The notes under the pieces were generated by a model. That model was not told where the DNA came from. It made no database searches and saw nothing but the letters and a program-made list of their open reading frames with translations. Below are positions 1 to 64,000 of a stretch of DNA of 64,000 nt, piece by piece. Numbering within the stretch: the first letter of the stretch is position 1; every line of letters starts with the position of its first letter. The stretch is from assembly GCA_031761405.1 (NCBI GenBank), contig JASEVX010000008.1, forward strand, positions 74,568,014-74,632,013. The letters are read 5' to 3'. The stretch comes from Serripes groenlandicus (Eukaryota; Mollusca; Bivalvia; Cardiida; Cardiidae). Made by a program: the position numbers and the translations under genes.

Positions 1-640
1 GCGAACGATATTGGGGCGTTCCGGGCGGTAAGAGGCCGGTAGCCACACGGTGAGGACCCGGCATGGACCCAGCGAGACCCGGCAAGAAAACGGCCAACAC
101 GGTTTTACTGGCTGGTACGCGGACGCTGTAAGCGGTAAGGACCCGGTATGGAGACGGTATGGAAACGTTGAGTACACGGTTGAAAAAAAAAAATGCGGAC
201 GGAGAGATTATCACCGCTTGTCATTTTAATCAAACGGTATGGGCCCGTTGGGCTTAGCCGGTGCTATGTGACAGCGCCATAAAATATGAGTTGCACCAAG
301 TGCTCAAAATCTGATTTGAGGCAATCTAGATCTGTTATATCATTTTTTAATATAATACGCCTTGCGTCCATTTAACTGTCAATGTTTAAATCCTTTTCAT
401 AAAGCAGCTTTTATACTCCTTAGGAGAAGGAGTCAGTTGAGTATGGCCTGCGGCATATGGGTGTCCCCGTATACGCGGGCATGCCTTTCATTGCGTGTCG
501 GGGGAATGGCTATATCTGGGTCATTTTCTGTTTGGTGTGCGCGCGTGTAGGGATATACATCTGAGATGTGTAGCGGGGCACCTCTACTGAATCCCCCTTT
601 CAGTACAACACAGATTTTACTTTTCGTAATTGTATATGCT
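1..640. other. No gene seen; GC-rich start, then unique-looking DNA
   Basis: The first 180 bases are GC-rich with several short ACCCGGCATGGA / ACGGTATGGA-like echoes (near 55-70, 146-165 and 235-245), then composition becomes AT-rich. Short open frames on both strands here show no recognisable domain, and the one at 433-759 on the minus strand runs into a transposon tail, so I do not call them genes. Confidence 0.5.
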
Positions 641-644
641 TTTT

Positions 645-830
645 TAGGAACATGTTCAAGATTTGATGGTGATGAATGTTCTGATAAATTTGCATGAAGA
701 TCAGATGCAGAATATAGCCTGTAGAATGTTAACAAGTACGTCAATTGCTGACGACGCACGACGTACGGACGCCAGACAAAATGTTATCACAATAGCTCAC
801 TTTGCACTTCGTGCACAGGTGAGTTAAAAA
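645..830 (+). mobile_element. Family A element, 3' tail only (degenerate)
   Basis: This matches, in order, the last ~190 bases of the better preserved copy at 48420-48595: AAGATTTGATGG, a TTCTGATAAA block, GAAGAT.GGATGC, GTGTTAACAAG, a GACGACGCACGACG microsatellite, then AATAGCTCAC and a terminal hairpin (GCACTTCGTGC) ending GAGTTAAAAA. It is 5' truncated with no head or core units. Confidence 0.7.
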
Positions 831-1770
831 CGCTAGCTGATACAAGTTGTGTTGTTCTCAAGGATATACTTCGCCTGTGTTCAAATATACATGCACGGTA
901 GCTACTTATGGAGCATTAACCCATTCCATTGGATAATCGACGACTTGTGAAAACGCTGTGACAAATGGGAAACACTGGTCACAATGAGCTTTGTCTCGAT
1001 TTGCCACAATGTTTTGAATTTTGTGATTCAATATTTATACTTTCACTTCTAAAGATCTTCCACATTTTCTCAAGATGTTTTCAAAGTCATCTACTGCAAA
1101 TTGATTGAGAGACGCTCAGGAACATTTGGGTATTTGCTAATAAATCCGAGAAGTTTTCTAGAAACTTCCGAAAATTACAGTTTCCTTTTTGACAGAATTT
1201 CGTCTAGATGACGCCTTCGTGCATAAGTGTCACATAACGCCTAGGTTTGTTTTCCTGGATCAGCGTTCAATTGTATGTGGGATTGAAGATCAGGGCTATG
1301 TGTTCGATTCCTCCCCAGCGATTTTGGTTGACAGCAGACACATTGTCTTTGACTTGTACAAGCAGTAACGAGTTACTGGACTGTGATATCCACGACGTCA
1401 GATTTATATTATGTTTATCAATGTTTTCAAAAGGACGAAGATATTTTAATAACAATAACTCAATAATAGTGATAATGACAGTGATAAGTTGGGCTACTTT
1501 TCGAACAATGTTTCCAAACTGTCCTATGATTTACGCCAGACTCTTTAGTACATCTTCAAGTGATGCTCAAAGTTAGAGATCTGTTTTCGCCTGACACGAT
1601 ATTTATTCTTAATCCATGTTTAAAAAACAAAAACAAAAACAAGTCAAAACTTTATAGGATAATATAAAACATTTAATAATTGCATTGGTCTTTAAAAACA
1701 TAGTTAACTACATGCATACTACAATGATATAAAATAAGGAAAAAGTAAATCAAGTGCTAGAATAACAGAT
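831..1770. other. Non-coding; old TTAA-element remnant, no gene supported
   Basis: Around 975-1125 the text resembles the interior of the TTAA inverted-repeat family: GCCACAATGTTTT, AAAGATCTTCCACATTTTC, TTCAAAGTCATCTACTGCA. Ends are eroded. A 109-codon open frame at 1247-1576 has no domain I recognise and no splice or composition signal in its favour. Confidence 0.4.
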
Positions 1771-1774
1771 GCAA

Positions 1775-2393
1775 ATATATTTCTCCCTCTTTCCCTGTTT
1801 ATCTCTCTCTCTCTGACTGTCTGTCTCCCTCTATGTGTGTGTACATGCATGTGTGTCTGTCTCTCCCCCACCCCCTGTTTTTCTGTTTTTCTGTATGTGT
1901 GTGACCCCCGCCCCCCCCCCCCTCCAATGCGCGATCTCTCTTTCTCTCATTCATTTAAGTGTAAAACACGAATTGAATTATCAAATATAAAAAATCAATC
2001 ATCAAGTTTAAAGCGGAATATATTTCTCCCTGTTTATCTCTCTCTCTCTCTCTCTCTCTGATTGTATGTCTCCCTCTATGTATATGTACATGCATGTGTG
2101 TCTGTCCCCCCCCCCCTTTTTTTCTCTGTATGTGTGTGACCCCCCCCCCCCCCCCCCCCCCCCCTATTTATCTGTATGACCCCCCCCCCCCCCTATTTCT
2201 CTGTATGTGTGTGACCTCCCCCCCCCCTATTTCTATGTATGTGTGTGACCTCCCCCCCCCCCCTATGTCTCTGTATGTGTGTGAACCCCCCCCCCCCCCC
2301 CCAACGCGCGATCTCTCTTCCTCTCATTTAAGTGTAAAACACGAATTGAATTATCAAATATAAAAAATCAATCATCAAGTTTTAAGTGGATTA
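1775..2393 (+). repeat. Tandem duplication of CT-rich / poly-C low-complexity block
   Basis: Two copies, about 1775-2015 and 2018-2393, each run ATATTTCTCCC, a (CT)n stretch, TCTCCCTCTATGT, GTACATGCATGTGTGTCTGT, poly-C tracts separated by TGTATGTGTGTGACC, a CGCGCGATCTCTCT-type block, then AAGTGTAAAACACGAATTG and CAATCATCAAGTTT. The second copy has extra poly-C/TGTATGTGTGTGA units (2130-2302). Predicted peptides rich in P and L are artefacts of this composition. Confidence 0.8.
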
Positions 2394-2857
2394 TATTTAC
2401 TGAATTATACAAGGTAGGCTTGCTAATAAGTACAGTAAACCAGTTTAAACATGAAAGAAATAGAAAAATAAATGATCTGAATGACGCATGGAAACAGTTG
2501 TCGGATAAACACTGCTAGATAAGTTTGATCAAAAGTGTTAAATATGTGGGATATCATAAATGAAACAAATATTGATCGAGTCCTGAATTAATAAAATTTA
2601 AATCATAATTAGAAATATATGAATTAACTAATTTAAAAGATAAATGGTGGAAACCAAAAACCAATATTGATAAGATTTGTATGGACTGAGTGTACCAACA
2701 ACACGGCAGACTAAATGTAAACAAAGCAATGCATATTAATAATGGAAGGTAATCTCGTGACTAGGTAACCATGGCAACAAAAGAACACTCATTGATCACG
2801 TTCATGTTATATAAGTGTTACTATGTAACAGTGTATACATTAACCAAGGATGGGATA
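2394..2857. other. AT-rich 3' flank of the TRIM-like gene
   Basis: No coding frame or repeat is recognised. On the minus strand this holds the 3' UTR of the neighbouring gene if it is transcribed. I could not pick a confident AATAAA signal. Confidence 0.35.
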
Positions 2858-4189
2858 TTATAAAACTCTGATTACAGTTACCAAGTGGCCATCAGTATAC
2901 CACGGGTCATGACTGACATATAGTCTATCTCTGTATACACAAATAGCGTGGGGCCCCTCCGACTTTACCGACTTTAAATCTACGAGAGACTCGAAACTCT
3001 CTAAACGAGAATCGAGTCGGTAAACTTTGTGGTGACTGATGGCACAAATATAAATATTATTGTTGTCTGGGTCTACACTAATCCCGCCTGGCAGTGACCC
3101 TTCTATTGTTTTGTGATAGACTACTTTACCCTTATCGTTCATACAAAGTACTTTGTGGTTACCCGGGTCAGTTAAATAGAACCTTCCAGGACAAACAGCG
3201 AGATCAGGCCAAGGAGTGTCTAAATGAGCGTTTATGGTTTTTATCGTGACTCCGTCTGTGGACATCACGCATATAAACCAGGGACCAAGACCACCAGGGT
3301 ACTCATCATTACAGAGGTAAACAATCTGATCTCTACTAAAGTCTATAGAATAACAGTTTTTCTCCGTTTTTATAGATTTAGTGATTACGGCAGGATTTTG
3401 TGTTAAATTAATAAACAATATTCTACGTTCCCCTGGCAACGTAACAGCTAGCATACATTGTTTATTGGGCTTTGATGGGTTGGGTACGGAAATATCAGTA
3501 GTGGAAATTATGCCCTGCTTAGTGGGTTCTCGTTTTACAGAAAAAAGAGTTTTAATTGCAGCACGAAAGCGTTTTAACGGTTTAACATCGGACGACACAC
3601 TGGCGGCCATTACGGCCTGCTCAGTGGGTTCTCGTTTATCCCTTATTTCTGTTACACCCCAAGGTCCAGACCAAAACCGTATATAGCGTTGTAATATGTG
3701 CGAACCAATACTGAATACTTTAATACAATCATTATAATTATCACAAAGAACCCACCTTGTGTCATCCAGTCCACATAATCCAGTTATAAAATAATAATCA
3801 CGTTTATCCAATTCATGTTTAACATTAACTCTATCGACCACAGAAACGTTCTCTCTATCAAACATTACCTTTCTCTCACTATCACTCTCATTCCTCATTT
3901 CATTCAGAAATCCCTCGATCTGTTCATCTCTCTCACCCCTCTTACTATCTTTTTCTACCATACGATGGGATTTATCGTGCCTCTCATTACATTTATCACA
4001 CACATACTGTTTACATAAATAACACAAAAATAGAGCGGATATTTTACTTAAATCTAATAAAAAGCAAATGTCGCAGGTTTGTTTATTCCACGTTTGTGTT
4101 TCAGTTTGTAATGTCTCCTCTCTTATTTCATCGACTTTAACTTGACCGGACCTGTTTTTTTCAGCCATATCGGTGGGAGCCTGTGCCAT
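2858..4189 (-). CDS. TRIM-like protein: B-box-type zinc finger plus NHL-like beta-propeller, no RING
   Basis: An uninterrupted frame of 443 codons starts at the ATG at 4189 (MAQAPTDMAE) and stops at 2858. I prefer this ATG to the one 26 codons upstream because on the minus strand a pyrimidine-rich tract ending TTTTACAG lies just before it, with exon sequence AAAAATG; the longer form would be intron. Residues 39-75 hold eight ordered zinc ligands, C39xxC42, C56xxC59, C64xxC67, H71 and H75, an atypical B-box. Residues ~130-440 contain repeating strand patterns of an NHL/beta-propeller fold (329-358, 368-393, 413-426). There is no N-terminal RING and only a short linker where TRIMs carry a coiled coil. 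Related B-box/NHL proteins in bivalves are numerous, often lack RING and are usually coded by one exon. Such proteins may serve in ubiquitin signalling or innate immunity, but ligase activity should not be assumed without a RING. Residues 185-191 and 219-225 repeat KREPT[E/K]Q. Confidence 0.82.
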   Translation of the reverse strand: MAQAPTDMAEKNRSGQVKVDEIREETLQTETQTWNKQTCDICFLLDLSKISALFLCYLCKQYVCDKCNERHDKSHRMVEKDSKRGERDEQIEGFLNEMRNESDSERKVMFDRENVSVVDRVNVKHELDKRDYYFITGLCGLDDTRWVLCDNYNDCIKVFSIGSHILQRYIRFWSGPWGVTEIRDKREPTEQAVMAASVSSDVKPLKRFRAAIKTLFSVKREPTKQGIISTTDISVPNPSKPNKQCMLAVTLPGERRILFINLTQNPAVITKSIKTEKNCYSIDFSRDQIVYLCNDEYPGGLGPWFICVMSTDGVTIKTINAHLDTPWPDLAVCPGRFYLTDPGNHKVLCMNDKGKVVYHKTIEGSLPGGISVDPDNNNIYICAISHHKVYRLDSRLESFESLVDLKSVKSEGPHAICVYRDRLYVSHDPWYTDGHLVTVIRVL

Positions 4190-4193
4190 TTTT

Positions 4194-4374
4194 CTGTAAA
4201 AGAAAGTGCATGTAATTAATTGACCATTTATAAAGAAAAGGTAACATAATATTTCTGGGGAATACATTGAGTTACCAGTAAATCTTATTCATGATCTTGG
4301 TCTTAACTAGTCTAATAGTTTTATTTATAATTCTAATTCAATGAGTTCATGATGTTAACCCTTAATACTTACTT
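4194..4374 (-). other. Probable 5' UTR intron of the TRIM-like gene
   Basis: Read on the minus strand, GTAAGT (4374-4369) after CTCAAA is a good donor, and TGCACTTTCTTTTACAG ending at 4194 is a good acceptor, giving a 181-bp intron just before the ATG. Further donor-like GGTAAG/GTAAGT strings lie at ~4918 and ~5739, so the upstream exon layout is uncertain. Confidence 0.5.
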
Positions 4375-5905
4375 TGAGATAACAGATAAGTGTAAAAATT
4401 GTAGTAAGGTGATACTGAAGTAACTGAATGACTGTTAACGGAATTTAACTTATTAATGTCGATTATGATAGTATATATGCCATGATGAAAGGAATGAACC
4501 CTTCGGTATTTATGACAATTGTGGAAAAAGATCTGACTGTAAAACCCCTATCTGATCCATATTCACACTGCTTGTTATACTTTTCTTGGACGTTTCAATA
4601 AGTAAGTTTCAACCAGTGTAGAGCCAGAACAGATTAAGCGAAAATGCAGTTTTATTTGGGTGTACACCGACTGTATGGTTTTCTCTGAGCAAATATCATA
4701 TCTGATATATGTTCACACTGTTCATTAGAAGATGGATGTTTCTTTTAGTAAGTTGCAATTAGTGTGCAGAACCAGATCAGATAACATGAAAGAGTAGTTT
4801 GAGCTGGGTCTACAGTGAGGACAAATATCCCTTTGGTTGGCTTTGATCAAGGATCCTATTTCTACAACAATCACTCAGTCTACTGTTAACATATTCACAA
4901 ATTATAATAACAAATCTTACCACTTTTTGGTCTGTTATCAATACACAATAAATAACCAAACTCGAAGACCACCACAATGTAGATTTACTGACTGGCTGAA
5001 AACATAGGAATAAAAGACAATTAAAGTTAAAATCACATGTTTTTCAGTATTTAATGGGGAAATATATCAATTATATCCTGATTAACTCATTGTTTCACAG
5101 ACAAACTGAGAATAATTAATTCATCAGATGTTTGTTCGGGGTTTACTCTTGTTTTTACTCTATATAGATCCAGACACCTTAAAATAGTCTATAAGTGAAC
5201 TGTCAAAGAAACGCGGCTGGTAAGACAGTGAAGGCTTTATATTTCTATGTATTCTGAATGTGTTATGAAATCATCACGCAACAGTTAAAAACTAAAGGAC
5301 TTTAAGTGTCTGACCTACCGTGTTTATTGACATTTCTGATTTTAGGTTCAGATCACCCAGTCCCTTTATTAAGTCTTATCTGAAACAACTCAAGTTGGCT
5401 GAATTTTCTAACAAACTTGGGTAAGTAGTGTGTGAACTAGTTATATCTTGATAAGACTGTGTGGATACACATAGTAATCTGGATCAACACTTTTCGCAAA
5501 GGCAAACGAGTTACTTATCTAGGGCACGGTCCCTATACAGATATTGTTGCTTAAAGCTATATTTTATGAGGAACATGCACACTTAGATCCATGATGTGTT
5601 TGATCTCGTGGTAAGTATCTTATAAAACTACCAATATCTTATCATCTATAGCTTTTAATGTTTTTAAAGTATTTAATAGAATGATTTATATCAAGAATTG
5701 CAAAATAAGAAGAAAAGGCGAATGCACTATAATTGACTTACCCTCGATTCTTTTCTTTAGACACAATTGCCCAAACACCAACCACAGATCACTGGTTTAT
5801 TTGCAGACCTTCTGAAATAAAACAAATGACCGAGTGAATATTTTAATAAATGACAACAATGAAAGACTAAACGAATGAATATAAATATAAATAAATAATA
5901 TCTTT
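4375..5905. other. Upstream region of the TRIM-like gene; no second gene seen
   Basis: The stretch is AT-rich. Two diverged copies of a ~170-bp block are visible: one near 4550-4650 (CACACTGCTTGTTA, AAGTTTCAACCAGTG, AGAACAGAT) and one near 4705-4790 (CACACTGTTCATTA, AAGTTGCAATTAGTG, CCAGATCAGAT). These may be old tandem duplicates in introns or the promoter. No long open frame. Confidence 0.45.
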
Positions 5906-5910
5906 AAAAT

Positions 5911-6094
5911 GAGCCGTGCTTTAAGACAATATACTACATGGTCATCTTAACCTGTTTTAACAAGCAATTACCAAAGATCCATTTGGATAGCCATACTATC
6001 TGAGCCGTGCTTTTTAGGACAATATACTGCATGGTCATCTTAACCTGTTTTAACAAGCAATAACCAAAGATCCATTTGGATAGCCATACTATCT
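5911..6094 (-). repeat. Two-copy 91-93 bp tandem repeat
   Basis: Copy 1 is 5911-6001 and copy 2 is 6002-6094. Both run GAGCCGTGCTTT, ACAATATACTRCATGGTCAT, CTTAACCTGTTTTAACAAGC, then GATCCATTTGGATAGCC and ATACTATCT, with only a few differences, so the duplication is recent. The small minus-strand frame here just repeats itself. Confidence 0.9.
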
Positions 6095-6450
6095 GCGAGT
6101 ATCTGATCAAACAATTCACTGTCTAACGGAGGCTTCAATCTTCAATCCTGATCGTCTCTCGGACTTATAAGGGATCAGTGAAAACCAGATCAAACTCCTT
6201 GGATGCGCAGAGTGATCAGGGTTTACACATTTAATAAATCCAATATTTGGTTTTCCTGAAAGGTTGCTAAAATTGAATGAATAAACTGAAGAATAAAAAT
6301 ATTAACATGCACTAAAACACAATACCTTATCAACTAAATAAACCAAGTAGATAAACGTGATTTTATTTCAAAACAATGAATCTGCAGTCCACACGTCTGG
6401 ATGCTCGTCTTCGTGTATTCTAAAAGAACGCTACGGTCGGGGTTTCAAAA

Positions 6451-6500
6451 TGACGTCATTATCTAATGACGTCATTATTCTAATGACATCAGTAATGACG
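6451..6500. promoter_or_regulatory. Cluster of CRE/ATF-like sites
   Basis: Two perfect palindromes TGACGTCA occur at 6451-6458 and 6467-6474, followed by the variant TGACATCA at 6484-6491 and a half-site TGACG at 6496-6500. CREB/ATF bZIP proteins bind TGACGTCA. The cluster lies ~2.3 kb upstream of the minus-strand ATG, plausible for a distal promoter of that gene given candidate upstream exons. That link is inference. Confidence 0.5.
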
Positions 6501-6529
6501 ATTCATATCATGCGCAAGTTTGTACTTTA

Positions 6530-6795
6530 CTAGCCGTTCCCCGAGAAAACGAACATTATGGCCTCCGCTTTGTATCGACCCAGATCAGCATGCGCAGTCC
6601 GCGCAGGCTAATCCAGGTCGACACATTCCGTATCAGGGGAAAGAGGTATAGAGTAATGACTCCTGAAGTAGAAAATTCACAGGAGGCGAAAAGTGTCTGC
6701 CCAGATTAGCCTGGGCGGCATGCTTAGACTGATCCGGGTCAATACTTTACGCAGAGTCTACAATGTTGGATTTCTCGTGGGACGGCTCATATATT
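6530..6795. mobile_element. TIR element, family U, complete copy (~265 bp)
   Basis: The left end reads AGCCGTTCCCCGAGAAAACG, AACATTATGGCCTCCGC, TGTATCGACCC. The reverse complement of the right end reads GAGCCGTCCCACGAGAAATC, CAACATTGTAGACTCTGCG, AGTATTGACCC. These are inverted ends of about 55 bp. The inside is GC-rich (CATGCGCAGTCCGCGCAGG) and shows no coding frame. Related sequences are at 11678-11930 and 22460-22512. It is a MITE-like non-autonomous DNA element; superfamily unknown. Confidence 0.75.
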
Positions 6796-6799
6796 GATC

Positions 6800-7228
6800 C
6801 TCTTAAACATTTCCAGGCTAATTATTCATAAACAATGTTGAAGACTTTGATCAGATTGCATATAAGTGCGGCTCATTGTGAGTTTCCTGTACACATAGCG
6901 AGGCTCAATAACAGTTCGATCTATATTATAGTCAACTATATGGCTACTGAATATCATATTCTTGTCTCCTTCTCAAGTGAAAACCACACTAGTTAGTATT
7001 TAGCTTTCATTTGGAGACTCTGACCTCCTACTGAGGGTGCAGAGATGGCTACTTTTACGCTTCGCAAAGGAGCCCATTTTGTTCAAGAAGATTTTAAAAC
7101 TTTCCACTATAAGAATTTGGTGAAAATTAACCTGCCCTCGATGGTAGTGTTATATCAGCTGACTCTCCTTGAACAAGTGTACCCCTATATGCTGCATGTA
7201 TAACAGTTGAACCCAGAAGCGGGACCAA
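6800..7228. other. Unique-looking non-coding DNA
   Basis: No repeat or gene recognised. The open frames are short and without domains. Confidence 0.4.
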
Positions 7229-8411
7229 TTTTAAACCAGTGGGCATTATTTGAACAATCATGGTGGAGGACCACAATGCAGTGCTACACACCATATATCT
7301 AAGCTCTATGCATTTCTTTTTCAGACAAGAACATTTTCACATTTTCTCCTTATAAAACAGGTGATCCCCGGGGTGGGGTAAATTTTGTAATGTACATAAC
7401 GTAGCTATAGTACACCACTGTAAAACTGTATTCGGTCTGTAATGTACATAACGTAGCTATAGTACACCACTGTAAAACTGTATTCGGTCTGTATTGTACA
7501 TAACGTAGCTATAGTACACCACTGTAAAACTATATTCGGTCTGTAATGTACATAACGAGCTATAGTACACCACTGTAAAACTGTATTCGGTCTGTAATGT
7601 ACATAACGTAGCTATAGTACACCACTGTAAAACTGAATTCGGTATTTAATGTACAAAACGTATCTATAGTACATCACTGTAAAACTGTTTTCGGTCTGTA
7701 ATGTACATAACGTAGCTATAGTACACCACTGTAAAACTGTATTCGGTCTGTAATGTAAGGGATATAATTTTAAACCAGTGGGCATTATTTGAACAATCAT
7801 GGTGGAGGACCACAATGCAGTGCTACACACCATATATCTAAGCTCTATGCATTTCTTTTTCAGACAAGAACATTTTCAAATTTTTTCCTTATAAAACAGG
7901 TGATCCCCGGGGTGGGGTAAATTTTGTAATGTACATAACGTAGCTATAGTACACCACTGTAAAACTGTATTCGGTCTGTAATGTACATAACGAGTAATAG
8001 TACACCACTATAAAACTGTATTCGGTCTGTAATGTACATAACGTAGCTATAGTACACCACTGTAAAACTGTATTCGGTCTGTAATGTACATAACGTAGCT
8101 ATAGTACACCACTGTAAAACTATATTCGGTCTGTAATGTACATAACGAGCTATAGTACACCACTGTAAAACTGTATTCGGTCTGTAATGTACATAACGTA
8201 GCTATAGTACACCACTGTAAAACTGAATTCGGTATTTAATGTACAAAACGTATCTATAGTACATCACTGTAAAACTGTTTTCGGTCTGTAATGTACATAA
8301 CGTAGCTATAGTACACCACTGTAAAACTGTATTTGGTCTGTAATGTACATAACGTAGCTATAGTACACCACTGTAAAACTGTATTCGGTCTGTAATGTAA
8401 GGGATATAATT
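7229..8411 (+). repeat. 52-bp satellite inside a duplicated ~540-640 bp segment
   Basis: Block 1 (7229-7768) and block 2 (7768-8411) each start with a unique ~155-bp leader (TTTAAACCAGTGGGCATTAT to GATCCCCGGGGTGGGGTAAA) and continue into tandem 52-bp units TAATGTACATAACGTAGCTA ... GTATTCGGTCTG, ending TAATGTAAGGGATATAATT. Block 1 has about 7 units (7388-7760), block 2 about 9 (7928-8400); the difference explains the length gap. The same variants (a unit lacking one T, a TATTTAATGTACAAAACG unit) recur in the same order, so the whole block was duplicated after the satellite formed. Confidence 0.93.
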
Positions 8412-9190
8412 GAGCTGTGCTCTAGATACTGTCAAGATTATTTTTGGACGAGTGTAGATTGTCCTGCACATCTATCCAATATGATCTCGGTGTATACTGT
8501 TAGTCAGAGGTAGTATGACAGCTTTTGTTACCTAAACACATAAATGCATATTAAATTGCAACCATGTGCAGACTGATCTGTTTCTTAACTATTCGTACAG
8601 CACTTTGGTTGGTTTTCAAAAATCTCAGCTCAGTTATACATCTATTAGTTGAATATCTACTGACACATAAAGCATTGCGTTGAATCCGCAATTTCGACCG
8701 ATTCAAACGGAATTATTTCATATTCATGTATTATTCTTTGACTAGAGTTTCATAACATTTTGGTCGGTTATATACATATATATATTATTTTTCAATTTAC
8801 GTTTCGCAGATGCAGATACATTTTATCCATACAGCATTGTATTACACCATTACAACGTAAACACATTTTGATTGAAATCTTATAGAGGGATGAACAGGTA
8901 CATGAATACTGCAGAATGCGAATATCGTTTTTGTCACAATTAATTTCAGAGAGACACGGATTCTAAACACAATATATTACATCGAGACAAAATGGAAAGG
9001 AAAAAGAATGCACGGAAATGCGTATCTATCAATAGTTTAAAACAATCTCAGAGACAATTTGTTAAGTCTAAAAGCATACACTAAATCTTGTTGGATCATT
9101 GAAAGAAGGAATTAGAACAAAATACATGTAGATAGATATCGATATAGTATATATCTAATAAGACGTAACGTCAAAAGGTGAGGCTAAAAG
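8412..9190. other. AT-rich non-coding DNA, nothing recognised
   Basis: No long frame, no repeat shared with other parts of the window, and only short (TA)n tracts near 8770-8790 and 9135-9160. Confidence 0.4.
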
Positions 9191-9193
9191 GTG

Positions 9194-9742
9194 TAAGCCA
9201 CCCTGACACTGGCACGAATTTTGTCCCCGCAATGCCACGCAATGCGTCGTGGCAAGGCGTGTCATTTCGGTGCTACGCAGCGGAGCGTGAAGCCGTGTTT
9301 GCGGCCTGTTCGCGCACTGTACACGCATAACTTACGCACTGTCTACGCAATGCGCGAACAAAGATGTTTACGCATAGGTTAAGTATTGTTCGCGCATTGT
9401 CACGCTTTGTCCCGCTTGGCGGCACGCTATATATATAGCGTGTAGTTTCACACCTAACTTCATTCCTCGACCCGCTGTGGACGATTGCACGCATTGACAC
9501 GCATTGACACGCACCGTCGGCAGTGTTCGCGCCGACTTCGCGCAGTGTTCACGCATTGACACGCATTGATACGCACCGTCGGCAGTGTTAGCGCCGAGTT
9601 CGCGCAGTGAACACGCATGGTTTATGCACATGGTACGAAAATTGATGCGTGCCGAATTTTTGAAATTTTCATCTTTAATGATTGGCACGACGAATTGCGT
9701 TGCATTGCGGGGACAAAATTCGTGCAATACCAGGTTGGCTTA
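9194..9742. mobile_element. TIR element with ~58-bp inverted ends and CpG-rich core (~550 bp)
   Basis: The left end runs TAAGCCACCCTGACACTGGC, then ACGAATTTTGTCCCCGCAATG and ends near CGTCGTGGC. The reverse complement of the right end runs TAAGCCAACCTGGTATTGC, ACGAATTTTGTCCCCGCAATG, CGTCGTGCC. The core is GC/CpG-rich and holds a direct repeat of ~60 bp (about 9487-9545 and 9546-9606) with ACGCATTGACACGCATTGA, CACCGTCGGCAGTGTT and CGCGCAGTG. A TAA/TTA trinucleotide at the ends recalls PIF/Harbinger, but the two sides are not identical, so the class is open. The small minus-strand frames inside are not convincing genes. Confidence 0.75.
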
Positions 9743-9744
9743 AC

Positions 9745-10905
9745 GCTTATTTAAAATGACGCGAACTTGACGTTCATTTGAGAATCAAGTAAAGATAACG
9801 TAAACGTAGTAATTACTTTTCTAGGATTTTAAGTCGCAGTTATATCCGGATTGAAATATAAACAATTTCGTCATGAGTTTCGATTTAAGCTTTAGATAAC
9901 AGATAAATATTCATTTCATATATATATGCAATACACGCAAACAGCGACAAACAAGTGTAAGTTAAAACATTTAAATCATACAAGAACATGAGTGATTTTG
10001 ACTTTCCCTATGATTTTGCTGTTTTTGCAATTCTTTTTCAGCCAAGTCTTTTTGCTTGTGTCTTTGTTTTCGTTTCATTGTGACTCGGGGTTTCTGGGAA
10101 TAAATTAATCGGTATGAGATAATATATCAGTTACACTGGTAACGTATTTTTGACATAAAAAATGTAATTGTCACAAAATTTATTTTTCTCTTTATCGGCC
10201 TCCATGTTGTTTAATTCGACTGTAAATGGTTGAAAATGTCGCCAAATCCTTCCTGTATATAGTCTGCCGAGAAAACAGACGTAATTTTACGCTAAATCAA
10301 AAATAATTTACGTTTTTAAGGCTGTTTTGTAGTTTTCGTTGCAAATTTGTGTTACACTTCATCTTCATTTGTTCATGGAATTCTTAATTATTGTATCTGA
10401 AGCATATAGAAAGATGCGCATTTCATTTCTAAATGTAAATGTATGAAACATATTGCATTTCATATAGTAATAAGGAAAATATGCAAACAAGTATTCAAGC
10501 ATGTTTGGCGATTTTTGAGTTTGCCTGACCTTTTTACGATACGTCTAACTAAGCTTAAGCGCTTGTAATTGTTGGAAAAGTTGAACACTTCTTTTGGATT
10601 AATTAATAGGGAGAGATGAACCTGCTTGTAACAGTATGTCGCTCTTCATTTTATTGATGCACACTATGTTTATAAACATGATCAAACACCGTGTAAATAT
10701 GCGAGTTTACACACGCGGAAGTACGTCACACTTTGAGCGATGATTACGTTATTTCATATGCGATGTTACTATCACTGATTTCTCATGGAGCGGCCCAAAT
10801 ACACAAGGTCCAAATAGTGTCCAGAAGGCTGGCCATTAATATCTAATACGGAGAGCTAACATTTGAAAAACCCTAGCCTCTGGCTAATTCACGATTGTTG
10901 ACCTG
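9745..10905. other. AT-rich non-coding DNA, nothing recognised
   Basis: About 1.1 kb without long frames or repeats shared elsewhere in the window. Confidence 0.4.
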
Positions 10906-10907
10906 TG

Positions 10908-11113
10908 TCCAATTCCAGAAAACTTACTTAGCGTTCAGTAATTCTTTTAAAAATACTTAACAGCATGTAACGATTTATATGAACTTAGTAAATTACTCAA
11001 ACATTCCACCATTCATGTTTTACAAAATTTTCGAAAAAACTATAATGATGAAATTTGCTTTTAAGTATTTTTAAAAGTCTTAAATGGCGCTTAGTACGTT
11101 TGGTGGAATTGGA
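10908..11113. mobile_element. MITE-like TIR element of 206 bp
   Basis: The outer ends are TCCAATTCC and GGAATTGGA. The inverted ends extend ~55 bp: left TCCAATTCCAGAAAACTTAC then TTTTAAAAATACTTAACAG; right (reverse complement) TCCAATTCCACCAAACGTAC then TTTTAAAAATACTTAAAAG. No coding capacity. Target duplication not resolved. Confidence 0.75.
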
Positions 11114-11570
11114 GCCTAGTCTCACATTGCCTACCATTTTCACCCATAAAATCTTATCTTAAAACTAACAAGTGGCAAAGAGAGATGTCACCGTTATAAA
11201 TAACGCTTCAGATTGAACACTTTTTATATTTAATCATTATTTGTTTGAGGGAAATCATATATTTCTTGAATGGCCGTATGGTAAAAAGGGAAATTAAAGA
11301 TTATATTACATATATGTGTATCGGAGCCTTGGTCTATTCAAAAATCTCGAAAGTCGATGTTCGTGTGGTGTTTACTATCTGCTTACCACTTAAATTTGTA
11401 TAGATCTGTAACAGAATTAGTGTTGGAAAACAGACGCTGGTCCATTTAGATTGTGTTTAATTAATGAAAATAGGTACACCGTCCTCATGTACAGTATGTT
11501 AGTTATATCTCGGTAGTCAGCCCACCTACCATTTAAATTCTCGTACCAGTACATCGCTTTACATGCTTAA

Positions 11571-11677
11571 CCCTTTCCCACATACAACAAATATGTGGCA
11601 GACGACTTTGAAAATAGAGTTACAAAAACCTGAAAAATCTCCTTAAAGATAGCGTTAAATAAAGTTGAAAACATTGT
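11571..11677 (+). mobile_element. TTAA element, left half, cut by family U element
   Basis: It begins TTAACCCTTTCCCACATACA with GCAGACGACTTTGAAAA and GTTGAAAACATTGTGG, the left half of the TTAA family. It then passes directly into the family U sequence, so the right half is missing. Confidence 0.65.
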
Positions 11678-11930
11678 GGTCCAGGGAGAGACTAACACTG
11701 TGGACTCTGCGTAAAATATCGACCCCGATCAGCATAAGCATGCCGCACAGGCTTACCCGGATAGACACTTTTCGCCTCCTGTGGATTTTCTGTTTCAGGG
11801 ATCATTACTCTATACCTCAATCCCCTTGAGACGGAATGTGTCGGCCTAGATCAGTATGCGCAGGCTGATCTGGTCGATACATTTCGCAGAAGCCATAATG
11901 TTGATTTTCTCGCGGGACGGCTCATATATA
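11678..11930. mobile_element. TIR element, family U, second copy
   Basis: The left end is eroded (CCAGGGAGAGACTAACACTG, TGGACTCTGCG); the right end is well kept (GCAGAAGCCATAATGTTGAT, TCTCGCGGGACGGCTCATAT). The interior shares ATCAGCATAAGCATGCCG, TTTTCGCCTCCTGTGGATTT and AGTATGCGCAGG with the inverse of the 6530-6795 copy, so the two lie in opposite orientation. Confidence 0.7.
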
Positions 11931-12330
11931 TTTAGAGCATCACCTACTGACGAAGGGCCAATAATGAAAAACTTAGCAAATACAGAATAATCCGTTTTAG
12001 AGGACATGAAATTCGCTATTGAACCAATAAATTAGTAAAGAAATGACATCGTTCGATCGGTCCTTAATGTTGTGACTGCCTTATTTAACGGAGAAATGTT
12101 AAAAATAACAGATGATGAAACTTATCTGTACCTTTATTTCTAAGCTCGAGATACTTAATATTTCTGAGGCAGAGAGAGTTGGTGTTACTCTTTCGTGCGG
12201 CAATACGATCGGTCGGTGATCTTCTCTTTGATTGAAAAAAAAGAAAAAAGAAAAGACATCACACAAAAATTATTCCGGGAAAACAGACTATAGCACCAGC
12301 AACTGTTGTTAATATATAATCAGAATTTAG

Positions 12331-13362
12331 AACAAGAGGGCCATGAGGCCCTGGAATCGCTCACCTGAGAATGGGCTATTTAAGACATAACTCTCATGCT
12401 CAAGCCAAACATGTGGCTTCCAGAGTGTTAACAAGATTTCCCTTAAATTTGGTCTAGTGACCTAGTTTTTGACATGACATGACCCATATTCGAACTTGGC
12501 CTGATATCATCAGGACAAACTTTCTGATAAAGTTTCAACATGCTCAAGTTTAAAATGCGGCTTCAAGAGTGTTAACGAGATTTTCCTTAAATTTGGCCTA
12601 GTGACCTAGTTGACCCGACATGACCTATATTTGAACTTAGCCTAGACATCACTAAGACAAACATTCTGACAAAGTTTCAACATGCTCAAGCCAAAAATGC
12701 GGCTTCAGGAGTGATAACAAGATTTTCCTTAAATTTGGCCTAGTGACCTACCTTTTGAACGGACATGACCTATATTCGAACTTGGCCTAGATATCATCAA
12801 GACAAACTTTCCGACAAAGTCTCAACATGGTCAAGTTTAAAATGTGGCTTCCAGAGTGTTAACAAGATTTTCCTTCAATTTGACCTAGTGACCTAGTTTT
12901 TGACCCGACATGACCTATATTCGAACTTGGCCTAGATATCACTATGACAAACTTTCCGACAAAGTTTCAACATGGTCAAGTTTAAAATGTGGCTTCCAGA
13001 GTGTTAACAAGATTTTCCTTCAATTTGGCCTAGTGACCTAGTTTTTGACCCGACATGACCTATATTCAAACTTGGCCTAGATATCACTATGACAAACATT
13101 CTGACAAAGTTTCAATATGCTCAAGCCAAAAATGCGGCTTCAGTAGTGTTAACAAGAGTTTCCTTAAATTTGACCTAGTGACCTAGCTTTTGACCCGACA
13201 TGACCTATTTTCGAACTTGGCCTAGATATCACTAAGACAAACATTCTGACAAAGTTTCAACATGCTCAAGCCAGCTAGTGACCTAGATTTTGACCCCACA
13301 TGACCCAGTTTCGAACTTGGCCTAGAGTTGATCGAGATATATGTTCTGATAAACTTTTATAA
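12331..13362 (+). mobile_element. Family A element with ~146-bp tandem core units; tail missing
   Basis: The head is AACAAGAGGGCCATGAGGCC then CTGGAATCGCTCACCTGAG. About six core units of ~146 bp follow, each with GTGTTAACAAGATTTTCCTT, TTGGCCTAGTGACCTAG, TTTTTGACCCGACATGACC, GAACTTGGCCTAGATATCA and AAAGTTTCAACATGCTCAAG. The last unit decays at TGATAAACTTTTATAAAG, so the microsatellite and terminal hairpin of full copies are absent. Confidence 0.85.
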
Positions 13363-13487
13363 AGAACATATTAAGTATTAAGTTATATGACATAGAATTG
13401 GATGCTTGCATCTCTGAACTGCTCCTTCTGATCAAAATCTACAAAAGAGAACAAGCTTGTGTAAGTTATAAGAAGACAGTGTATATC

Positions 13488-13625
13488 TTAACCCTTTCCC
13501 TCATACGACAATTCTGCAGCAGACGACTTTGAACATATTTTGTCAAAACATAGAAAATCTCAATAATTGAATGGATAATTACCTATGACTAGAAGTTGAA
13601 AACATTGTGTCAAAAGGAGAAATTG
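13488..13625 (+). mobile_element. TTAA element, left part
   Basis: TTAACCCTTTCCCTCATACG, ATTCTGCAGCAGACGACTTT and AAAACATTGTGTCAAAAGGAG identify the family; the right end is lost. Confidence 0.6.
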
Positions 13626-14367
13626 CACAATTTGTGAAATTTCTTCTTTTATCACTATGTTTTCAAATACCAACTTAACTTGACCCCTTTCTTTGTTGTA
13701 TCAACAAATTAAAGAAATTGGGAAAAATAAGACCAGTATTTATAAATTAAAAATAAAAACTGAGACCAAAAAAAAAAAATAGTCAGAAGGACATACAAAG
13801 CTACAAGAGGAAAACTAACTCTCTTTTGTTTTCTTTTTGCTTAGTATACATGGTCAAACATCTAATTGCCAATTTTAAAATCCAGAAGGATATCAAAATA
13901 AACAATGATCATGCAAATGTCTTTGCTATCTCTGTTAACTGTTAGCCTTTCACTTTAATAGGATGTCATTGACCATTACAGACTGATTAAATAGAATCAT
14001 GCTGAGGTGTACTGCTATCAGAAAGGTTTGACTGTTTGGGTATCAGGTTACATAATTTACTAAAGAATTTCCCATCTTCAACTCAGTCAGTAACTGTTCT
14101 TGTTTAATGTTCCTTGGTAAATACTAGCATCATATGCTGAAATAATTCTTTAATGACACAACATTGACCTCAATTTGTGTTAATAAGCAACTGAAAATTT
14201 GGATTAATCTAAGATTTTTCACATTTATCTCAAGATAATAATAATTAATCAGATGAATTCAAATATTTGTAAGTGTTCTTGAATGTACTACCAAACTTCT
14301 TTTTTTTCTTCCAATAAAATGATATATGTAGAACCTATATTTTTTTCCATTTCCTCATTCAGTTTAT

Positions 14368-14645
14368 CTTACTCGACACTCGACCATTCTTACTCGACAC
14401 TCGACCGTTCTTACTCGACACTCGACCATTCTTACTCGACACTCGACCTTTCTTACTCGACACTCGACCATTCTTACTCGACACTCGACCGTTCTTACTC
14501 GACACTCGACCATTCTTACTCGACACTCGACCTTTCTTACTCGACACTCGACCGTTCTTACTCGACACTCGACCATTCTTACTCGACACTCGACCGTTCT
14601 TACTCGACACTCGACCGTTCTTACTCGACACTCGACCATTCTTAA
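14368..14645 (+). repeat. 21-bp minisatellite, array 1 (~13 units)
   Basis: The unit is TTACTCGACACTCGACCATTC, with the variable base before TTC being A, G or T (CCATTC, CCGTTC, CCTTTC). Because 21 is divisible by 3, several frames stay open on both strands (peptides of repeating SYSTLDR or SSKNGRV); these are by-products, not genes. Confidence 0.93.
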
Positions 14646-14810
14646 TCCCTCGCTAAAGAATTATTTCAGCATATGATTAATGTTAATCCAGGAATATTTA
14701 ACTATCAGAGGTTTGACTGTTTGGGTATCAAGTTACATAATTCTCTAAAGAATTTCCCATCTTCAACCAAGTCAGTAACTGTTCTTGTTTAATATTCCTT
14801 GTTTATATAA

Positions 14811-15029
14811 CCCTATCCCTCATATAGACGTTTTTTGGCACCTCTGCAGCAGACAGCTTATTAAACATAGTGACAAAAGACGAAATTGCTCAAAGCAAGC
14901 AATTTCTCCTTTTGCCACAATGTTTTCCGCTTTTAGTTATAGGTTAACCATTCAATTATCGAAATTTCTATCTTAAGACAAAAAAAATTCAAAGTTGTGT
15001 GCTGCAGAATTGTCGTATGAGGGAAAGGG
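14811..15029 (+). mobile_element. TTAA element, 219 bp, inserted in the second duplicate
   Basis: It starts CCCTATCCCTCATATAGACG and ends GTATGAGGGAAAGGG. The inside shows GCTCAAAGCAAGCAATTTCT as the arm of a central hairpin. The flanking target is eroded (ATAA / TTTA). The matching position in the first duplicate (near 14115) is empty. Confidence 0.8.
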
Positions 15030-15287
15030 TTTATACATTAATCATATGCTGAAATAATTCTTTAATGACACAACATTGACCTCAATTTGTGTTAATAAAC
15101 AACTCAAAGTTGGGATTGATTTAAGAATATACATTTGTCACTACATTATTAAACAATAATTAATCAGGTGAATTCAAATATTTGTTAGTGTATGTGTGTA
15201 GCTTAGTAACCAAACTTTTTTTTTCTTCCAATAAAATGATATATGTAGAACCTATAGGTTTTATTTTACTTTCCTCATTCAAACTAT

Positions 15288-15522
15288 CTTACTCGACACT
15301 CGACCATTCTTACTCGACACTCGACCGTTCTTACTCGACACTCGACCGTTCTTACTCGACACTCGACCGTTCTTACTCGACACCTGACCGTTCTTACTCG
15401 ACACTCGACCGTTCTTACTCGACACTCGACCGTTCTTACTCGACACTCGACCTTTCTTACTCGACACTCGACCTTTCTTACTCGACACTCGACCATTCTT
15501 ACTCGATACTCGACACTCGACA
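15288..15522 (+). repeat. 21-bp minisatellite, array 2 (~11 units)
   Basis: Same unit as the array at 14368, with one ACACCTGACC variant and a decaying end (ACTCGATACTCGACACTCGA). It lies at the equivalent position in the second duplicate. Confidence 0.92.
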
Positions 15523-15549
15523 ATTAGAAACCCTCTATACGACCACATT

Positions 15550-17355
15550 CGACCATTTGTGCATGTGTGTAATTAAAAAAAATTATTTGTAGCGTTATAG
15601 TGGTATTTTTTTTGTAATGGAATTTTTCCAATTTTCCTTTGCTCGACGATAAGTTGGAAATTGAATTCATTAAAACTGTCCAAAAAATAAGACAACTATA
15701 TATCTGCGCAAAAACTAATTAAGTAAAGAAACGGAATGTCATAATTAATGTACAGCTACTCCATGCGGAATTAAAATGAAACAAATTCTAATTAACGAGA
15801 CGCGATTGATTTTGACGTTTAAACAAACGAACAACAACGTGCGCAACGTCAATGAAGGACAGAACAGAACATTCATGTTGAATATACTGCAAAGTTACTT
15901 TGGACACAAGTTGCAATAAATGACCTCTTTTAACTAACATAAACTCAGTGTTTAATATGAGCTAATGTGATCACCATGTGGCAGTCAGCTTACACCTTAC
16001 ATGCTAACCAACATTTCCACTTAATGCACTGTGTGAACTAAACTTCAAAGGAATGTTTCTAGTACGAAAGCGTTCAAATAATTCGATTCGATACTGAACT
16101 CAGGGTTTACATGGTATCACAAATGGAGAAAGCAAACAATCTTTTTCCTCTAAAACTATATTATTCTTTACTCAAATGTTCTTTCCATGGATGAGTAATC
16201 AAAATATGTTGATAGATTATAACACATGATCCTTAGGGATGGGGCCTGTTATCACTATATGCCTATAAGGCAAACGTGTGAAAGAAATGATAAGGTTTCA
16301 AAGTAGATTTCGGGTGGTTGTGGTAACCCTCATGATGGGGATGGGGATTGTTTAAATTAAGTGGACATACTTTCAACCTTTAAACCTTTTCAAACTAGGG
16401 GGCTTATTTCAAAGTAGGTTCATACACATATAAATGCTCTTTACAAAGCCCCCTAACAACGTTTTTCGAAATAGTTTGATCAGTCAAAAAGCATTGCCGC
16501 TGTGGTAGAGCTTGGTTCAATTTATATGCGTAAAGTGCAAACAGGCTCTTAAAACAAATTACTCTGAAACTAGATCTACTGACTTCATTCAAATTAGTCT
16601 AAGACAAATGTACCATTAAATAAGTATGCTGCAGATTTGTTGTTTGTGAGAATGTGATAAATATCATGGATCAGAATACTGTATTGTCCTGTAAACATGA
16701 ATACTCATGTGAGCGATCCGCTACATCATAGATAAACTTCTTTTAGGATTGGCAAACATTAAGGGCAGATTTATATTCGATCGAAATAGTTTCAAAAATT
16801 AAGATAAGTGAACACGGCAATATATATATATATATACAATGTGTCTTTTCAAACAAAACAATAATAACATAATTGGATTATTTTTTAACTCAATCTATGC
16901 AGTACATACCGCCAAAGCCTTACAGATTATGATGTCAACGTTATTAACAATAAATACGAAAGGGGAGAAAAAAACGTTTTGAATAACATTCTTGGAAACG
17001 GAGAGAGTGTGCGTCATATAAGTAATTGATTAAAATATCTCACGTACGATTGAACATGCATATATATGTGACCGTCCGTGCGATAAGGTTCACGTCTGGT
17101 TTTGTGAAGAGTGTAGATTCAGATCAGCCAGTGCATTGGCACAGTCCGTTAAATATCTACTCTGTTCAAATATTACTTACACAAGGGCAATAGAAGTTTT
17201 TGTCAAATTGTATAGATTATGATAAGATGTAAAGGCGATTCGAACCTACACTGCTCAGAAATGCAAACGTGTACCTTTTCCCGTGAAAACAAGTTGAAGA
17301 AATATTATGTAAAAGTCATTTACATAGAATACTCTTCAATAAAAGTATTTTAGAC
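15550..17355. other. AT-rich non-coding DNA, nothing recognised
   Basis: About 1.8 kb with only short frames and a (TA)n tract at 16820-16836. No dispersed family seen. Confidence 0.4.
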
Positions 17356-17359
17356 TAAG

Positions 17360-18205
17360 ATGTTTTACAAAAACGTGAAAAGTGAAGTCGCAATATAAAC
17401 TGTAACATTTCCTAAACAGTTCGCTGCATTTCGAATTGTATACATATTTTACAAATACATGAAAAGTGAAGTCTTAAAAGTTAGCTGCCCTGCCAAATGT
17501 ATATATTTACAAATACGTGAAAATGGGAGTCGCAGTATTAAATGTAACATTTCCTTTAAATTTAGCCCCTTTTCATTTGTTTATATTTACAAAAACGTGA
17601 AAAGTGAAGTCGCAATATAAACTGAAATAAATATTTCCTTAACAATTTGCTGCATTTCGAATTGTATATATTTTACAAATACATGAAAAGTGAAGTGTTA
17701 AAAGTTAGCTGCCCTGCCAAATGTATATATTTACAAATACGTGAAAAGGAAAGTCGCAATATTACATGTAACATTTCCTTAAAATTTAGCCCCTTTCCAA
17801 TTGTATATATCAGTTACAAATACGTGAAGTCTTAAAAGTTAGCTAACTTTCCAATTGTGTTTATTTACAAATGCGTAAAAAGTGAAGTCTTAAAAGTTAG
17901 CTGCCTTTCAAATTGTACGTGAAAAGTGAAGTCGCAATATGAAATGTAGCATCTCTTTAACAGTTAACTGCAGAAGTCGCAAGTTCGATGCCTTTCCGAA
18001 ATGGTATTCGAACAAAAGGTAACGGGATAAAATGCAACGAATGATAAGCAACATAATTTTGCCCTGATAGCAATATTAAATATAACATAATATAACATGT
18101 CCTTATTAACAATTAACTGCCATCCAATTGTATATATATTTATATTTACATATACGTGAAAGTGGGGTCGCAATATTAAATATAACATGATATAACATGT
18201 CCTTA
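17360..18205 (+). repeat. Degenerate tandem array, ~85-bp units in ~226-bp higher-order repeats
   Basis: Units carry TTTACAAATACGTGAAAAGTG, AAGTCGCAATATAAA or AAGTCTTAAAAGTTAGCTGC, and TGTAACATTTCCTTAA. GCTGCATTTCGAATTGTATA recurs at 17423 and 17649 (226 bp apart) with the following block also repeated, showing a higher-order period. Later units (to ~18205) are more diverged. Confidence 0.85.
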
Positions 18206-19385
18206 ACAGTTACTCTCTATACATCACATCACATATCTTTACATCAAGGTTTGCAAAGCTATTTTTCCTCTAAAATTATAGTTAGTATGTTAGGTTCGGT
18301 ATCATTGGATAAACCAGGAAAACAATATAATGTTCAAACTAAAGGTCAAAAGTTATAACTTACCGAATTCTCAAAGTTCACCAATAAAATCTTCTATCCT
18401 TTTTGCGCACCACTCTTTCCTCGTGATATAATATGTTAGATACGTCCGAACTGTATGTAAGTCAAAGGCGTAATGCCGGGCCCAAACGACTATGCAGTCT
18501 TTACAAACAACAATCACGTGATATTGCGCATAGATACAGTATAATATTTCGTAACGACAGGTGGTTAACCTTATAAGGTAAGTTATTACCTTATAAGGTA
18601 ATGATAAAATGTACAAATATCCAGTGCTATAATTAGAAGTAACCCGATATGGTATGTTAGGATCGTCTGCTCTGAAAACGTTTTATAAAACTTTTTGTTC
18701 AAGTTTGAATACATCCTTTACCACAAACTTTTTCATTAGATTTTACTGATGTTTTCAACAATAGTTCAGTAACATACAGTTAAGACCAGCATGAAAGAGC
18801 CAATCTGATTGTATTGTGATTGGATTCATCCATTTTTTATTGACGACATTTATCTATCAATGTTTGGGCCTATTTTATTAACAAAGTCATTTGTTAACAT
18901 CAAACATTGATTCATATGGCAGTTAAAGACAAATATGGTATGCACATCAATATATGTTCATTTTGAAGAAAAGAGTATATAACAAGTATATTCGATAGAG
19001 CAATCGAGTGAGAAGTACGGCGCTCGTTGAAACCACTGAAAACATCGATCAAAACGACAATTTCGGAAAAGCGAGCAAGATACGGGATACGATACGATAC
19101 CAAGAATTTCAACAAACAAAATATTTGATGAATGAATTAAAATAATGTTTTTAAAATTCATCTCCTGCAGAGTTGTCCGAAAGCCCCTGTTTGTGGGAAA
19201 GGGTAAATAGATGTGTGTATTACATACTTGTCAAAACATTATTGAGAAACACAATGTTTTAAAACCGTGAAATTATCTAGTGATACTTTTCACCCTTTAT
19301 ATTTTTCTTTACATAGTCTCCTACACTGCATTGAAAATATGAAATATCTCCATATATTAACTATTAAATAAAAAAGCATTATGGT
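18206..19385. other. Non-coding DNA with a doubled palindrome
   Basis: ACCTTATAAGGT is a perfect 12-bp palindrome found at 18568-18579 and again at 18588-18599, 20 bp apart. A right-end remnant of a TTAA element is visible at ~19160-19206 (TGCAGAGTTGTCCGAAAG, TTTGTGGGAAAGGGT). No gene seen. Confidence 0.5.
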
Positions 19386-19387
19386 AT

Positions 19388-19647
19388 AGTTTTCAAAGGT
19401 TATCTATTGCAGATGTGTCAATATGTACCTGCAGATGGAATAGGGTTAACGTATTCCCATTTATGGACGCAACTGTAAAAGACAACTTAAGAAAACCTTG
19501 TGATAAAATAGTAAAATGCTCATTATGAGCAATTTTTCCTTTTGCCAAAATGTTTTCAACAATATTAAAAAAATATCTTTCATTTAAAGAGATTTCTCAT
19601 ATTTTTGCAAAGTCCACTATTGAAGAAAAGGAGTATATGGGAACAGG
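19388..19647. mobile_element. Two abutting TTAA elements sharing one TTAA
   Basis: A right-end fragment (19388-19445, ending GGAATAGGG) meets TTAA at 19446-19449, followed at once by a near-complete copy, 19450-19647, ending GGGAACAGG before TTAA at 19648-19651. The interior contains CTCATTATGAGC, the loop of the family hairpin. Confidence 0.65.
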
Positions 19648-19704
19648 TTAAAACAAGACAAAAATAGAACAACTAAAACAAACAGATATCTTCCGTATCA
19701 ACAA

Positions 19705-21483
19705 ATCGAGGGCTTGGCGTGAAACGGTTGTAACTAAAAAATTATTTTGAAAACCCTGGTTTATGGACAATTTTAGGTACCGTTGCTTAGAACGAGCAAT
19801 GGCACCTACATTTCCATTGTTTTCAAAGAAAAACTAGAGATTGCTTTTTTGAAAAAGCGCTTGTCTCCCCATTTGTGTGGTCGTAGGGGAGGAAAAGAAA
19901 CGATGGAGATGAATTTTTTAGTTTTGGACTGGAGATGAAGCAACAGTGACAATCCTCAGTTATTGAGCGGAAACCATTTTTCAGCTGAGGGTTACCATGA
20001 CCTTGGTCTTTGACCTAGTGACCTCAAAATCAATAGGGGTCATTTGCTGCTGGTGACCAACCTGCACACCAAGTATGAAGTTCCTGGGCCCAAGCAATCT
20101 TCAGTTATTGAGCGGAAACCATTTTTCAGCCAAAGGTCACCGTGACCTTGACCTTTGACCTACTGACATCAAAATGGGGTCATCTACAGGTTAGGACCAA
20201 GCTGCACACCAAGTATGAAATTCCTGGGTATAAGCGCTCTTGAGTTATTGAGTAAAACACATTTTTCAGCTGAAGGTTACCGTGACCTTCGACATTTGAC
20301 TTTGTGACTTCAAAATCAAACAAACTGGTTAGGACCAACCTGCACACCAGGTATGAAGTTCCTCAACATAAGCATTCTTTAGTTATTGAGAGGAAACCAT
20401 TTTTCAGCTGAAGGTTACCATGACCTTGACCTTTAAGCTAGTGACCTCATAATCAATTAGGGTCATCTGCTGGTGGTGACCAACCTGCACACCAAGTATT
20501 AACTTCCACGGCCAAAGCATTCTACAGTTATTAGGAAAAACAATGTTTCAGCTCATTTTCACTGTGACCTTTCAGCTCAAGGTCACTATGACCTTGACTT
20601 TGACCTCAAAATTAATAGGGTCTTCTACTGGGCATGGCCAACCTGCATACCAAGTATGGAGTTCCTCGGCCCAAGCGTTCTTCAGTTATTGAGCGGAAAC
20701 CATTTTTTACATTACAAGGTCACCACGACCTTGACCTTTGACCTTCTGACATCAAAATCAATAGAAGTCATCTACTGGTCATGACCAACCTGCATACCAA
20801 GTATGAAGATCCTATGCCGAAGCGTTCTTCAGTTATTGAGCGGAAACAAGTGTGACGGATGTGACCTTGACCACTGTGACCTTGACCTTTGACCTAGTGA
20901 CCTTAAAATTAATAGGGGTCATTTGCTGGTGGTGACCAACCTGTACATCAAGTATGAAGTTCCTGGGCTCAAGCAAAAACTATTTATCAGCTCATTGTCA
21001 CTGTGACCTTTCAAGCTCATGTCACTGTGACCTTGACTTTAGACGTACTGACCTCAAAATCAATAGGGGTCTTTTACTAGGCATGGCCAACCTGCATACC
21101 AAGTATGGAGTTCCTCAGCCAAAGCGTTCTTCAGTAATTGAGCGGAAATCATTTTTTACCTCACAAGGTCACCATGACCTTGACCTTTGACCTTCTGTTA
21201 TCAAAATCAATAGGGGTCAGCTACTAGTCATGACCAACCTGCATACCAAGTATGAAGTTCCTACGCACAAGCGTTCTTCGGTTATTGAGCGGAAACAAGT
21301 GTGACAGACGGAAGGACGGAAGGACGGAAGGACGGACGGAACGGGCAAAAACAATATGTCACCCCCATGTAATGGGGGAGACATAATGATTTAACACATT
21401 ACAAGATTTTATGGCGAGGTGATTAACCTTGGTAAAAAAATACCAATTTTAGTTACAACTGTTTCACGCTAAGCCCTCGATAT
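19705..21483. mobile_element. TIR element that carries family D as an insert
   Basis: The left end is ATCGAGGGCTTGGCGTGAAA then CGGTTGTAACTAAAA (19705-19740). The reverse complement of the right end (about 21447-21483) is ATCGAGGGCTTAGCGTGAAA then CAGTTGTAACTAAAA: 35-bp inverted ends with two differences. Outside the family D core only ~240 bp remain, including a hairpin GGTACCGTTGCT / AGCAATGGCACC (about 19776-19806), consistent with a short MITE interrupted by family D. Confidence 0.75.
19855..21392 (+). mobile_element. Family D element: ~155-bp units with nuclear-receptor-like motifs
   Basis: The head is GAAAAAGCGCTTGTCTCCCC. Core units contain GACCTTGACCTTTGACCT, ATCAATAGGGGTCAT, GACCAACCTGCATACCAAG, TATGAAGTTCCT and CTTCAGTTATTGAGCGGAAA. 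The core ends in a GGACGGAAGGACGGAAGGAC microsatellite (~21303-21340) and a tail hairpin CCCCCATGTAATGGGGG followed by AGACATAATG. About nine units are visible, some partly deleted. Short open frames are by-products. Confidence 0.85.
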
Positions 21484-21489
21484 CTATAA

Positions 21490-22010
21490 GAGCTAATTCG
21501 GCTTTTTAAAGCATATCTTCATCGGCTACAACTTTGTCGTGAAGTAAAGAATTTACCTTGTATGACTGAAAGGATTGTAAATGTCATTTTTGATACATCA
21601 AGGATATAATTATGTGTCATGAGCGAAAGACACTATCCGAAAAGAAGAAATTGTAGAATTTCAGCAAAATTATCTTTTTTTCCACAATGTTACAATATCT
21701 TTCTTTACCAGCTTTCTTCTTTTAACCAAACGCATGCAGTTAACTCTGCATTTTTGTTGAAAAGAGAAATTAAATATTCACTTCTCAATAAGCTGTTTTG
21801 CTAAAATTGGTAAGTTATACATAAAGTAAATTCCCAGAGTAACCTTAAATTCGATTTGTATTCAACATGCGATCTATGTAATATAGACGCCTCGTATTTC
21901 AGACTGCCATATTAAATCAAACACTATAATACAGACTTCACAAACAAACCGATATAACGCCACAAAGACGACTCCATATATCTTGGAGACCGGGCGGTCT
22001 TGTCTTTATA
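21490..22010. other. Non-coding DNA, nothing recognised
   Basis: No gene or shared repeat except a possible eroded TTAA-element core near 21630-21700 (GAAATTGTAGAATTTC, CCACAATGTTAC). Confidence 0.35.
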
Positions 22011-22011
22011 T

Positions 22012-22180
22012 GCCAAGCCCGGTAGCTCAGTCGGTTGCGATGCGGGCTTCAATACAGTGGTTGTGAGTTCAAACTCCAGCTCGGCCGTTTCCGACGTTTG
22101 ACAAAAGTCACTGTGACAAGCGTCATCCACCAATGGACTTAAAGTCGTAGGCGTTACCATAGTGCGGCCCCTTTATCAAC
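22012..22180 (+). mobile_element. tRNA-derived SINE, family S2, 5' part
   Basis: GCCCGGTAGCTCAGTCGGTT gives an A-box-like promoter, TTGTGAGTTCAAACTCC a B-box, and CTCGGCC closes the tRNA-like head. The body (CGACGTTTGACAAAAGTCA, CATCCACCAATGGACTT) matches the copy at 55235-55503. It decays after ~22180 without the usual tail. Confidence 0.75.
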
Positions 22181-22459
22181 GGGCGTATTAAAAGTGGGAT
22201 TTATATATAGTCAGCGTGCACTTTACACCTGTGCATTTGCTGAATACAAGCTATCAACACGTTAAGTTTGAAATCAATATATTTGAAAATAATCGAGAAA
22301 TTTGCTGAACAAGAAATCATGAAACAAAGAGATAACTCTAAAAATAGGCATATTGGAATGATTACAATCTTCTAACAACTCCAACAAAAGGCGTGCTATC
22401 GTTATTGTTCGTGTGCACTACACTTGATTGCGCTTGAAGGCACTCAGTCAACATGTATA

Positions 22460-22512
22460 TGAGCCGTTCCACGAGAAAACCAACGCTATGGACTCTGCAT
22501 AATGTATCGACA
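22460..22512 (+). mobile_element. Family U terminal fragment
   Basis: GAGCCGTTCCACGAGAAAAC, CAACGCTATGGACTCTGC and AATGTATCGAC match the inverted end of the 6530-6795 element. The rest is absent. Confidence 0.7.
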
Positions 22513-22584
22513 TATATATGTTCTCTATTATATGAGTTAGACAATTTCAATATAGTCTCTTTGAACACTAATGAATATTGAAAT

Positions 22585-22760
22585 ACACTTTCTTGAGCCA
22601 TACCATACAAACAAAGTCTTCTGAAATTTCTTTATAGTTTATTTGTACACAAAATGCATCAAAACATAGAAACATAGAAACACATTTTCTTGAGCACACA
22701 ATACAAACAAAGACGTCCGTGACATTTTTATATAGGTTTCTTTTCTAGCATACAAACATA
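22585..22760 (+). repeat. Two-copy ~97-bp imperfect repeat
   Basis: TTTCTTGAGC, ATACAAACAAAG, a T-rich stretch and GTTTATTTG/GTTTCTTTT recur about 97 bp apart, diverged. Confidence 0.5.
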
Positions 22761-22821
22761 CGAAAACATTGAGACTTGAATGAACGCTTGAATGTTCCCT
22801 ACTTGCTGCTCTTTAATTTCA

Positions 22822-23040
22822 GATCCGCTGTGGTCGAGTGGTTAGCGTCGGGGATTTCGAAACCGGGTGTCCTGGGTTCGATCCCCAGTCGCGGCACTAC
22901 GGTCATGGTGGAGTGCACTTGGGCAAGGCACATTTTCTAGCCTAGTACTGGTTTGTTTACCCGGGGATCATGAATAATTAAATTTAATTGCGCGCTAAAT
23001 GACCTTAGCTGTCGATGCGCCATAAAACAATATACATTCA
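22822..23040 (+). mobile_element. tRNA-derived SINE, family S1, complete, 219 bp with 9-bp target duplication
   Basis: The direct repeat TTAATTTCA (22813-22821 and 23041-23049) brackets the element. The tRNA-like head has A-box TGGTCGAGTGGTTAGCG and B-box GGGTTCGATCCC and closes with GTCGCGGCA. The body holds GTCATGGTGGAGTGCACTTG, TTACCCGGGGATCATGAAT and a tail CGATGCGCCATAAAAC. A minus-strand copy is at 52955-53180. Non-autonomous; moved by a partner LINE. Confidence 0.93.
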
Positions 23041-23049
23041 TTAATTTCA

Positions 23050-23810
23050 AATGTATACGAGGCGTGTTTCACAAAGAAATTTCACAAATAAACAATTACA
23101 GATGCATTCTACTGGCTAGTATTTGTCTTTTTCTGATGACAACATTATTACAGCGCACCGAGTATAACATACCATATTTGATACCGCCTGTTTTTATAAC
23201 TAAAATTGTTTAAAGCAAACCTTCTGCCCAGTCTGAATTACTTGACCCTACCACTTTGTTACGGCACTTTTTGAATATAAAGTACGCGGAGAACCAGACT
23301 AAACTTCTGTTCAGTGTCCACAAATACATTGTAGGTTTCGTAGCCGGTTCAAGTTTTGCTGCCATGTACTTCTCTTTGTAACGCAAAGTACAGATATAGA
23401 GATTAGACCTAGTTTGTGATTAGATTTCCCATTCAGATTTATTCTGATTATTAAAAGACATGCAAGGATAATTATACAGCTAATCTGCATTAGGTACATG
23501 TATAGCTAATACCTTGATAGGTGATAACTTAAAAAGCTGTTGTTATTTTGCGCGGGTGCCTCAGCACCAGTGCATATATTGGTTGTGAAAAAACTGTCAC
23601 TGGTGCAATGGGCTTGTGCATGCGCCGTGTTAATCGTCTTGATCGCGCATGTGCCGTATTTTACCGTCAGCTCTCGCATATTTCCGAAGCAGTTCTTCAC
23701 TAGACTGGTCCTCGTTCGAGTTTGCGATAAAAGATTAAGAATAGTGAACCAGTCTATTGATATGCGAGTAGCTTTTTTATAATTAAAATGTAAATTAAAA
23801 CCATAGTGTA
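23050..23810. other. Non-coding DNA, nothing firm
   Basis: Overlapping 62-80 codon frames on both strands (23311-23782) show no domain. No repeat shared with the rest of the window. Confidence 0.35.
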
Positions 23811-23814
23811 ACGT

Positions 23815-23900
23815 GTACCGGCGTTAAGCAATCGCGGGTCACCCATCCAGGCACTAACCGCGAGGAACGTTGCTTAACTTTACGAAAAGGTCAACCATTT
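23815..23900 (-). pseudogene. 5S rRNA-like relic
   Basis: On the minus strand the text contains GTTAAGCAACG followed 14 bases later by GGTTAGTGCCTGGATGGGT then GACC. In 5S rRNA the internal promoter has GCTAAGCAGGG and GGTTAGTACTTGGATGGGAG then ACC at the same spacing. The 5' third and the 3' end do not match 5S well, so this is a diverged pseudogene or the head of a 5S-derived SINE, not a working gene. Confidence 0.6.
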
Positions 23901-24105
23901 TACCAACGTCGCTATAAAAGCAAGCTTCCACTTTTAACATAACCTGAACCATTTCGTTTTAACTTTTGTTTCTATTAGCTTTCTTTATCTCTATCAGCCA
24001 TCAGTAAAGAGCGAAGTCAGCCTGCGTAATCTCGCCACCTGACCAGGATCTATAATGGTGGCTAGTAAACGCAGCATTTTCCTTTGCTTTATTTGTTAAT
24101 TTATA

Positions 24106-24272
24106 TGGTGTTTTAAGCCGCGTTCAACACATTTTCAGTTATATCATGACGTGTCCTGGGAGGGCAAGTCATAAATGTATTTTTTAAAGTATTTGGTATC
24201 ACCCGGCCGGAGATTGAACCCGAAACTTCCTGCACCGAGGCGGAAATCTACCACTACATCACTAAGTTGATA
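24106..24272 (-). mobile_element. tRNA-derived SINE, family S3 (minus strand)
   Basis: Read on the minus strand: TTAGTGATGTAGTGGTAGA (A-box-like), GTTTCGGGTTCAATCTCC (B-box), a body with GACACGTCATGATATAACTG, and a tail GTTGAACGCGGCTTAAAAC. The tail resembles the GGCGTTAAAC end of family S2, suggesting a shared LINE partner. A diverged tail-like piece lies near 24455-24480. Confidence 0.6.
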
Positions 24273-24689
24273 TTCAGCATTTCTTTCCCTTTTTGTTGAC
24301 TTGGCAATGGACTTTGATGAGATTGGGTGACAGTACGCGTATAAATTTCGTGGTGCAGGACTATGTAATCAGGACTAGGCTATGAAATGTACCTTGCAAA
24401 TGATACTCGACAATGACATTGTATAAAGGTAAATTTGCTTGTCGGTATAGTGATTTACACCGCTTTCAACAAGTTTTCAGATAAATGTATTGGAATAAAC
24501 CTAATTTAACAATTCAAGTCTATTTGTCAGACGGTGCATCGATGTTTATATATATAGAATATAGGATGATGGTGAATTCCTTTATATTTTAAAGATCGCA
24601 GATATTGAAATTGTCTTTGTTTTAATCAGTTCACCCGTCTAATATCCAGATACGATAACCTCTCCTAGACGTTATAAAGCGAGCTATTG

Positions 24690-24845
24690 TGGTACCCGGC
24701 TTAGCAAATTGTAAATTAAAACGACTGGCATGAACCATCAATGTAGCGTAGTCTTATACCCAGCGTACTTATTAGTAAATTAGTGCGTCTTGACTTAGTC
24801 TGGTACCCGGCGTTCGCTAGTAAATTAATACTAGCATGATTGACT
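24690..24845 (+). repeat. Three-copy ~55-bp degenerate repeat
   Basis: TACCCGGCTTAGC, TACCCAGCGTACTT and TACCCGGCGTTCGC each precede an AGTAAATTA-type block (about 24692, 24757 and 24802). Confidence 0.5.
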
Positions 24846-25020
24846 TTCGATAACCCAAAAGAGGACAAATAAAACCTGGCATTTGTAAGGTTTAGTCCAA
24901 GATAAAGGTTGTCGCTTTGGCGTTATACTTTCTTAACCATGTCCGAAAGGGGCCGCCATTTTGTGTGTTAGCCTGACCAAATAATGTCATGGTTGTGGCA
25001 GATACTTACCTCTAGCAAAG

Positions 25021-25275
25021 GGTTGATTGATAGGGGTTTAATGCCGTTTTCAATAATTCTTTGGCGGTCAGTTCAGATACACATGTGTACTTGGCTTTTC
25101 ACAGCAGTACTCAACACAACAGTCTTTCAAAGCAACTGGCTGCTTTTCCACATAGAGTTTGTCCATTGTTGAAAGACGAACGACGTTTAGAGAATGTTGA
25201 CAGAGCTGGGGTTTGAATTCACAACCCCTGGATTGACAGCCTGCGTCACTACCGACTGAGATACCGGGGCTCGGC
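25021..25275 (-). mobile_element. tRNA-derived SINE, family S2 (minus strand), near full length
   Basis: On the minus strand: CCCCGGTATCTCAGTCGGTA (A-box), GTTGTGAATTCAAACCCC (B-box), the body CAATGGACAAACTCTATGTG, GAAAAGCAGCCAGTTGCTTT, TGTTGAGTACTGCTGTGAAA, and the tail AACGGCATTAAACCCCTATC then AATCAACC. It matches the 55235-55503 copy along its length. The minus-strand 94-codon frame here is only the SINE read as protein. Confidence 0.88.
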
Positions 25276-25618
25276 CCCAGACAAGGGGATATGGACACTA
25301 TTACCGAAAAAGAATACCAAAGATTCTTTGAAAGGCGTTTAAAATCGCACAAACCGCCTTGTTGTGACGAGGCTTTGCCTTTTTCATATTAAAGGTTTAG
25401 TGAACACAGGGACGAACATGTGCATCAGAGGGATAAGTAACCATATTGTGTCCTGAAGTATCAACCCTTCCCAGCATTTGTAGCAAGTTAAACTAAAAAG
25501 TATTTTTTGTAGAATTTGAATTATTTTGTTTCTCCTCGTGATATTTTAATCGAATAACTGGTAACTGGTGAACACGGGAAGCTGATATAAAAAACATGAA
25601 AAATAGCATACAGTAAAA

Positions 25619-25794
25619 CCCTTTCCCTCATACAGACACTTTCTGACGCATCTGCAATATTGATAGATGTTTCCATTTGCAACAATGTTTTTATATATAT
25701 ATAATAATTATGGTATCGTTTAAAGAGATTTTCCACATTTTTTTTTTTTTATATTTTCAAAGTCGTCAGATTTATTGTAAGTGGTAAACGTGTT
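25619..25794 (+). mobile_element. TTAA element, eroded
   Basis: AACCCTTTCCCTCATACAG at the left and a worn right end (CGTCAGATTTATTGTAAGTG, GTGTTAA) with part of the middle deleted. Confidence 0.6.
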
Positions 25795-25860
25795 AAAGCT
25801 GGTGAAACGGATGCTAGTCGTTATAATACTTGAGCAGTGTCAGCCGATTTGGTGTCTTAA

Positions 25861-26086
25861 CCCTTTCCCACCTGCAGACGCATTTTGACGCAGTAGCAGT
25901 TGACGACTTTTGAAAACATTGTGGCTATAGGTGAAAATACTTATGATTAGCAATTTCTCCTCAAGTTGGTCACAATGTTTTCAACTTAATTTAACAATTA
26001 AGCTATCTTTTATGGAGATTTTTTTAGGTTTTCGCCACTATGTTTTCAAAGTCGTCTGCTGAAGATTTATTGTATGTGGGAAAGGG
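25861..26086 (+). mobile_element. TTAA element, complete, 226 bp
   Basis: TTAA at 25857-25860 and 26087-26090 flanks CCCTTTCCCACCTGCAGACG ... GTATGTGGGAAAGGG. The interior has the family hairpin arms around AAAATACTTATGATTAGC and CACAATGTTTTCAAC. piggyBac transposases use TTAA targets and ends starting CCY, which fits. Confidence 0.88.
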
Positions 26087-26279
26087 TTAATGCATCTAAG
26101 TACAGTGAAGAGTCAGGCGAGCTTGAGCAACTGTCCGTCTACATGTAAGTTAGCTCACATGCATCTTTCGACAAAAGACTGAAATTGTAGCCCCAAAAGT
26201 TGTTTGTAATTATATTTTAAAGTGATGTCAAAGACAAAACAAGCACCTGCTCATTAATATGTAAATGTGTAGTGTTTGC

Positions 26280-26450
26280 AAACGTTGTTGCAAAAGGAGA
26301 AATTGCTCATCATGAGTAATGTCTCCTCTTGCCACAATGTTTTCAACACTCATCTAAAACTAAACTTTTATATAAAGAGATTTTCCATAGTTTTCCCAAG
26401 ATGATTTCAAATCGTCTACGGTATATTTGTTGCATGTTGGAAGGGTAAAT
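26280..26450 (+). mobile_element. TTAA element, right two-thirds
   Basis: The central inverted repeat GTTGCAAAAGGAGAAATTGC / GTAATGTCTCCTCTTGCCAC and the right end TTGCATGTTGGAAGGGTAAA are present; the left end is lost. Confidence 0.65.
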
Positions 26451-26454
26451 GACA

Positions 26455-27000
26455 CTATTTCTGTTGTGTCATCAGAGTTAAGACCCTTGCAAAATCGATC
26501 TTTAATGACAAGAACTATTTAAGAATGCAAACGCGAGATGCACCCTAGGGGTAATAACCTTTAGCAAGGCACTTTAAAAATATCATGAATGTCTATAGGA
26601 TGATACAATAGCATTATTGTGTAGACCAGAAGGTGATAAAGCATAGGCTGGTCTGGATCTCGCCTGTTACGAACACATACATGCAGTCTTCATTGTGACA
26701 TTCCGCGCTGATCAAAGGATTGCATTGTAATATAAGTGTTTTAAGGGCTTGCGAGTATATCTTGTTGTTTTTTACGAAATCATCTGCTTGTTTTCAATTT
26801 AACAAAAAGATGTTCTTATCGCTGAACAATCGTCTTCCTTTTCGGCTTGACGATTTGTGAGATCTTTCTTAAGGCTTTCCAAGAAGAGATACAACTTGTA
26901 GTTACACTTACACTTACCCTAACAGAACCGATTAAAAATTATAAAACATAATCATTAAGAACGGAGGAAAAGTCAACACTTCTTAAACTAACCGATAGTC
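26455..27000. other. Non-coding DNA, nothing recognised
   Basis: No gene, SINE or tandem array seen. Confidence 0.35.
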
Positions 27001-27015
27001 AAGCATATTGTAAGC

Positions 27016-27016
<1 letters not shown>

Positions 27017-27076
<60 letters not shown>

Positions 27077-27136
27077 CTGTCTCTCTCTCTATCTCGCTCT
27101 CTCTCCCCCTCTCTCTCTTATTTCTTCTATATATAT

Positions 27137-27175
<39 letters not shown>

Positions 27176-27275
27176 ATATATATCTCTCTATATCTCTCTT
27201 TCTCTTATATCTTCTCTCTCTCTCTCTTATATCTTCTCTCTCTCTTAAATCTCTCTCTCTCTATATATATATATA
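27017..27275 (+). repeat. (CT)n and (TA)n microsatellite
   Basis: A pure CT run from 27017 to 27071 is followed by mixed CT/TA simple sequence to 27275. Long leucine/serine frames here are composition artefacts. Confidence 0.95.
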
Positions 27276-27277
27276 AA

Positions 27278-27700
27278 CTCGAGCCCAAGCTAGAAGATAT
27301 TCAAGACGACTGTAACTGTAGATCTAACCGTAGGTGCCCCTTAGACGGAAAATGCCTCACTACTAGCGTGATATACCAGGCCACAGTTACGCGTTATGAT
27401 AACATGGACCTGGATACGTATATAGGCCTTACATGTAATAGTTTTAAATCAAGCTATTCTGGTCATTGCTCCAGCTTCATGAACAAAGAAAAGAGGAATG
27501 CCACAACATTAAGTGAGCATATTTGGGGCCTAAAAGAGAACTATGTGATGTACTCAATAACGTGGAAAATCCTAAGCAGAGCTAAGCTTTATTCACCGCA
27601 TAACAAAATATGCAACCTTTGTCTAGAAGAAAAATGCTTCATTATCAACAGACCAGACATGTCTTCTTTGAACAAAAGAAACGAACTTTCAAGAGCATAA
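27278..27700 (+). pseudogene. Penelope-like retroelement fragment: GIY-YIG endonuclease domain
   Basis: One frame stays open for 140 codons from LEPKLEDIQ to ELSRA and stop at 27698-27700. It shows a cysteine cluster C-x-C...CPLDGKC, then VIYQATV about 17 residues before TYIGLT, the paired strands of a GIY-YIG nuclease, an FK..Y..H..SF helix (Arg of the usual FKxRY replaced by S), LSEHIWGLK, ITWKI, a CxxC pair at NLCLEEKC and LNKRNEL. That order is typical of the C-terminal endonuclease of Penelope-like elements. The upstream reverse transcriptase is absent, and both sides are microsatellite, so this is a dead 3' fragment. No ATG begins the frame. Confidence 0.8.
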
Positions 27701-27760
27701 AACACATATTGCGCAACTTTAAACTTACAATATAAACAGTGACAGATTTGAGCAATTTTC

Positions 27761-27985
<225 letters not shown>

Positions 27986-28089
27986 TGTAACACAATGAGG
28001 TTAGAGATATACACATGGGCGAGCGGTATAGCCATATACGGGGTATGGGATGATCACATGTATACGGCGCCCCAGCCCTATAGTATTTA

Positions 28090-28160
28090 TTGTATGTTTA
28101 TTTGAGAGAGAGGGAGATAGCCAGGCCAGAGAATCTGAGAGAGAGAGAGAGAGAGAGTCA
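28090..28160 (+). repeat. (GA)n microsatellite
   Basis: GAGAGAGAGGGAG and GAGAGAGAGAGAGAGAGAG, the complement of the surrounding CT arrays, so the local simple sequence is in inverted orientation. Confidence 0.85.
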
Positions 28161-28279
28161 TGAGACTCTAGTTTAATCTTAGATCTATTTAAATAAATGA
28201 ATGTACCACTATACGATTTCGTTTATTTACCTGTGTTTTCCTCGTGGACAATTTGATGTAGCTGGCCAGAGTGCTACAT

Positions 28280-28505
28280 CTGTCGCTTTCTCTCTCTCGG
28301 TCTGTCTGTCTCTGTATCTGTCTCTATCTCTGTATATATATATATCTTTCTCTCTGTCTCTCCTCTCTGTCTCTCCCTCTCTGTTTCTCTCTCTCTCTGT
28401 TTGTCACTTTCTTTCTTTCTCTCCTCTCTGTCTCTCTCTCGGTCTGTCTCTGTCTCTCTATGTCTGTCTCTCCTCTCTCTCACTGTATGTATGTCTGTCA
28501 TTATA

Positions 28506-28562
<57 letters not shown>

Positions 28563-28578
28563 ACTCTCTCTCTCTCTC

Positions 28579-28653
<75 letters not shown>

Positions 28654-28720
28654 TTCTCTCTCTCTCTCTACGTTTGTCACTCTCTCTCTCTCCTCTGTCT
28701 CTGTCTCTGTCTCTCTCTGT
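28280..28720 (+). repeat. Long CT/TCTG/TA microsatellite block
   Basis: CT-rich throughout with pure CT from 28511 to ~28617, then (TA)n to 28642 and more CT. Predicted 100-200 codon frames on both strands are artefacts. Confidence 0.95.
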
Positions 28721-28734
28721 CCCCACACTTACGA

Positions 28735-30740
28735 TTAAGTTTAAGACCAACGTTAAGCTCTCGACGTATATTCATCTTAATGAAATCTCTCCAAAAAGTT
28801 ATTTGAAGTTGAAGATATAGATTATATAGGGCAAAAATGTTGTGGGACCATTTGCCATATTTATCTCAGTTGTTCCCAGACGTTATGAGGACATGTATTA
28901 TCTCACATTTTTAATCTCTATTTGTCCTCATACAGTATGGGGACATTTCCTATCTCACTTGATTTGAACGAATTACAGTGATAACGTCGAATGTCGAAAA
29001 CGTCGAATTAATAAAACAGAACAAAATGGGAGTGGAAACGTCGAAAAGGACAACTTATAGACTATTTATTTTACTGTTATATAAAGTTATACCACACAAT
29101 GTAATTAGTAGCTTATAAGTTAATAATAATGTAGCTTACGGGAAGTTACGTAGGATGGGACTCCCTATTATCGGTGTAATTACGTTTTTTAAAAAAAAAA
29201 AAAAAAGCAAACTGTGGTATTCGTGATAACACTGTATTCGTAGAACCTACTATACCACTACATTTTCGTATCTTTTTTGATCAATGCATTTTTAAAGGAG
29301 AAATTAAATAAAAGGTCATTTATATTCAAAATGAAATAAGCGGAAAAAAGAAAAACACATCAATGAATGATAAACTTTTAATGTTATCTTAAATTATATA
29401 TTATAAGATATTATATATTCACAAAGTGTACAGTATTTACAAAGACATAACTAAAACATATCAAAACGTTGTGAGAAAAGAAAAACTTATTATATATGAA
29501 TTCAAATTATATTGTAATTATGTATATAATAATGTTTTATTAAAACAAAAACAAAAGGTCACACTCAGCATCTTTAGCATACCATGTGAACAAGGGGTGT
29601 TCTATATTCACTCGAAAATGAACTAAAATAGGCAAATACCTTTTATTTTTTTATTTATATGATACAATAGCACTTTATTTTATTCATTTCAATACAAAAA
29701 CACAACAAAACAGTGATATAATGGGATATTTGACGACCAGACTCTACCAGACTCTACCGGACTCTACCAGACTCTGTTTAGTGATAGCCCAACAAGGGTA
29801 TTAGATGAACCAGTTTTGCAAGTGACGATCAAGTGACGTCAAAGGCTCGTCTTTCCGATGGTAAATTTGTTTAACCCCAAACCATCATCATAGGCTATAC
29901 ATTTTCCTTTTCGACGTTTCCACTCCCATTTTGTTCTGTTTTATTAATTCGACGTTATTGACATTCGACGTTTCCACCATCACCCATTTGAACGAATGTG
30001 TGAACAAAAAGTCGTCGAAGCATAGTGCTTCGTTACCTCCATATTAACGAAATCTCTCCAAAACGTTATTTGCAGTTGCAAAGATATAGATTATGGAAGG
30101 CAAAAATGCTGTGGGGACATTTGCCATATTTACCTCAGTTGTCCCCAGACGTTATGGGGACATGTATTATCTCAACTTTGCAATCTCTATTTGTCCTAAC
30201 ACAGTATGGGGACTTGATTTGAACGAATGTGTGAACACAAAGCTCTCAACATATATTCTTCATTACTTTCATCTTAACGAAACCCAAAAAGTTATTTGCA
30301 GTAGCAAAGAAATTGATAATATAGCGCAAAGACTGTTGCGCAACGACTGTTACGGGGATATTTGCAGTATTCATCTCATTTGTCCCCAGACTTAATGGGG
30401 ACATCTGTTATCTCAAATTGTTAATCCTTATGTTGTCCTCAAGCAGTATGAGCACATTCGAAGTAAAGTCGAAGTATAGTGCTTCATTACCTTCATCTTA
30501 CGACTCTCTCCAAAAAGTTATTTGCAGTAGCAAAGATATTGATTATATATAGGGCAAAGATGCTGTGGGGACATTTGCCATATATATCTCGTGTGTCCCC
30601 AGACTTAATGGGGACATCAATTATATCAAAGTTTAACTTCTGTTTGTCCTCAGACAGTATAGGGACATGTTTTATCTCAAATTTATAATCTCTTTTTGTC
30701 CTCAGACAGTATGGGTTCATGTCATATCTCCCTTGATTTG
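28735..30740 (+). repeat. ~245-bp tandem repeat, four copies, one interrupted
   Basis: Copies begin near 28735 (split by an insertion at 28974-29985), 30013, 30232 and 30475. Shared text includes ATCTTAACGAAATCTCTCC, AAAAAGTTATTTGCAGT, GGGGACATTTGCCATATTTA, TCAGTTGTCCCCAGACGTTA, TGGGGACATGTATTATCTCA and TTGATTTGAACGAATGTGTG. The frames at 30025-30852 are within it and are not genes. Confidence 0.88.
28974..29985. mobile_element. 1,012-bp TIR element with 12-bp target duplication
   Basis: ATTTGAACGAAT occurs at 28962-28973 and again at 29986-29997. Just inside are inverted ends of ~70 bp: left GTCGAATGTCGAAAACGTCG, AATTAATAAAACAGAACAAA, ATGGGAGTGGAAACGTCGAA; the right end carries the complement, plus an outer GGTGATGGTGGAAACG. 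The interior is AT-rich with one 66-codon frame and no transposase. Long TIRs and a 9-12 bp duplication suggest a Mutator-like non-autonomous element; the class is inferred. Confidence 0.88.
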
Positions 30741-30889
30741 AACAGCCATCTGTATGGAACGCCGGCACTGTCTTTAGAAGTGATGAAACTCCATTATTAT
30801 GTCTGTTTGTTATTACATTATGTACAACAATCTTTACATGTTGTGCAAACATATTTATATTATGTCAGTATACATGTATGGTTATGTGT

Positions 30890-31460
30890 TGTGGTTTTGT
30901 ACTTATATCCTGACAGTTTTTATTATATTATGTCGGTACATCTTTACATTATGTAGATACATATTTATATTATGTCGGTACATCTTTACATTATGTAGAT
31001 ACATCTTTATATTATGTAGATACATCCTTATATTATGTAGATACATCTTTATATTATGTAGATATATCTTTATATCATGTGCTTGCTTTATTATATTATG
31101 TCCATACTTTATTATATTATGTGGATACATCTTTACATTATGTAGATACATCTTTATATTATGTGGATACATCTTTATATTATGTAAATTTATACATATT
31201 TATATTATGTATATAATCTTTATATTATGTAGATACATCTTTACATTATGTAGATACATCTTTATATTATGTAGGTACACCATTACATTATGTAGATACA
31301 TCTTTATATTATGTAAGTACATCTTTATATTATGTAGATACTTTATTGTGTGCTGTGTTTACTTTATTACATTATGTCCATACTTTATTACATTATGTCC
31401 ATACGTTATTACATTATGTGCATACTTTAGTATAGTGTGTGCACAAATTATTATATAATG
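30890..31460 (+). repeat. 21-bp AT-rich minisatellite (~25 units)
   Basis: The unit is CATCTTTATATTATGTAGATA with many variants (TACTTTATTACATTATGTCCA near the end). Its period keeps a 219-codon frame open (repeating CRYIFIL) and an 89-codon frame on the other strand; both are by-products of a unit length divisible by three. Confidence 0.9.
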
Positions 31461-31467
31461 TCAATAC

Positions 31468-32550
31468 CTAATTATATTGTGTAGTTGATTATTTTTATTT
31501 TAGCCTGTCGTGACGTTATTGTATCTAGTGCAAACTTTGTCATGTTATGGTAACTTTATTAAATCTTGTGCAATTTTGTTATGCAGTGGATACTTTGAGC
31601 GGGATAATATTCTGCTTCCACACCGAACAATGAAAGCGTGCAGGTGATGGTGATTCATAGGTTATGGGTAAACTGTTTACGAATGTTATCTATGAATGAA
31701 AATACCAATATAATTATGGTGTAGGGTTAATCTTTCATATAAATTCGAAACTTATTTATTTGTTTGACTTAATAATACATAAGATGTGGAACTTGTGGAC
31801 TATGTGCGACTTATTTTTCGATCCAACATGACAAATGTTTGAACAAGAACTGAATTTGATGGAAATTAATGTTCTTATGAATTTCAATGAATATTTCAAC
31901 ATACATTGAACCTATGAAGTGTTCAGAGGCTTTTGAAACTTGATCTTGTGATCTAGTTTTTGACTCCACATACATGTAATCGCGTTTATAGATTGACCTA
32001 GATTTGATGAAGATAAATATTCATAAAGATACGGATTTGATATAAAATATGTTCTCTACAGTTTCCATGAGAAATTTGAGACGAACACAGTTTATTTAAG
32101 GTAGATAACTAGTAATTTAAATGATGTCCAGTACATACACAAATTAAGTCTAAGGGGACACAACTCTTTGTGTTTTAAAGCAATCTTTGTTTCACTTGCC
32201 GTCTAGCCTTTCAATATGTAGGTTAACATTTCCATACAGTTTTAATCAAATCCATCCACCAATGCCTTAAATATGGCACCGAACGGCAGACGAACGGAAG
32301 GACGGACGGACGGAAGGTAAACGACAAACATATCCCATTCATATTTGCCCATGATTAACAGAGTAGTAGACAATGTCCATGCAATATTATATTGTTTAGT
32401 TGTTTTTCTTTTTATTCTGTCGTGACGTTATTACATCTTGTGCTATCTGTGGTAACTTTATATGATGTGCAAACTTTGTTATATGTTGTGGATAGTTTAA
32501 GCAGGGTGATATTCCGCCTTGACACCGGAAATTAAAGCGCGAATGTACGG
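31468..32550 (+). repeat. Direct repeat of ~170 bp flanking a 730-bp insert
   Basis: 31468-31640 and 32385-32545 share TTATTTTTATTTTAGCCTGT / TTTTCTTTTTATTCTGT, CGTGACGTTATT, GCAAACTTTGTTAT and GGATACTTT, then an AAAGCG block. Between them lies an old family A-like stretch (31895-32020: TGATCTAGTTTTTGACTCCA, TTGACCTAGATTTGATGAAG) and an ACGG microsatellite (GAACGGAAGGACGGACGGAC, about 32293-32316). Confidence 0.65.
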
Positions 32551-32820
32551 AATGTGACGGTAATGTGACCCGTAACTTTGAGGCTAGATACAATTCGATA
32601 AACCGGCTAGAAACAATTCGATAAGCCTGTGTCCACTTTCTGCCGTAAATTTACACTTGCAAATCATTCTCATGAAGACGCTTGCATTTTACCGGTGCGT
32701 GTTATAGAATATCTCCTTTTCAAAATAATACCGGGCATAGCTCATGTGAGAAAGTTTTTTTGCAGAGAAAGTGTGCCGAGTACTGGTAAGAAACGCAGAA
32801 AACATGGTTATGGTATATAA

Positions 32821-32867
32821 GTTAAAATTGATGAAAATGGCGTTAAATCCCATTCAATCAATCAACC
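32821..32867 (+). mobile_element. SINE family S2 tail fragment
   Basis: ATGAAAATGGCGTTAAATCC then ATTCAATCAATCAACC is the S2 3' end; the head is missing. Confidence 0.7.
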
Positions 32868-32984
32868 AAATGCCTGACTTGTCAGTCTGTATGATACTGG
32901 ATACTCAAAAACTCAACTGCACCTTCACCATCAATATACATGTGTGTATAAGAGAATGCTTTAATATTGTGTCACTTTACTTCT

Positions 32985-33110
32985 TTTCTTATGCAGCAGA
33001 ATTCAACACAGAATGTATTCCTTTGAACATTTTGAAAGAGGACATCAAAAAGTATTTCTGTGCAGTTCAGTTGAAATTGGTCAAGTTGTTTTAAAGCAGC
33101 TGTTGTTAAA
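32985..33110 (+). mobile_element. Fragment related to the 45061-45633 element
   Basis: ATGCAGCAGAATTCAACACAG, CTTTGAACATTTTGAAAGAG, GACATCAAAAAG and TTGAAATTGGTCAAGTTGTT track 45415-45530 with substitutions. The 107-codon frame spanning 32771-33094 is this fragment plus the SINE tail, not a gene. Confidence 0.6.
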
Positions 33111-33204
33111 ATAAATGGTTACTGATGGATATTTCATGATGGATGGGGATTATCACCAAAGCTCACATTTGCTAAAACCAAATATAAATTTCAGTTAATT
33201 GATT

Positions 33205-33334
33205 AAATTGTATGTATTTAGCTACAGTGTCATTTTGTCCCCACTGAGATTTGAACTCAGAACTCCTGGCTAGACCAGGTGTTTTACCAGTTAAAACTAT
33301 AAGGTCTCAAAATGTAGCTAAACACATTTAATTT
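33205..33334. mobile_element. Short TIR element around a tRNA-like core
   Basis: AAATTGTATGTATTTAGCTA then CA (33205-33226) is matched in inverse by 33313-33334 (three differences in 22). Inside, inner inverse matches GTCATTTTG / CAAAATG continue. The central 70 bases are a tRNA-like sequence read on the minus strand. Confidence 0.6.
33239..33309 (-). pseudogene. tRNA-like relic
   Basis: On the minus strand, TATAGTTTTAACTGGTAAAAC resembles a D-arm/A-box, CCTGGTCTAGCCAGG an anticodon arm and CTGAGTTCAAATCTCAG a perfect five-pair T-arm with a seven-base loop. The acceptor stem does not pair (GAGACCT against TGGGGAC) and the anticodon would be CTA or ambiguous, so it is a tRNA-derived relic, not a working tRNA. 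Confidence 0.6.
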
Positions 33335-33398
33335 ACACTCAAGATTGTCTTCAAAGAAAGTCACAAATAGAAAATGCCTTTAAAAAATGTCTTTACCA

Positions 33399-34656
33399 AA
33401 CAAGAGGCCCAAGAGGGCCAGTATCGCTCCACGGCCATAAGGCAAAAATATAATCTCCAAACAGCCCTGCCCCTTGGTGGCTATTTTTTTTACCAACCAC
33501 CATGGCTTAAAGTAATCTTGTAGAGTGTCACCCAAGGAATGTTTCTGCAAAATTATTTGAAAATCGGCCTGACACTTTCGGAGGAGAGGATATTTTAAGT
33601 TTTCACTATAGCCATATTAGGCAAAATAGCCCCACCCCCTGGAAGCCATAGTTTTCAACCAATCAACATAGCTTGAAGAAATCTGATAGAGGGTAAGCCT
33701 AGGAACATTTCTACAACATTATTTGAATATCAGTCAAACTCTTTCGGAGGAGAAGATTTTTTAAGTTTTCACTGTGGTCATATAAGGCAAAATAGCCCCG
33801 CCCTCTAGCGGCCATGTTTTTCGACCAATCAACATGGCTTGAAGGAATCTGATAGAGGGTCACCCAATGAACATTTCTACAAAATTATTTGAAAATCGGC
33901 TTAACACTTTCGGAGAAGATTTTTTAAGTTTTCACTACAGCTATATAAGTCAAAATAGCGCCGCCCCCTGGCGGCCATGTTTTTCAACCAATCAACTTTC
34001 TTGAAGGAATCTAATAAAGGTTCACCCAAGGAACATTTCTACAAAATTATTTGAAAATCGGCCTGACACTTTTGGAGGAGAAGATTTTATAAGTATTCTC
34101 TTTAGCCATATAGGCAAAATAGCCCCGCCCTGTGACGGCCATGTTTTTTTACCAATCAACATTGATTGAAGGAATCCGATAGAGGGTCACCCATGGAACA
34201 TTTCTACAAAATTATTTGAAAATCTGCTGAACACTTTTGGAGAAGAAGATTTTTTAAGTTTTCACTATAGCTATATAAGGCAAAATAGCCCCGCCCACTG
34301 GCGGCCATGTTTTTCGCCCAATCAACATTTCTTGAAGGAATATAATAAAGGGTCACCCAAGGAACATTTCTACAAAATTATTTGAAAATCGGCCTGACAC
34401 TTTCGGAGAAGAAGATTTTTTAAGTTTTCACTATTATTTTTTTTGGTTGCCATGGAAACCAGAATTATGGATGGATAATTTTTTTTTGAAGGAATTTAAG
34501 AGAGGACATTGAGAGGATGCTTCCTATGAAGTTTCAACCAAATTGGCCAAGTGTATAGGGAGAAGAAGTGGTTTAAAGGAAAAAGTTAACGCACACACAG
34601 ACGACGGACAATTCGCCATGACATAAGCTCGACTGGCTTTCAGCCAGTGGAGCTAA
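33399..34656 (+). mobile_element. Family B element, head to tail hairpin
   Basis: The head is AACAAGAGGCCCAAGAGGGC then CAGTATCGCTCC. About six ~165-bp units follow, with GCCATATAAGGCAAAATAGC, CCGCCCCCTGGCGGCCATG, CAATCAACATGGCTTGAAGG, AATCTGATAGAGGGTCACCC, GAACATTTCTACAAAATTAT and CACTTTCGGAGGAGAAGATT. The end unit has GTTGCCATGGAAACCAGAAT, then ACAGACGACGGACAATTCGC and the hairpin GACTGGCTTTCAGCCAGT closing in GGAGCTAAAAA. Confidence 0.88.
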
Positions 34657-34659
34657 AAA

Positions 34660-35335
34660 GGGGAATTCTTAATAAATCAGAGCCTGTGATAGTTTTATTG
34701 TAGTTTAAAATGCCTAACAAATGATATTTTCCTAAATATTGAATTGTTCTAATTACTGTTTAGATTTATGCAAGTTAATGCAACCATTTCCGTTATCTCA
34801 TCTTTTTCCTATGTTAAACATGAGCATAATGAGTTTTTCAAATGCAATTACAAGGGAAAAAAGAAATGTTTTTCCAGGATTAAAATTATTTAATTATTAT
34901 TTGAAGAGGATCACCAAAGAAAGAATTGGGCCAAATTATTTTCAAATCAGGCCACTATTTTCATAAATTGTGCATTTCCATTGTAAAGAGGATAACCATT
35001 AATGAACATTCTAATGAAGGTTGATTGCAATGGACCAAGAGGTTTAGGAGGAAACATTGTCACTTGTAGATGACTTTTGAAATCACTGTGGCAAAGGGAG
35101 ATAACGCTCACGGTGAGTATTTTATCCTTTTGCAAACAATTTATGAACTCCAGAGTTTAGTTTTTATCCATGGAAATTTTCCATATTTTGGCCTGTCTGT
35201 TTTCAATCATGTTTGTGGGAAAGGTTTAGAAATTACAGATTAGGAATGTCACTTATTACATCACATGATGCAAAACGATAAGCCGCTGGACATGGGGGTG
35301 ATCAAAATAGCGGACCTTGAGCATTTTGTACTCAG
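34660..35335. other. Mostly non-coding, with worn family B-like and TTAA-element pieces
   Basis: 34900-35050 carries faint family B end-unit text (AGAGGATCACCAAAGAAAG, GGACCAAGAGGTTTAGGAGG). 35055-35230 resembles the interior and right end of the TTAA family (GGCAAAGGGAGATAACGCTC, TTTGTGGGAAAGGTTTA). No gene. Confidence 0.45.
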
Positions 35336-35342
35336 GTGAACA

Positions 35343-36420
35343 AACAAGAGGGCCATGATGGCCCTGCATCGCTCACCTGTTTTTTTTTTCAATTTAACTA
35401 CATAAGCCCCGCCCCCTGGCGGCCATAGTTTCCGACCAATCAACTTTGCTTGAAGGAATCTGATAGAGGGTCACCCTATGAACATTTCTACAAAATTATT
35501 TGAAAATCAGCCTGAGACTTTTGGAGGAGAAGATTTTTTAAGTTTTCACTAAAGCCATATATGGCAAAATAGCCCTGTCCACTAGCGGCCTTGTTTTTTG
35601 ACCAATCAACATGGCTTGAGGAATCTGAAAGTGGGTCACTTAAGGATCATTTCTACAAAATTATTTGAAAATCGGCCTGACACTTTCGGAGAAGAAGATT
35701 TTTTAAGTTTTCACTATAGCCATATAAGGAAAACTAGCCCCGCCCCCACCTGGTGATAATGTTTTTCGACCAATCAATATGGCTTGAAGGAATCTGAAAG
35801 TGGGTCACTTAAGGAACATTTCTGCAAAATTATTTGAAAATCGGCCTGACACTTTCGGAGAAAAATATTTTTTAAGTTTTCACTATAGCCATATAAGGCA
35901 AAATAGCCCCGCACCCCTCTGGCGGCCATGTTTTTCGACCAATCAACACGGCTTAAAGGAATCTGATAGAGGCTCATCCAAGGAACATTTCTACAAAAAT
36001 TATTTGAAAATCGGCCTGACACTTTCGGAGGAGAAGATTTTTTAAGTTTTCACTATAGCCATATAAGGCAAAATAGCCCCGCCCCCCCTGGCGGCCATGT
36101 TTTTTGACCAATCAACATGGCTTGAAGGAATCTGATAGAGGGTCATCCAAGGAACATTTCTACAAAATTATTTGAAAATCCGCCAACCAGTTTTGGAGAA
36201 GAAGAATTTAGATTTTTTTTTCATTTCGTTGCCATGGAAACCATAATTCTGCATCGATCCCAAAAATTTGATGGAAATCTGGTGAGGTCATTGAGAGGAT
36301 GCTTTCTGTGAAGTTTCATTGACCCACTGGTTACTGAGGAGGAGAAGTTGACACACGACGCACGCCGGACAAAAGGCGATCACAATAACTCACCTTGAGC
36401 AAAGCTCAGGTGAGCTAAAA
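35343..36420 (+). mobile_element. Family B element, full structure
   Basis: The head is AACAAGAGGGCCATGATGGC then CCTGCATCGCTCACCTG. Five ~165-170 bp units follow (GGCGGCCATG at ~35416, 35921 and 36091 among others), then the end unit with GTTGCCATGGAAACC, GACGCACGCCGGACAAAAGG and the terminal hairpin CTCACCTTGAGC / GCTCAGGTGAG ending CTAAAAA. Confidence 0.9.
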
Positions 36421-36424
36421 ACAA

Positions 36425-37135
36425 ATAAAACGCCCCATTGAAAGAAAGGTCAGAATAAGCTTTACACCATAGTTTGAGACAAACAACTAAAGTTTAAACA
36501 TATTGAGCAATTATTTCAACTTTTATTAATAATTTTACTTTTATATATTTTACTTAGACAAACAAGTGAGAACTATAGCATAAAGTTCTTTTCATTTAAC
36601 TCTTTCTGTGCCAAAGACAATTTTAAGGTATTTCAAAACGATGCAGTTTCAGTTTAGACAGCTCATAATGAGCTGTCTCATTTGATTCTGCATTGTTCCT
36701 CTAAGTATTTAAAAAAATATCCTGTCAGTGTGCAGAAAGTGTTGATCCAGAATTAGAAATTAGACTGCTCTGTTTATAATAATGAATTTGATTAAAGATT
36801 CAATTACGCCAAATACATCCCCTGACATGCTGATCTGCACCTAAATAGTCCCTAAAAAAACCTTTATTTGCCTTTGTTTGCGTAGGAACGAGTGTATACC
36901 ATCCCCAGAATGCATTGAATATATGACCTTGAGTTTAAGATCATTGTAAATGTGTATATTATGCACTGAACAATTATTGATTTGATCACTTTTAGTATGT
37001 TGACATTGTTTGAATGTGAAAGTAGAGAATGCTAAACACAGGTTTTGTCCGGACTGGATGTGGTCCAAAATGACGGTAAGTAACCATTTTCACCCGGTAA
37101 GTAACCATTTTCATCAGGTGAATTCTTTCTTGCAT
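36425..37135. other. Non-coding DNA with one small palindrome
   Basis: AGACAGCTCA / TGAGCTGTCT around 36655-36680 can form a ten-pair hairpin. Otherwise no repeat or gene is recognised. Confidence 0.4.
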
Positions 37136-37139
37136 AATG

Positions 37140-38535
37140 CATGACCCCCAATCTTTCTTGTTAACACAATTTCCCTTCAATGTGGCCAAGTGACCTAGTT
37201 TCTGATCCAATATGACCCATATTTGAACTTGACTTACAAACATTCTTACGATAATGCCATTGCTGCCTGATTGCGGGCACCTGCACAGCACAATCGGGTT
37301 GCCCGGTTGAGGGAGAGGTTGGCGTTTTGAAAGAGTAATTTGACCTTTTACTACAATGTTTTCAACATTACAAAATAATTTCATTTTTAACTTTTCATTT
37401 ATAGAGTGTTTCTTAATTTTGATTAATCAATGGCAAATGTAGTGGCGGATTTAGCGGGGGCCCATAGGGTCCGTGCCCGACTCCCCCCACCTCACGACAC
37501 CCCGACCCGGTCGGGCATCATATATATCTGGCGAGCGCCGGGCCAAATTTGCCGCTCAGAGCCCTGCCATCAGATTCCAGTCGAGCTTTTCACAGAGGGT
37601 AGCAATTTAACACACAGTTTTTCAGAAAAGTGTCAGAGTAACAGTACTACAAGATTCCCTACAACAGAAGGGAGGACTGAAGGAGAAGGAGAGGACAGTA
37701 CCCACAAGGGAGGGAGAGTGGCAGTAAAGGGAATGAAATCTCTCCTCTTTAGCCACCAATGCATTAATAGCTATAAGTTGTAGAGGTAGCATGCAAACAC
37801 ATACCTCTCCCTCAATCGTGCTGTGCATGTGCCCGCAAGTGCTGTGGAGGTATCAACGGCATTTTTGTTAGAATGCTTGTCTGAATGATATCTAAGTCAA
37901 GTTCGAATATGGGTCATATTGGGTCAGAAACTAGGTCACTAGGCCAACTTGAAGGGACATCTTGTTAACATAATGGAGGCTGCATTTTTAACTTGAGCAT
38001 GTTTAAACTGTATCAGAATGTTTGTCTTAATGATATGTAGGCCATGTTTGAATATTGCTCATGTCTGTTAAAACTAGTTCACTAGGCCGAATTACAGGAA
38101 AATCTTCTGAACACTGTAGAGGCCACGTTTTTAAAAATTTGGTCAGAATGTTTATCTTAATGATATCTCGTCCATGTTCGAATAAGGGTCATATCGGGTA
38201 AACAAAAATAGGTCACTAGGCCAAATGAAGGAAAATCTTGATAACACACTGGATGTTGCATTTTGAATCTTTGTCAGAACAATTGTCTTGATGAGTTTTG
38301 CATATTTCAAACACTTTCTCCCAGTCTAGTACATGGTTTAGAGAACTATTTCAACTTGATCGAATGTGATTTAACATTGACATATATGTCTCAATATAAT
38401 AATGCAGAAACTTCCAAATATTCTGACTAAACCTGATGCCAAATTTCCCTTTGATTCTTCATGTCTTAAATGTGTATACTTGTGAGCTCTTGCACTCAGG
38501 TGAGCGATATAGTGCCAACAAGGTCCTTCTGTTTT
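37140..38535 (-). mobile_element. Family A-like element on the minus strand, interrupted
   Basis: Read on the minus strand, the head near 38535 is AACAGAAGGACCTTGTTGGC then ACTATATCGCTCACCTGAG. Core units with GCCTAGTGACCTATTTTTG, CGATATGACCCTTATTCGAA and a TGAGCATGTT-type block continue down to ~37865, and resume at 37140-37250 with GACCTAGTTTCTGATCC on the plus-strand text. The gap is the TIR element at 37254-37863. Confidence 0.7.
37254..37863. mobile_element. TIR element nested in the family A copy
   Basis: Left AATGCCATTG and GCGGGCACCTGCACAGCAC; right GTGCTGTGCATGTGCCCGC and CAACGGCATT, inverse of each other; the match continues inward to GAGGGAGAGG / CCTCTCCCTC with a 13-base deletion on the right. 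The interior has a GC-rich GTGGCGGATTTAGCGGGGGC block. A 117-codon frame (37430-37783) spans the interior, with no domain I recognise. Confidence 0.7.
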
Positions 38536-38539
38536 TTAA

Positions 38540-39010
38540 ATTGGCAGTTTAATAACATTTACTATTTTTGGCATGATCTTTCAACTTCTAGACAATAAAT
38601 ACATAAACATAAGCTGCAATTGTTATTTCCTTTCACATTTCCCCCACTTCTCCAACCTTCCAGCAGCCCCCAGGCCATCAGCACTGCAGTGCTTTGATTT
38701 CTTCAGGACATAAACCACCTGAAAAAAGGTTGACTTTAATTGTTTAATCTCTATGCAGATCTATAGAATTACAACATTGTGAAAAATACACTCTATTAAT
38801 TAATTTACCACTATACAAAACAAGTGTATTTCATTACACTTATCCCAAATTGATACTTTGACTATATATGCTTTATCAAATAAAACAACTCATGAAAAAT
38901 GAACAGCTTCATAAATTGCTTCTATTGCCAAACTGTTTTTGAAGGGATTTGTAAATACTATTATCGTCTTTTTTAAAGAGCTGTCACTTGAGAGATTGAG
39001 TAACAAAGAG
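38540..39010. other. Non-coding DNA, nothing recognised
   Basis: CCCCCACTTCTCCAACCTTC near 38640 is pyrimidine-rich, but no exon or repeat follows that I can support. Confidence 0.35.
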
Positions 39011-39012
39011 TA

Positions 39013-39830
39013 AAACAAGAGCACCGGCTGCGGGTGTCTGACGCTCGTCTCACATTATCCTGTTACGGTTTATTTATTTTATATAAAAAATATTCAAATT
39101 CGGAAGGAATATTTACATATTATAATGACCGCACATAACTGCTATTTTTAACCAGGTTTTCCGAAGGAAAAATCTGGTTATTAGTTTGGCGAAGTTGGCG
39201 GGCGGGCGGGCGGGCAGTTGGGTGGGCGGTTGGGCGGGCGGGCGTCAACTTTCCTTGTCCGGACCATAACTTTGTCATGCATAGAGATATTTTCAAATAA
39301 CTTGACACAGACATGCACCATATCAAGACGATGTGCCAAATGCAAAAAAAACATCTGTAGATTCAAGGTCAAGGTCACAGTGATAAGAAATATACTTTAA
39401 TTGAACTTTTCTTGTCCGGACCATAACTGTGTCATGCATAGAGATATTTTCAAATAACTTGGCACAAATATGAACTATATCAATATGATGTGTCACATGC
39501 AAAACTTTTGTCTGTAGCTTTAAGGTCAAGGTCACAGTGACAACAAATAGACATCAGTTGAACTTTTCTTGTCCGGACAATAACTTTTTCATCCATAGAG
39601 ATATTTTCAAATAGCTAGGAACAGATATACACCATATCAAGACGCTGTGTCATATGCACAATTTATGTGTTTGGCTTCCAGGTCAAGGTTACAGTAACAG
39701 AAAATATACTTTACTTGAACTTTTTTTGTTCAGATCATAACTTTACCATGCATATAGATATTTTGAAATAGCTTCGCGCAAATATGCTCCATATTAAATA
39801 AGTTGGCAATTTAAAAGAATATAGCATAGA
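39013..39830 (+). mobile_element. Family E element: ~156-bp tandem units
   Basis: It opens AACAAGAGCACCGGCTGCGG then CTGACGCTCGTCTC. A foldback AACCAGGTTTTCC / GGAAAAATCTGGTT (~39149-39181), a GGCGGGCGGGCGGGC microsatellite and four core units follow, starting at about 39247, 39404, 39559 and 39716 (CTTGTCCGGACCATAACTTT, CATGCATAGAGATATTTTCA, AATAACTTG.CACA, TTCAAGGTCAAGGTCACAG). The 3' end decays after 39800. Flanking frames rich in PPARP are composition artefacts. Confidence 0.82.
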
Positions 39831-39834
39831 AATG

Positions 39835-40620
39835 AGTAAGTTTCACAACCTCGGGCCCTGGATCTAGTCTGTTTGCAAAGGCATACACGCGTTACTATCA
39901 AGTAAAGGGTTAAGGCAGATCACTGATTATCAACCTGGTATTAGGGATCCTAAAATGTGGCTGCTTACAACAAAAGGTTGCTTAATATCTGTTATCTATT
40001 ATATGTTCTTAATAAATGAGGCCATCAACACACGATTGACTGTATTGAACTGATATTTGTTAGATAAAATTGTGATATATTTAATTGACAAAGTAATTAT
40101 GATTATTCATCAATAGAAATATTCCCTGTTACTTGAATTACTAGCTTTGATAAACTATTAACAGAAAGATTTGACAGATCTGTTAATTCTTAATTAAACA
40201 CCTTCCATTATAGAAAACCTGGTTTCATGGAATTTCCATGTCTTGTTCAAGTATTGAAACAAGATTAACTGTGGAAATAAATACAAGCTCTATGATATAC
40301 ATGATAAGGAAGATCTTCACGTTGGATGGCTGTCACAATCAGTCAAGATCATGAGCTGAGTCTTGTGTATGCAATGTACAGGCAAATGATATGGGTACAT
40401 TAAGTCAACTTAAACTAACGATATTGAATACACTGTATATTACTATTTTCCTATTTTTAGTAACTCTGATTTATAATATTTATAATATGTTGAAGGGCAT
40501 TATGTTTTTATTGTTTGGGAAAGAATTGAAACCAATGTAACAAACAAGAATTACGCGTAATTAAATGTCTCGCTGTCCCCTGCTTTGACTATCAATGCAA
40601 GAGTAAAAGACAAAAAGTAA
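39835..40620. other. Non-coding DNA, nothing recognised
   Basis: AT-rich without shared repeats. Confidence 0.35.
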
Positions 40621-40627
40621 CATAACA

Positions 40628-40751
40628 AAACTTGAACTTTGAGCTAAACACAAAGTTCAAAAATACAAGAAATTAAAAAAAAACAAAAAAAAAAACCTAA
40701 TCCAATATTCAAAAATACAAGAAATTCCAAAAAAAAAATACAAGCGCAAAG
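40628..40751 (+). repeat. A-rich landing-site repeat with an empty site
   Basis: CTTTGAGCTAAACACAAAGT then TCAAAAATACAAGAAATTAA occurs here uninterrupted (40640-40681) and again in part at 40708-40725. The same words reappear at 42058-42070, 43558-43650 and 45030-45055 on the sides of inserted elements. Confidence 0.75.
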
Positions 40752-40752
40752 T

Positions 40753-42055
40753 TAAACAAGAGGCCCATGGGGGCCTATGCTCTACTGGTATGGTTCTTTG
40801 GTCATTTTCAATACAGAGCATGTATGTATGGTGAAGATTGGATAGTAAATGGAGGCTCTTTTGTGTTCACAAGCTGTATTATAGCAATTTTGACAATTTC
40901 AAGGGCATAATCCAGTCATGCAAGGGCACATCTGGCTGGTTTTCGAAAGGAACCAAGCTCTCATCAATATTTAACTACTATCTAAGTTTGGTGAAGATCA
41001 GAGAGCAAATGGAGCCTTTATTGGTTTGCGAAAGGAACAGAGATCTCATCAATATTTAACTACTATCTAAGTTTGGTGAAGATTGAATAGTAAATGGAGG
41101 CTCTTGACAAAATTGACAATTTCATGGGCCATAATCCAGTCATGCAAGGGCACATCAGGCTGGTTTGCGAAAGGAACCAAGCTATCATCAATATTTAACT
41201 ACTATCTGAGTTTGGTGATGATTAGTTAGTAAATGGAGCCTCTATTGTGTTCACAAGTTCAATTATAGCAATTTTGACAATTCCAAGGGCCATAATCCAG
41301 TCTTGCAAAACAGACCGAGCTCTTATGGATATCTTACTACTGTATAAGTTTGATTGAGATACAATCAAAACTGAAGACTTTATCGCATTCACAATCTCTA
41401 TTATAGCAATTCTGACAATTTCAACGGCCATAATCCAGTCTTGCATGGCCGGATCTGGCTGGTTTTCGAAAGGAACCGAGCTCTCATCAATATTTAACTA
41501 CTATCTAAGTTTGGTGAAGATTACTTAGTAAATGGAGCCACTATTGTGTTCACAAGCTCAATTATAGCAATTTTGACAATTTCAAGGGCCTTATTCAGTC
41601 TTGCATGTGCGGATCTGGCTGGTTTGCGAAAGGAACTGAGCTCTCATGGATATCTAACTACTGTATTACTGTATAAGTTTGATTGAGATACAATCAAAAC
41701 TGAAGACTTTATCGCATTTACAAGATCTATTATAGCAATTTTGACAATTTCAAGGGCCATAATCCAGTCCTGCATGGGCGGATCTGGTTGGTTTGCAAAT
41801 GGATCCAAGCTCTCATGGATACCTAACTACTGTGTAAGTTTGGTGAAGATCAGATAGTAAATAGAGCCTCTATTGTATTCACAAGCTCTATTATAGCAAT
41901 TTTGACAATTTCAAGGGACATAATCCAGTCTTGCATGTGCGGAGCTGGCTGGTTTGCGAAAGGAACCGACCTCTCATGAATATCTAACTACTGTATAAGT
42001 TTGATTGAGATACAATCAAAACTTAAGACTGTATCACCTTTCACAAGCAATTGTT
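40753..42055 (+). mobile_element. Family C element, tail missing
   Basis: The head is AACAAGAGGCCCATGGGGGC then CTATGCTCTACTGGTATGG. Core text repeats irregularly (~150 bp) with GTTTGGTGAAGATTGGATAG, AAATGGAGCCTCTATTGTGT, TATAGCAATTTTGACAATTT, AAGGGCCATAATCCAGTC and GCGAAAGGAACCGAGCTCTC. It stops at TTCACAAGCAATTGTT without the terminal hairpin seen at 62594-62622. Confidence 0.85.
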
Positions 42056-42068
42056 TAGCGCAAAGTTA

Positions 42069-43560
42069 AAACAAGAGGGCCATGAGGCCCTGGAATCGCT
42101 CACCTGAGAATGGGCTATTTAAGACATAACTCTTTCAGCGCCAATGGCAATATCATCAAGACAAACTTTCTGACAAAATTTCAAGCTGCTCAAGTCAAAC
42201 ATGCAATCTCTATAGTGTTAACTAGATTGTTCTACAATTTGGGCTAGTGACTTATTGTTGACCTGACCTGACCCATATTCGAACTTACCCTAGATGTCAT
42301 CAAGACAAATAGTCTGATAAAGTTTCAACATGCTCAAGCCAAACATGTGGCTTCCAGAGTGTTAACAAGATTTCCCTAGTTTTTGACATGACATGACCCA
42401 TATTCGAATTTGGCCTAGATATCATCAGGACAAACTTTCTGATAAAGTTTCAACATACTCAATTTTAAAATGCGGCTTCAAGAGTGTTAACAAGATTTTC
42501 CTTAAATTTAGCCTAGTGACCTAGTTTTTGAGCTGACATGACCCATATTCGAACTTGGCCTAGCTATCACTTAGACAAAGTTTCAACATCCTCAAACCAA
42601 AAATGTGGCTTCCAGAGTGTTAACAATATTTTCCTTCAATTTGGCCTTGTGACCTAGATTTTGACCCAACATGACTCATATTCGAACTTTACCTAGATAT
42701 CACTTAGTCAAATTTTCCGACATAGTTTCAACATGCTCAAGCCAAAAATGTGGCTTCCAGAGTGTTAACAAGATTTTTCTTAAATTTGGCCTAAATACCT
42801 AGTTTTTGACCGGACATGACCCATATTCGAACATGGCATAGATATCATCAAGTCAAACTTTCTGACAAAATTTCAACATGCTCAATTTAAAATGTGGCTT
42901 CCAGAGTGTTAACAATATTTTCCTTCAATTTGGCCTAGTGACCTAGTTTTTGACCCGACATGACCTATATTCGAACTTGGCCTAGATATTACTAAGGCAA
43001 ACATTCTGACAAAGTGTCAACATGCTCAAGCCAAAAATGCGGCTTAAAGAGTGTTAACAAGATTTTCCTAGTTGGTCTTTTTTACCCGACATGACCCAGT
43101 TTCGAACTTGGCCTAGATTTGATGGAGGTATATGTTCTGATAAACTTTCATGATAGATAGATAGATAGATTTTATTTACGTATACATATACATGCATCTT
43201 GTAATACAAACAAATAAATACATAATTTCATGGTCATTTGAAAAGAAAAAGAAAAAAATCAGTTGTTTTGGGGGGTAAACTGCTATGAGTTGAACTTCGC
43301 TAAAATAGGGTAAGAGGAGAATGAGACATTTTTCTAGTTTGTTGATTGTTTAAGAGAATCACATAGAAAAGAAATATAAGATGTCATAAACCTACACACA
43401 AACAAGCTTAACGCAAATAATGGGAATGAAGATCGGATGCAAAATGTTGCCTCTAGAGTGTTAACAAGCAAATGTTGACGACAGACGACGAACGACGAAC
43501 GACGGACAAAAGGCGATCACAAAAAATCACCTTGAGCACTTTGTGCTCTGGTGAGCTAAA
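42069..43560 (+). mobile_element. Family A element, complete, with a nested insert
   Basis: The head is ACAAGAGGGCCATGAGGCCC; about eight ~146-bp units follow; the tail has GACGACGAACGACGAACGAC, GGACAAAAGGCGATCAC, then the hairpin CACCTTGAGCACTTTGTGCTC...GGTGAGCTAAAA. Left flank CGCAAAGTTAAA and right flank ATACAAGAAATTA rejoin to the empty-site sequence at 40650-40681 with no target duplication. Confidence 0.92.
43152..43424 (-). mobile_element. Probable LINE 3' fragment nested in family A
   Basis: The host family reads AAACTTTCATGAAGATTGGATGC elsewhere; here CATGA is followed by (TAGA)n, TTTTATTTACGTATACATAT and ~230 unrelated bases before AATGAAGATCGGATGC resumes. ATGA may be a short duplication. 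A (TAGA)n/TTTATTTACG end is typical of the 3' tail of a LINE in inverse orientation; no coding frame is left, so the class is inferred. Confidence 0.65.
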
Positions 43561-43917
43561 AATACAAGAAATTAAAAGATTATTTTTTTCAGCTAAACGC
43601 AAAATTCAAAAAAATATATTTGAGTTAAACACAAAGTTCAAAAATACAAAAAATTAAAAAAAAAAAAAAAAAAAAAAAGAAGTTTTTACCCTGAAACCTT
43701 TTTGATATGTTGAAGTACTTTATTTATGAAATTTGAAATTATTCCAACAAAATTTAAAGAAGCTTTGTCCAATTCTCAAAATCCACCAAAAATCAAGTGT
43801 TTTACCCCCCAAAAAGGTCACACTCGGCATCTTCAGCATACAATTCCAGAATGTTATTAGATGTAACTATATCCCAAATATGAAAGCCCTAGTACCAAAA
43901 CTTATTGAGAACAAACA
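43561..43917 (+). other. Landing-site repeat and A-rich spacer
   Basis: It contains ATACAAGAAATTAAAAG, GCTAAACGCAAAATTCAAA, AACACAAAGTTCAAAAATAC and a poly-A run (43651-43678), then text with AAAAGGTCACACTCGGCATC that also occurs, diverged, at 29550-29585 inside the 1-kb TIR element. No gene. Confidence 0.5.
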
Positions 43918-43919
43918 AA

Positions 43920-45022
43920 ACAAGAGGGCCATGATGGCCCTGGAATCGCTCACCTGATTTTTTTTCCCACTTCAGCTATATAAGCCCCGCACCCTGGCAG
44001 CCATAGTTTCTGACCAATCAACTTGGCTTGCAGGAATCTGATAGAGGGTCACCCTAGAAACATTTCTACAAAATTATTTGAAAATCAGCCAGACATTTTT
44101 GGAGGAGAATTTTTTTAAGTTTTCACTATATAGCCATATAATGCAAAATAGCCCTGCCCACTGGCGGCCATGTTTTTTGACCAATCAACATGGCTTGAAG
44201 GAATCTGAAAGTGGGTCATCCAAGGAATATTTCTACAAAATAATTTGAAAATCGGCCAGACACTTTCGGAGGAGAAGATTTTTTAAGTTTTCACTATAGC
44301 CATATAAGGCAAAATAGCCCCGCCCCCCCCCCCCCCCCTGACGGCCATGTTTTTCGACCAATCAACTTGGATTGAAGGAATCTGATAGAGGGTCATCCAA
44401 GGAACATTTCTACAAAATTATTTGAAAATCGGTCTGACACTTTCAGAGGGGAAGATTTTTTAAAGTTTCACTATAGCCATATAAGGCAAAATAGCCCCGC
44501 CCCCTGGCGGCCATGTTTTTTGACCAATCAACATGGCTTGAAGGAATCTAAAAGTGGGTCATCCAAGGAACATTTCCACAAAATTATTTGAAAATAGGCC
44601 AGACACTTTCGGAGGAGAAGATTTTTTAAGTTTTCACTATAGCCATATAATGCAAAATAGCCCCGCCCCCCCCCCCCTGGCGGCTATGTTTTTCGACCAA
44701 TCAACATGGCTTGAAGGAATCTCATAGAGGGTCATCCAAGGAACATTTCTACAAAATTATATGAAAATCTGCCAACCAGTTTGGGAGAAGAAGAATTTTG
44801 AAGTTTTTTTCATTTTGTTGCCATGGAAACCAGAATTCTGCATGGATCCCAAAAATTTGAAGGAAATCTGGTGAAGTCATTGAGGGGTTGCTATCTGTGA
44901 AGTTTCATCCCAATTGACCCACTGGTTACTGAGGAGAAGAAGTTGACGAACGACGGACGACGCACGCCGGGCAAAAGGCGATCACAATAACTCACCTTGA
45001 GCAAAGCTCAGATGAGCTAAAA
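43920..45022 (+). mobile_element. Family B element, complete
   Basis: The head is ACAAGAGGGCCATGATGGCC; six ~165-bp units follow, two with expanded poly-C inside CCGCCCCCC (about 44322-44338 and 44663-44677); the end unit has GTTGCCATGGAAACCAGAAT, GACGAACGACGGACGACGC, then the hairpin and GATGAGCTAAAA. Confidence 0.92.
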
Positions 45023-45060
45023 ACAAACAAACTTTAACGTTGAGCTACTCGCAAAGTTAA

Positions 45061-45634
45061 ACAAGAGGGCCAAGATGGCCCTAAATCGATCACCTGAATG
45101 ATAGTAAATTAGAAGCAAATATTAAACTGCAAATATCTGTGAAATAATTTATCAGGAATTCAAATGAAACTGCAAGGAGTGGACACTCAGTTGAAGAAAT
45201 AGTTTATCAGTAAAAGCCATTTGTATCTATAAAGATTTGTCATTTTGCCCCTTTCCTGATGCTGCTTTGCTGCCCTGTTTGTCAACGAAATCAATATGGC
45301 TTGAACAGTTTTTGTAGTCACCCAAAGAACATTTCTGCCAAACTATCTTGGAATCTGACAAATGGATTATGGAAATGGAGATTTTTAAAGTTTGGGTATT
45401 TTTCTCAATTTCTGATGCCGCAGCAACAAAAATTCTATACAGAATGCAAGTCTTCGAACAATTTTGAAAGAGGACCATCAAAGGAACATTCCTGTGAAGT
45501 TTGGTTGAAATTGGTCATGTGGTTAAGGAGAAGATGCTGTTTAAAGCTAAAGGTTAACGACGACGACGGACGGACAACGGACAAAGAGTGATCAGGATAG
45601 ATCACCTGGAGCCTTTGGCTCAGGCGATCTAAAA
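45061..45634 (+). mobile_element. Short element with family-type head and hairpin tail but different core
   Basis: The head is ACAAGAGGGCCAAGATGGCC, the tail GACGACGACGGACGGACAAC then a hairpin AGATCACCTGGAGCCTTTGG / CTCAGGCGATCT and AAAAAT. The single core unit (TTTTGCCCCTTTCCTGATGC, GAACATTTCTGCCAAACTAT, TGCCGCAGCAACAAAAATTC) is not tandemly repeated. A fragment lies at 32985-33110. Confidence 0.82.
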
Positions 45635-45639
45635 ATACG

Positions 45640-46550
45640 AAGTTATCCCCTCGTTAGTGGGATGCTTTATTTAAGAGTCACAGGCCGTGTTATATCTGGA
45701 CACTGTACTATAAATCCTCCTGGTTAAAAAGGTATTTACAGAAGCTAGTTTATATACTATGCAAACGGTTCTCATTTGAAAAACCTCGTATCTGTCCTAA
45801 ATGCACGCTATTGACAGAATGTCCGGTTGCTCATCTTATACTTCACTGCATATACAACAACAGTATTAGGTATCGTTTGTGAAAGTCAATCATTGGCATT
45901 ACAGGTCTTGCAGTATTCAATGAACTAAAATCTCAATCCCCTGTTTCACAGGTGGTAGATCTGTTAGGTGGACTATTATAGTATAGACTCTCAAAACTCC
46001 GAAAAACCTTTGCTGGTTGTCTGCTATTGTGGCGATGGCCTTTAAAAAGCACAGACATGAGGTGTTTTTAACAAGACTATACACATTTCTAGTGTAGTTA
46101 TATTAACATTTATGTCAGACAAACTACTCATTCGTTCCTTCGCACAATGCTACTTCAATTAATCGTATTCCGTATGAGTCACTCATTCATCCACCCACGC
46201 TCAAACAAAACCTCCCATCCCATCCACCTACATATCCATCAATCCATCCATATATCCATGCATTCACCCATCCCCATAATTATATCCATCCATTCATCTG
46301 CAGTGTAAATTCGCGTCAATTCGTTTCGGACGAGAATTCCAATTATGTGTTACTTATTCATATTATACCTGGAAAGCGGAATTTATCATATCATATATCT
46401 AGTCGTGCAATCAAAAATATTTACTTTATATTCGAAAAATTTGTGTATGTGACTGACTATAGTATGTGTTATATGTAAATGTAATTATGATTATCCATCT
46501 TAATTGTTATGTGCTTTTTTGTGTTGTGATATGTGATGCTGTCTGATATG
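45640..46550. other. Non-coding DNA with CCATCCAT-rich stretch
   Basis: 46185-46300 is rich in CATCCAT words (CATCCATCAATCCATCC-like). 45640-46050 has some frame-like text but many stops in all frames. No gene recognised. Confidence 0.4.
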
Positions 46551-46556
46551 TTGTTT

Positions 46557-46690
46557 GAACCCTTTCCCTCATCTAGACGACTTTTGACCCATTAGCAATA
46601 GTAGGCATTATAGAGCATTGTGACAAAAGGTGAAATTGCTCGTAGCGAACAATTTTGCCTTTAATCACAATGTTTTCAACGCTGTCTTAA
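46557..46690 (+). mobile_element. TTAA element, left part
   Basis: AACCCTTTCCCTCATCTAGA, the arms GTGAAATTGCTCGTAGCGAA and CACAATGTTTTCAAC are present; the right end is lost. Confidence 0.6.
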
Positions 46691-46990
46691 GATATAGCCT
46701 GTAGTTTTCATAAATGATGCATTCTTATCTTGACGTCCTTAAAGCATCAATCAATCTGAGTGATTTCTCGTCATCTTGTCTCGAAGGAAGCTCAAATGCT
46801 GCATTACTTCGTCTTATTACTTCTAGAATGCGGGTTATATTGTATTTAGACCTGCAATCAGAAATATTTTCTTTTCATTAGTTGGTATTTTTGCATGTAA
46901 TTGTAATTGTCCATATTCATTGTCTTGTGCTTGTATTTTTTGGGATTTGCTAGGTATCCCTTGTTGTCAGGCTTTTCCGTCTGTCTGTGT

Positions 46991-47059
46991 GTCGCTAAAA
47001 AGAAAACCTGGACAGACAGACACACACAGTCTGTCTGTCCAGGTTTTCTTTTTAGCGAC
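46991..47059. repeat. Perfect 30-bp inverted repeat with 9-base loop
   Basis: The left arm 46991-47020 starts GTCGCTAAAAAGAAAACCTG and ends GACAGACAGA; the right arm 47030-47059 is its exact complement, separated by CACACACAG. It sits at the start of a family H segment. It could be an end-structure of family H or an inversion scar. Confidence 0.95.
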
Positions 47060-47284
47060 GCTCAACAGGCAAAACCAATGGACCGATTTCAATGAAACTT
47101 GATGAATAGGTGCCAAAAGAGCTAAGGGTGTGCACGTTTGAGTTTCGTTTCTAACGACCCACCTGTTGCTATGCAGCTAGCAAAAACACGTGTTTTAAGA
47201 ACTAAAAACATTTTTCTATCTTCTGCTACAGTTTTGAATCTGGAGAGCTGAAACTTCGGTTATAAATACTTTGAGATATTTAAA
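47060..47284 (+). mobile_element. Family H segment
   Basis: GACCGATTTCAATGAAACTT, TGCACGTTTGAGTTTCGTTT, TTGCTATGCAGCTAGCAAAA and TTTTTCTATCTTCTGC recur at 56260-56465 and 58130-58310. It ends GAGATATTTAAA where the next element begins and resumes at 48598. Confidence 0.7.
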
Positions 47285-47645
47285 ACAAGAGGGCCATGAT
47301 GGCCCTGGATCGCTCACCTTAATTATATACAATGTACTGCAAGGCAAAACACATCAGGACAATTATTCTGAATGCAACCTCCACAGTGTTAACAAGATTT
47401 TCCTTCATTTGGCCTAGTGATCTATATTTTTTTACCTGATATGACCCATATATTCCAACATGGACTAGATATCATCAAGACAACATTCTGACAAAGTTTC
47501 AACTTGCTCAAACTAAAAATGCGGCCTCCAGAGTTTAAACAATATTTTGCTTTATTGACCTTGTTTCTGACCCAATATGACCCATATTCAAACTTGACCT
47601 AGATATAATTCAGACAAACATTCTGACCAAATTTCAAGCTGCTGA
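47285..47645 (+). mobile_element. Family A element, head and two units
   Basis: The head is ACAAGAGGGCCATGATGGCC; the core is short and then passes into a family B head at ~47652 without its own tail. Confidence 0.8.
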
Positions 47646-47649
47646 AGCA

Positions 47650-48596
47650 AACAAAAGGGCCATGATGGCACTGGATCGCTCACCTGATAAAAATATTTTT
47701 TCACTTTAGCTATATAAGCCCTGCCCCCTGGCAGCCATAGTTTTCGACTAATCAACTTGGCTTGAAGGAATCTGAAAGTAGGTTACTTAAGGAACATTTC
47801 TATAAAATTATTTGAAAATCGGCCTGATACTTTTGGAGAAGAAGATTTTTTAAGTTTTCACTATAGCCATATAAGGCAAAAAAGTCCCGCCCCACCCCTG
47901 GCGGCCATGTCTTTCGACCAATCAACATGGCTTGAAGGAATCTGATAGAAGGTCATCCAAGGAACATTTCTGCAAAATTATTTGAAAATCGACAGGACAC
48001 TTTCGGAGGAGAATATTTTTAAAGTTTTCACTATAGCAACATAAGGCAAAATAGCCCCCCGCTCCCCCCCCCCCCCCCCCCCCCCCTGGCGGCCATGTTT
48101 TTTGACCAATCAACATGGCTTGAAAGAATCTGATAGAGGGTCATCCAAGGAACATTTCTACAAAATTATATAAAATCTGGTGAGGTCATTGAGAGGATGC
48201 TTTCTGTGAAGTTTCATCCCAATTGACCCACTGGTTACTGAGGAGAAGAAGTTGACGCACGACAAGTGTTAACAAGATTACCCTTCAATTTGGCCTAGTG
48301 ACCTAGTTTTTAAACCGACATGAGTTTCAACATGCTCAAGTTGAAAATGTGGCCTCCAGAGTGTAAACAAGATTTCCCTTCAATTTGACCTATAGTGACC
48401 TAGTTTTTGACCTCATATGGCAAAGTTTCGAACTTGTCCAAGATTTGATGGAGATGAATTTTCTGATAAACTTTCATGAAGATTGGATGCCAAATATAGC
48501 CTATAGAGTGTTAACAAGCTCAAATGTTGACGACGCACCACGGACAAAATGTGATCACAATAGCTCACCTTGCACTTCGTCCATAGGTGAGCAAAA
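47650..48596 (+). mobile_element. Chimeric element: family B front, family A rear
   Basis: A family B head (AACAAAAGGGCCATGATGGC) and four B units, one with a long poly-C tract (48064-48086), run to GAGAAGAAGTTGACGCACGAC. The text then switches to family A (AAGTGTTAACAAGATTACCC, GACCTAGTTTTT) and ends with a family A tail GACGACGCACCACGGAC, then CTCACCTTGCACTTCGTCCA and AGGTGAGCAAAA. The switch lies at ~48263. Confidence 0.85.
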
Positions 48597-48597
48597 A

Positions 48598-48685
48598 ACG
48601 TATCCATTATGATTTTTGATTTAAGCCTCTGTTTTCAAATGCTAGCCTTCGAAAGATAGCCGTAGCTATGCAGCTAGCAAAAAAG
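48598..48685 (+). mobile_element. Family H segment, continued
   Basis: ACGTATCCATTATGATTTTT then GATTTAAGCCTCTGTTTTCA continues the unit left at 47284; the joined order equals the uninterrupted text at 56433-56480. Confidence 0.75.
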
Positions 48686-49076
48686 CTCACTTGATTTTAT
48701 TTATTTTCACTTCAGTCATATAAGCCCCGTCCCTGGCGGCCATAGTTTTCAACCAATAAACATGGCTTAAAGGAATCTGATAGAGGGTCACCCTAGGAAT
48801 ATTTCTACAAAATTATTTGAAAATCTGCAAACCAGTTTGGAAGAAGAAGAATTTTAAAGTTTTTTCGTTTTGTTACCATGGAAACCAGAATTCTGTATGG
48901 ATCCCAAGGAAGAAATTCTGATGAGGTCATTGAGAGGATGCTATCTGTGAAGTTTCATCCCGAATGACCCACTAGTTACTGAGGAGAAGAAGTTGACGGA
49001 CGATTGACGACGGACGCTGGACGAAAGGCGATCACAATAACTCACCTTGAGCACTTTGTGCTCAGGTGAGCTAAAA
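48686..49076 (+). mobile_element. Family B element, first and last units only
   Basis: A worn head (AAAAAAGCTCACTTG), one core unit and the end unit with GTTACCATGGAAACCAGAAT, GGACGATTGACGACGGACGC and the terminal hairpin TCACCTTGAGCACTTTGTGC ... GGTGAGCTAAAAA. Confidence 0.85.
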
Positions 49077-49079
49077 ATG

Positions 49080-49605
49080 CACAATAAGTTATTTCTCCTT
49101 TTTCCACAGTGTTTTTGACAAAACAAAATAAACAATCTGTTGTCATCAGTTATTTGTGAATGGGAAAAGTCAAAACCTTTCCAACATACAAGAAATCTGA
49201 AGCAGAGGACATTGGAAACATCTAGGCAAAAAAATATATGGTAACGATATATAAATAAAAGTCTAACTTTTAAATAGAATTGAAAACATTATAGCTCATT
49301 ATGAGCAATTTCTTTTATGTCACAATGTTTTCAAAATGTTGCCTACTGCAGATGCATCAGAAAACGTCTGTATGTTGGAAAGGGTTAAATCAATATGTAA
49401 GGCAATGGGTTAGGTTTAATAACGGAAAATATGTCACATATTTATTTTACTATTTTTTTATCATTGATTTGAGTAAAATTAAGATGTTCTTCATATTGCC
49501 AATAAAACATCATAGATGCAATATACACCTTTAAAACAATATACTGTACTGATATGATGATAATGATTAAATAACACAATACATGTTAATAATCTGAAGA
49601 AAGGG
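49080..49605. other. TTAA-element remnants and non-coding DNA
   Basis: 49080-49160 and 49175-49388 hold interior and right-end words of the TTAA family (TTATTTCTCCTTTTTCCACA, TCATTATGAGCAATTTC, GTATGTTGGAAAGGGTTAA). 49400-49600 shows nothing. Confidence 0.55.
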
Positions 49606-49609
49606 TTAA

Positions 49610-49815
49610 CCGTTTTCCAAATACAACAAATCAGCAGCAGACAACTCCGAAAACATATTGGCAAATATATGGAAAATCTTCATAATGAAAGTATATATAT
49701 ATAAAATGCAGTTAAAAATAATTTGGCAAAAGGGAAAATTGCTCAAGATGCTACATCTTTCTTTCCAATGTTATCTGCTGCAGAGGCATCAGAAGCATTT
49801 GTATGTGGGAAAGGG
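49610..49815 (-). mobile_element. TTAA element, complete, 206 bp
   Basis: TTAA at 49606-49609 and 49816-49819. The left end is CCGTTTTCCAAATACAACAA, the right GTATGTGGGAAAGGG; GAGGCATCAGAAGC near the right end shows it lies inverted relative to the 51838 copy. Confidence 0.85.
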
Positions 49816-49917
49816 TTAATATTCTCTCTCAAAATTGTACCAACACCAGTAGTTCAAAGTTTTTGATTCTCTTACATTGTTTCTTTTAAGACTTGCTAGA
49901 TGGAAGGTATTCTTTAT

Positions 49918-51470
49918 TAAATGGCAATATCATCAAGACAAACTTTCTGACAAAATTTCAAGCTGCTCAAGTAAAAAATGCAATTTCTATAGTGTTAACT
50001 AGATTGTTCTACAATTTAGCCTAGTGACGTAGTTGTTGACCTGACCCGACCCATATTTGAACTTGACCTAGATATTACTAAGCAAATTTTCATTAAATTT
50101 GGTCTAGAGACCTAGTTTTTGACATGACATGACCCATATTCAAACTTGGCCTAGATATCATCAAGACAAACTTTCTGACGAAGTTTCAACATGCTCAAGT
50201 TTAAAATGCGGCTTCCAGCGTGTTAACAAGCTTTTCTTTCAATTTGAGCTAGTGACCTAGTTGTTGACCCGACATGACCTATATTCAAACTTGGCCTAGA
50301 TATTAATAAGACATACTTTTTGACAAAGTTTCAACATGCTCAAGCCAAACATGTGGCTTCCAGTGTTAACAAGATTTTTATTAAATTTAGCCTAGTGACC
50401 TAGTTTTTGACAGGACATGACCCATATTCAAACTAGGCCTAAATATCATGAGGACAAACTTTCTGATACATTTTCATGATGCTCAAGTTTAAAATGCGGC
50501 TTTCAGAGTGTTGACAAGATTTTCTTTCAATTTAGCCTAGTGACGTAGTTGTTGATCCGACATGACCTATATTCAAACTTGGCCTAGATATCACTAAGAC
50601 ATACTTTTTGACAAAGTTTCAACATGCTCAAGCCAAACATGTGGCTTCCAGAGTGTTAACAAGATTTTCATTAAATTTGGCATAGTGACCTAGTTTTTGA
50701 CAGGACATGACCCATATTCAAACTTGGCCTAGATATCATCCGGACAAACTTTCTGATAAAGTTTCAAGATGCTCAAGTTTAAAATGCGGCTTCCAAAGTG
50801 TTGACAAGATTTCCCTTCAATTTGGCCTAGTGACCTATTTTTTGGCCTGACATGACCCATATTCAAACTTGGCCTAGATATCACTTAGACAAATATTCTG
50901 ACACAGTTTCAAGCCAAAAATGTGGCTTCCAGAGTGTCAACAAGATTTTCATTAAAGTTGGCCTTAGAGTGACTTAGTTTTTAACCCGACATGACCAAGT
51001 TTCGAACTTGGCCTAGATATCATTAATTAATACAATTTTTTTGACAAAGTTTCAATATGCTCAAGTTTAAAATATGGCTTCTAGAGTGTTAACAAGATTT
51101 TCCTTCAATTTGGCCTAGTGACCTAGTTTTTGACCCGACATGATCCAGTTTCGAACTTGGCCTAGATATCATCGAGACAAACGTTTTGACAAAGTTTCAA
51201 CATGCTCAAGTTTAAAATATGGCTTCCAGAGTATTAACAAGATTTTCCTTCAATTTGGCCTAGTGACCTAGTTTTTAACCCGACATGACCCATATTCAAA
51301 CTTGGCCTATATTTGATAGAGATATATGTTCTGATAAACTTTCATGAAGATTGGATGCAAAATGTTGCCTCTAGAGTGTTAACAAGCAAATGTTGACGAC
51401 TGACGACGGACAAAAGGCGATCACAAAAACTCACCTTGAGCACATTGTGCTCTGGTGAGCTAAAAACACT
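49918..51470 (+). mobile_element. Family A element, head missing, tail complete
   Basis: About ten units with TTTGGCCTAGTGACCTAG and GACATGACCCATATTCAAAC run to TGAAGATTGGATGCAAAATG, then GACGACTGACGACGGACAAA and the hairpin CTCACCTTGAGC..GCTCTGGTGAG ending CTAAAAA. This is the longest core array in the window. Confidence 0.9.
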
Positions 51471-51837
51471 GTGGCAAATGGAGAAATTAGTCTATAGTTT
51501 ATGAGGTATAAGATAAAAGGTGCTATTTTATAACAGGTTATCACATTACATAGTACACATAAACATCATAGTAATTACTAGATAATGTGAATCAAAAGTC
51601 TTCAGGCACTATCATTTTTAAATCTTTTCAATAACTTTGCTTTCTTTAAGAAAGAACTTCAACATTTTAAATAATGTTTTCAAAAGTCGGCTACTTCAGA
51701 TATCTTGTATGTGGAAAGTGTTAACCCTTTCCCACATATAGACGCTTTCAGACACCTCTGCAGCGGACGACTTTCAAAACATTTTCACCATTTGCCACAA
51801 TGTTTTCAACTGTATTTAATCATTAAACTGTCATTAA

Positions 51838-52058
51838 CCCTTTCCCTCATATAGACGCTTTCTGATGCCTCTGCAGCAGACAGTTTTTTGAAAAGATAGT
51901 GACAAAAGAAGAAATTGCTCAAAGCGAGCATTCTTCTTTTGCCACAATGTTTTCCACTTTTAGTCATAGGTTATCCATTCAATTATAGAGATTTTCTACT
52001 TTTTTAACAAAATATGTTTAAAGTCGTCTGCTGCAGATTTGTTGTATGAGGGAAAGGG
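51838..52058 (+). mobile_element. TTAA element, complete, 221 bp
   Basis: TTAA at 51834-51837 and 52059-52062. The ends are CCCTTTCCCTCATATAGACG and TTGTATGAGGGAAAGGG; the inner hairpin is GAAGAAATTGCTCAAAGCGA against GCATTCTTCTTTTGCC. Confidence 0.92.
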
Positions 52059-52439
52059 TTAATGGTGATTTTACACATTTTTGATAAGATAGTTTCAAAG
52101 TCGGCTGCTGCAGATATCTTGTAAGTGGAAAGTGTTAAGACTCTGACAGGAGGAGTAAATTTGCCTTTGCTCCGAAACATTTATTTTATCAACCATTTAA
52201 AACCTTTGTTGTGGGTAGCAAAAAGAGTATTCTGAATCAGATAGTTGTTGTGATTACCAACAAAATAGGTTATGGAGGACTAATAAGGATTGAACCCATT
52301 CCCACATACAACAAATTTGTAGCAGACAACTTTGAATAAAATCTCTATTATTGAAGGTATAATTACTGAAAAAAGTTGAAAATATGTTGTGGCAACAGGA
52401 GAAATTGCCCGTTTTAAGCCATTTCTACTTTTGTGTTAA

Positions 52440-52650
52440 CCCTTTCCTTCATATAGACGCTTTCTGACGCCTCTGCAGCAGACGGCTTTTTGAAAACATA
52501 GTGACAAAAAAAGAAATTTCTCAAAACAAGCACTTTCTCCTTTTGCCACAATGTTTTCTGATTTTAGTCATTCAATTATAGAGATTTTCTATTTTTTGAC
52601 AAAATGTGTTCAAAGTCGTCTCCTGGAGAATTGTCGTATGAGGGAAAGAG
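52440..52650 (+). mobile_element. TTAA element, complete, 211 bp
   Basis: TTAA at 52436-52439 and 52651-52654. The ends are CCCTTTCCTTCATATAGACG and GTATGAGGGAAAGAG. Closely related to the 51838 copy in interior text. Confidence 0.9.
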
Positions 52651-52719
52651 TTAAGGCATGAAATAGCTATAGCTGTACCTTCTCTTAAAAAGCATCATAA
52701 ATAAAAATATATAATTCTT

Positions 52720-52912
52720 TATAGCCTTTTACCACATGCAGGCAAGTTTTTACACATCTGCAGCAGATGCCTTTTTGAAAACAATTTCTGCCTTTGCAAC
52801 AATGTTTTCAACTCTATTCAATAACTATCTTTCATTTCAAGAGAATTTTTTCATATTTCTACCTGGATAATTTTAAAACAGTTTAATGCTGCAGATATGT
52901 AGTATATTGGAA
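52720..52912 (+). mobile_element. TTAA element, eroded
   Basis: ACCACATGCAGGCAAGTTTT, CATCTGCAGCAGATGCC, CAACAATGTTTTCAACTC and GTAGTATATTGGAAAG; TTAA flanks not kept. Confidence 0.6.
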
Positions 52913-52954
52913 AGATAGATAGATATATTTACAAGTATTATGGTTTATACCTAA

Positions 52955-53180
52955 TGAATGAATGTATATTGTTTTACGGCGCATCGACAGCTAAGGTCAT
53001 TTAGCGCGCATTTAAATTTAATTATTCATGATCCCTGGGTAAACAAACCAGTACTAGGCTAGAAAATATGCCTTGCCCAAGGGAACTCCACCATGACCGT
53101 AGTGCCGCGACTGGGGATCGAACCCGGGACACCCGGTTTCGAAATCCCCGACGCTAACCACTCGACCACAGCGGATTCCG
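52955..53180 (-). mobile_element. tRNA-derived SINE, family S1, complete with 13-bp target duplication
   Basis: GGTTTATACCTAA at 52942-52954 and 53181-53193 brackets the element. On the minus strand it reads TCCGCTGTGGTCGAGTGGTT (A-box), GTGTCCCGGGTTCGATCCCC (B-box) and the body and tail of the 22822-23040 copy, with few differences. Confidence 0.93.
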
Positions 53181-53694
53181 GGTTTATACCTAAAAAACAG
53201 TATTAAATAAGACTAGAATACAGCTTTGTTTATTAAAGTAAATGAGTTAAAACAATATATTTATATTTCCTTTCAACCCACTTATAATCATGAAGAAAAG
53301 ATATGAAGAGCAATTGGAAAGTACAGAAAAGGCACTGTATTTGACACATCTTCAATGTGGCAAAAGAAGTAATTCCTCTATTCAATAATTGTACAAATAT
53401 TTCCATTTATAGTTATTCATAATGTTGCCTAGATGTTTTCAAACTTGTCTGCCCACATTTGTGCTGTGTTGTATGTGGGATAAGGTTGAATTCTGTAACG
53501 TTAATCATATGGGACAATTATCATCTGATATCTTCACTCCTCTATCTCAGGAATGTCTCGTCCTTTTTTATGTATAATTTATACTTCAAACATTCCACCA
53601 AACTATTCTATTTGTTCTTCTTTTGTTCAGATGGTATCAATAGACGATGAACATTGTTGAATATGATACTTTATTTCAAACAAGACTGTTTTAA

Positions 53695-53918
53695 CATTTT
53701 CCCTCATGTAGACGCTTTCTGATGCCTCTGAAGCAGACGACTTTTGAAATCATAGTGGAAAATGGAGAAATTGCTCATAATGAGTAATTTCTCCATTTGT
53801 CACAATAATTTCACCTCTCTTCAATAATCATACTATCATTTATAGAGATTTTCTATATTTTGGACTTGAGAATTTGATGAAAGTCGTCAGCTGCGGATTT
53901 GTTGTATGTGGGGAAGGG
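53695..53918 (+). mobile_element. TTAA element, complete, 224 bp
   Basis: TTAA at 53691-53694 and 53919-53922. The inner hairpin is strong: GGAGAAATTGCTCATAATGA then GTAATTTCTCC. Confidence 0.9.
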
Positions 53919-54323
53919 TTAAGGAAAACATAATAAATAATTATGTTTTGTCAGCAAATATGCCAGTAATGATCCCAAGGAGACACATTGTCTGGTTTCA
54001 ACCCCCACATGCTAGTATCACGTGATCTATCCATTGTGAATGTTAAATGAATTGAAGGTAATGGGTTAAAGAGATTTTCTATATTTTTCCAAATTGGTTT
54101 ATGCTACAGACTTTTTGCATTTGGGAAAGGGTTGAAAAACAATCTGTATGTCATATTAAGTTATCAAACAATTTCTTCCATCAGATTCAATTCTACTTAC
54201 CTGTTAAATAGTGAAATTAAAGGTGCTATGAGAACCAGGATGAATGGTGAAATAATACAGAAAAGTCAGATTTATGTTCCTAAGTTTAAACGACTGCTCT
54301 CCACAAAATACTTCATGAGTTAA

Positions 54324-54545
54324 CCCTCTAGCTCATATAGGCGCTTTCTGATGCCTCTGCAGCAGAAGGCTTTTTGAAAACAAAGTGACAAAAGAAGCAA
54401 TTGCTCAAAACAAGCCATTTCTCCTTATGTCGCAATGTTTTCCACTTTTAATCATAGGTTATGCATTCGATTATAGAGATTTTCTATTTTTTGACAAAAT
54501 ATGTTCAAAGTCGTCTGCTGCAGAATTGTCGTATGAGGGAAAGGG
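54324..54545 (+). mobile_element. TTAA element, complete, 222 bp
   Basis: TTAA at 54320-54323 and 54546-54549. The left end is altered to CCCTCTAGCTCATATAGGCG, the right is GTATGAGGGAAAGGG. Confidence 0.88.
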
Positions 54546-54659
54546 TTAAGTTTACATGACTGTTCTCCACAAAATACTTCATATGAGAACTTTAAGTCAC
54601 AGGAGAATGCCTTCAATGGTTTTTAATTGATGACAGGAGATCAAATTGCATACTTAAAA

Positions 54660-54752
54660 CTACTTAAAACTCATTTCCTCATACAGACGCATTTGGACAC
54701 TTCTGCAGCAGACGACTTTTGAAAACATTGTTGCAATGAGCAATTTCTCTAC
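54660..54752 (+). mobile_element. TTAA element, left fragment joined to family B
   Basis: CTCATACAGACGCATTTGGA, CTTCTGCAGCAGACGACTTT and GAGCAATTTCTC are followed at ~54755 by family B text. Confidence 0.6.
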
Positions 54753-54754
54753 GG

Positions 54755-56255
54755 CCATTCTTCACTCCACGGCCATTAGGCAAAAATTAAATCTCCAAAC
54801 AGCCCCGCCCACTGATGGCCATTTTTTTTGACCAATCAACATGGCTTAAGGGAATCTGAACAGGAACATTCAGATTGTCAAAGAACATTTCTACAAAATT
54901 ATTTGAAAATCAGCCCGACACATTCGGAGAAGAAGATCTTTTAAGTTTTCACTATAGCCTTATAAGGCAAATAAGCTCCAACATAGTGGCAATAGTTTTC
55001 GACCAATCAACATGGACATTTCTACAAAATTATTTGAAAATCAGCCTTACACTTTCGGAGAAGAAGTTTTTTTAAGTTTTCACTATAACCATATAAGGCA
55101 AAAATAGCCCCGCCCCCTGGTGGCCATGTTTTTCGACCAGTCAACATGGCTTGCAGGAATCTGATAGAAGGTCACCGTAGGAACATTTTTTACAAAACTA
55201 TTTGAAAATCGACCTAACACTTTCGGAGGAGAAGCAACGCGGGCTGTCAATCCAGGGGTTGTGAGTTTGAATCCCGGCTCGGCCAACTTTCTTTCCGACG
55301 ATTGACAAAAGTCAATGCGACATGCATCATTCCTCTTCCACCAATGGGCCAAGTCTATGTGGAAAAGCAGCCAGTTGCTTGGGAAGATTGTTGTGTGGAG
55401 TACTGGTGTGAGAAAACCAGGAAATGCATGAGTAGGTGAACTGGCCGCCATGATATAACTGAGAAATTGTTAAAAACGGCGTTAAACCCCAATCAATCAA
55501 TCAGAGAAGATTTTTTAAGTTTTCATTATAGCCATATAAGGCAAAAAAGACCCGCCCTCTGGCGGCCATGTTTTTCGACAATTCAACTTGGCTTGAAGGA
55601 ATCTGATAAAGAGTCACCCAAGGAACATTTTTGCAAAATTATTTGAAAATTGGCCAAACACTTTTCGGAGGAGAAGATTTTTTAAGTTTTCACTATAGCC
55701 ATATAAGGCAAAATAGCCCAGCCCCCAGGTGGCCATGTTTTTTGACCAATCAACTTGGTTTGAAGGAATCTGATAAAGAGTCACCCAGGAAACATTTCTA
55801 CAAAATTATTTGAAAATCAGCCTGAAACTTTCAGAGGAGAAGTTTTTTTAAGTTTTCACTATAGCCATATAAGGCAAAAATAGCCCCGCCCGTGGCAACC
55901 ATGTTTTTTCGTCCAATCAACTTGGCATGAAGGAATCTGATAGAGGATCACCCAAAGAACATTTCTACAAAATTATTTGGAAACCGGCCAGACACTTTCG
56001 TTGAAGAAGATTTTTTAAGTTTACAGTTTCTTTTTCTTTCGGTTGCTATGGAAACCAGAATTTTGCATGGATCCCAATAATTTGAAGGAATTCGGGTGAG
56101 GACATTGAGAGGATGTTTCCTTTGAATTTTCATTCTAATTGGCCAAGTGGTTAGGGAGGAGAAGTTGTTTGAAACAAAAAGTTAACAGACGCATGCACGT
56201 ATGACGGACAAATTACTCCATGACATAAGCTTGACTGGCTTTCAGCCAGTTGAGC
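54755..56255 (+). mobile_element. Family B element interrupted by a SINE
   Basis: A worn head (CTCCACGGCCATTAGGCAAA), units at 54790-55234 and 55504-56030, an end unit with GTTGCTATGGAAACCAGAAT and the hairpin GACTGGCTTTCAGCCAGT. At 55234/55504 the unit is split inside GGAGGAGAAG/ATTTTTTAAG by a SINE. The right end joins ACGTATCCGTTATG of family H. Confidence 0.88.
55235..55503 (+). mobile_element. SINE family S2, 5' truncated, nested in family B
   Basis: The duplication GAGAAG flanks it (55229-55234 and 55504-55509). It starts inside the tRNA-like head (CAACGCGGGCTGTCAATCC), keeps the B-box GTGAGTTTGAATCCC and the body GAAAAGCAGCCAGTTGCTTG, and ends GGCGTTAAACCCCAATCAAT then CAATCA. The minus-strand 122-codon frame over it is not a gene. 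Confidence 0.92.
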
Positions 56256-56690
56256 TTAAAACGTATCCGTTATGATTTTTGATTTAGGCCTTTGTTTTCA
56301 AATGCTAGCCTTCCAAAGATAGCAGTTGCTATGCAGCTAGCAAAAAACCTCGTTTTAAGAACCAAAACCATTTTTCTATCTTCTCCTACAGTTATTAATG
56401 TGGAGAGCTGAAACTTCGGTTAAAGATACTTCGAGATATTTAGAAAAAACGTATCTGTAACAATTTTTGATTTAGCCCCTAAATTAGGCCTTTGTTTTTA
56501 AATGGTAGTCTTTGAAAGATAGGGTCTTTTAACAGTCATGTTTGACTTCTATCGCCCCTAGCACTGCAGTGGTAGCATTCGATAGCGATTTTATTGCACC
56601 ATCTTATAGAGCAGCTATTCAAGAGCTACAACAAGTTTTGTTTCATGATTGACCTCCGACCTCGACTTTCCGAGCTAGAGCCGGAATTCT
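56256..56690 (+). mobile_element. Family H segment with an empty insertion site
   Basis: TTTTTGATTTAGGCCTTTGT, TTGCTATGCAGCTAGCAAAA and TTTTTCTATCTTCTCC appear; then 56433-56455 reads GAGATATTTAGAAAAAACGT then ATC without an insert, the site that is filled at 47285-48596. After 56520 the text is unique-looking up to the next element. Confidence 0.72.
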
Positions 56691-56693
56691 TCA

Positions 56694-58114
56694 AACAAGA
56701 GGGCCATGATGGCCCTGGAATCGCTCACCTAATATTTTTTTTTCACTTTAGCTATATAAGCCCCGCCCCCTGGCAGCCATAGTTTCCGACCAATCAACTT
56801 GGATTGAAGGAATCTGATAGAGGGTCACCCTAGGAACATTTCTACAAAATTATTTGAAAATCGGCCAGACACTTTTGGAGGAGAAGATGTTTTAAGTTTT
56901 CACTATAGCCATATAAGGCAAAATAGCACTGCCCACTGGCGGCCATGTTTTTTTACCAATCAACATGGCTTGAAGGAATCTGAAAGTGGGTCATCCAAGG
57001 AACATTTCTACAAAATTATTTGAAAATCGGTCTGACACTTTCGGAGAAGAAGATTTTTTAAGTTTTCACTATAGCCATATAAGGCAAAATAGCCCCGCCC
57101 CCCTGGCGGCCATGTTTTTCGACCAATCAACATGGCTTGAAGGAATCTGATAGAGGGTCATCCAAGGAACGTTTTTACAAAATTATTTGAAAATCAGCCA
57201 CACACTTTCGGAGGAGAAGATGTTTTAAGTTTTCACTTTGGCCATATAAGGCAAAATAGCCCCGCCCCCTGGCAGCCAAGTTTTTCGACCAATCAACATG
57301 GTTTTCAGGAATCTGATAGAGGGTCACTTAAGGAACATTTCTACAAAATTATTTAAAAATCGGCCCGACACTTATGGAGGAGAAGATTTTTTAAGTGTTC
57401 ACTATAGCCATAAAAGGCAAAATAGCCCCGCCCCCTGGCGGCCATGTTTTTTGACCAATCAACATGGCTTGAAGGAATCTGATAGAGAGTCACCCAAGGA
57501 ACATTTCTAAAAAATTATTTGAAAATCGGCCTGACACTTTTGGAGGAGAAGATTTTTTAAGTTTGCACTATAGCCATATAAGGCAAAATAGCCCCGCCCT
57601 GGCGGCCATGTTTTTCGACCAATCAACATGGCTTGAAGGAATCTGATAGAGGGTCACCCAAGGAACATTTCTACAAAATTATTTGAAAATCGGCCTGACA
57701 CTTTCGGAGGAGAAGATTTTTTAAGTTTTCACTATAGCCATATAAGGCAAAATAGCCCCGCCCCCCCTGGCGGCCATGTTTTTCAACCAATCAACATGGC
57801 TTGAAGGAATCTGATAGAGGGTCATCTAAGGAACATTTCTACAAAATTATTTGAAAATCTGCCAACCAGTTTGGGAGAAGAAGAATTTTGAAGTTTTTTC
57901 AGTTTCGTTGCCATGGAAACCAGAATTTTGCATGGATCCCAAAAATTTGAAGGAATTCTGGTGAGGTCATTGAGAGGATGCTTTCTGTGAAGTTTCATCC
58001 AAATTGACCCACTGGTTACTGAGGAGAAGAAGTTGACGCACGACGCACGACGGACGCCGGACAAAAGGCGATCACAATAACTCACCTTGAGCAAAGCTCA
58101 GGTGAGCTAAAAAT
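56694..58114 (+). mobile_element. Family B element, complete and longest B array
   Basis: The head is ACAAGAGGGCCATGATGGCC; eight ~165-bp units follow with little divergence, then the end unit GTTGCCATGGAAACCAGAAT, GACGCACGACGCACGACGG and the hairpin CTCACCTTGAGCAAAGCTCA then GGTGAGCTAAAAA. Low divergence between units suggests recent amplification. Confidence 0.93.
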
Positions 58115-58312
58115 GCAAAGGTGAATCCAACGTCTTTGTCTGTTTGTAAAGGGACAGACCGATTCCGATGAAACTTGGTAAACGGGTACCATAGGGGGGG
58201 GGGGGGGGTCAGATTGTGGGCGTTTGAGTTCCGTTGCTATTCACCTAGCAAAAACCCGCTTTTTAAAAACCCAAACCAATTTTTCTATATTCTCCTTCGA
58301 GATATTAAGAAA
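58115..58312 (+). mobile_element. Family H segment
   Basis: GACAGACCGATTCCGATGAA, a poly-G run (58194-58208), GTTTGAGTTCCGTTGC and CCTTCGAGATATTAAGAAA, where the next element head begins. Confidence 0.7.
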
Positions 58313-59085
58313 CAAGAGGTCCAAGAAGGCCAGTATCGCTCCACGGCCATAAATCTCCAAACAGCTCTGCCCCCTGGTGGCCATGTTTTTTACCAACCAT
58401 CATGACTTAAAGGAATCTTGTAGAGTGTCACCCAAGGAATGTTTAGGCAAAATTATTTGAAAATCTGCCTGACACTTTCAGACGAGAGGATATTTTAAGT
58501 TTTCACTATAGCCATATAAGGCAAAATAGCCACACACCCTGGCGGCGATATTTTTCAACCAATCAACATGGCTTGAAGGAAACAGATAGAAGGTCAGCCT
58601 AGGAACATTTCTACAAAAGTATTTGAAAATCTGCTCAACACTTTCGGAGAAGAAGATCTTTTAAGTTTTCACTATGGTCATATAAAGCAAAATAGCCCCG
58701 CCCTCTGCTGGCCATGTTTTTCGACCAATCAACATGGCTTGAAGGAATCTGATAGAAGGTCACCCAATGAACATTTCTACAAAATTATTTGAAAATCGGC
58801 TTAACACTTTCGGAGAAGAAAGTTTTCACTATAGCTACATTAGGCAAAATAGCCCTGCCCCCTGGCGGCCATGTTTTTCAACCAATCAACATTTCTTGAA
58901 GGAATCTAATAAAGGTTCACCCAAGGAACATTAATTTTCTACAAAATTATTTGAAAATTGGCCTGACACTTTTGGAGAAGAAGACTTTTTAAGTTTTCAC
59001 TATTGTTTTCTTTTGGTTGCCATGGAAACAAGAATTTTCGATGGACCAAAAAAGAATTCTACAAAAAGTTGTTTTAAGTGATTGA
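58313..59085 (+). mobile_element. Family B element, tail lost
   Basis: The head is ACAAGAGGTCCAAGAAGGCC then AGTATCGCTCC as in the 33399 copy, four units, and an end unit GTTGCCATGGAAACAAGAAT that decays without microsatellite or hairpin. Confidence 0.82.
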
Positions 59086-59282
59086 CCTCAGACCTCGGGT
59101 TTCCGAGCTAGTGCCGGAAGTTTTCAAAATATGCAAAGGCGAAAATCACCAAGGCGAATCCAAAGTCGCCTACTAGACCAGCTTGTTTTGATATAGGTGT
59201 TGTGTAAAGTTAGAGTTTGATGTTATTTACATAGTAACCAAGCGCTCTGTAAACTAGAGGAAACAAGTTAATGTCGTATTGC

Positions 59283-60312
59283 AAGCAATACAAGAGTACC
59301 CTACCGGACCATTGACCTCTAAGTGTGACCTTGACCTTTGAGGTACAAGCCTGCGTCTTGTGTGCCACATGTCACCTCATCATGGAGAACAGGTGCGCCC
59401 AGTAACTTGGGAATCCTATGATGCATGGTTATGATATAAGCCGTATAAGGTAGTCCTATAAAACAGTAATCATTTTGTCCTTTGACATCTAAGTGTGACC
59501 TTGACCTTTGAGGTACAGGCCTGGGTCTTGTGTGTGACATGTCACCTAATCATTGTGAACATGTTTACCTTGTAACTTGGGAATCCTATGATGCATGGTT
59601 GAGATGTGAGACAGACAAGGTACAGTCCTATCAAACAGTACTCATTGTGACCTTGACCTTTGAGGTACAGGCCTGGGTCTTGTTGGCAACACGCCACCTA
59701 AGCATGGTGAACATGATTGTGTGCTTTGTAACTTAGCAATCCTATGATGCATGGTTGAGATGCGACCAGACAAAGTACAGAACTCATGTTGACCTTTGAC
59801 CTCTTAGTGGGTCCTTGACATTTGAGGTACAGGCCTGTGTTTTAGGCGTGACATGCCGCCTCATCATGGTGACAGTTTGTGCCAAGTTTCAAGGAAATCC
59901 TATGATGGATGGTTAAAATGCGAGCCAGACAAGGTAGTCCTATCAAACAGTTCTCATTTTTACCTCTAAGTGTGACCTTCACATTTGAGGTACAGGCATG
60001 GGTCTTGTGCGCGACACGCCAACTTATCATGGTAAACGTTTGTGCCAAGTTTCTTGGAAATCCTATTATGGATGGTTAAGATGTGGGCCGGACAAGGTAA
60101 TCCTATCAAACAGTACTCATTTTGACATTTGACCTCTAAGTGTGTCCTTGACATTTGAGGTACAGGCCTGGGTATTGTGCGGTACACGCCACCTCATCAT
60201 GGTAAACGTTTGTGCCAAGTTTCTTTCAAATCCTATGATGCATGGTTAAGATTGCGAGCCGGACAAGGTTAGGTAGGACTGACAGACAGACGGACAGGAC
60301 AGACAGACTCGA
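59283..60312 (+). mobile_element. Family F element: ~165-bp tandem units
   Basis: Six units start at about 59327, 59495, 59649, 59812, 59975 and 60144 with GACCTTGACCTTTGAGGTAC, AGGCCTGGGTCTTGTG, CACCTCATCATGGTGAAC, TTGGGAATCCTATGATGCAT and GACAAGGTAGTCCTATCAAA. The array ends in GACTGACAGACAGACGGACA then GGACAGACAGACTCG, the microsatellite expected before a tail, but no hairpin follows. Confidence 0.85.
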
Positions 60313-61130
60313 CCAAACCTTAATTTATCCATACACTTTCATGTATTGTTTGCAAAATAAGACAATGTATGCCATCAATATTAACGTCAAGCATCTCATC
60401 ATTACAAAAAACAGGCACTTCAACCTCAATATTCCAGAATTCAATGTTTATTTGTTCATCATCATCAAGTTCATGTTTAAGGAGCCCAAACGATGGATTC
60501 TTAAAGTACACATTGAAATGACATTATAAAATGATGCAATAGTATTTTCAGGGTTTTTCAAAAGCAGTTCAAACACTGGAATATTTTATGAAAACTGGTT
60601 GCTATAGAAACACCATTTTCATGCATGCATACCATATTCATTAACTAGCAAAAGTGTCATGCAAACTAAAACAATGTTTGCCATGAATATAATTCAGAGC
60701 ATGTTTCCATAAGGCACAGAAAACAGTCTCATACATTATACCTATATACAGCGCCTTTCCAACTACTATATTAGAGGCCGATCTACTTCAGAATTTGAAA
60801 AAGCCATATTTGTTCACAATGTTGCAGAAAAAATTCACAAATAAAAGACAAAATTCACATAACAAACGAATGAAATGTACGTTTGCATTTGTGAATTTCC
60901 TTTTTATTCGGTAGATTAAACAATCGTAACTTTTCTGACACTCGCACCCTCAGTTTTATTTGATTGTTTCGTTTTTTGTCCGTATGCGTCATATGAGTCA
61001 TTCGCTTTCATTAAAACCTCGATTCTGATTGGATAAAAAAGAAAATTACAGTCAATGATTTGCCGCCTTATGTAATGATTTCGGCTTGTTTCAAAATTAA
61101 CTACCCTGATCTTAAAATTCAAAACACACC
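60313..61130. other. Non-coding DNA; CCAAT-like box near 61030
   Basis: GATTCTGATTGGATAAAAAAG at ~61020 includes an inverse CCAAT box, and TTCACAAAT / ATTTGTGAAT near 60835-60897 form an inverted pair. This could be a promoter for the frame that starts at 61131, but it is weak. Small minus-strand frames here show no domain. Confidence 0.4.
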
Positions 61131-61500
61131 ATGTCACATAATCGAAAGTACTGCGTCAAGTGTTTAAAAAAGGTTTCTGACACATCACAGAAAAGTTTGC
61201 TTGTTTTTTTTTTAAAATCTGTAAATGGTCCGGCTTCTGTTATCAATACGAGACAACGTTGGACTTAAGCGACGCTGATGATTCGACAGAGCAAACCTTG
61301 TCTGAATCGACCGATAAAATTGAACCTGTTGATCATCCAATTTCTACCACAAATATTTCTTCGGATCTCGCGGGACTAAGTCCCTAGAGCCAGAACCAAT
61401 GGAAGTTTCAACCCCACCCTCTGACCAATTTCCAACATCAAACTATTCTGATTTTAAAACTGAATGCACACAAATGGTTGAAAATAGTGAATATATTTAA
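61131..61500 (+). pseudogene. Frameshifted coding relic with a CxxC motif
   Basis: From ATG at 61131 the frame reads MSHNRKYCVKCLKKV and stays open to ~61266. A T10 run at ~61204-61213 precedes a switch: the next frame reads CKWSGFCYQYETTLDLSDAD and continues acidic and Ser/Thr-rich to GLSP and a stop at ~61388. A third frame then reads EPEPMEVSTPPSDQF to a stop at ~61500. Three adjoining open frames with protein-like composition suggest one old coding sequence with two indels. YCVKC could be half of a zinc-binding site. I do not recognise the family; a transposon-encoded protein or a processed gene are both possible. Confidence 0.45.
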
Positions 61501-61620
61501 AAGTTCTATTAGTTTTATGTATGTATACAGTAGTTTATTCAACTGTTCGGCCATAGGCCTTTCTTCATGTTATATTTTACAAAGATCACAATACTAGTAT
61601 GTTATGTCCATCTTGAAAGA

Positions 61621-61732
61621 TTAACCCTTTCCCTCATACAACAATTCTGCAGCAGACGACTTTGAACATATTTTGTCAAAAAAATGGAAAATCTCTTTTA
61701 TTGAATGACTAAAATTGGAAAACATTGTGGAA
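61621..61732 (+). mobile_element. TTAA element, left half, joined to family C
   Basis: TTAACCCTTTCCCTCATACA, ATTCTGCAGCAGACGACTTT and GAAAACATTGTGG lead directly into AACAAGAGGCCCATGAGGGC. Confidence 0.7.
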
Positions 61733-62630
61733 CAAGAGGCCCATGAGGGCCTATGCTCTACTGGTATGGTTCTTTGGTAATTTTCAATCCAGAGCATGTA
61801 TGTATGGTGAAGATCGGATAGTAAATGGAGGCTCTTTTGTGTTCACAAGCTGATTTATAGCAATTTTTACAATTTCATGGGCCATAATCCAGTCTTGGCG
61901 GATCTGGCTGGTTTTCAAAAGGAACTGAGCTCTCATCAATATTTAACTACTATCTAAGTTTGTTGAAGATCAGATAGTAAATAGAGCCTCTATTGTGTTC
62001 ACAAGCTCTTTTATTGCAATGTTGACAATTTCAAGGGCCATAATCCAGTCTTGCATAGGCGGATCTGGCTGCTTTTCAAAAGAAACCGAGCTCTCATCAA
62101 TATTTAACTACTATCTACGTTTGGTGTAGATCGGATAGTAAATGCAGGCTCTATTGTGTTCACAAGCTATATAATAGCAATTTTGATAATTTCAAGGGCC
62201 ATAATCCAGTCTTGCATAGGCGGATCTGGCCGGTTTGCGAAACAACCGAGCTCTCATGATATCTAAAAACTGTATAAGTTTGATTGAGATACAATCAAAA
62301 CTTTATCGCGTTCACAAGCTCTATTATAGCAATTCTGACAATTTCAAGGGCCATAATCCAGTCTTGCATGGCCGGATCTGGCTGGTTTGCAAAAAGAACC
62401 AAGCTCTCATGGATACCTAACTACTGTTTAAGTTTGGTGAAGATCAGATAGTAAATGGAGCCTTTATTCTGTTCACCACCTCATGGATATCTAACTACTG
62501 TTTGATTGAGATACAACCAAAACTGAAGACTGTATCGCGTTCACAAGCAATTGTTAACGGATGCACGGACCACGGACACCACGCCACGGCATAAGCTCTT
62601 ATGGCCTTTGGCCATAAGAGCTAAAAACTA
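61733..62630 (+). mobile_element. Family C element, complete
   Basis: The head is AACAAGAGGCCCATGAGGGC then CTATGCTCTACTGGTATGG; five to six units; then ACGGATGCACGGACCACGG and a perfect 13-pair terminal hairpin AGCTCTTATGGCC (62594-62606), loop TTT, GGCCATAAGAGCT (62610-62622), ending AAAAACT. Same layout as families A and B with a different core and different hairpin. Confidence 0.92.
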
Positions 62631-62631
62631 T

Positions 62632-62990
62632 TCAAGATATGAAAATAAAAATATATTTTCTGGAAGTTTAAACATTCTTCTATTGCAGTAGATGAAAATA
62701 TTTTAATATATTACAGGTTTTGATAATATGTTATCCGTATGAAAAATGTCAGTGTATTAAATTTTGGAAAAAAATAAAATAATTCAGAAATCCCAATATC
62801 TGTGTCTTTTAAACCAGTCATTGTTCAAAATACAAAGAAATTCCAGTTATTCATTGTATCTCTAACCTTAGATAAAATGTTAAGCTTTCAGAATATTTAT
62901 GTTTTGTTTATGTGCCAATTGTGACTTCAAAGCTTTATATGCTACAAAATGTGAAAATTTGGACAATTTTATTTCTATGTGTGATATTTT
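62632..62990. other. AT-rich non-coding DNA, nothing recognised
   Basis: No gene or shared repeat. Confidence 0.4.
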
Positions 62991-62994
62991 AACC

Positions 62995-63350
62995 AGATAA
63001 CAGGTGTAGTTGCCTATCCCTCTTATCTACGTCCCTGGACAAGGTTAAAAAAGGTTTTTGTGTTCAAGGTCACTGTGACCTTGACCTTTGACCCAATGAC
63101 CTCAAAATAAATAGGGTTCATTTACTTGTCAGGCCCAACCTCCAAGTCAAGTTTGAGGACCCTAGGTCCAGGCATTGTTGAGTTATCACTCGGACAAGCT
63201 TAAAAAAGGTTTTTGTGGTCAAGGTCAGAGACCTTTGACCCAATGACTTCAAAATAAATAGAGTTCATCTACTGGTCAGGCCCATCCTCCAAGTCAAGTT
63301 TGAGTTATCACTCGGACAAGCTTTTGTCTACAGAAGGTCCGATGGACCGA
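62995..63350 (+). mobile_element. Family G element: two ~140-bp units
   Basis: GACAAGGTTAAAAAAGGTTT, AAGGTCACTGTGACCTTGAC, CTTTGACCCAATGACCTCAA, AAATAGGGTTCAT, CAACCTCCAAGTCAAGTTTG and TTGAGTTATCACTCGGACAA recur at an interval of ~140 bp; the second unit is shortened. A short GGTCCGATGGACCGACA stretch follows. Confidence 0.75.
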
Positions 63351-63395
63351 CATGTGCAAAGCAATTTACACCTCTTCTTCGAAGGGGCATAATAA

Positions 63396-63485
63396 AATTG
63401 ATCGATTGATTAGGGTTTAACGCCGTTTTCAAAAAAAATTCAGTCATATCACGGCGACTGTACTGGCGATGGGATAGAAAGAGAA
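63396..63485 (-). mobile_element. SINE family S2 tail fragment (minus strand)
   Basis: On the minus strand: GTCGCCGTGATATGACTGAA, AAACGGCGTTAAACCCTAAT, CAATCGATCAATT. The head is absent. The 73-codon minus frame is not a gene. Confidence 0.7.
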
Positions 63486-63744
63486 GACCAATGGCTAATG
63501 CGTATCCCGATTTTTTTTTTATCATTGATTTTAAATTTGACATTTTCATCCCTAGTTTGTCTGTTTTATTTTCAGCTTACATAAACTGAGCAAAGTAGGC
63601 TATAGTCAACAAACTGAAACTCAATAACAATTAACTCTTCTCTCTCTCTTTAATCAACTTAAATTTAATTAATCAATCTAAGTAAAAAGAAGTGACAGTC
63701 ACTTTTAAATGTTTAATCCCACTAGTACATCAAATGTATTAGGT

Positions 63745-64000
63745 CCGTGAAGTTAGGTTGACGAATTGACGAGTGACGAACTGTGACATTTTTTCTAAAT
63801 ACTTTATTTCTTTCTTTAAGATAATGTATCTGGACGTATTGAATGCAAATAATGCCCGATCAAGCAATCAGAAGAGCTTCTTTATGTTCGTCAACTCGTC
63901 AATAACGTTGACAAACTTTTTCTAAAAACTTTATTTCTGTCTTTTAGATAATGTATCTGGACGTATTGAATGCAAATTAGGCCCTATTTCAAATGTCATG
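63745..64000 (+). repeat. 127-bp tandem repeat running off the window
   Basis: TTTTTCTAAATACTTTATTTC / TTTTTCTAAAAACTTTATTTC, then ATAATGTATCTGGACGTATT and GAATGCAAAT recur at 63821 and 63948, 127 bp apart. GTCAACTCGTCAATAACGTTG between them echoes GACGAATTGACGAGTGACGA upstream. Confidence 0.8.

Follow-up and report, generated by a model that had tools for sequence, protein, structure and literature searches.

The repeated elements in the window, that is, the whole 64-kb stretch of DNA analyzed here, are probably HINEs (non-autonomous Helentron/Helitron2-like elements) with paired subTIRs, and the core of one family, B, was most likely swapped onto A-type ends. One set of ends with several cores has already been published for oyster HINEs; one core behind two end sets is less expected than this converse and was not mentioned in the initial annotation of the stretch. 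No earlier account of one core exchanged between two end sets was found in the available portions of the HINE literature. This single 64-kb stretch displays the full HINE grammar together with subTIRs that differ in pairs between end types, and these paired differences bear on how Helentrons find their ends. All counts given below come from this one window, in which related copies are not independent. The label 'bivalve-like', which we take to suit these elements, rests on general resemblance and published HINE features.

Element copies and their common plan

The initial annotation had described families with unrelated cores that share one head-core-microsatellite-hairpin plan and begin with a short motif and a palindrome. 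These heads are real: the motif, ACAAGAGG, is matched 12 times in the 64-kb window, always on the plus strand, against 1.81 expected, and 11 of the 12 sites lead through a palindrome (imperfect at 58312) into an element, the site at 13803 being the exception. A scan for a palindrome followed by CT[TA]GT (score of at least 6, with 40 Markov sequences as the control) yielded 17 sites in the window against a Markov mean of 3.35 and maximum of 8. Nine of the 17 are the A, B, B', C and S heads already named by that motif; of the rest, one supplies the end that completes E, another candidate lies at 40548, and one (19860) is D's foldback seen from the other strand; the other five (34854, 1362, 50021, 36566 and 13807) have no attached element. 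The scan and the ends confirm the shared plan, apart from C1, which has no hairpin end, and several truncated copies (A1, A4, A5, B5, B6, B'2, B'3 and C1). The microsatellite, the hairpin and the CTAAAAA ends are likewise present, but the polarity has to be turned around: the 'tail' (hairpin and CTAAAAA) is the 5' end, and the 'head' (ACAAGAGG and palindrome) is the 3' end. The copies are as follows.

12332..13362, minus strand: A1, A core, 3' end present, 5' end lost
42071..43562, minus strand: A2, HINE with 145-bp core and A/B-type ends
47285..48598, minus strand: A3, A-core HINE
49929..51466, minus strand: A4, A-core array, 5' end kept, 3' end lost
640..830, minus strand: A5, fragment with an A-like 5' end only
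35344..36421, minus strand: B2, complete HINE, 166-bp core, A/B-type ends
43920..45023, minus strand: B3, complete HINE, B core, A/B-type ends
56695..58113, minus strand: B4, complete HINE, B core, A/B-type ends
48686..49077, minus strand: B5, B core, A-like 5' module, 3' end lost
47651 to ca 48262: B6, nested inside A3, 5'-truncated
33400..34659, minus strand: B'1, complete HINE, 166-bp core array, B'-type ends
58312..59050, minus strand: B'2, B'-type 3' end and core, 5' end lost
54763..56261, minus strand: B'3, B core, B'-type 5' end, 3' palindrome lost
40756..42058, minus strand: C1, HINE with 161-bp core, 5' module lost
61732..62627, minus strand: C2, complete HINE, 161-bp core, C-type ends
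19833..21386, minus strand: D, HINE-like, ~150-bp core, (GTCC)n-type microsatellite, without a 5' T-run
39145..40246, plus strand: E, complete HINE, (GGCG)n, 157-bp core
45061..45635, minus strand: S, short HINE with a diverged B-related core

Read on the minus strand (plus for E), the 5' part of an intact element consists of a T-run (not in D), a subTIR, an inverted partner that forms a hairpin with it, and a microsatellite, which is GTC-type (GGCG in E); then follow the core, a second subTIR, a palindrome and TCTTGT (CTCTAGT in D). The motifs of the two ends are of the TTTTTAGCTC and TCTTGT types. The microsatellite adjoins the 5' module and is combined with a tandem core, as is characteristic of HINEs, S having only ~1.5 diverged units. 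Core periods are about 145 bp in A, 166 bp in B and about 161 bp in C, the last having been put at ~150 bp in the annotation. Each of the 14 5' ends examined is predicted to form a hairpin (-6.3 to -14.1 kcal/mol, without a shuffle control), and 13 of them open with a T-run of at least four, D being the exception. The 3' palindrome appears in the predicted fold of 12 of the 14 3' ends (B6 has a short stem, and B'2 does not fold so), and a T follows CTTGT (variant in D and B6) in all 14. The two inverted repeats differ in position: one is near-terminal, and the other is ~20–30 nt internal and followed by the palindrome.

D, E and F had been credited with parts of this plan. D does share it, with the subTIR TGTCTCCCC, the foldback GCTTTTTCAAAAAAGC and 3' CTCTAGT, but E proved complete on the opposite strand (39145–40246), with a TTTTT-AACCAGGTTTTCC hairpin at its 5' end and the subTIR GAAAACCTGGTTT, the palindrome CATGGAATTTCCATG and TCTTGT at its 3' end. 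In S the subTIR (GATCACCTG/GATCGCCTG) is altered at both ends, and the C2 palindrome, GGCCC..GGGCC, is B'-like. B'1 has its 5' end at 34659 and its 3' palindrome end at 33400. Apparent secondary insertions lie near 43148–43431 in A2 and near 55235–55500 in B'3, and the 3' flank of B2 resembles a 5' hairpin end, now decayed, left by an older A-like element.

The B core and its two types of ends

End modules of 58 nt and 42 nt were compared among the families. The A and B ends align (5' module 72–82% with B2–B4; 3' module 82–91%), and the B5 5' module is 93% identical to those of A2/A4 and 81–82% to those of B2–B4. Hairpins are not simply family-specific, as had been stated, since A and B have one in common. 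The A, B and C cores do not align apart from weak matches (A4–C, z 5.8), and nothing was found between the B or B' core and that of C (z at most 0.9). The proposal that ends align where cores do not therefore holds for A, B and S and, less closely, for B' and C, the A, B and C cores not aligning; it does not extend to D and E, the ends of which are like the others in plan and hardly in sequence (z mostly under 4). The core at 45061 (S), previously called unrelated, matches the B core (184/301, z 20). The core of E is related to that of F in the antiparallel orientation (z 13.7), and weak antiparallel matches exist for B–E (z 4.8), A–B' (3.8), B'–E (3.3) and D–E (3.2).

Family B has two end types on one core, B (35344, 43920 and 56695) and B' (33400, 58312 and 55.5 kb). 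Its core monomers are 85.0% alike between B and B' (n=140) and 83.1% between B' elements (n=31), whereas the 5' ends are 64% alike between B and B' as against 98% within B and 87% within B' (one pair), and the 3' ends 67% as against 91% and 93% (one pair). Within families the ends are conserved as much as the cores or more (87–98% versus 82–89%), and between B and B' this order is reversed (ends 64–67%, cores 85%). The comparison covered 24 near-full monomers from six elements, without incomplete ones and without any from B5, B6 or 54.8–55.2 kb; two B6 monomers were added to this set for the monomer tree.

The tree of the ends sets (A,B,S) apart from (B',C) with support of 99/99, and the joining of B with B' on ends is rejected (AU test, p 0.0009–0.025, where the runs with three aligner settings amount to two tests because two of the settings gave identical figures). 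When only the 3' module is used, there is no clear rejection of B+B' (p 0.03–0.11), and the B'+C grouping is absent in two of three runs; the B' ends group with those of C mainly through the 5' module. As the AU test on ends alone fits either direction of donor and recipient, and also two core replacements, the end-versus-core identity comparison is the stronger argument. B and B' monomers are separate in none of 200 bootstrap trees. Inside the microsatellite, B resembles B' by local alignment (94/119, z 25) and not A (z 1). By global identity there is no sharp step at this point: in the inner 5' region (nt 90–220) B and B' are only 63% alike, compared with 82% within B and 69% in the one B' pair.

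A serious but rather unlikely alternative keeps the same HINE class and dispenses with the exchange between B and B': A and C would have replaced their cores, and the B and B' ends would have diverged fast together with subTIR specificity. The two 5' modules do keep a common scaffold (62–67% with B2–B4, z 4.2–6.5), a clade of B' cores cannot be rejected (p 0.26), and B and B' monomers cluster by label (4 changes versus 8.2 when shuffled; 1 of 500 as low); the low inner 5' identity points the same way, and oyster group 1, in the available part of its description (PMC7492417), has related cores and diverged subTIRs. However, this alternative is at odds with the reversed order of end and core identity between B and B', and with the strongly supported grouping of the B' ends with those of C. 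The swap of the B core onto A-type ends remains our preferred reading.

SubTIR pairing, target sites and class

Within an element the 5' and 3' subTIRs match, and both differ together between end types. In nine of the ten scored elements no more than 18 of 2000 shuffles matched as well; the match is weak in C2 (169 of 2000). Among representatives of the six end types, the true pairing has a sum of 52 against a mean of 30.3 and is the second best of 720, the only better one being that with B' and C swapped (53); with C left out, it is the best of 120 (46; next 42). Duplex energies agree (-71.9 for the true pairing versus -39.7 on average; 2 of 720 pairings as low).

The elements insert into T-runs and do not duplicate the target, as seen at two loci:

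56395..56500, plus strand: paralogous empty site for the A3 insertion, T-run, without duplication
40610..40700, plus strand: uninterrupted copy of a repeat whose pieces flank A2 and S

The comparison of A3 with its empty site is clean on both sides, with no duplication beyond T's; those of A2 and S point the same way, though with a good match on just one side, so that the evidence comprises one clean and two partial cases, with the number of terminal T's ambiguous. C1 also has a short flank in common with the repeat at 40610..40700.

The Helentron/HINE assignment, which the initial annotation had offered as an inference, is supported by the structural tests run (subTIRs, hairpin, palindrome, microsatellite, core, T-run target and no duplication), with the exceptions of the weak C2 subTIRs, D without a 5' T-run, and an empty site clean on both sides in one case. 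A Pfam scan of eight of the 16 long ORFs listed for the window found no Rep/helicase. The window also has an NHL-like ORF, for which a search gave 73 ENA proteins.

The foldbacks and the short inverted repeats close to either end would also suit tandem-repeat MITEs, TIR or foldback DNA elements that a DDE transposase mobilizes, and pearl-type bivalve elements have been named MITEs (PMC5139131, available portion). This is very unlikely, as target duplication is absent at the clean A3 site and the partial A2 and S sites, and the inverted repeats are asymmetric, with a palindrome after the internal one; the class was rejected on finding neither a fixed-length target duplication nor symmetric terminal inverted repeats. 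Scarcely credible is a canonical Helitron (Helitron1) in the original polarity, with the hairpin and CTAA as a CTRR-like right end: a 5' TC is absent, insertion is in a T/A run and not between A and T, and only one polarity brings E, which lies on the opposite strand, and the others into the Helentron order, so this candidate too was rejected on its ends (5' T-run and hairpin, 3' TCTTGT) and T-run target. Copies fill about 59% of 33.4–62.6 kb (hand-set intervals), nearly all in one orientation, but segmental duplication or tandem array fragments in place of transposition are hardly to be considered, given that most copies have different flanks and that a paralogous empty site exists for A3.

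Proposed exchange and known systems

On the HINE reading, and following published models, a Rep/helicase supplied in trans would copy one strand from the 5' end, and the 3' subTIR and palindrome would mark the element's end. The copied 3' subTIR perhaps pairs with the 5' subTIR, opening the 5' hairpin. The core would be passive cargo, and therefore any core between matched ends could move. In family B, a B'-type core array would have come between A-type ends, the left joint lying at or near the microsatellite; A and C would have received their cores by other exchanges. An exchange of modules that were joined close to the microsatellite would be the likeliest explanation.

We suggest more tentatively that HINE families are combinatorial: a matched subTIR pair, with the 3' partner opening the 5' hairpin, and the fixed T-run/TCTTGT borders would be read by the protein, and cores would be cargo exchanged via the microsatellite, so that core arrays and end sets would have separate genealogies. 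If this is true, cargo exchange would let satellite-like repeats jump from one transposon lineage to another, and a role as a possible joint would fall to the microsatellite, a constant part of HINEs.

Pattern scans for relatives elsewhere gave 47 stretches in one set of viral contigs, four other viral scans finding nothing, and at least 119 in genome contigs, where the pattern was too loose and 80 were listed. Not one of these 166 records matched the window by blastn at 1e-5, and they were therefore taken as chance matches to the pattern.

The comparisons that follow concern the available portions of each published account. Cg_HINE of Crassostrea gigas (PMC7492417) has the same 5' subTIR of 11–12 bp with an IR, GTCY/GTCC-type microsatellite, tandem core of 140–180 bp, 3' subTIR with palindrome, and T-rich target without duplication. 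As here, its group 2 has related flanks and unrelated cores, and elements with two arrays occur. There, however, a core cluster is tied to one flank pair, a relation worded as 'consistent (but not vice-versa)', whereas the B core lies behind two end types; the likeness is one of description. The published rule ties every core to a single end pair, and B and B' depart from it in a way that can be tested. Eight C. gigas Helitron-N families share Boxes 4/5 (53-bp left, 42-bp right; PMC8268682), which resemble the 58-nt and 42-nt end modules in length and are a further published instance of unrelated cores sharing one set of ends.

Helitron2 (PMC3627910) has the same asymmetric inverted repeat in a 5' hairpin, the same subterminal 3' partner upstream of a 3' hairpin, and T-run insertion, with compensatory changes in two related elements. 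In contrast to Helitron2, no coding copy was seen here, and the match between subTIRs was examined for six end types of a single window; target duplications, none of which was seen here, occur in some of the Helitron2-like elements of that account. HINE/DINE-1 elements and Helentrons (PMC4067079) have the same subTIRs, IR (DINE-1), microsatellite, central repeats, 3' stem-loop and TT target with variable T's and no duplication, and several HINE/DINE-1 elements, unlike those of the window, are linked to autonomous Helentrons. Pearl/CvA, CvE, CvG, DTC84 and MgE (as cited in PMC7492417, PMC11136912 and PMC5139131) resemble the present elements, by description, in their short arrays of ~160-bp repeats and modular plan.

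Inventory and polarity of the elements

Based on a hand-set annotation, 20 elements or fragments were found in the window, amounting to 20.3 kb (32%), and about 59% of the region 33.4-62.6 kb falls in these hand-set intervals. They are named by core family (A to F), with S for a short element at 45061; the periods of the tandem cores according to TRF are about 145 bp in A, 166 bp in B, 161 bp in C, about 150 bp in D, 157 bp in E and 163 bp in F. The motif ACAAGAGG, regarded as the head of the elements in the initial annotation, exists in 12 copies in the window (1.81 expected), 11 of which indeed open an element in that orientation. The polarity proposed there, however, must be reversed. On the minus strand, the elements start with TTTTTAGCTCACCTGAG.. 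and immediately form a hairpin; next come a GTCC/GTCG microsatellite and then the core. At the other end, the hairpin arm recurs and is followed by a palindrome and TCTTGT, so the former "head" is the actual 3' end. This is the order given for HINEs (non-autonomous Helentron, or Helitron2-like, elements) in the available portions of PMC7492417 and PMC4067079, namely, 5' subterminal repeat (subTIR), its inverted partner, microsatellite, tandem repeats, 3' subTIR and palindrome, with T-rich targets and no duplication; Helitron2 has this order as well (PMC3627910). Element E (39145-40246, plus strand) has the identical order, but with a subTIR, palindrome and microsatellite sequence of its own.

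When both strands were scanned for a palindrome directly followed by CT[TA]GT (score of at least 6), 17 sites were recognized in the window, whereas 40 Markov sequences had 3.35 such sites on average and never more than 8. Nine sites coincide with nine of the 11 ACAAGAGG heads, the heads left out being those at 33404 (score 5) and 58312 (not picked up). Site 40242 on the plus strand completes element E, 40548 is a further candidate 3' end, 19860 is the foldback of D read on the opposite strand, and five sites, about the chance number, have no element. Two 3'-end-like pieces without recognized cores, ACAAGAGCACC..GGGTGTC and ACAAGAATTACGCGTAATT, lie at 39013-39060 and 40545-40590, and are possibly further end types. 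No Rep/helicase was found in the eight of 16 window ORFs that were scanned, and scans of virus and prokaryote collections gave no relatives among the matches listed.

End sets and cores

End modules of 58 nt (5') and 42 nt (3') were compared; module lengths and family boundaries were set after seeing the sequence, and copies of one family in this single 64-kb window are not independent. The 5' modules of A are 72-82% identical to those of B2-B4 (z = 7.7-11.7), and the 3' modules of A and B are 82-91% identical. B5, which has a B core, shows 93% identity to A2 and A4 in the 5' module and 81-82% to B2-B4. Among the cores, no kinship of A with B, A with C or B with C was found beyond weak matches (A4-C, z = 5.8; antiparallel A-B', z = 3.8). 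Because their end modules align and their cores do not, A and B represent one end set with two cores, as the initial annotation had proposed. The core of S, considered unrelated there, turned out to be a relative of the B core (184/301, z = 20). The modules of D and E are 43-59% identical to the others (z at most 4.1), and the cores of E (39247-39816) and F (59307-60269) match in antiparallel orientation (99/158, z = 13.7). In the portions of the papers available, one end set with several cores is already published: Cg_HINE group 2 has related flanks and "completely unrelated" repeats (PMC7492417), and eight C. gigas Helitron-N families have Boxes 4 and 5 in common (PMC8268682). Elements with two arrays have likewise been described.

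The reverse situation is found in B and B', two end types on one 166-bp core (152/167 between the cores). The 5' modules of B' are 69-74% identical to those of C (z = 6.9-9.3) and 62-67% to those of B2-B4 (z = 4.2-6.5), and the 3' modules of B' are 63-70% identical to those of A, B, S or C. A tree built from both modules joined (15 rows and 107 columns) separates A, B and S from B' and C with support of 99/99, and holding B and B' together was rejected (p = 0.004). In a second run, which had one extra row and three aligner settings (two giving identical figures), p was 0.0009-0.025 when both modules were used, 0.001-0.003 with the 5' module alone and 0.03-0.11 with only the 3' module. Because of the last values, and because B'+C was missing in two of three runs with the 3' module alone, the 3' evidence is weak.

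The ends of B and B' are 64% (5') and 67% (3') identical. Within B the corresponding values are 98% and 91%, and within B' they are 87% and 93% (one pair each). In contrast to this, the core monomers of B and B' are 85.0% identical (n = 140 pairs), the values being 83.1% between (n = 31) and 82.0% within (n = 14) elements of B', and 88.9% (n = 64) and 88.8% (n = 27), respectively, for B. A tree of 26 monomers leaves B and B' unseparated: it requires four changes, and a single change suffices in 0% of 200 bootstrap trees. The labels do cluster (four changes versus 8.2 when shuffled; 1 of 500 as low), the starred branches force one change at most, and a B' core clade is not rejected (p = 0.26). 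The simplest reading of these sequences is that A-type ends came to enclose a B'-type core. Two core replacements with fast drift of the ends, instead of such an exchange, are less likely; here, the ends would have to outrun the cores only between families.

Just inside the microsatellite (nt 90-220), local alignment of B4 gave 94/119 (z = 25) with B' and z = 1.0 with A, and likeness of B' to C was absent (z = 0.4). Global identity here is 63% for B-B', 82% within B and 69% for one B' pair; the low B-B' value implies many indels or register shifts and a step that lacks sharpness. A sliding-window comparison of B4 gave 93% identity to A4 over roughly the first 60 nt and about 50-77% thereafter; beyond about nt 105, B4 reaches 87-90% identity to B'1. 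The left joint is therefore probably located at or close to the microsatellite, and the right joint would fall between the core and the 3' subTIR, in roughly the last 60 nt. The B/B' case differs from the Cg_HINEs, in which, according to PMC7492417, each core is found consistently with a single flank pair "(but not vice-versa)". No report of one core with two end sets was found in the open-access main texts searched (further comparison literature: PMC11136912, PMC5139131 and PMC12818792).

Pairing of the subterminal repeats

The six end types were each represented by one element (B2, S, B'1, C2, D and E), and their matched 5'/3' subTIRs sum to 52, compared with a mean of 30.3 for the 720 pairings. 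Because the single better pairing (53) swaps B' and C, and none of 120 pairings exceeds the true one when C is left out (46; next, 42), the test tells apart five kinds of ends, not B' from C. The duplex energies sum to -71.9 (mean, -39.7; 2 of 720 as low; DNA parameters, with B4 replacing B2). By element, nine of ten matches were equalled by at most 18 of 2000 shuffles; for C2 the match is weak, 169 of 2000 shuffles being as good. In S, GCTC is changed to GATC at both ends; compensatory change of paired repeats is noted for two related elements in the available portion of PMC3627910. The same paper proposes that the 5' hairpin is opened by pairing with the 3' partner, which would fix where replication ends. 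This idea requires hairpins and duplexes of like strength, as seen here (5' hairpins, -6.3 to -14.1; matched duplexes, -8.9 to -14.5). In the window elements, the 3' subTIR may pair with the 5' subTIR, open the 5' hairpin and set the endpoint.

Insertion sites and other features

Repeats at the insertion sites
47270-47285, 48593-48640, 56258-56300 and 58290-58312; uninterrupted at 56433-56460: one repeat flanking A3, B'2 and B'3
40640-40690 and 43620-43660; flanks of 40756, 42071 and 45061: A/T-rich repeat, minus-strand reading T5 + GAACTTTG-TGTTTAGCT-CAAAGTTC

The host repeat of A3 (47285) has an uninterrupted copy at 56395-56500; matches extend over about 40 nt per side, interrupted on the 5' side by a 12-nt gap. 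A T-run forms the junction, and duplication is absent. The 3' flank of B'2 (58312) and the 5' flank of B'3 (54763-56261) are the same repeat, with the T-run in the identical position. A2 (42071) and S appear to lie within the A/T-rich repeat, which has uninterrupted copies at 40610-40700 and, for A2, 43590-43680. In these partial empty-site comparisons (about 18 nt on the 5' side and 12 nt on the 3' side for A2; about 15 nt and nearly 40 nt for S), no duplication beyond a few T's was recognized. A2, C1 (40756) and S, of three families, have 11-12 nt in common in their 3' flanks. The A/T-rich repeat itself consists of a T-run and an AACTTTG..CAAAGTT hairpin, resembling the 5' end of a further HINE. 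B2 (35344) adjoins what appears to be the 5' hairpin end, now decayed, of an A-like element. By our count, 13 of 14 recognized 3' ends are on one strand, E alone being opposite. New copies may insert into the 5' T-run of an earlier element, which would account for both the clustering and the common orientation. An A-core fragment without ends (37864-38311) is also in the opposite orientation.

B'3 carries an insertion (55235-55500) with a ATCAATCAATCA tail, GAGAAG on either side and a stretch that we take to be tRNA B-box-like; it looks like a SINE. A similar tail exists in reverse at about 63390-63430, and another insertion, starting with GATA, lies in A2 near the 5' module (43148-43431). A 476-aa open frame (2858-4288, minus strand) has an NHL-repeat match below threshold and 73 unnamed homologues. 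An array of a 52-bp unit, with a 155-bp higher order according to TRF, lies at 7228-8399; its left flank (about 7228-7385) is repeated inside it at about 7769-7925. Two 21-bp arrays of the TCTTACTCGACACTCGACCAT type are located at 14367-14644 and 15287-15514, and a foldback at 46990-47065 consists of GTCTGTCTGTCCAGGTTTTCTTTTTAGCG in one arm and its complement in the other.
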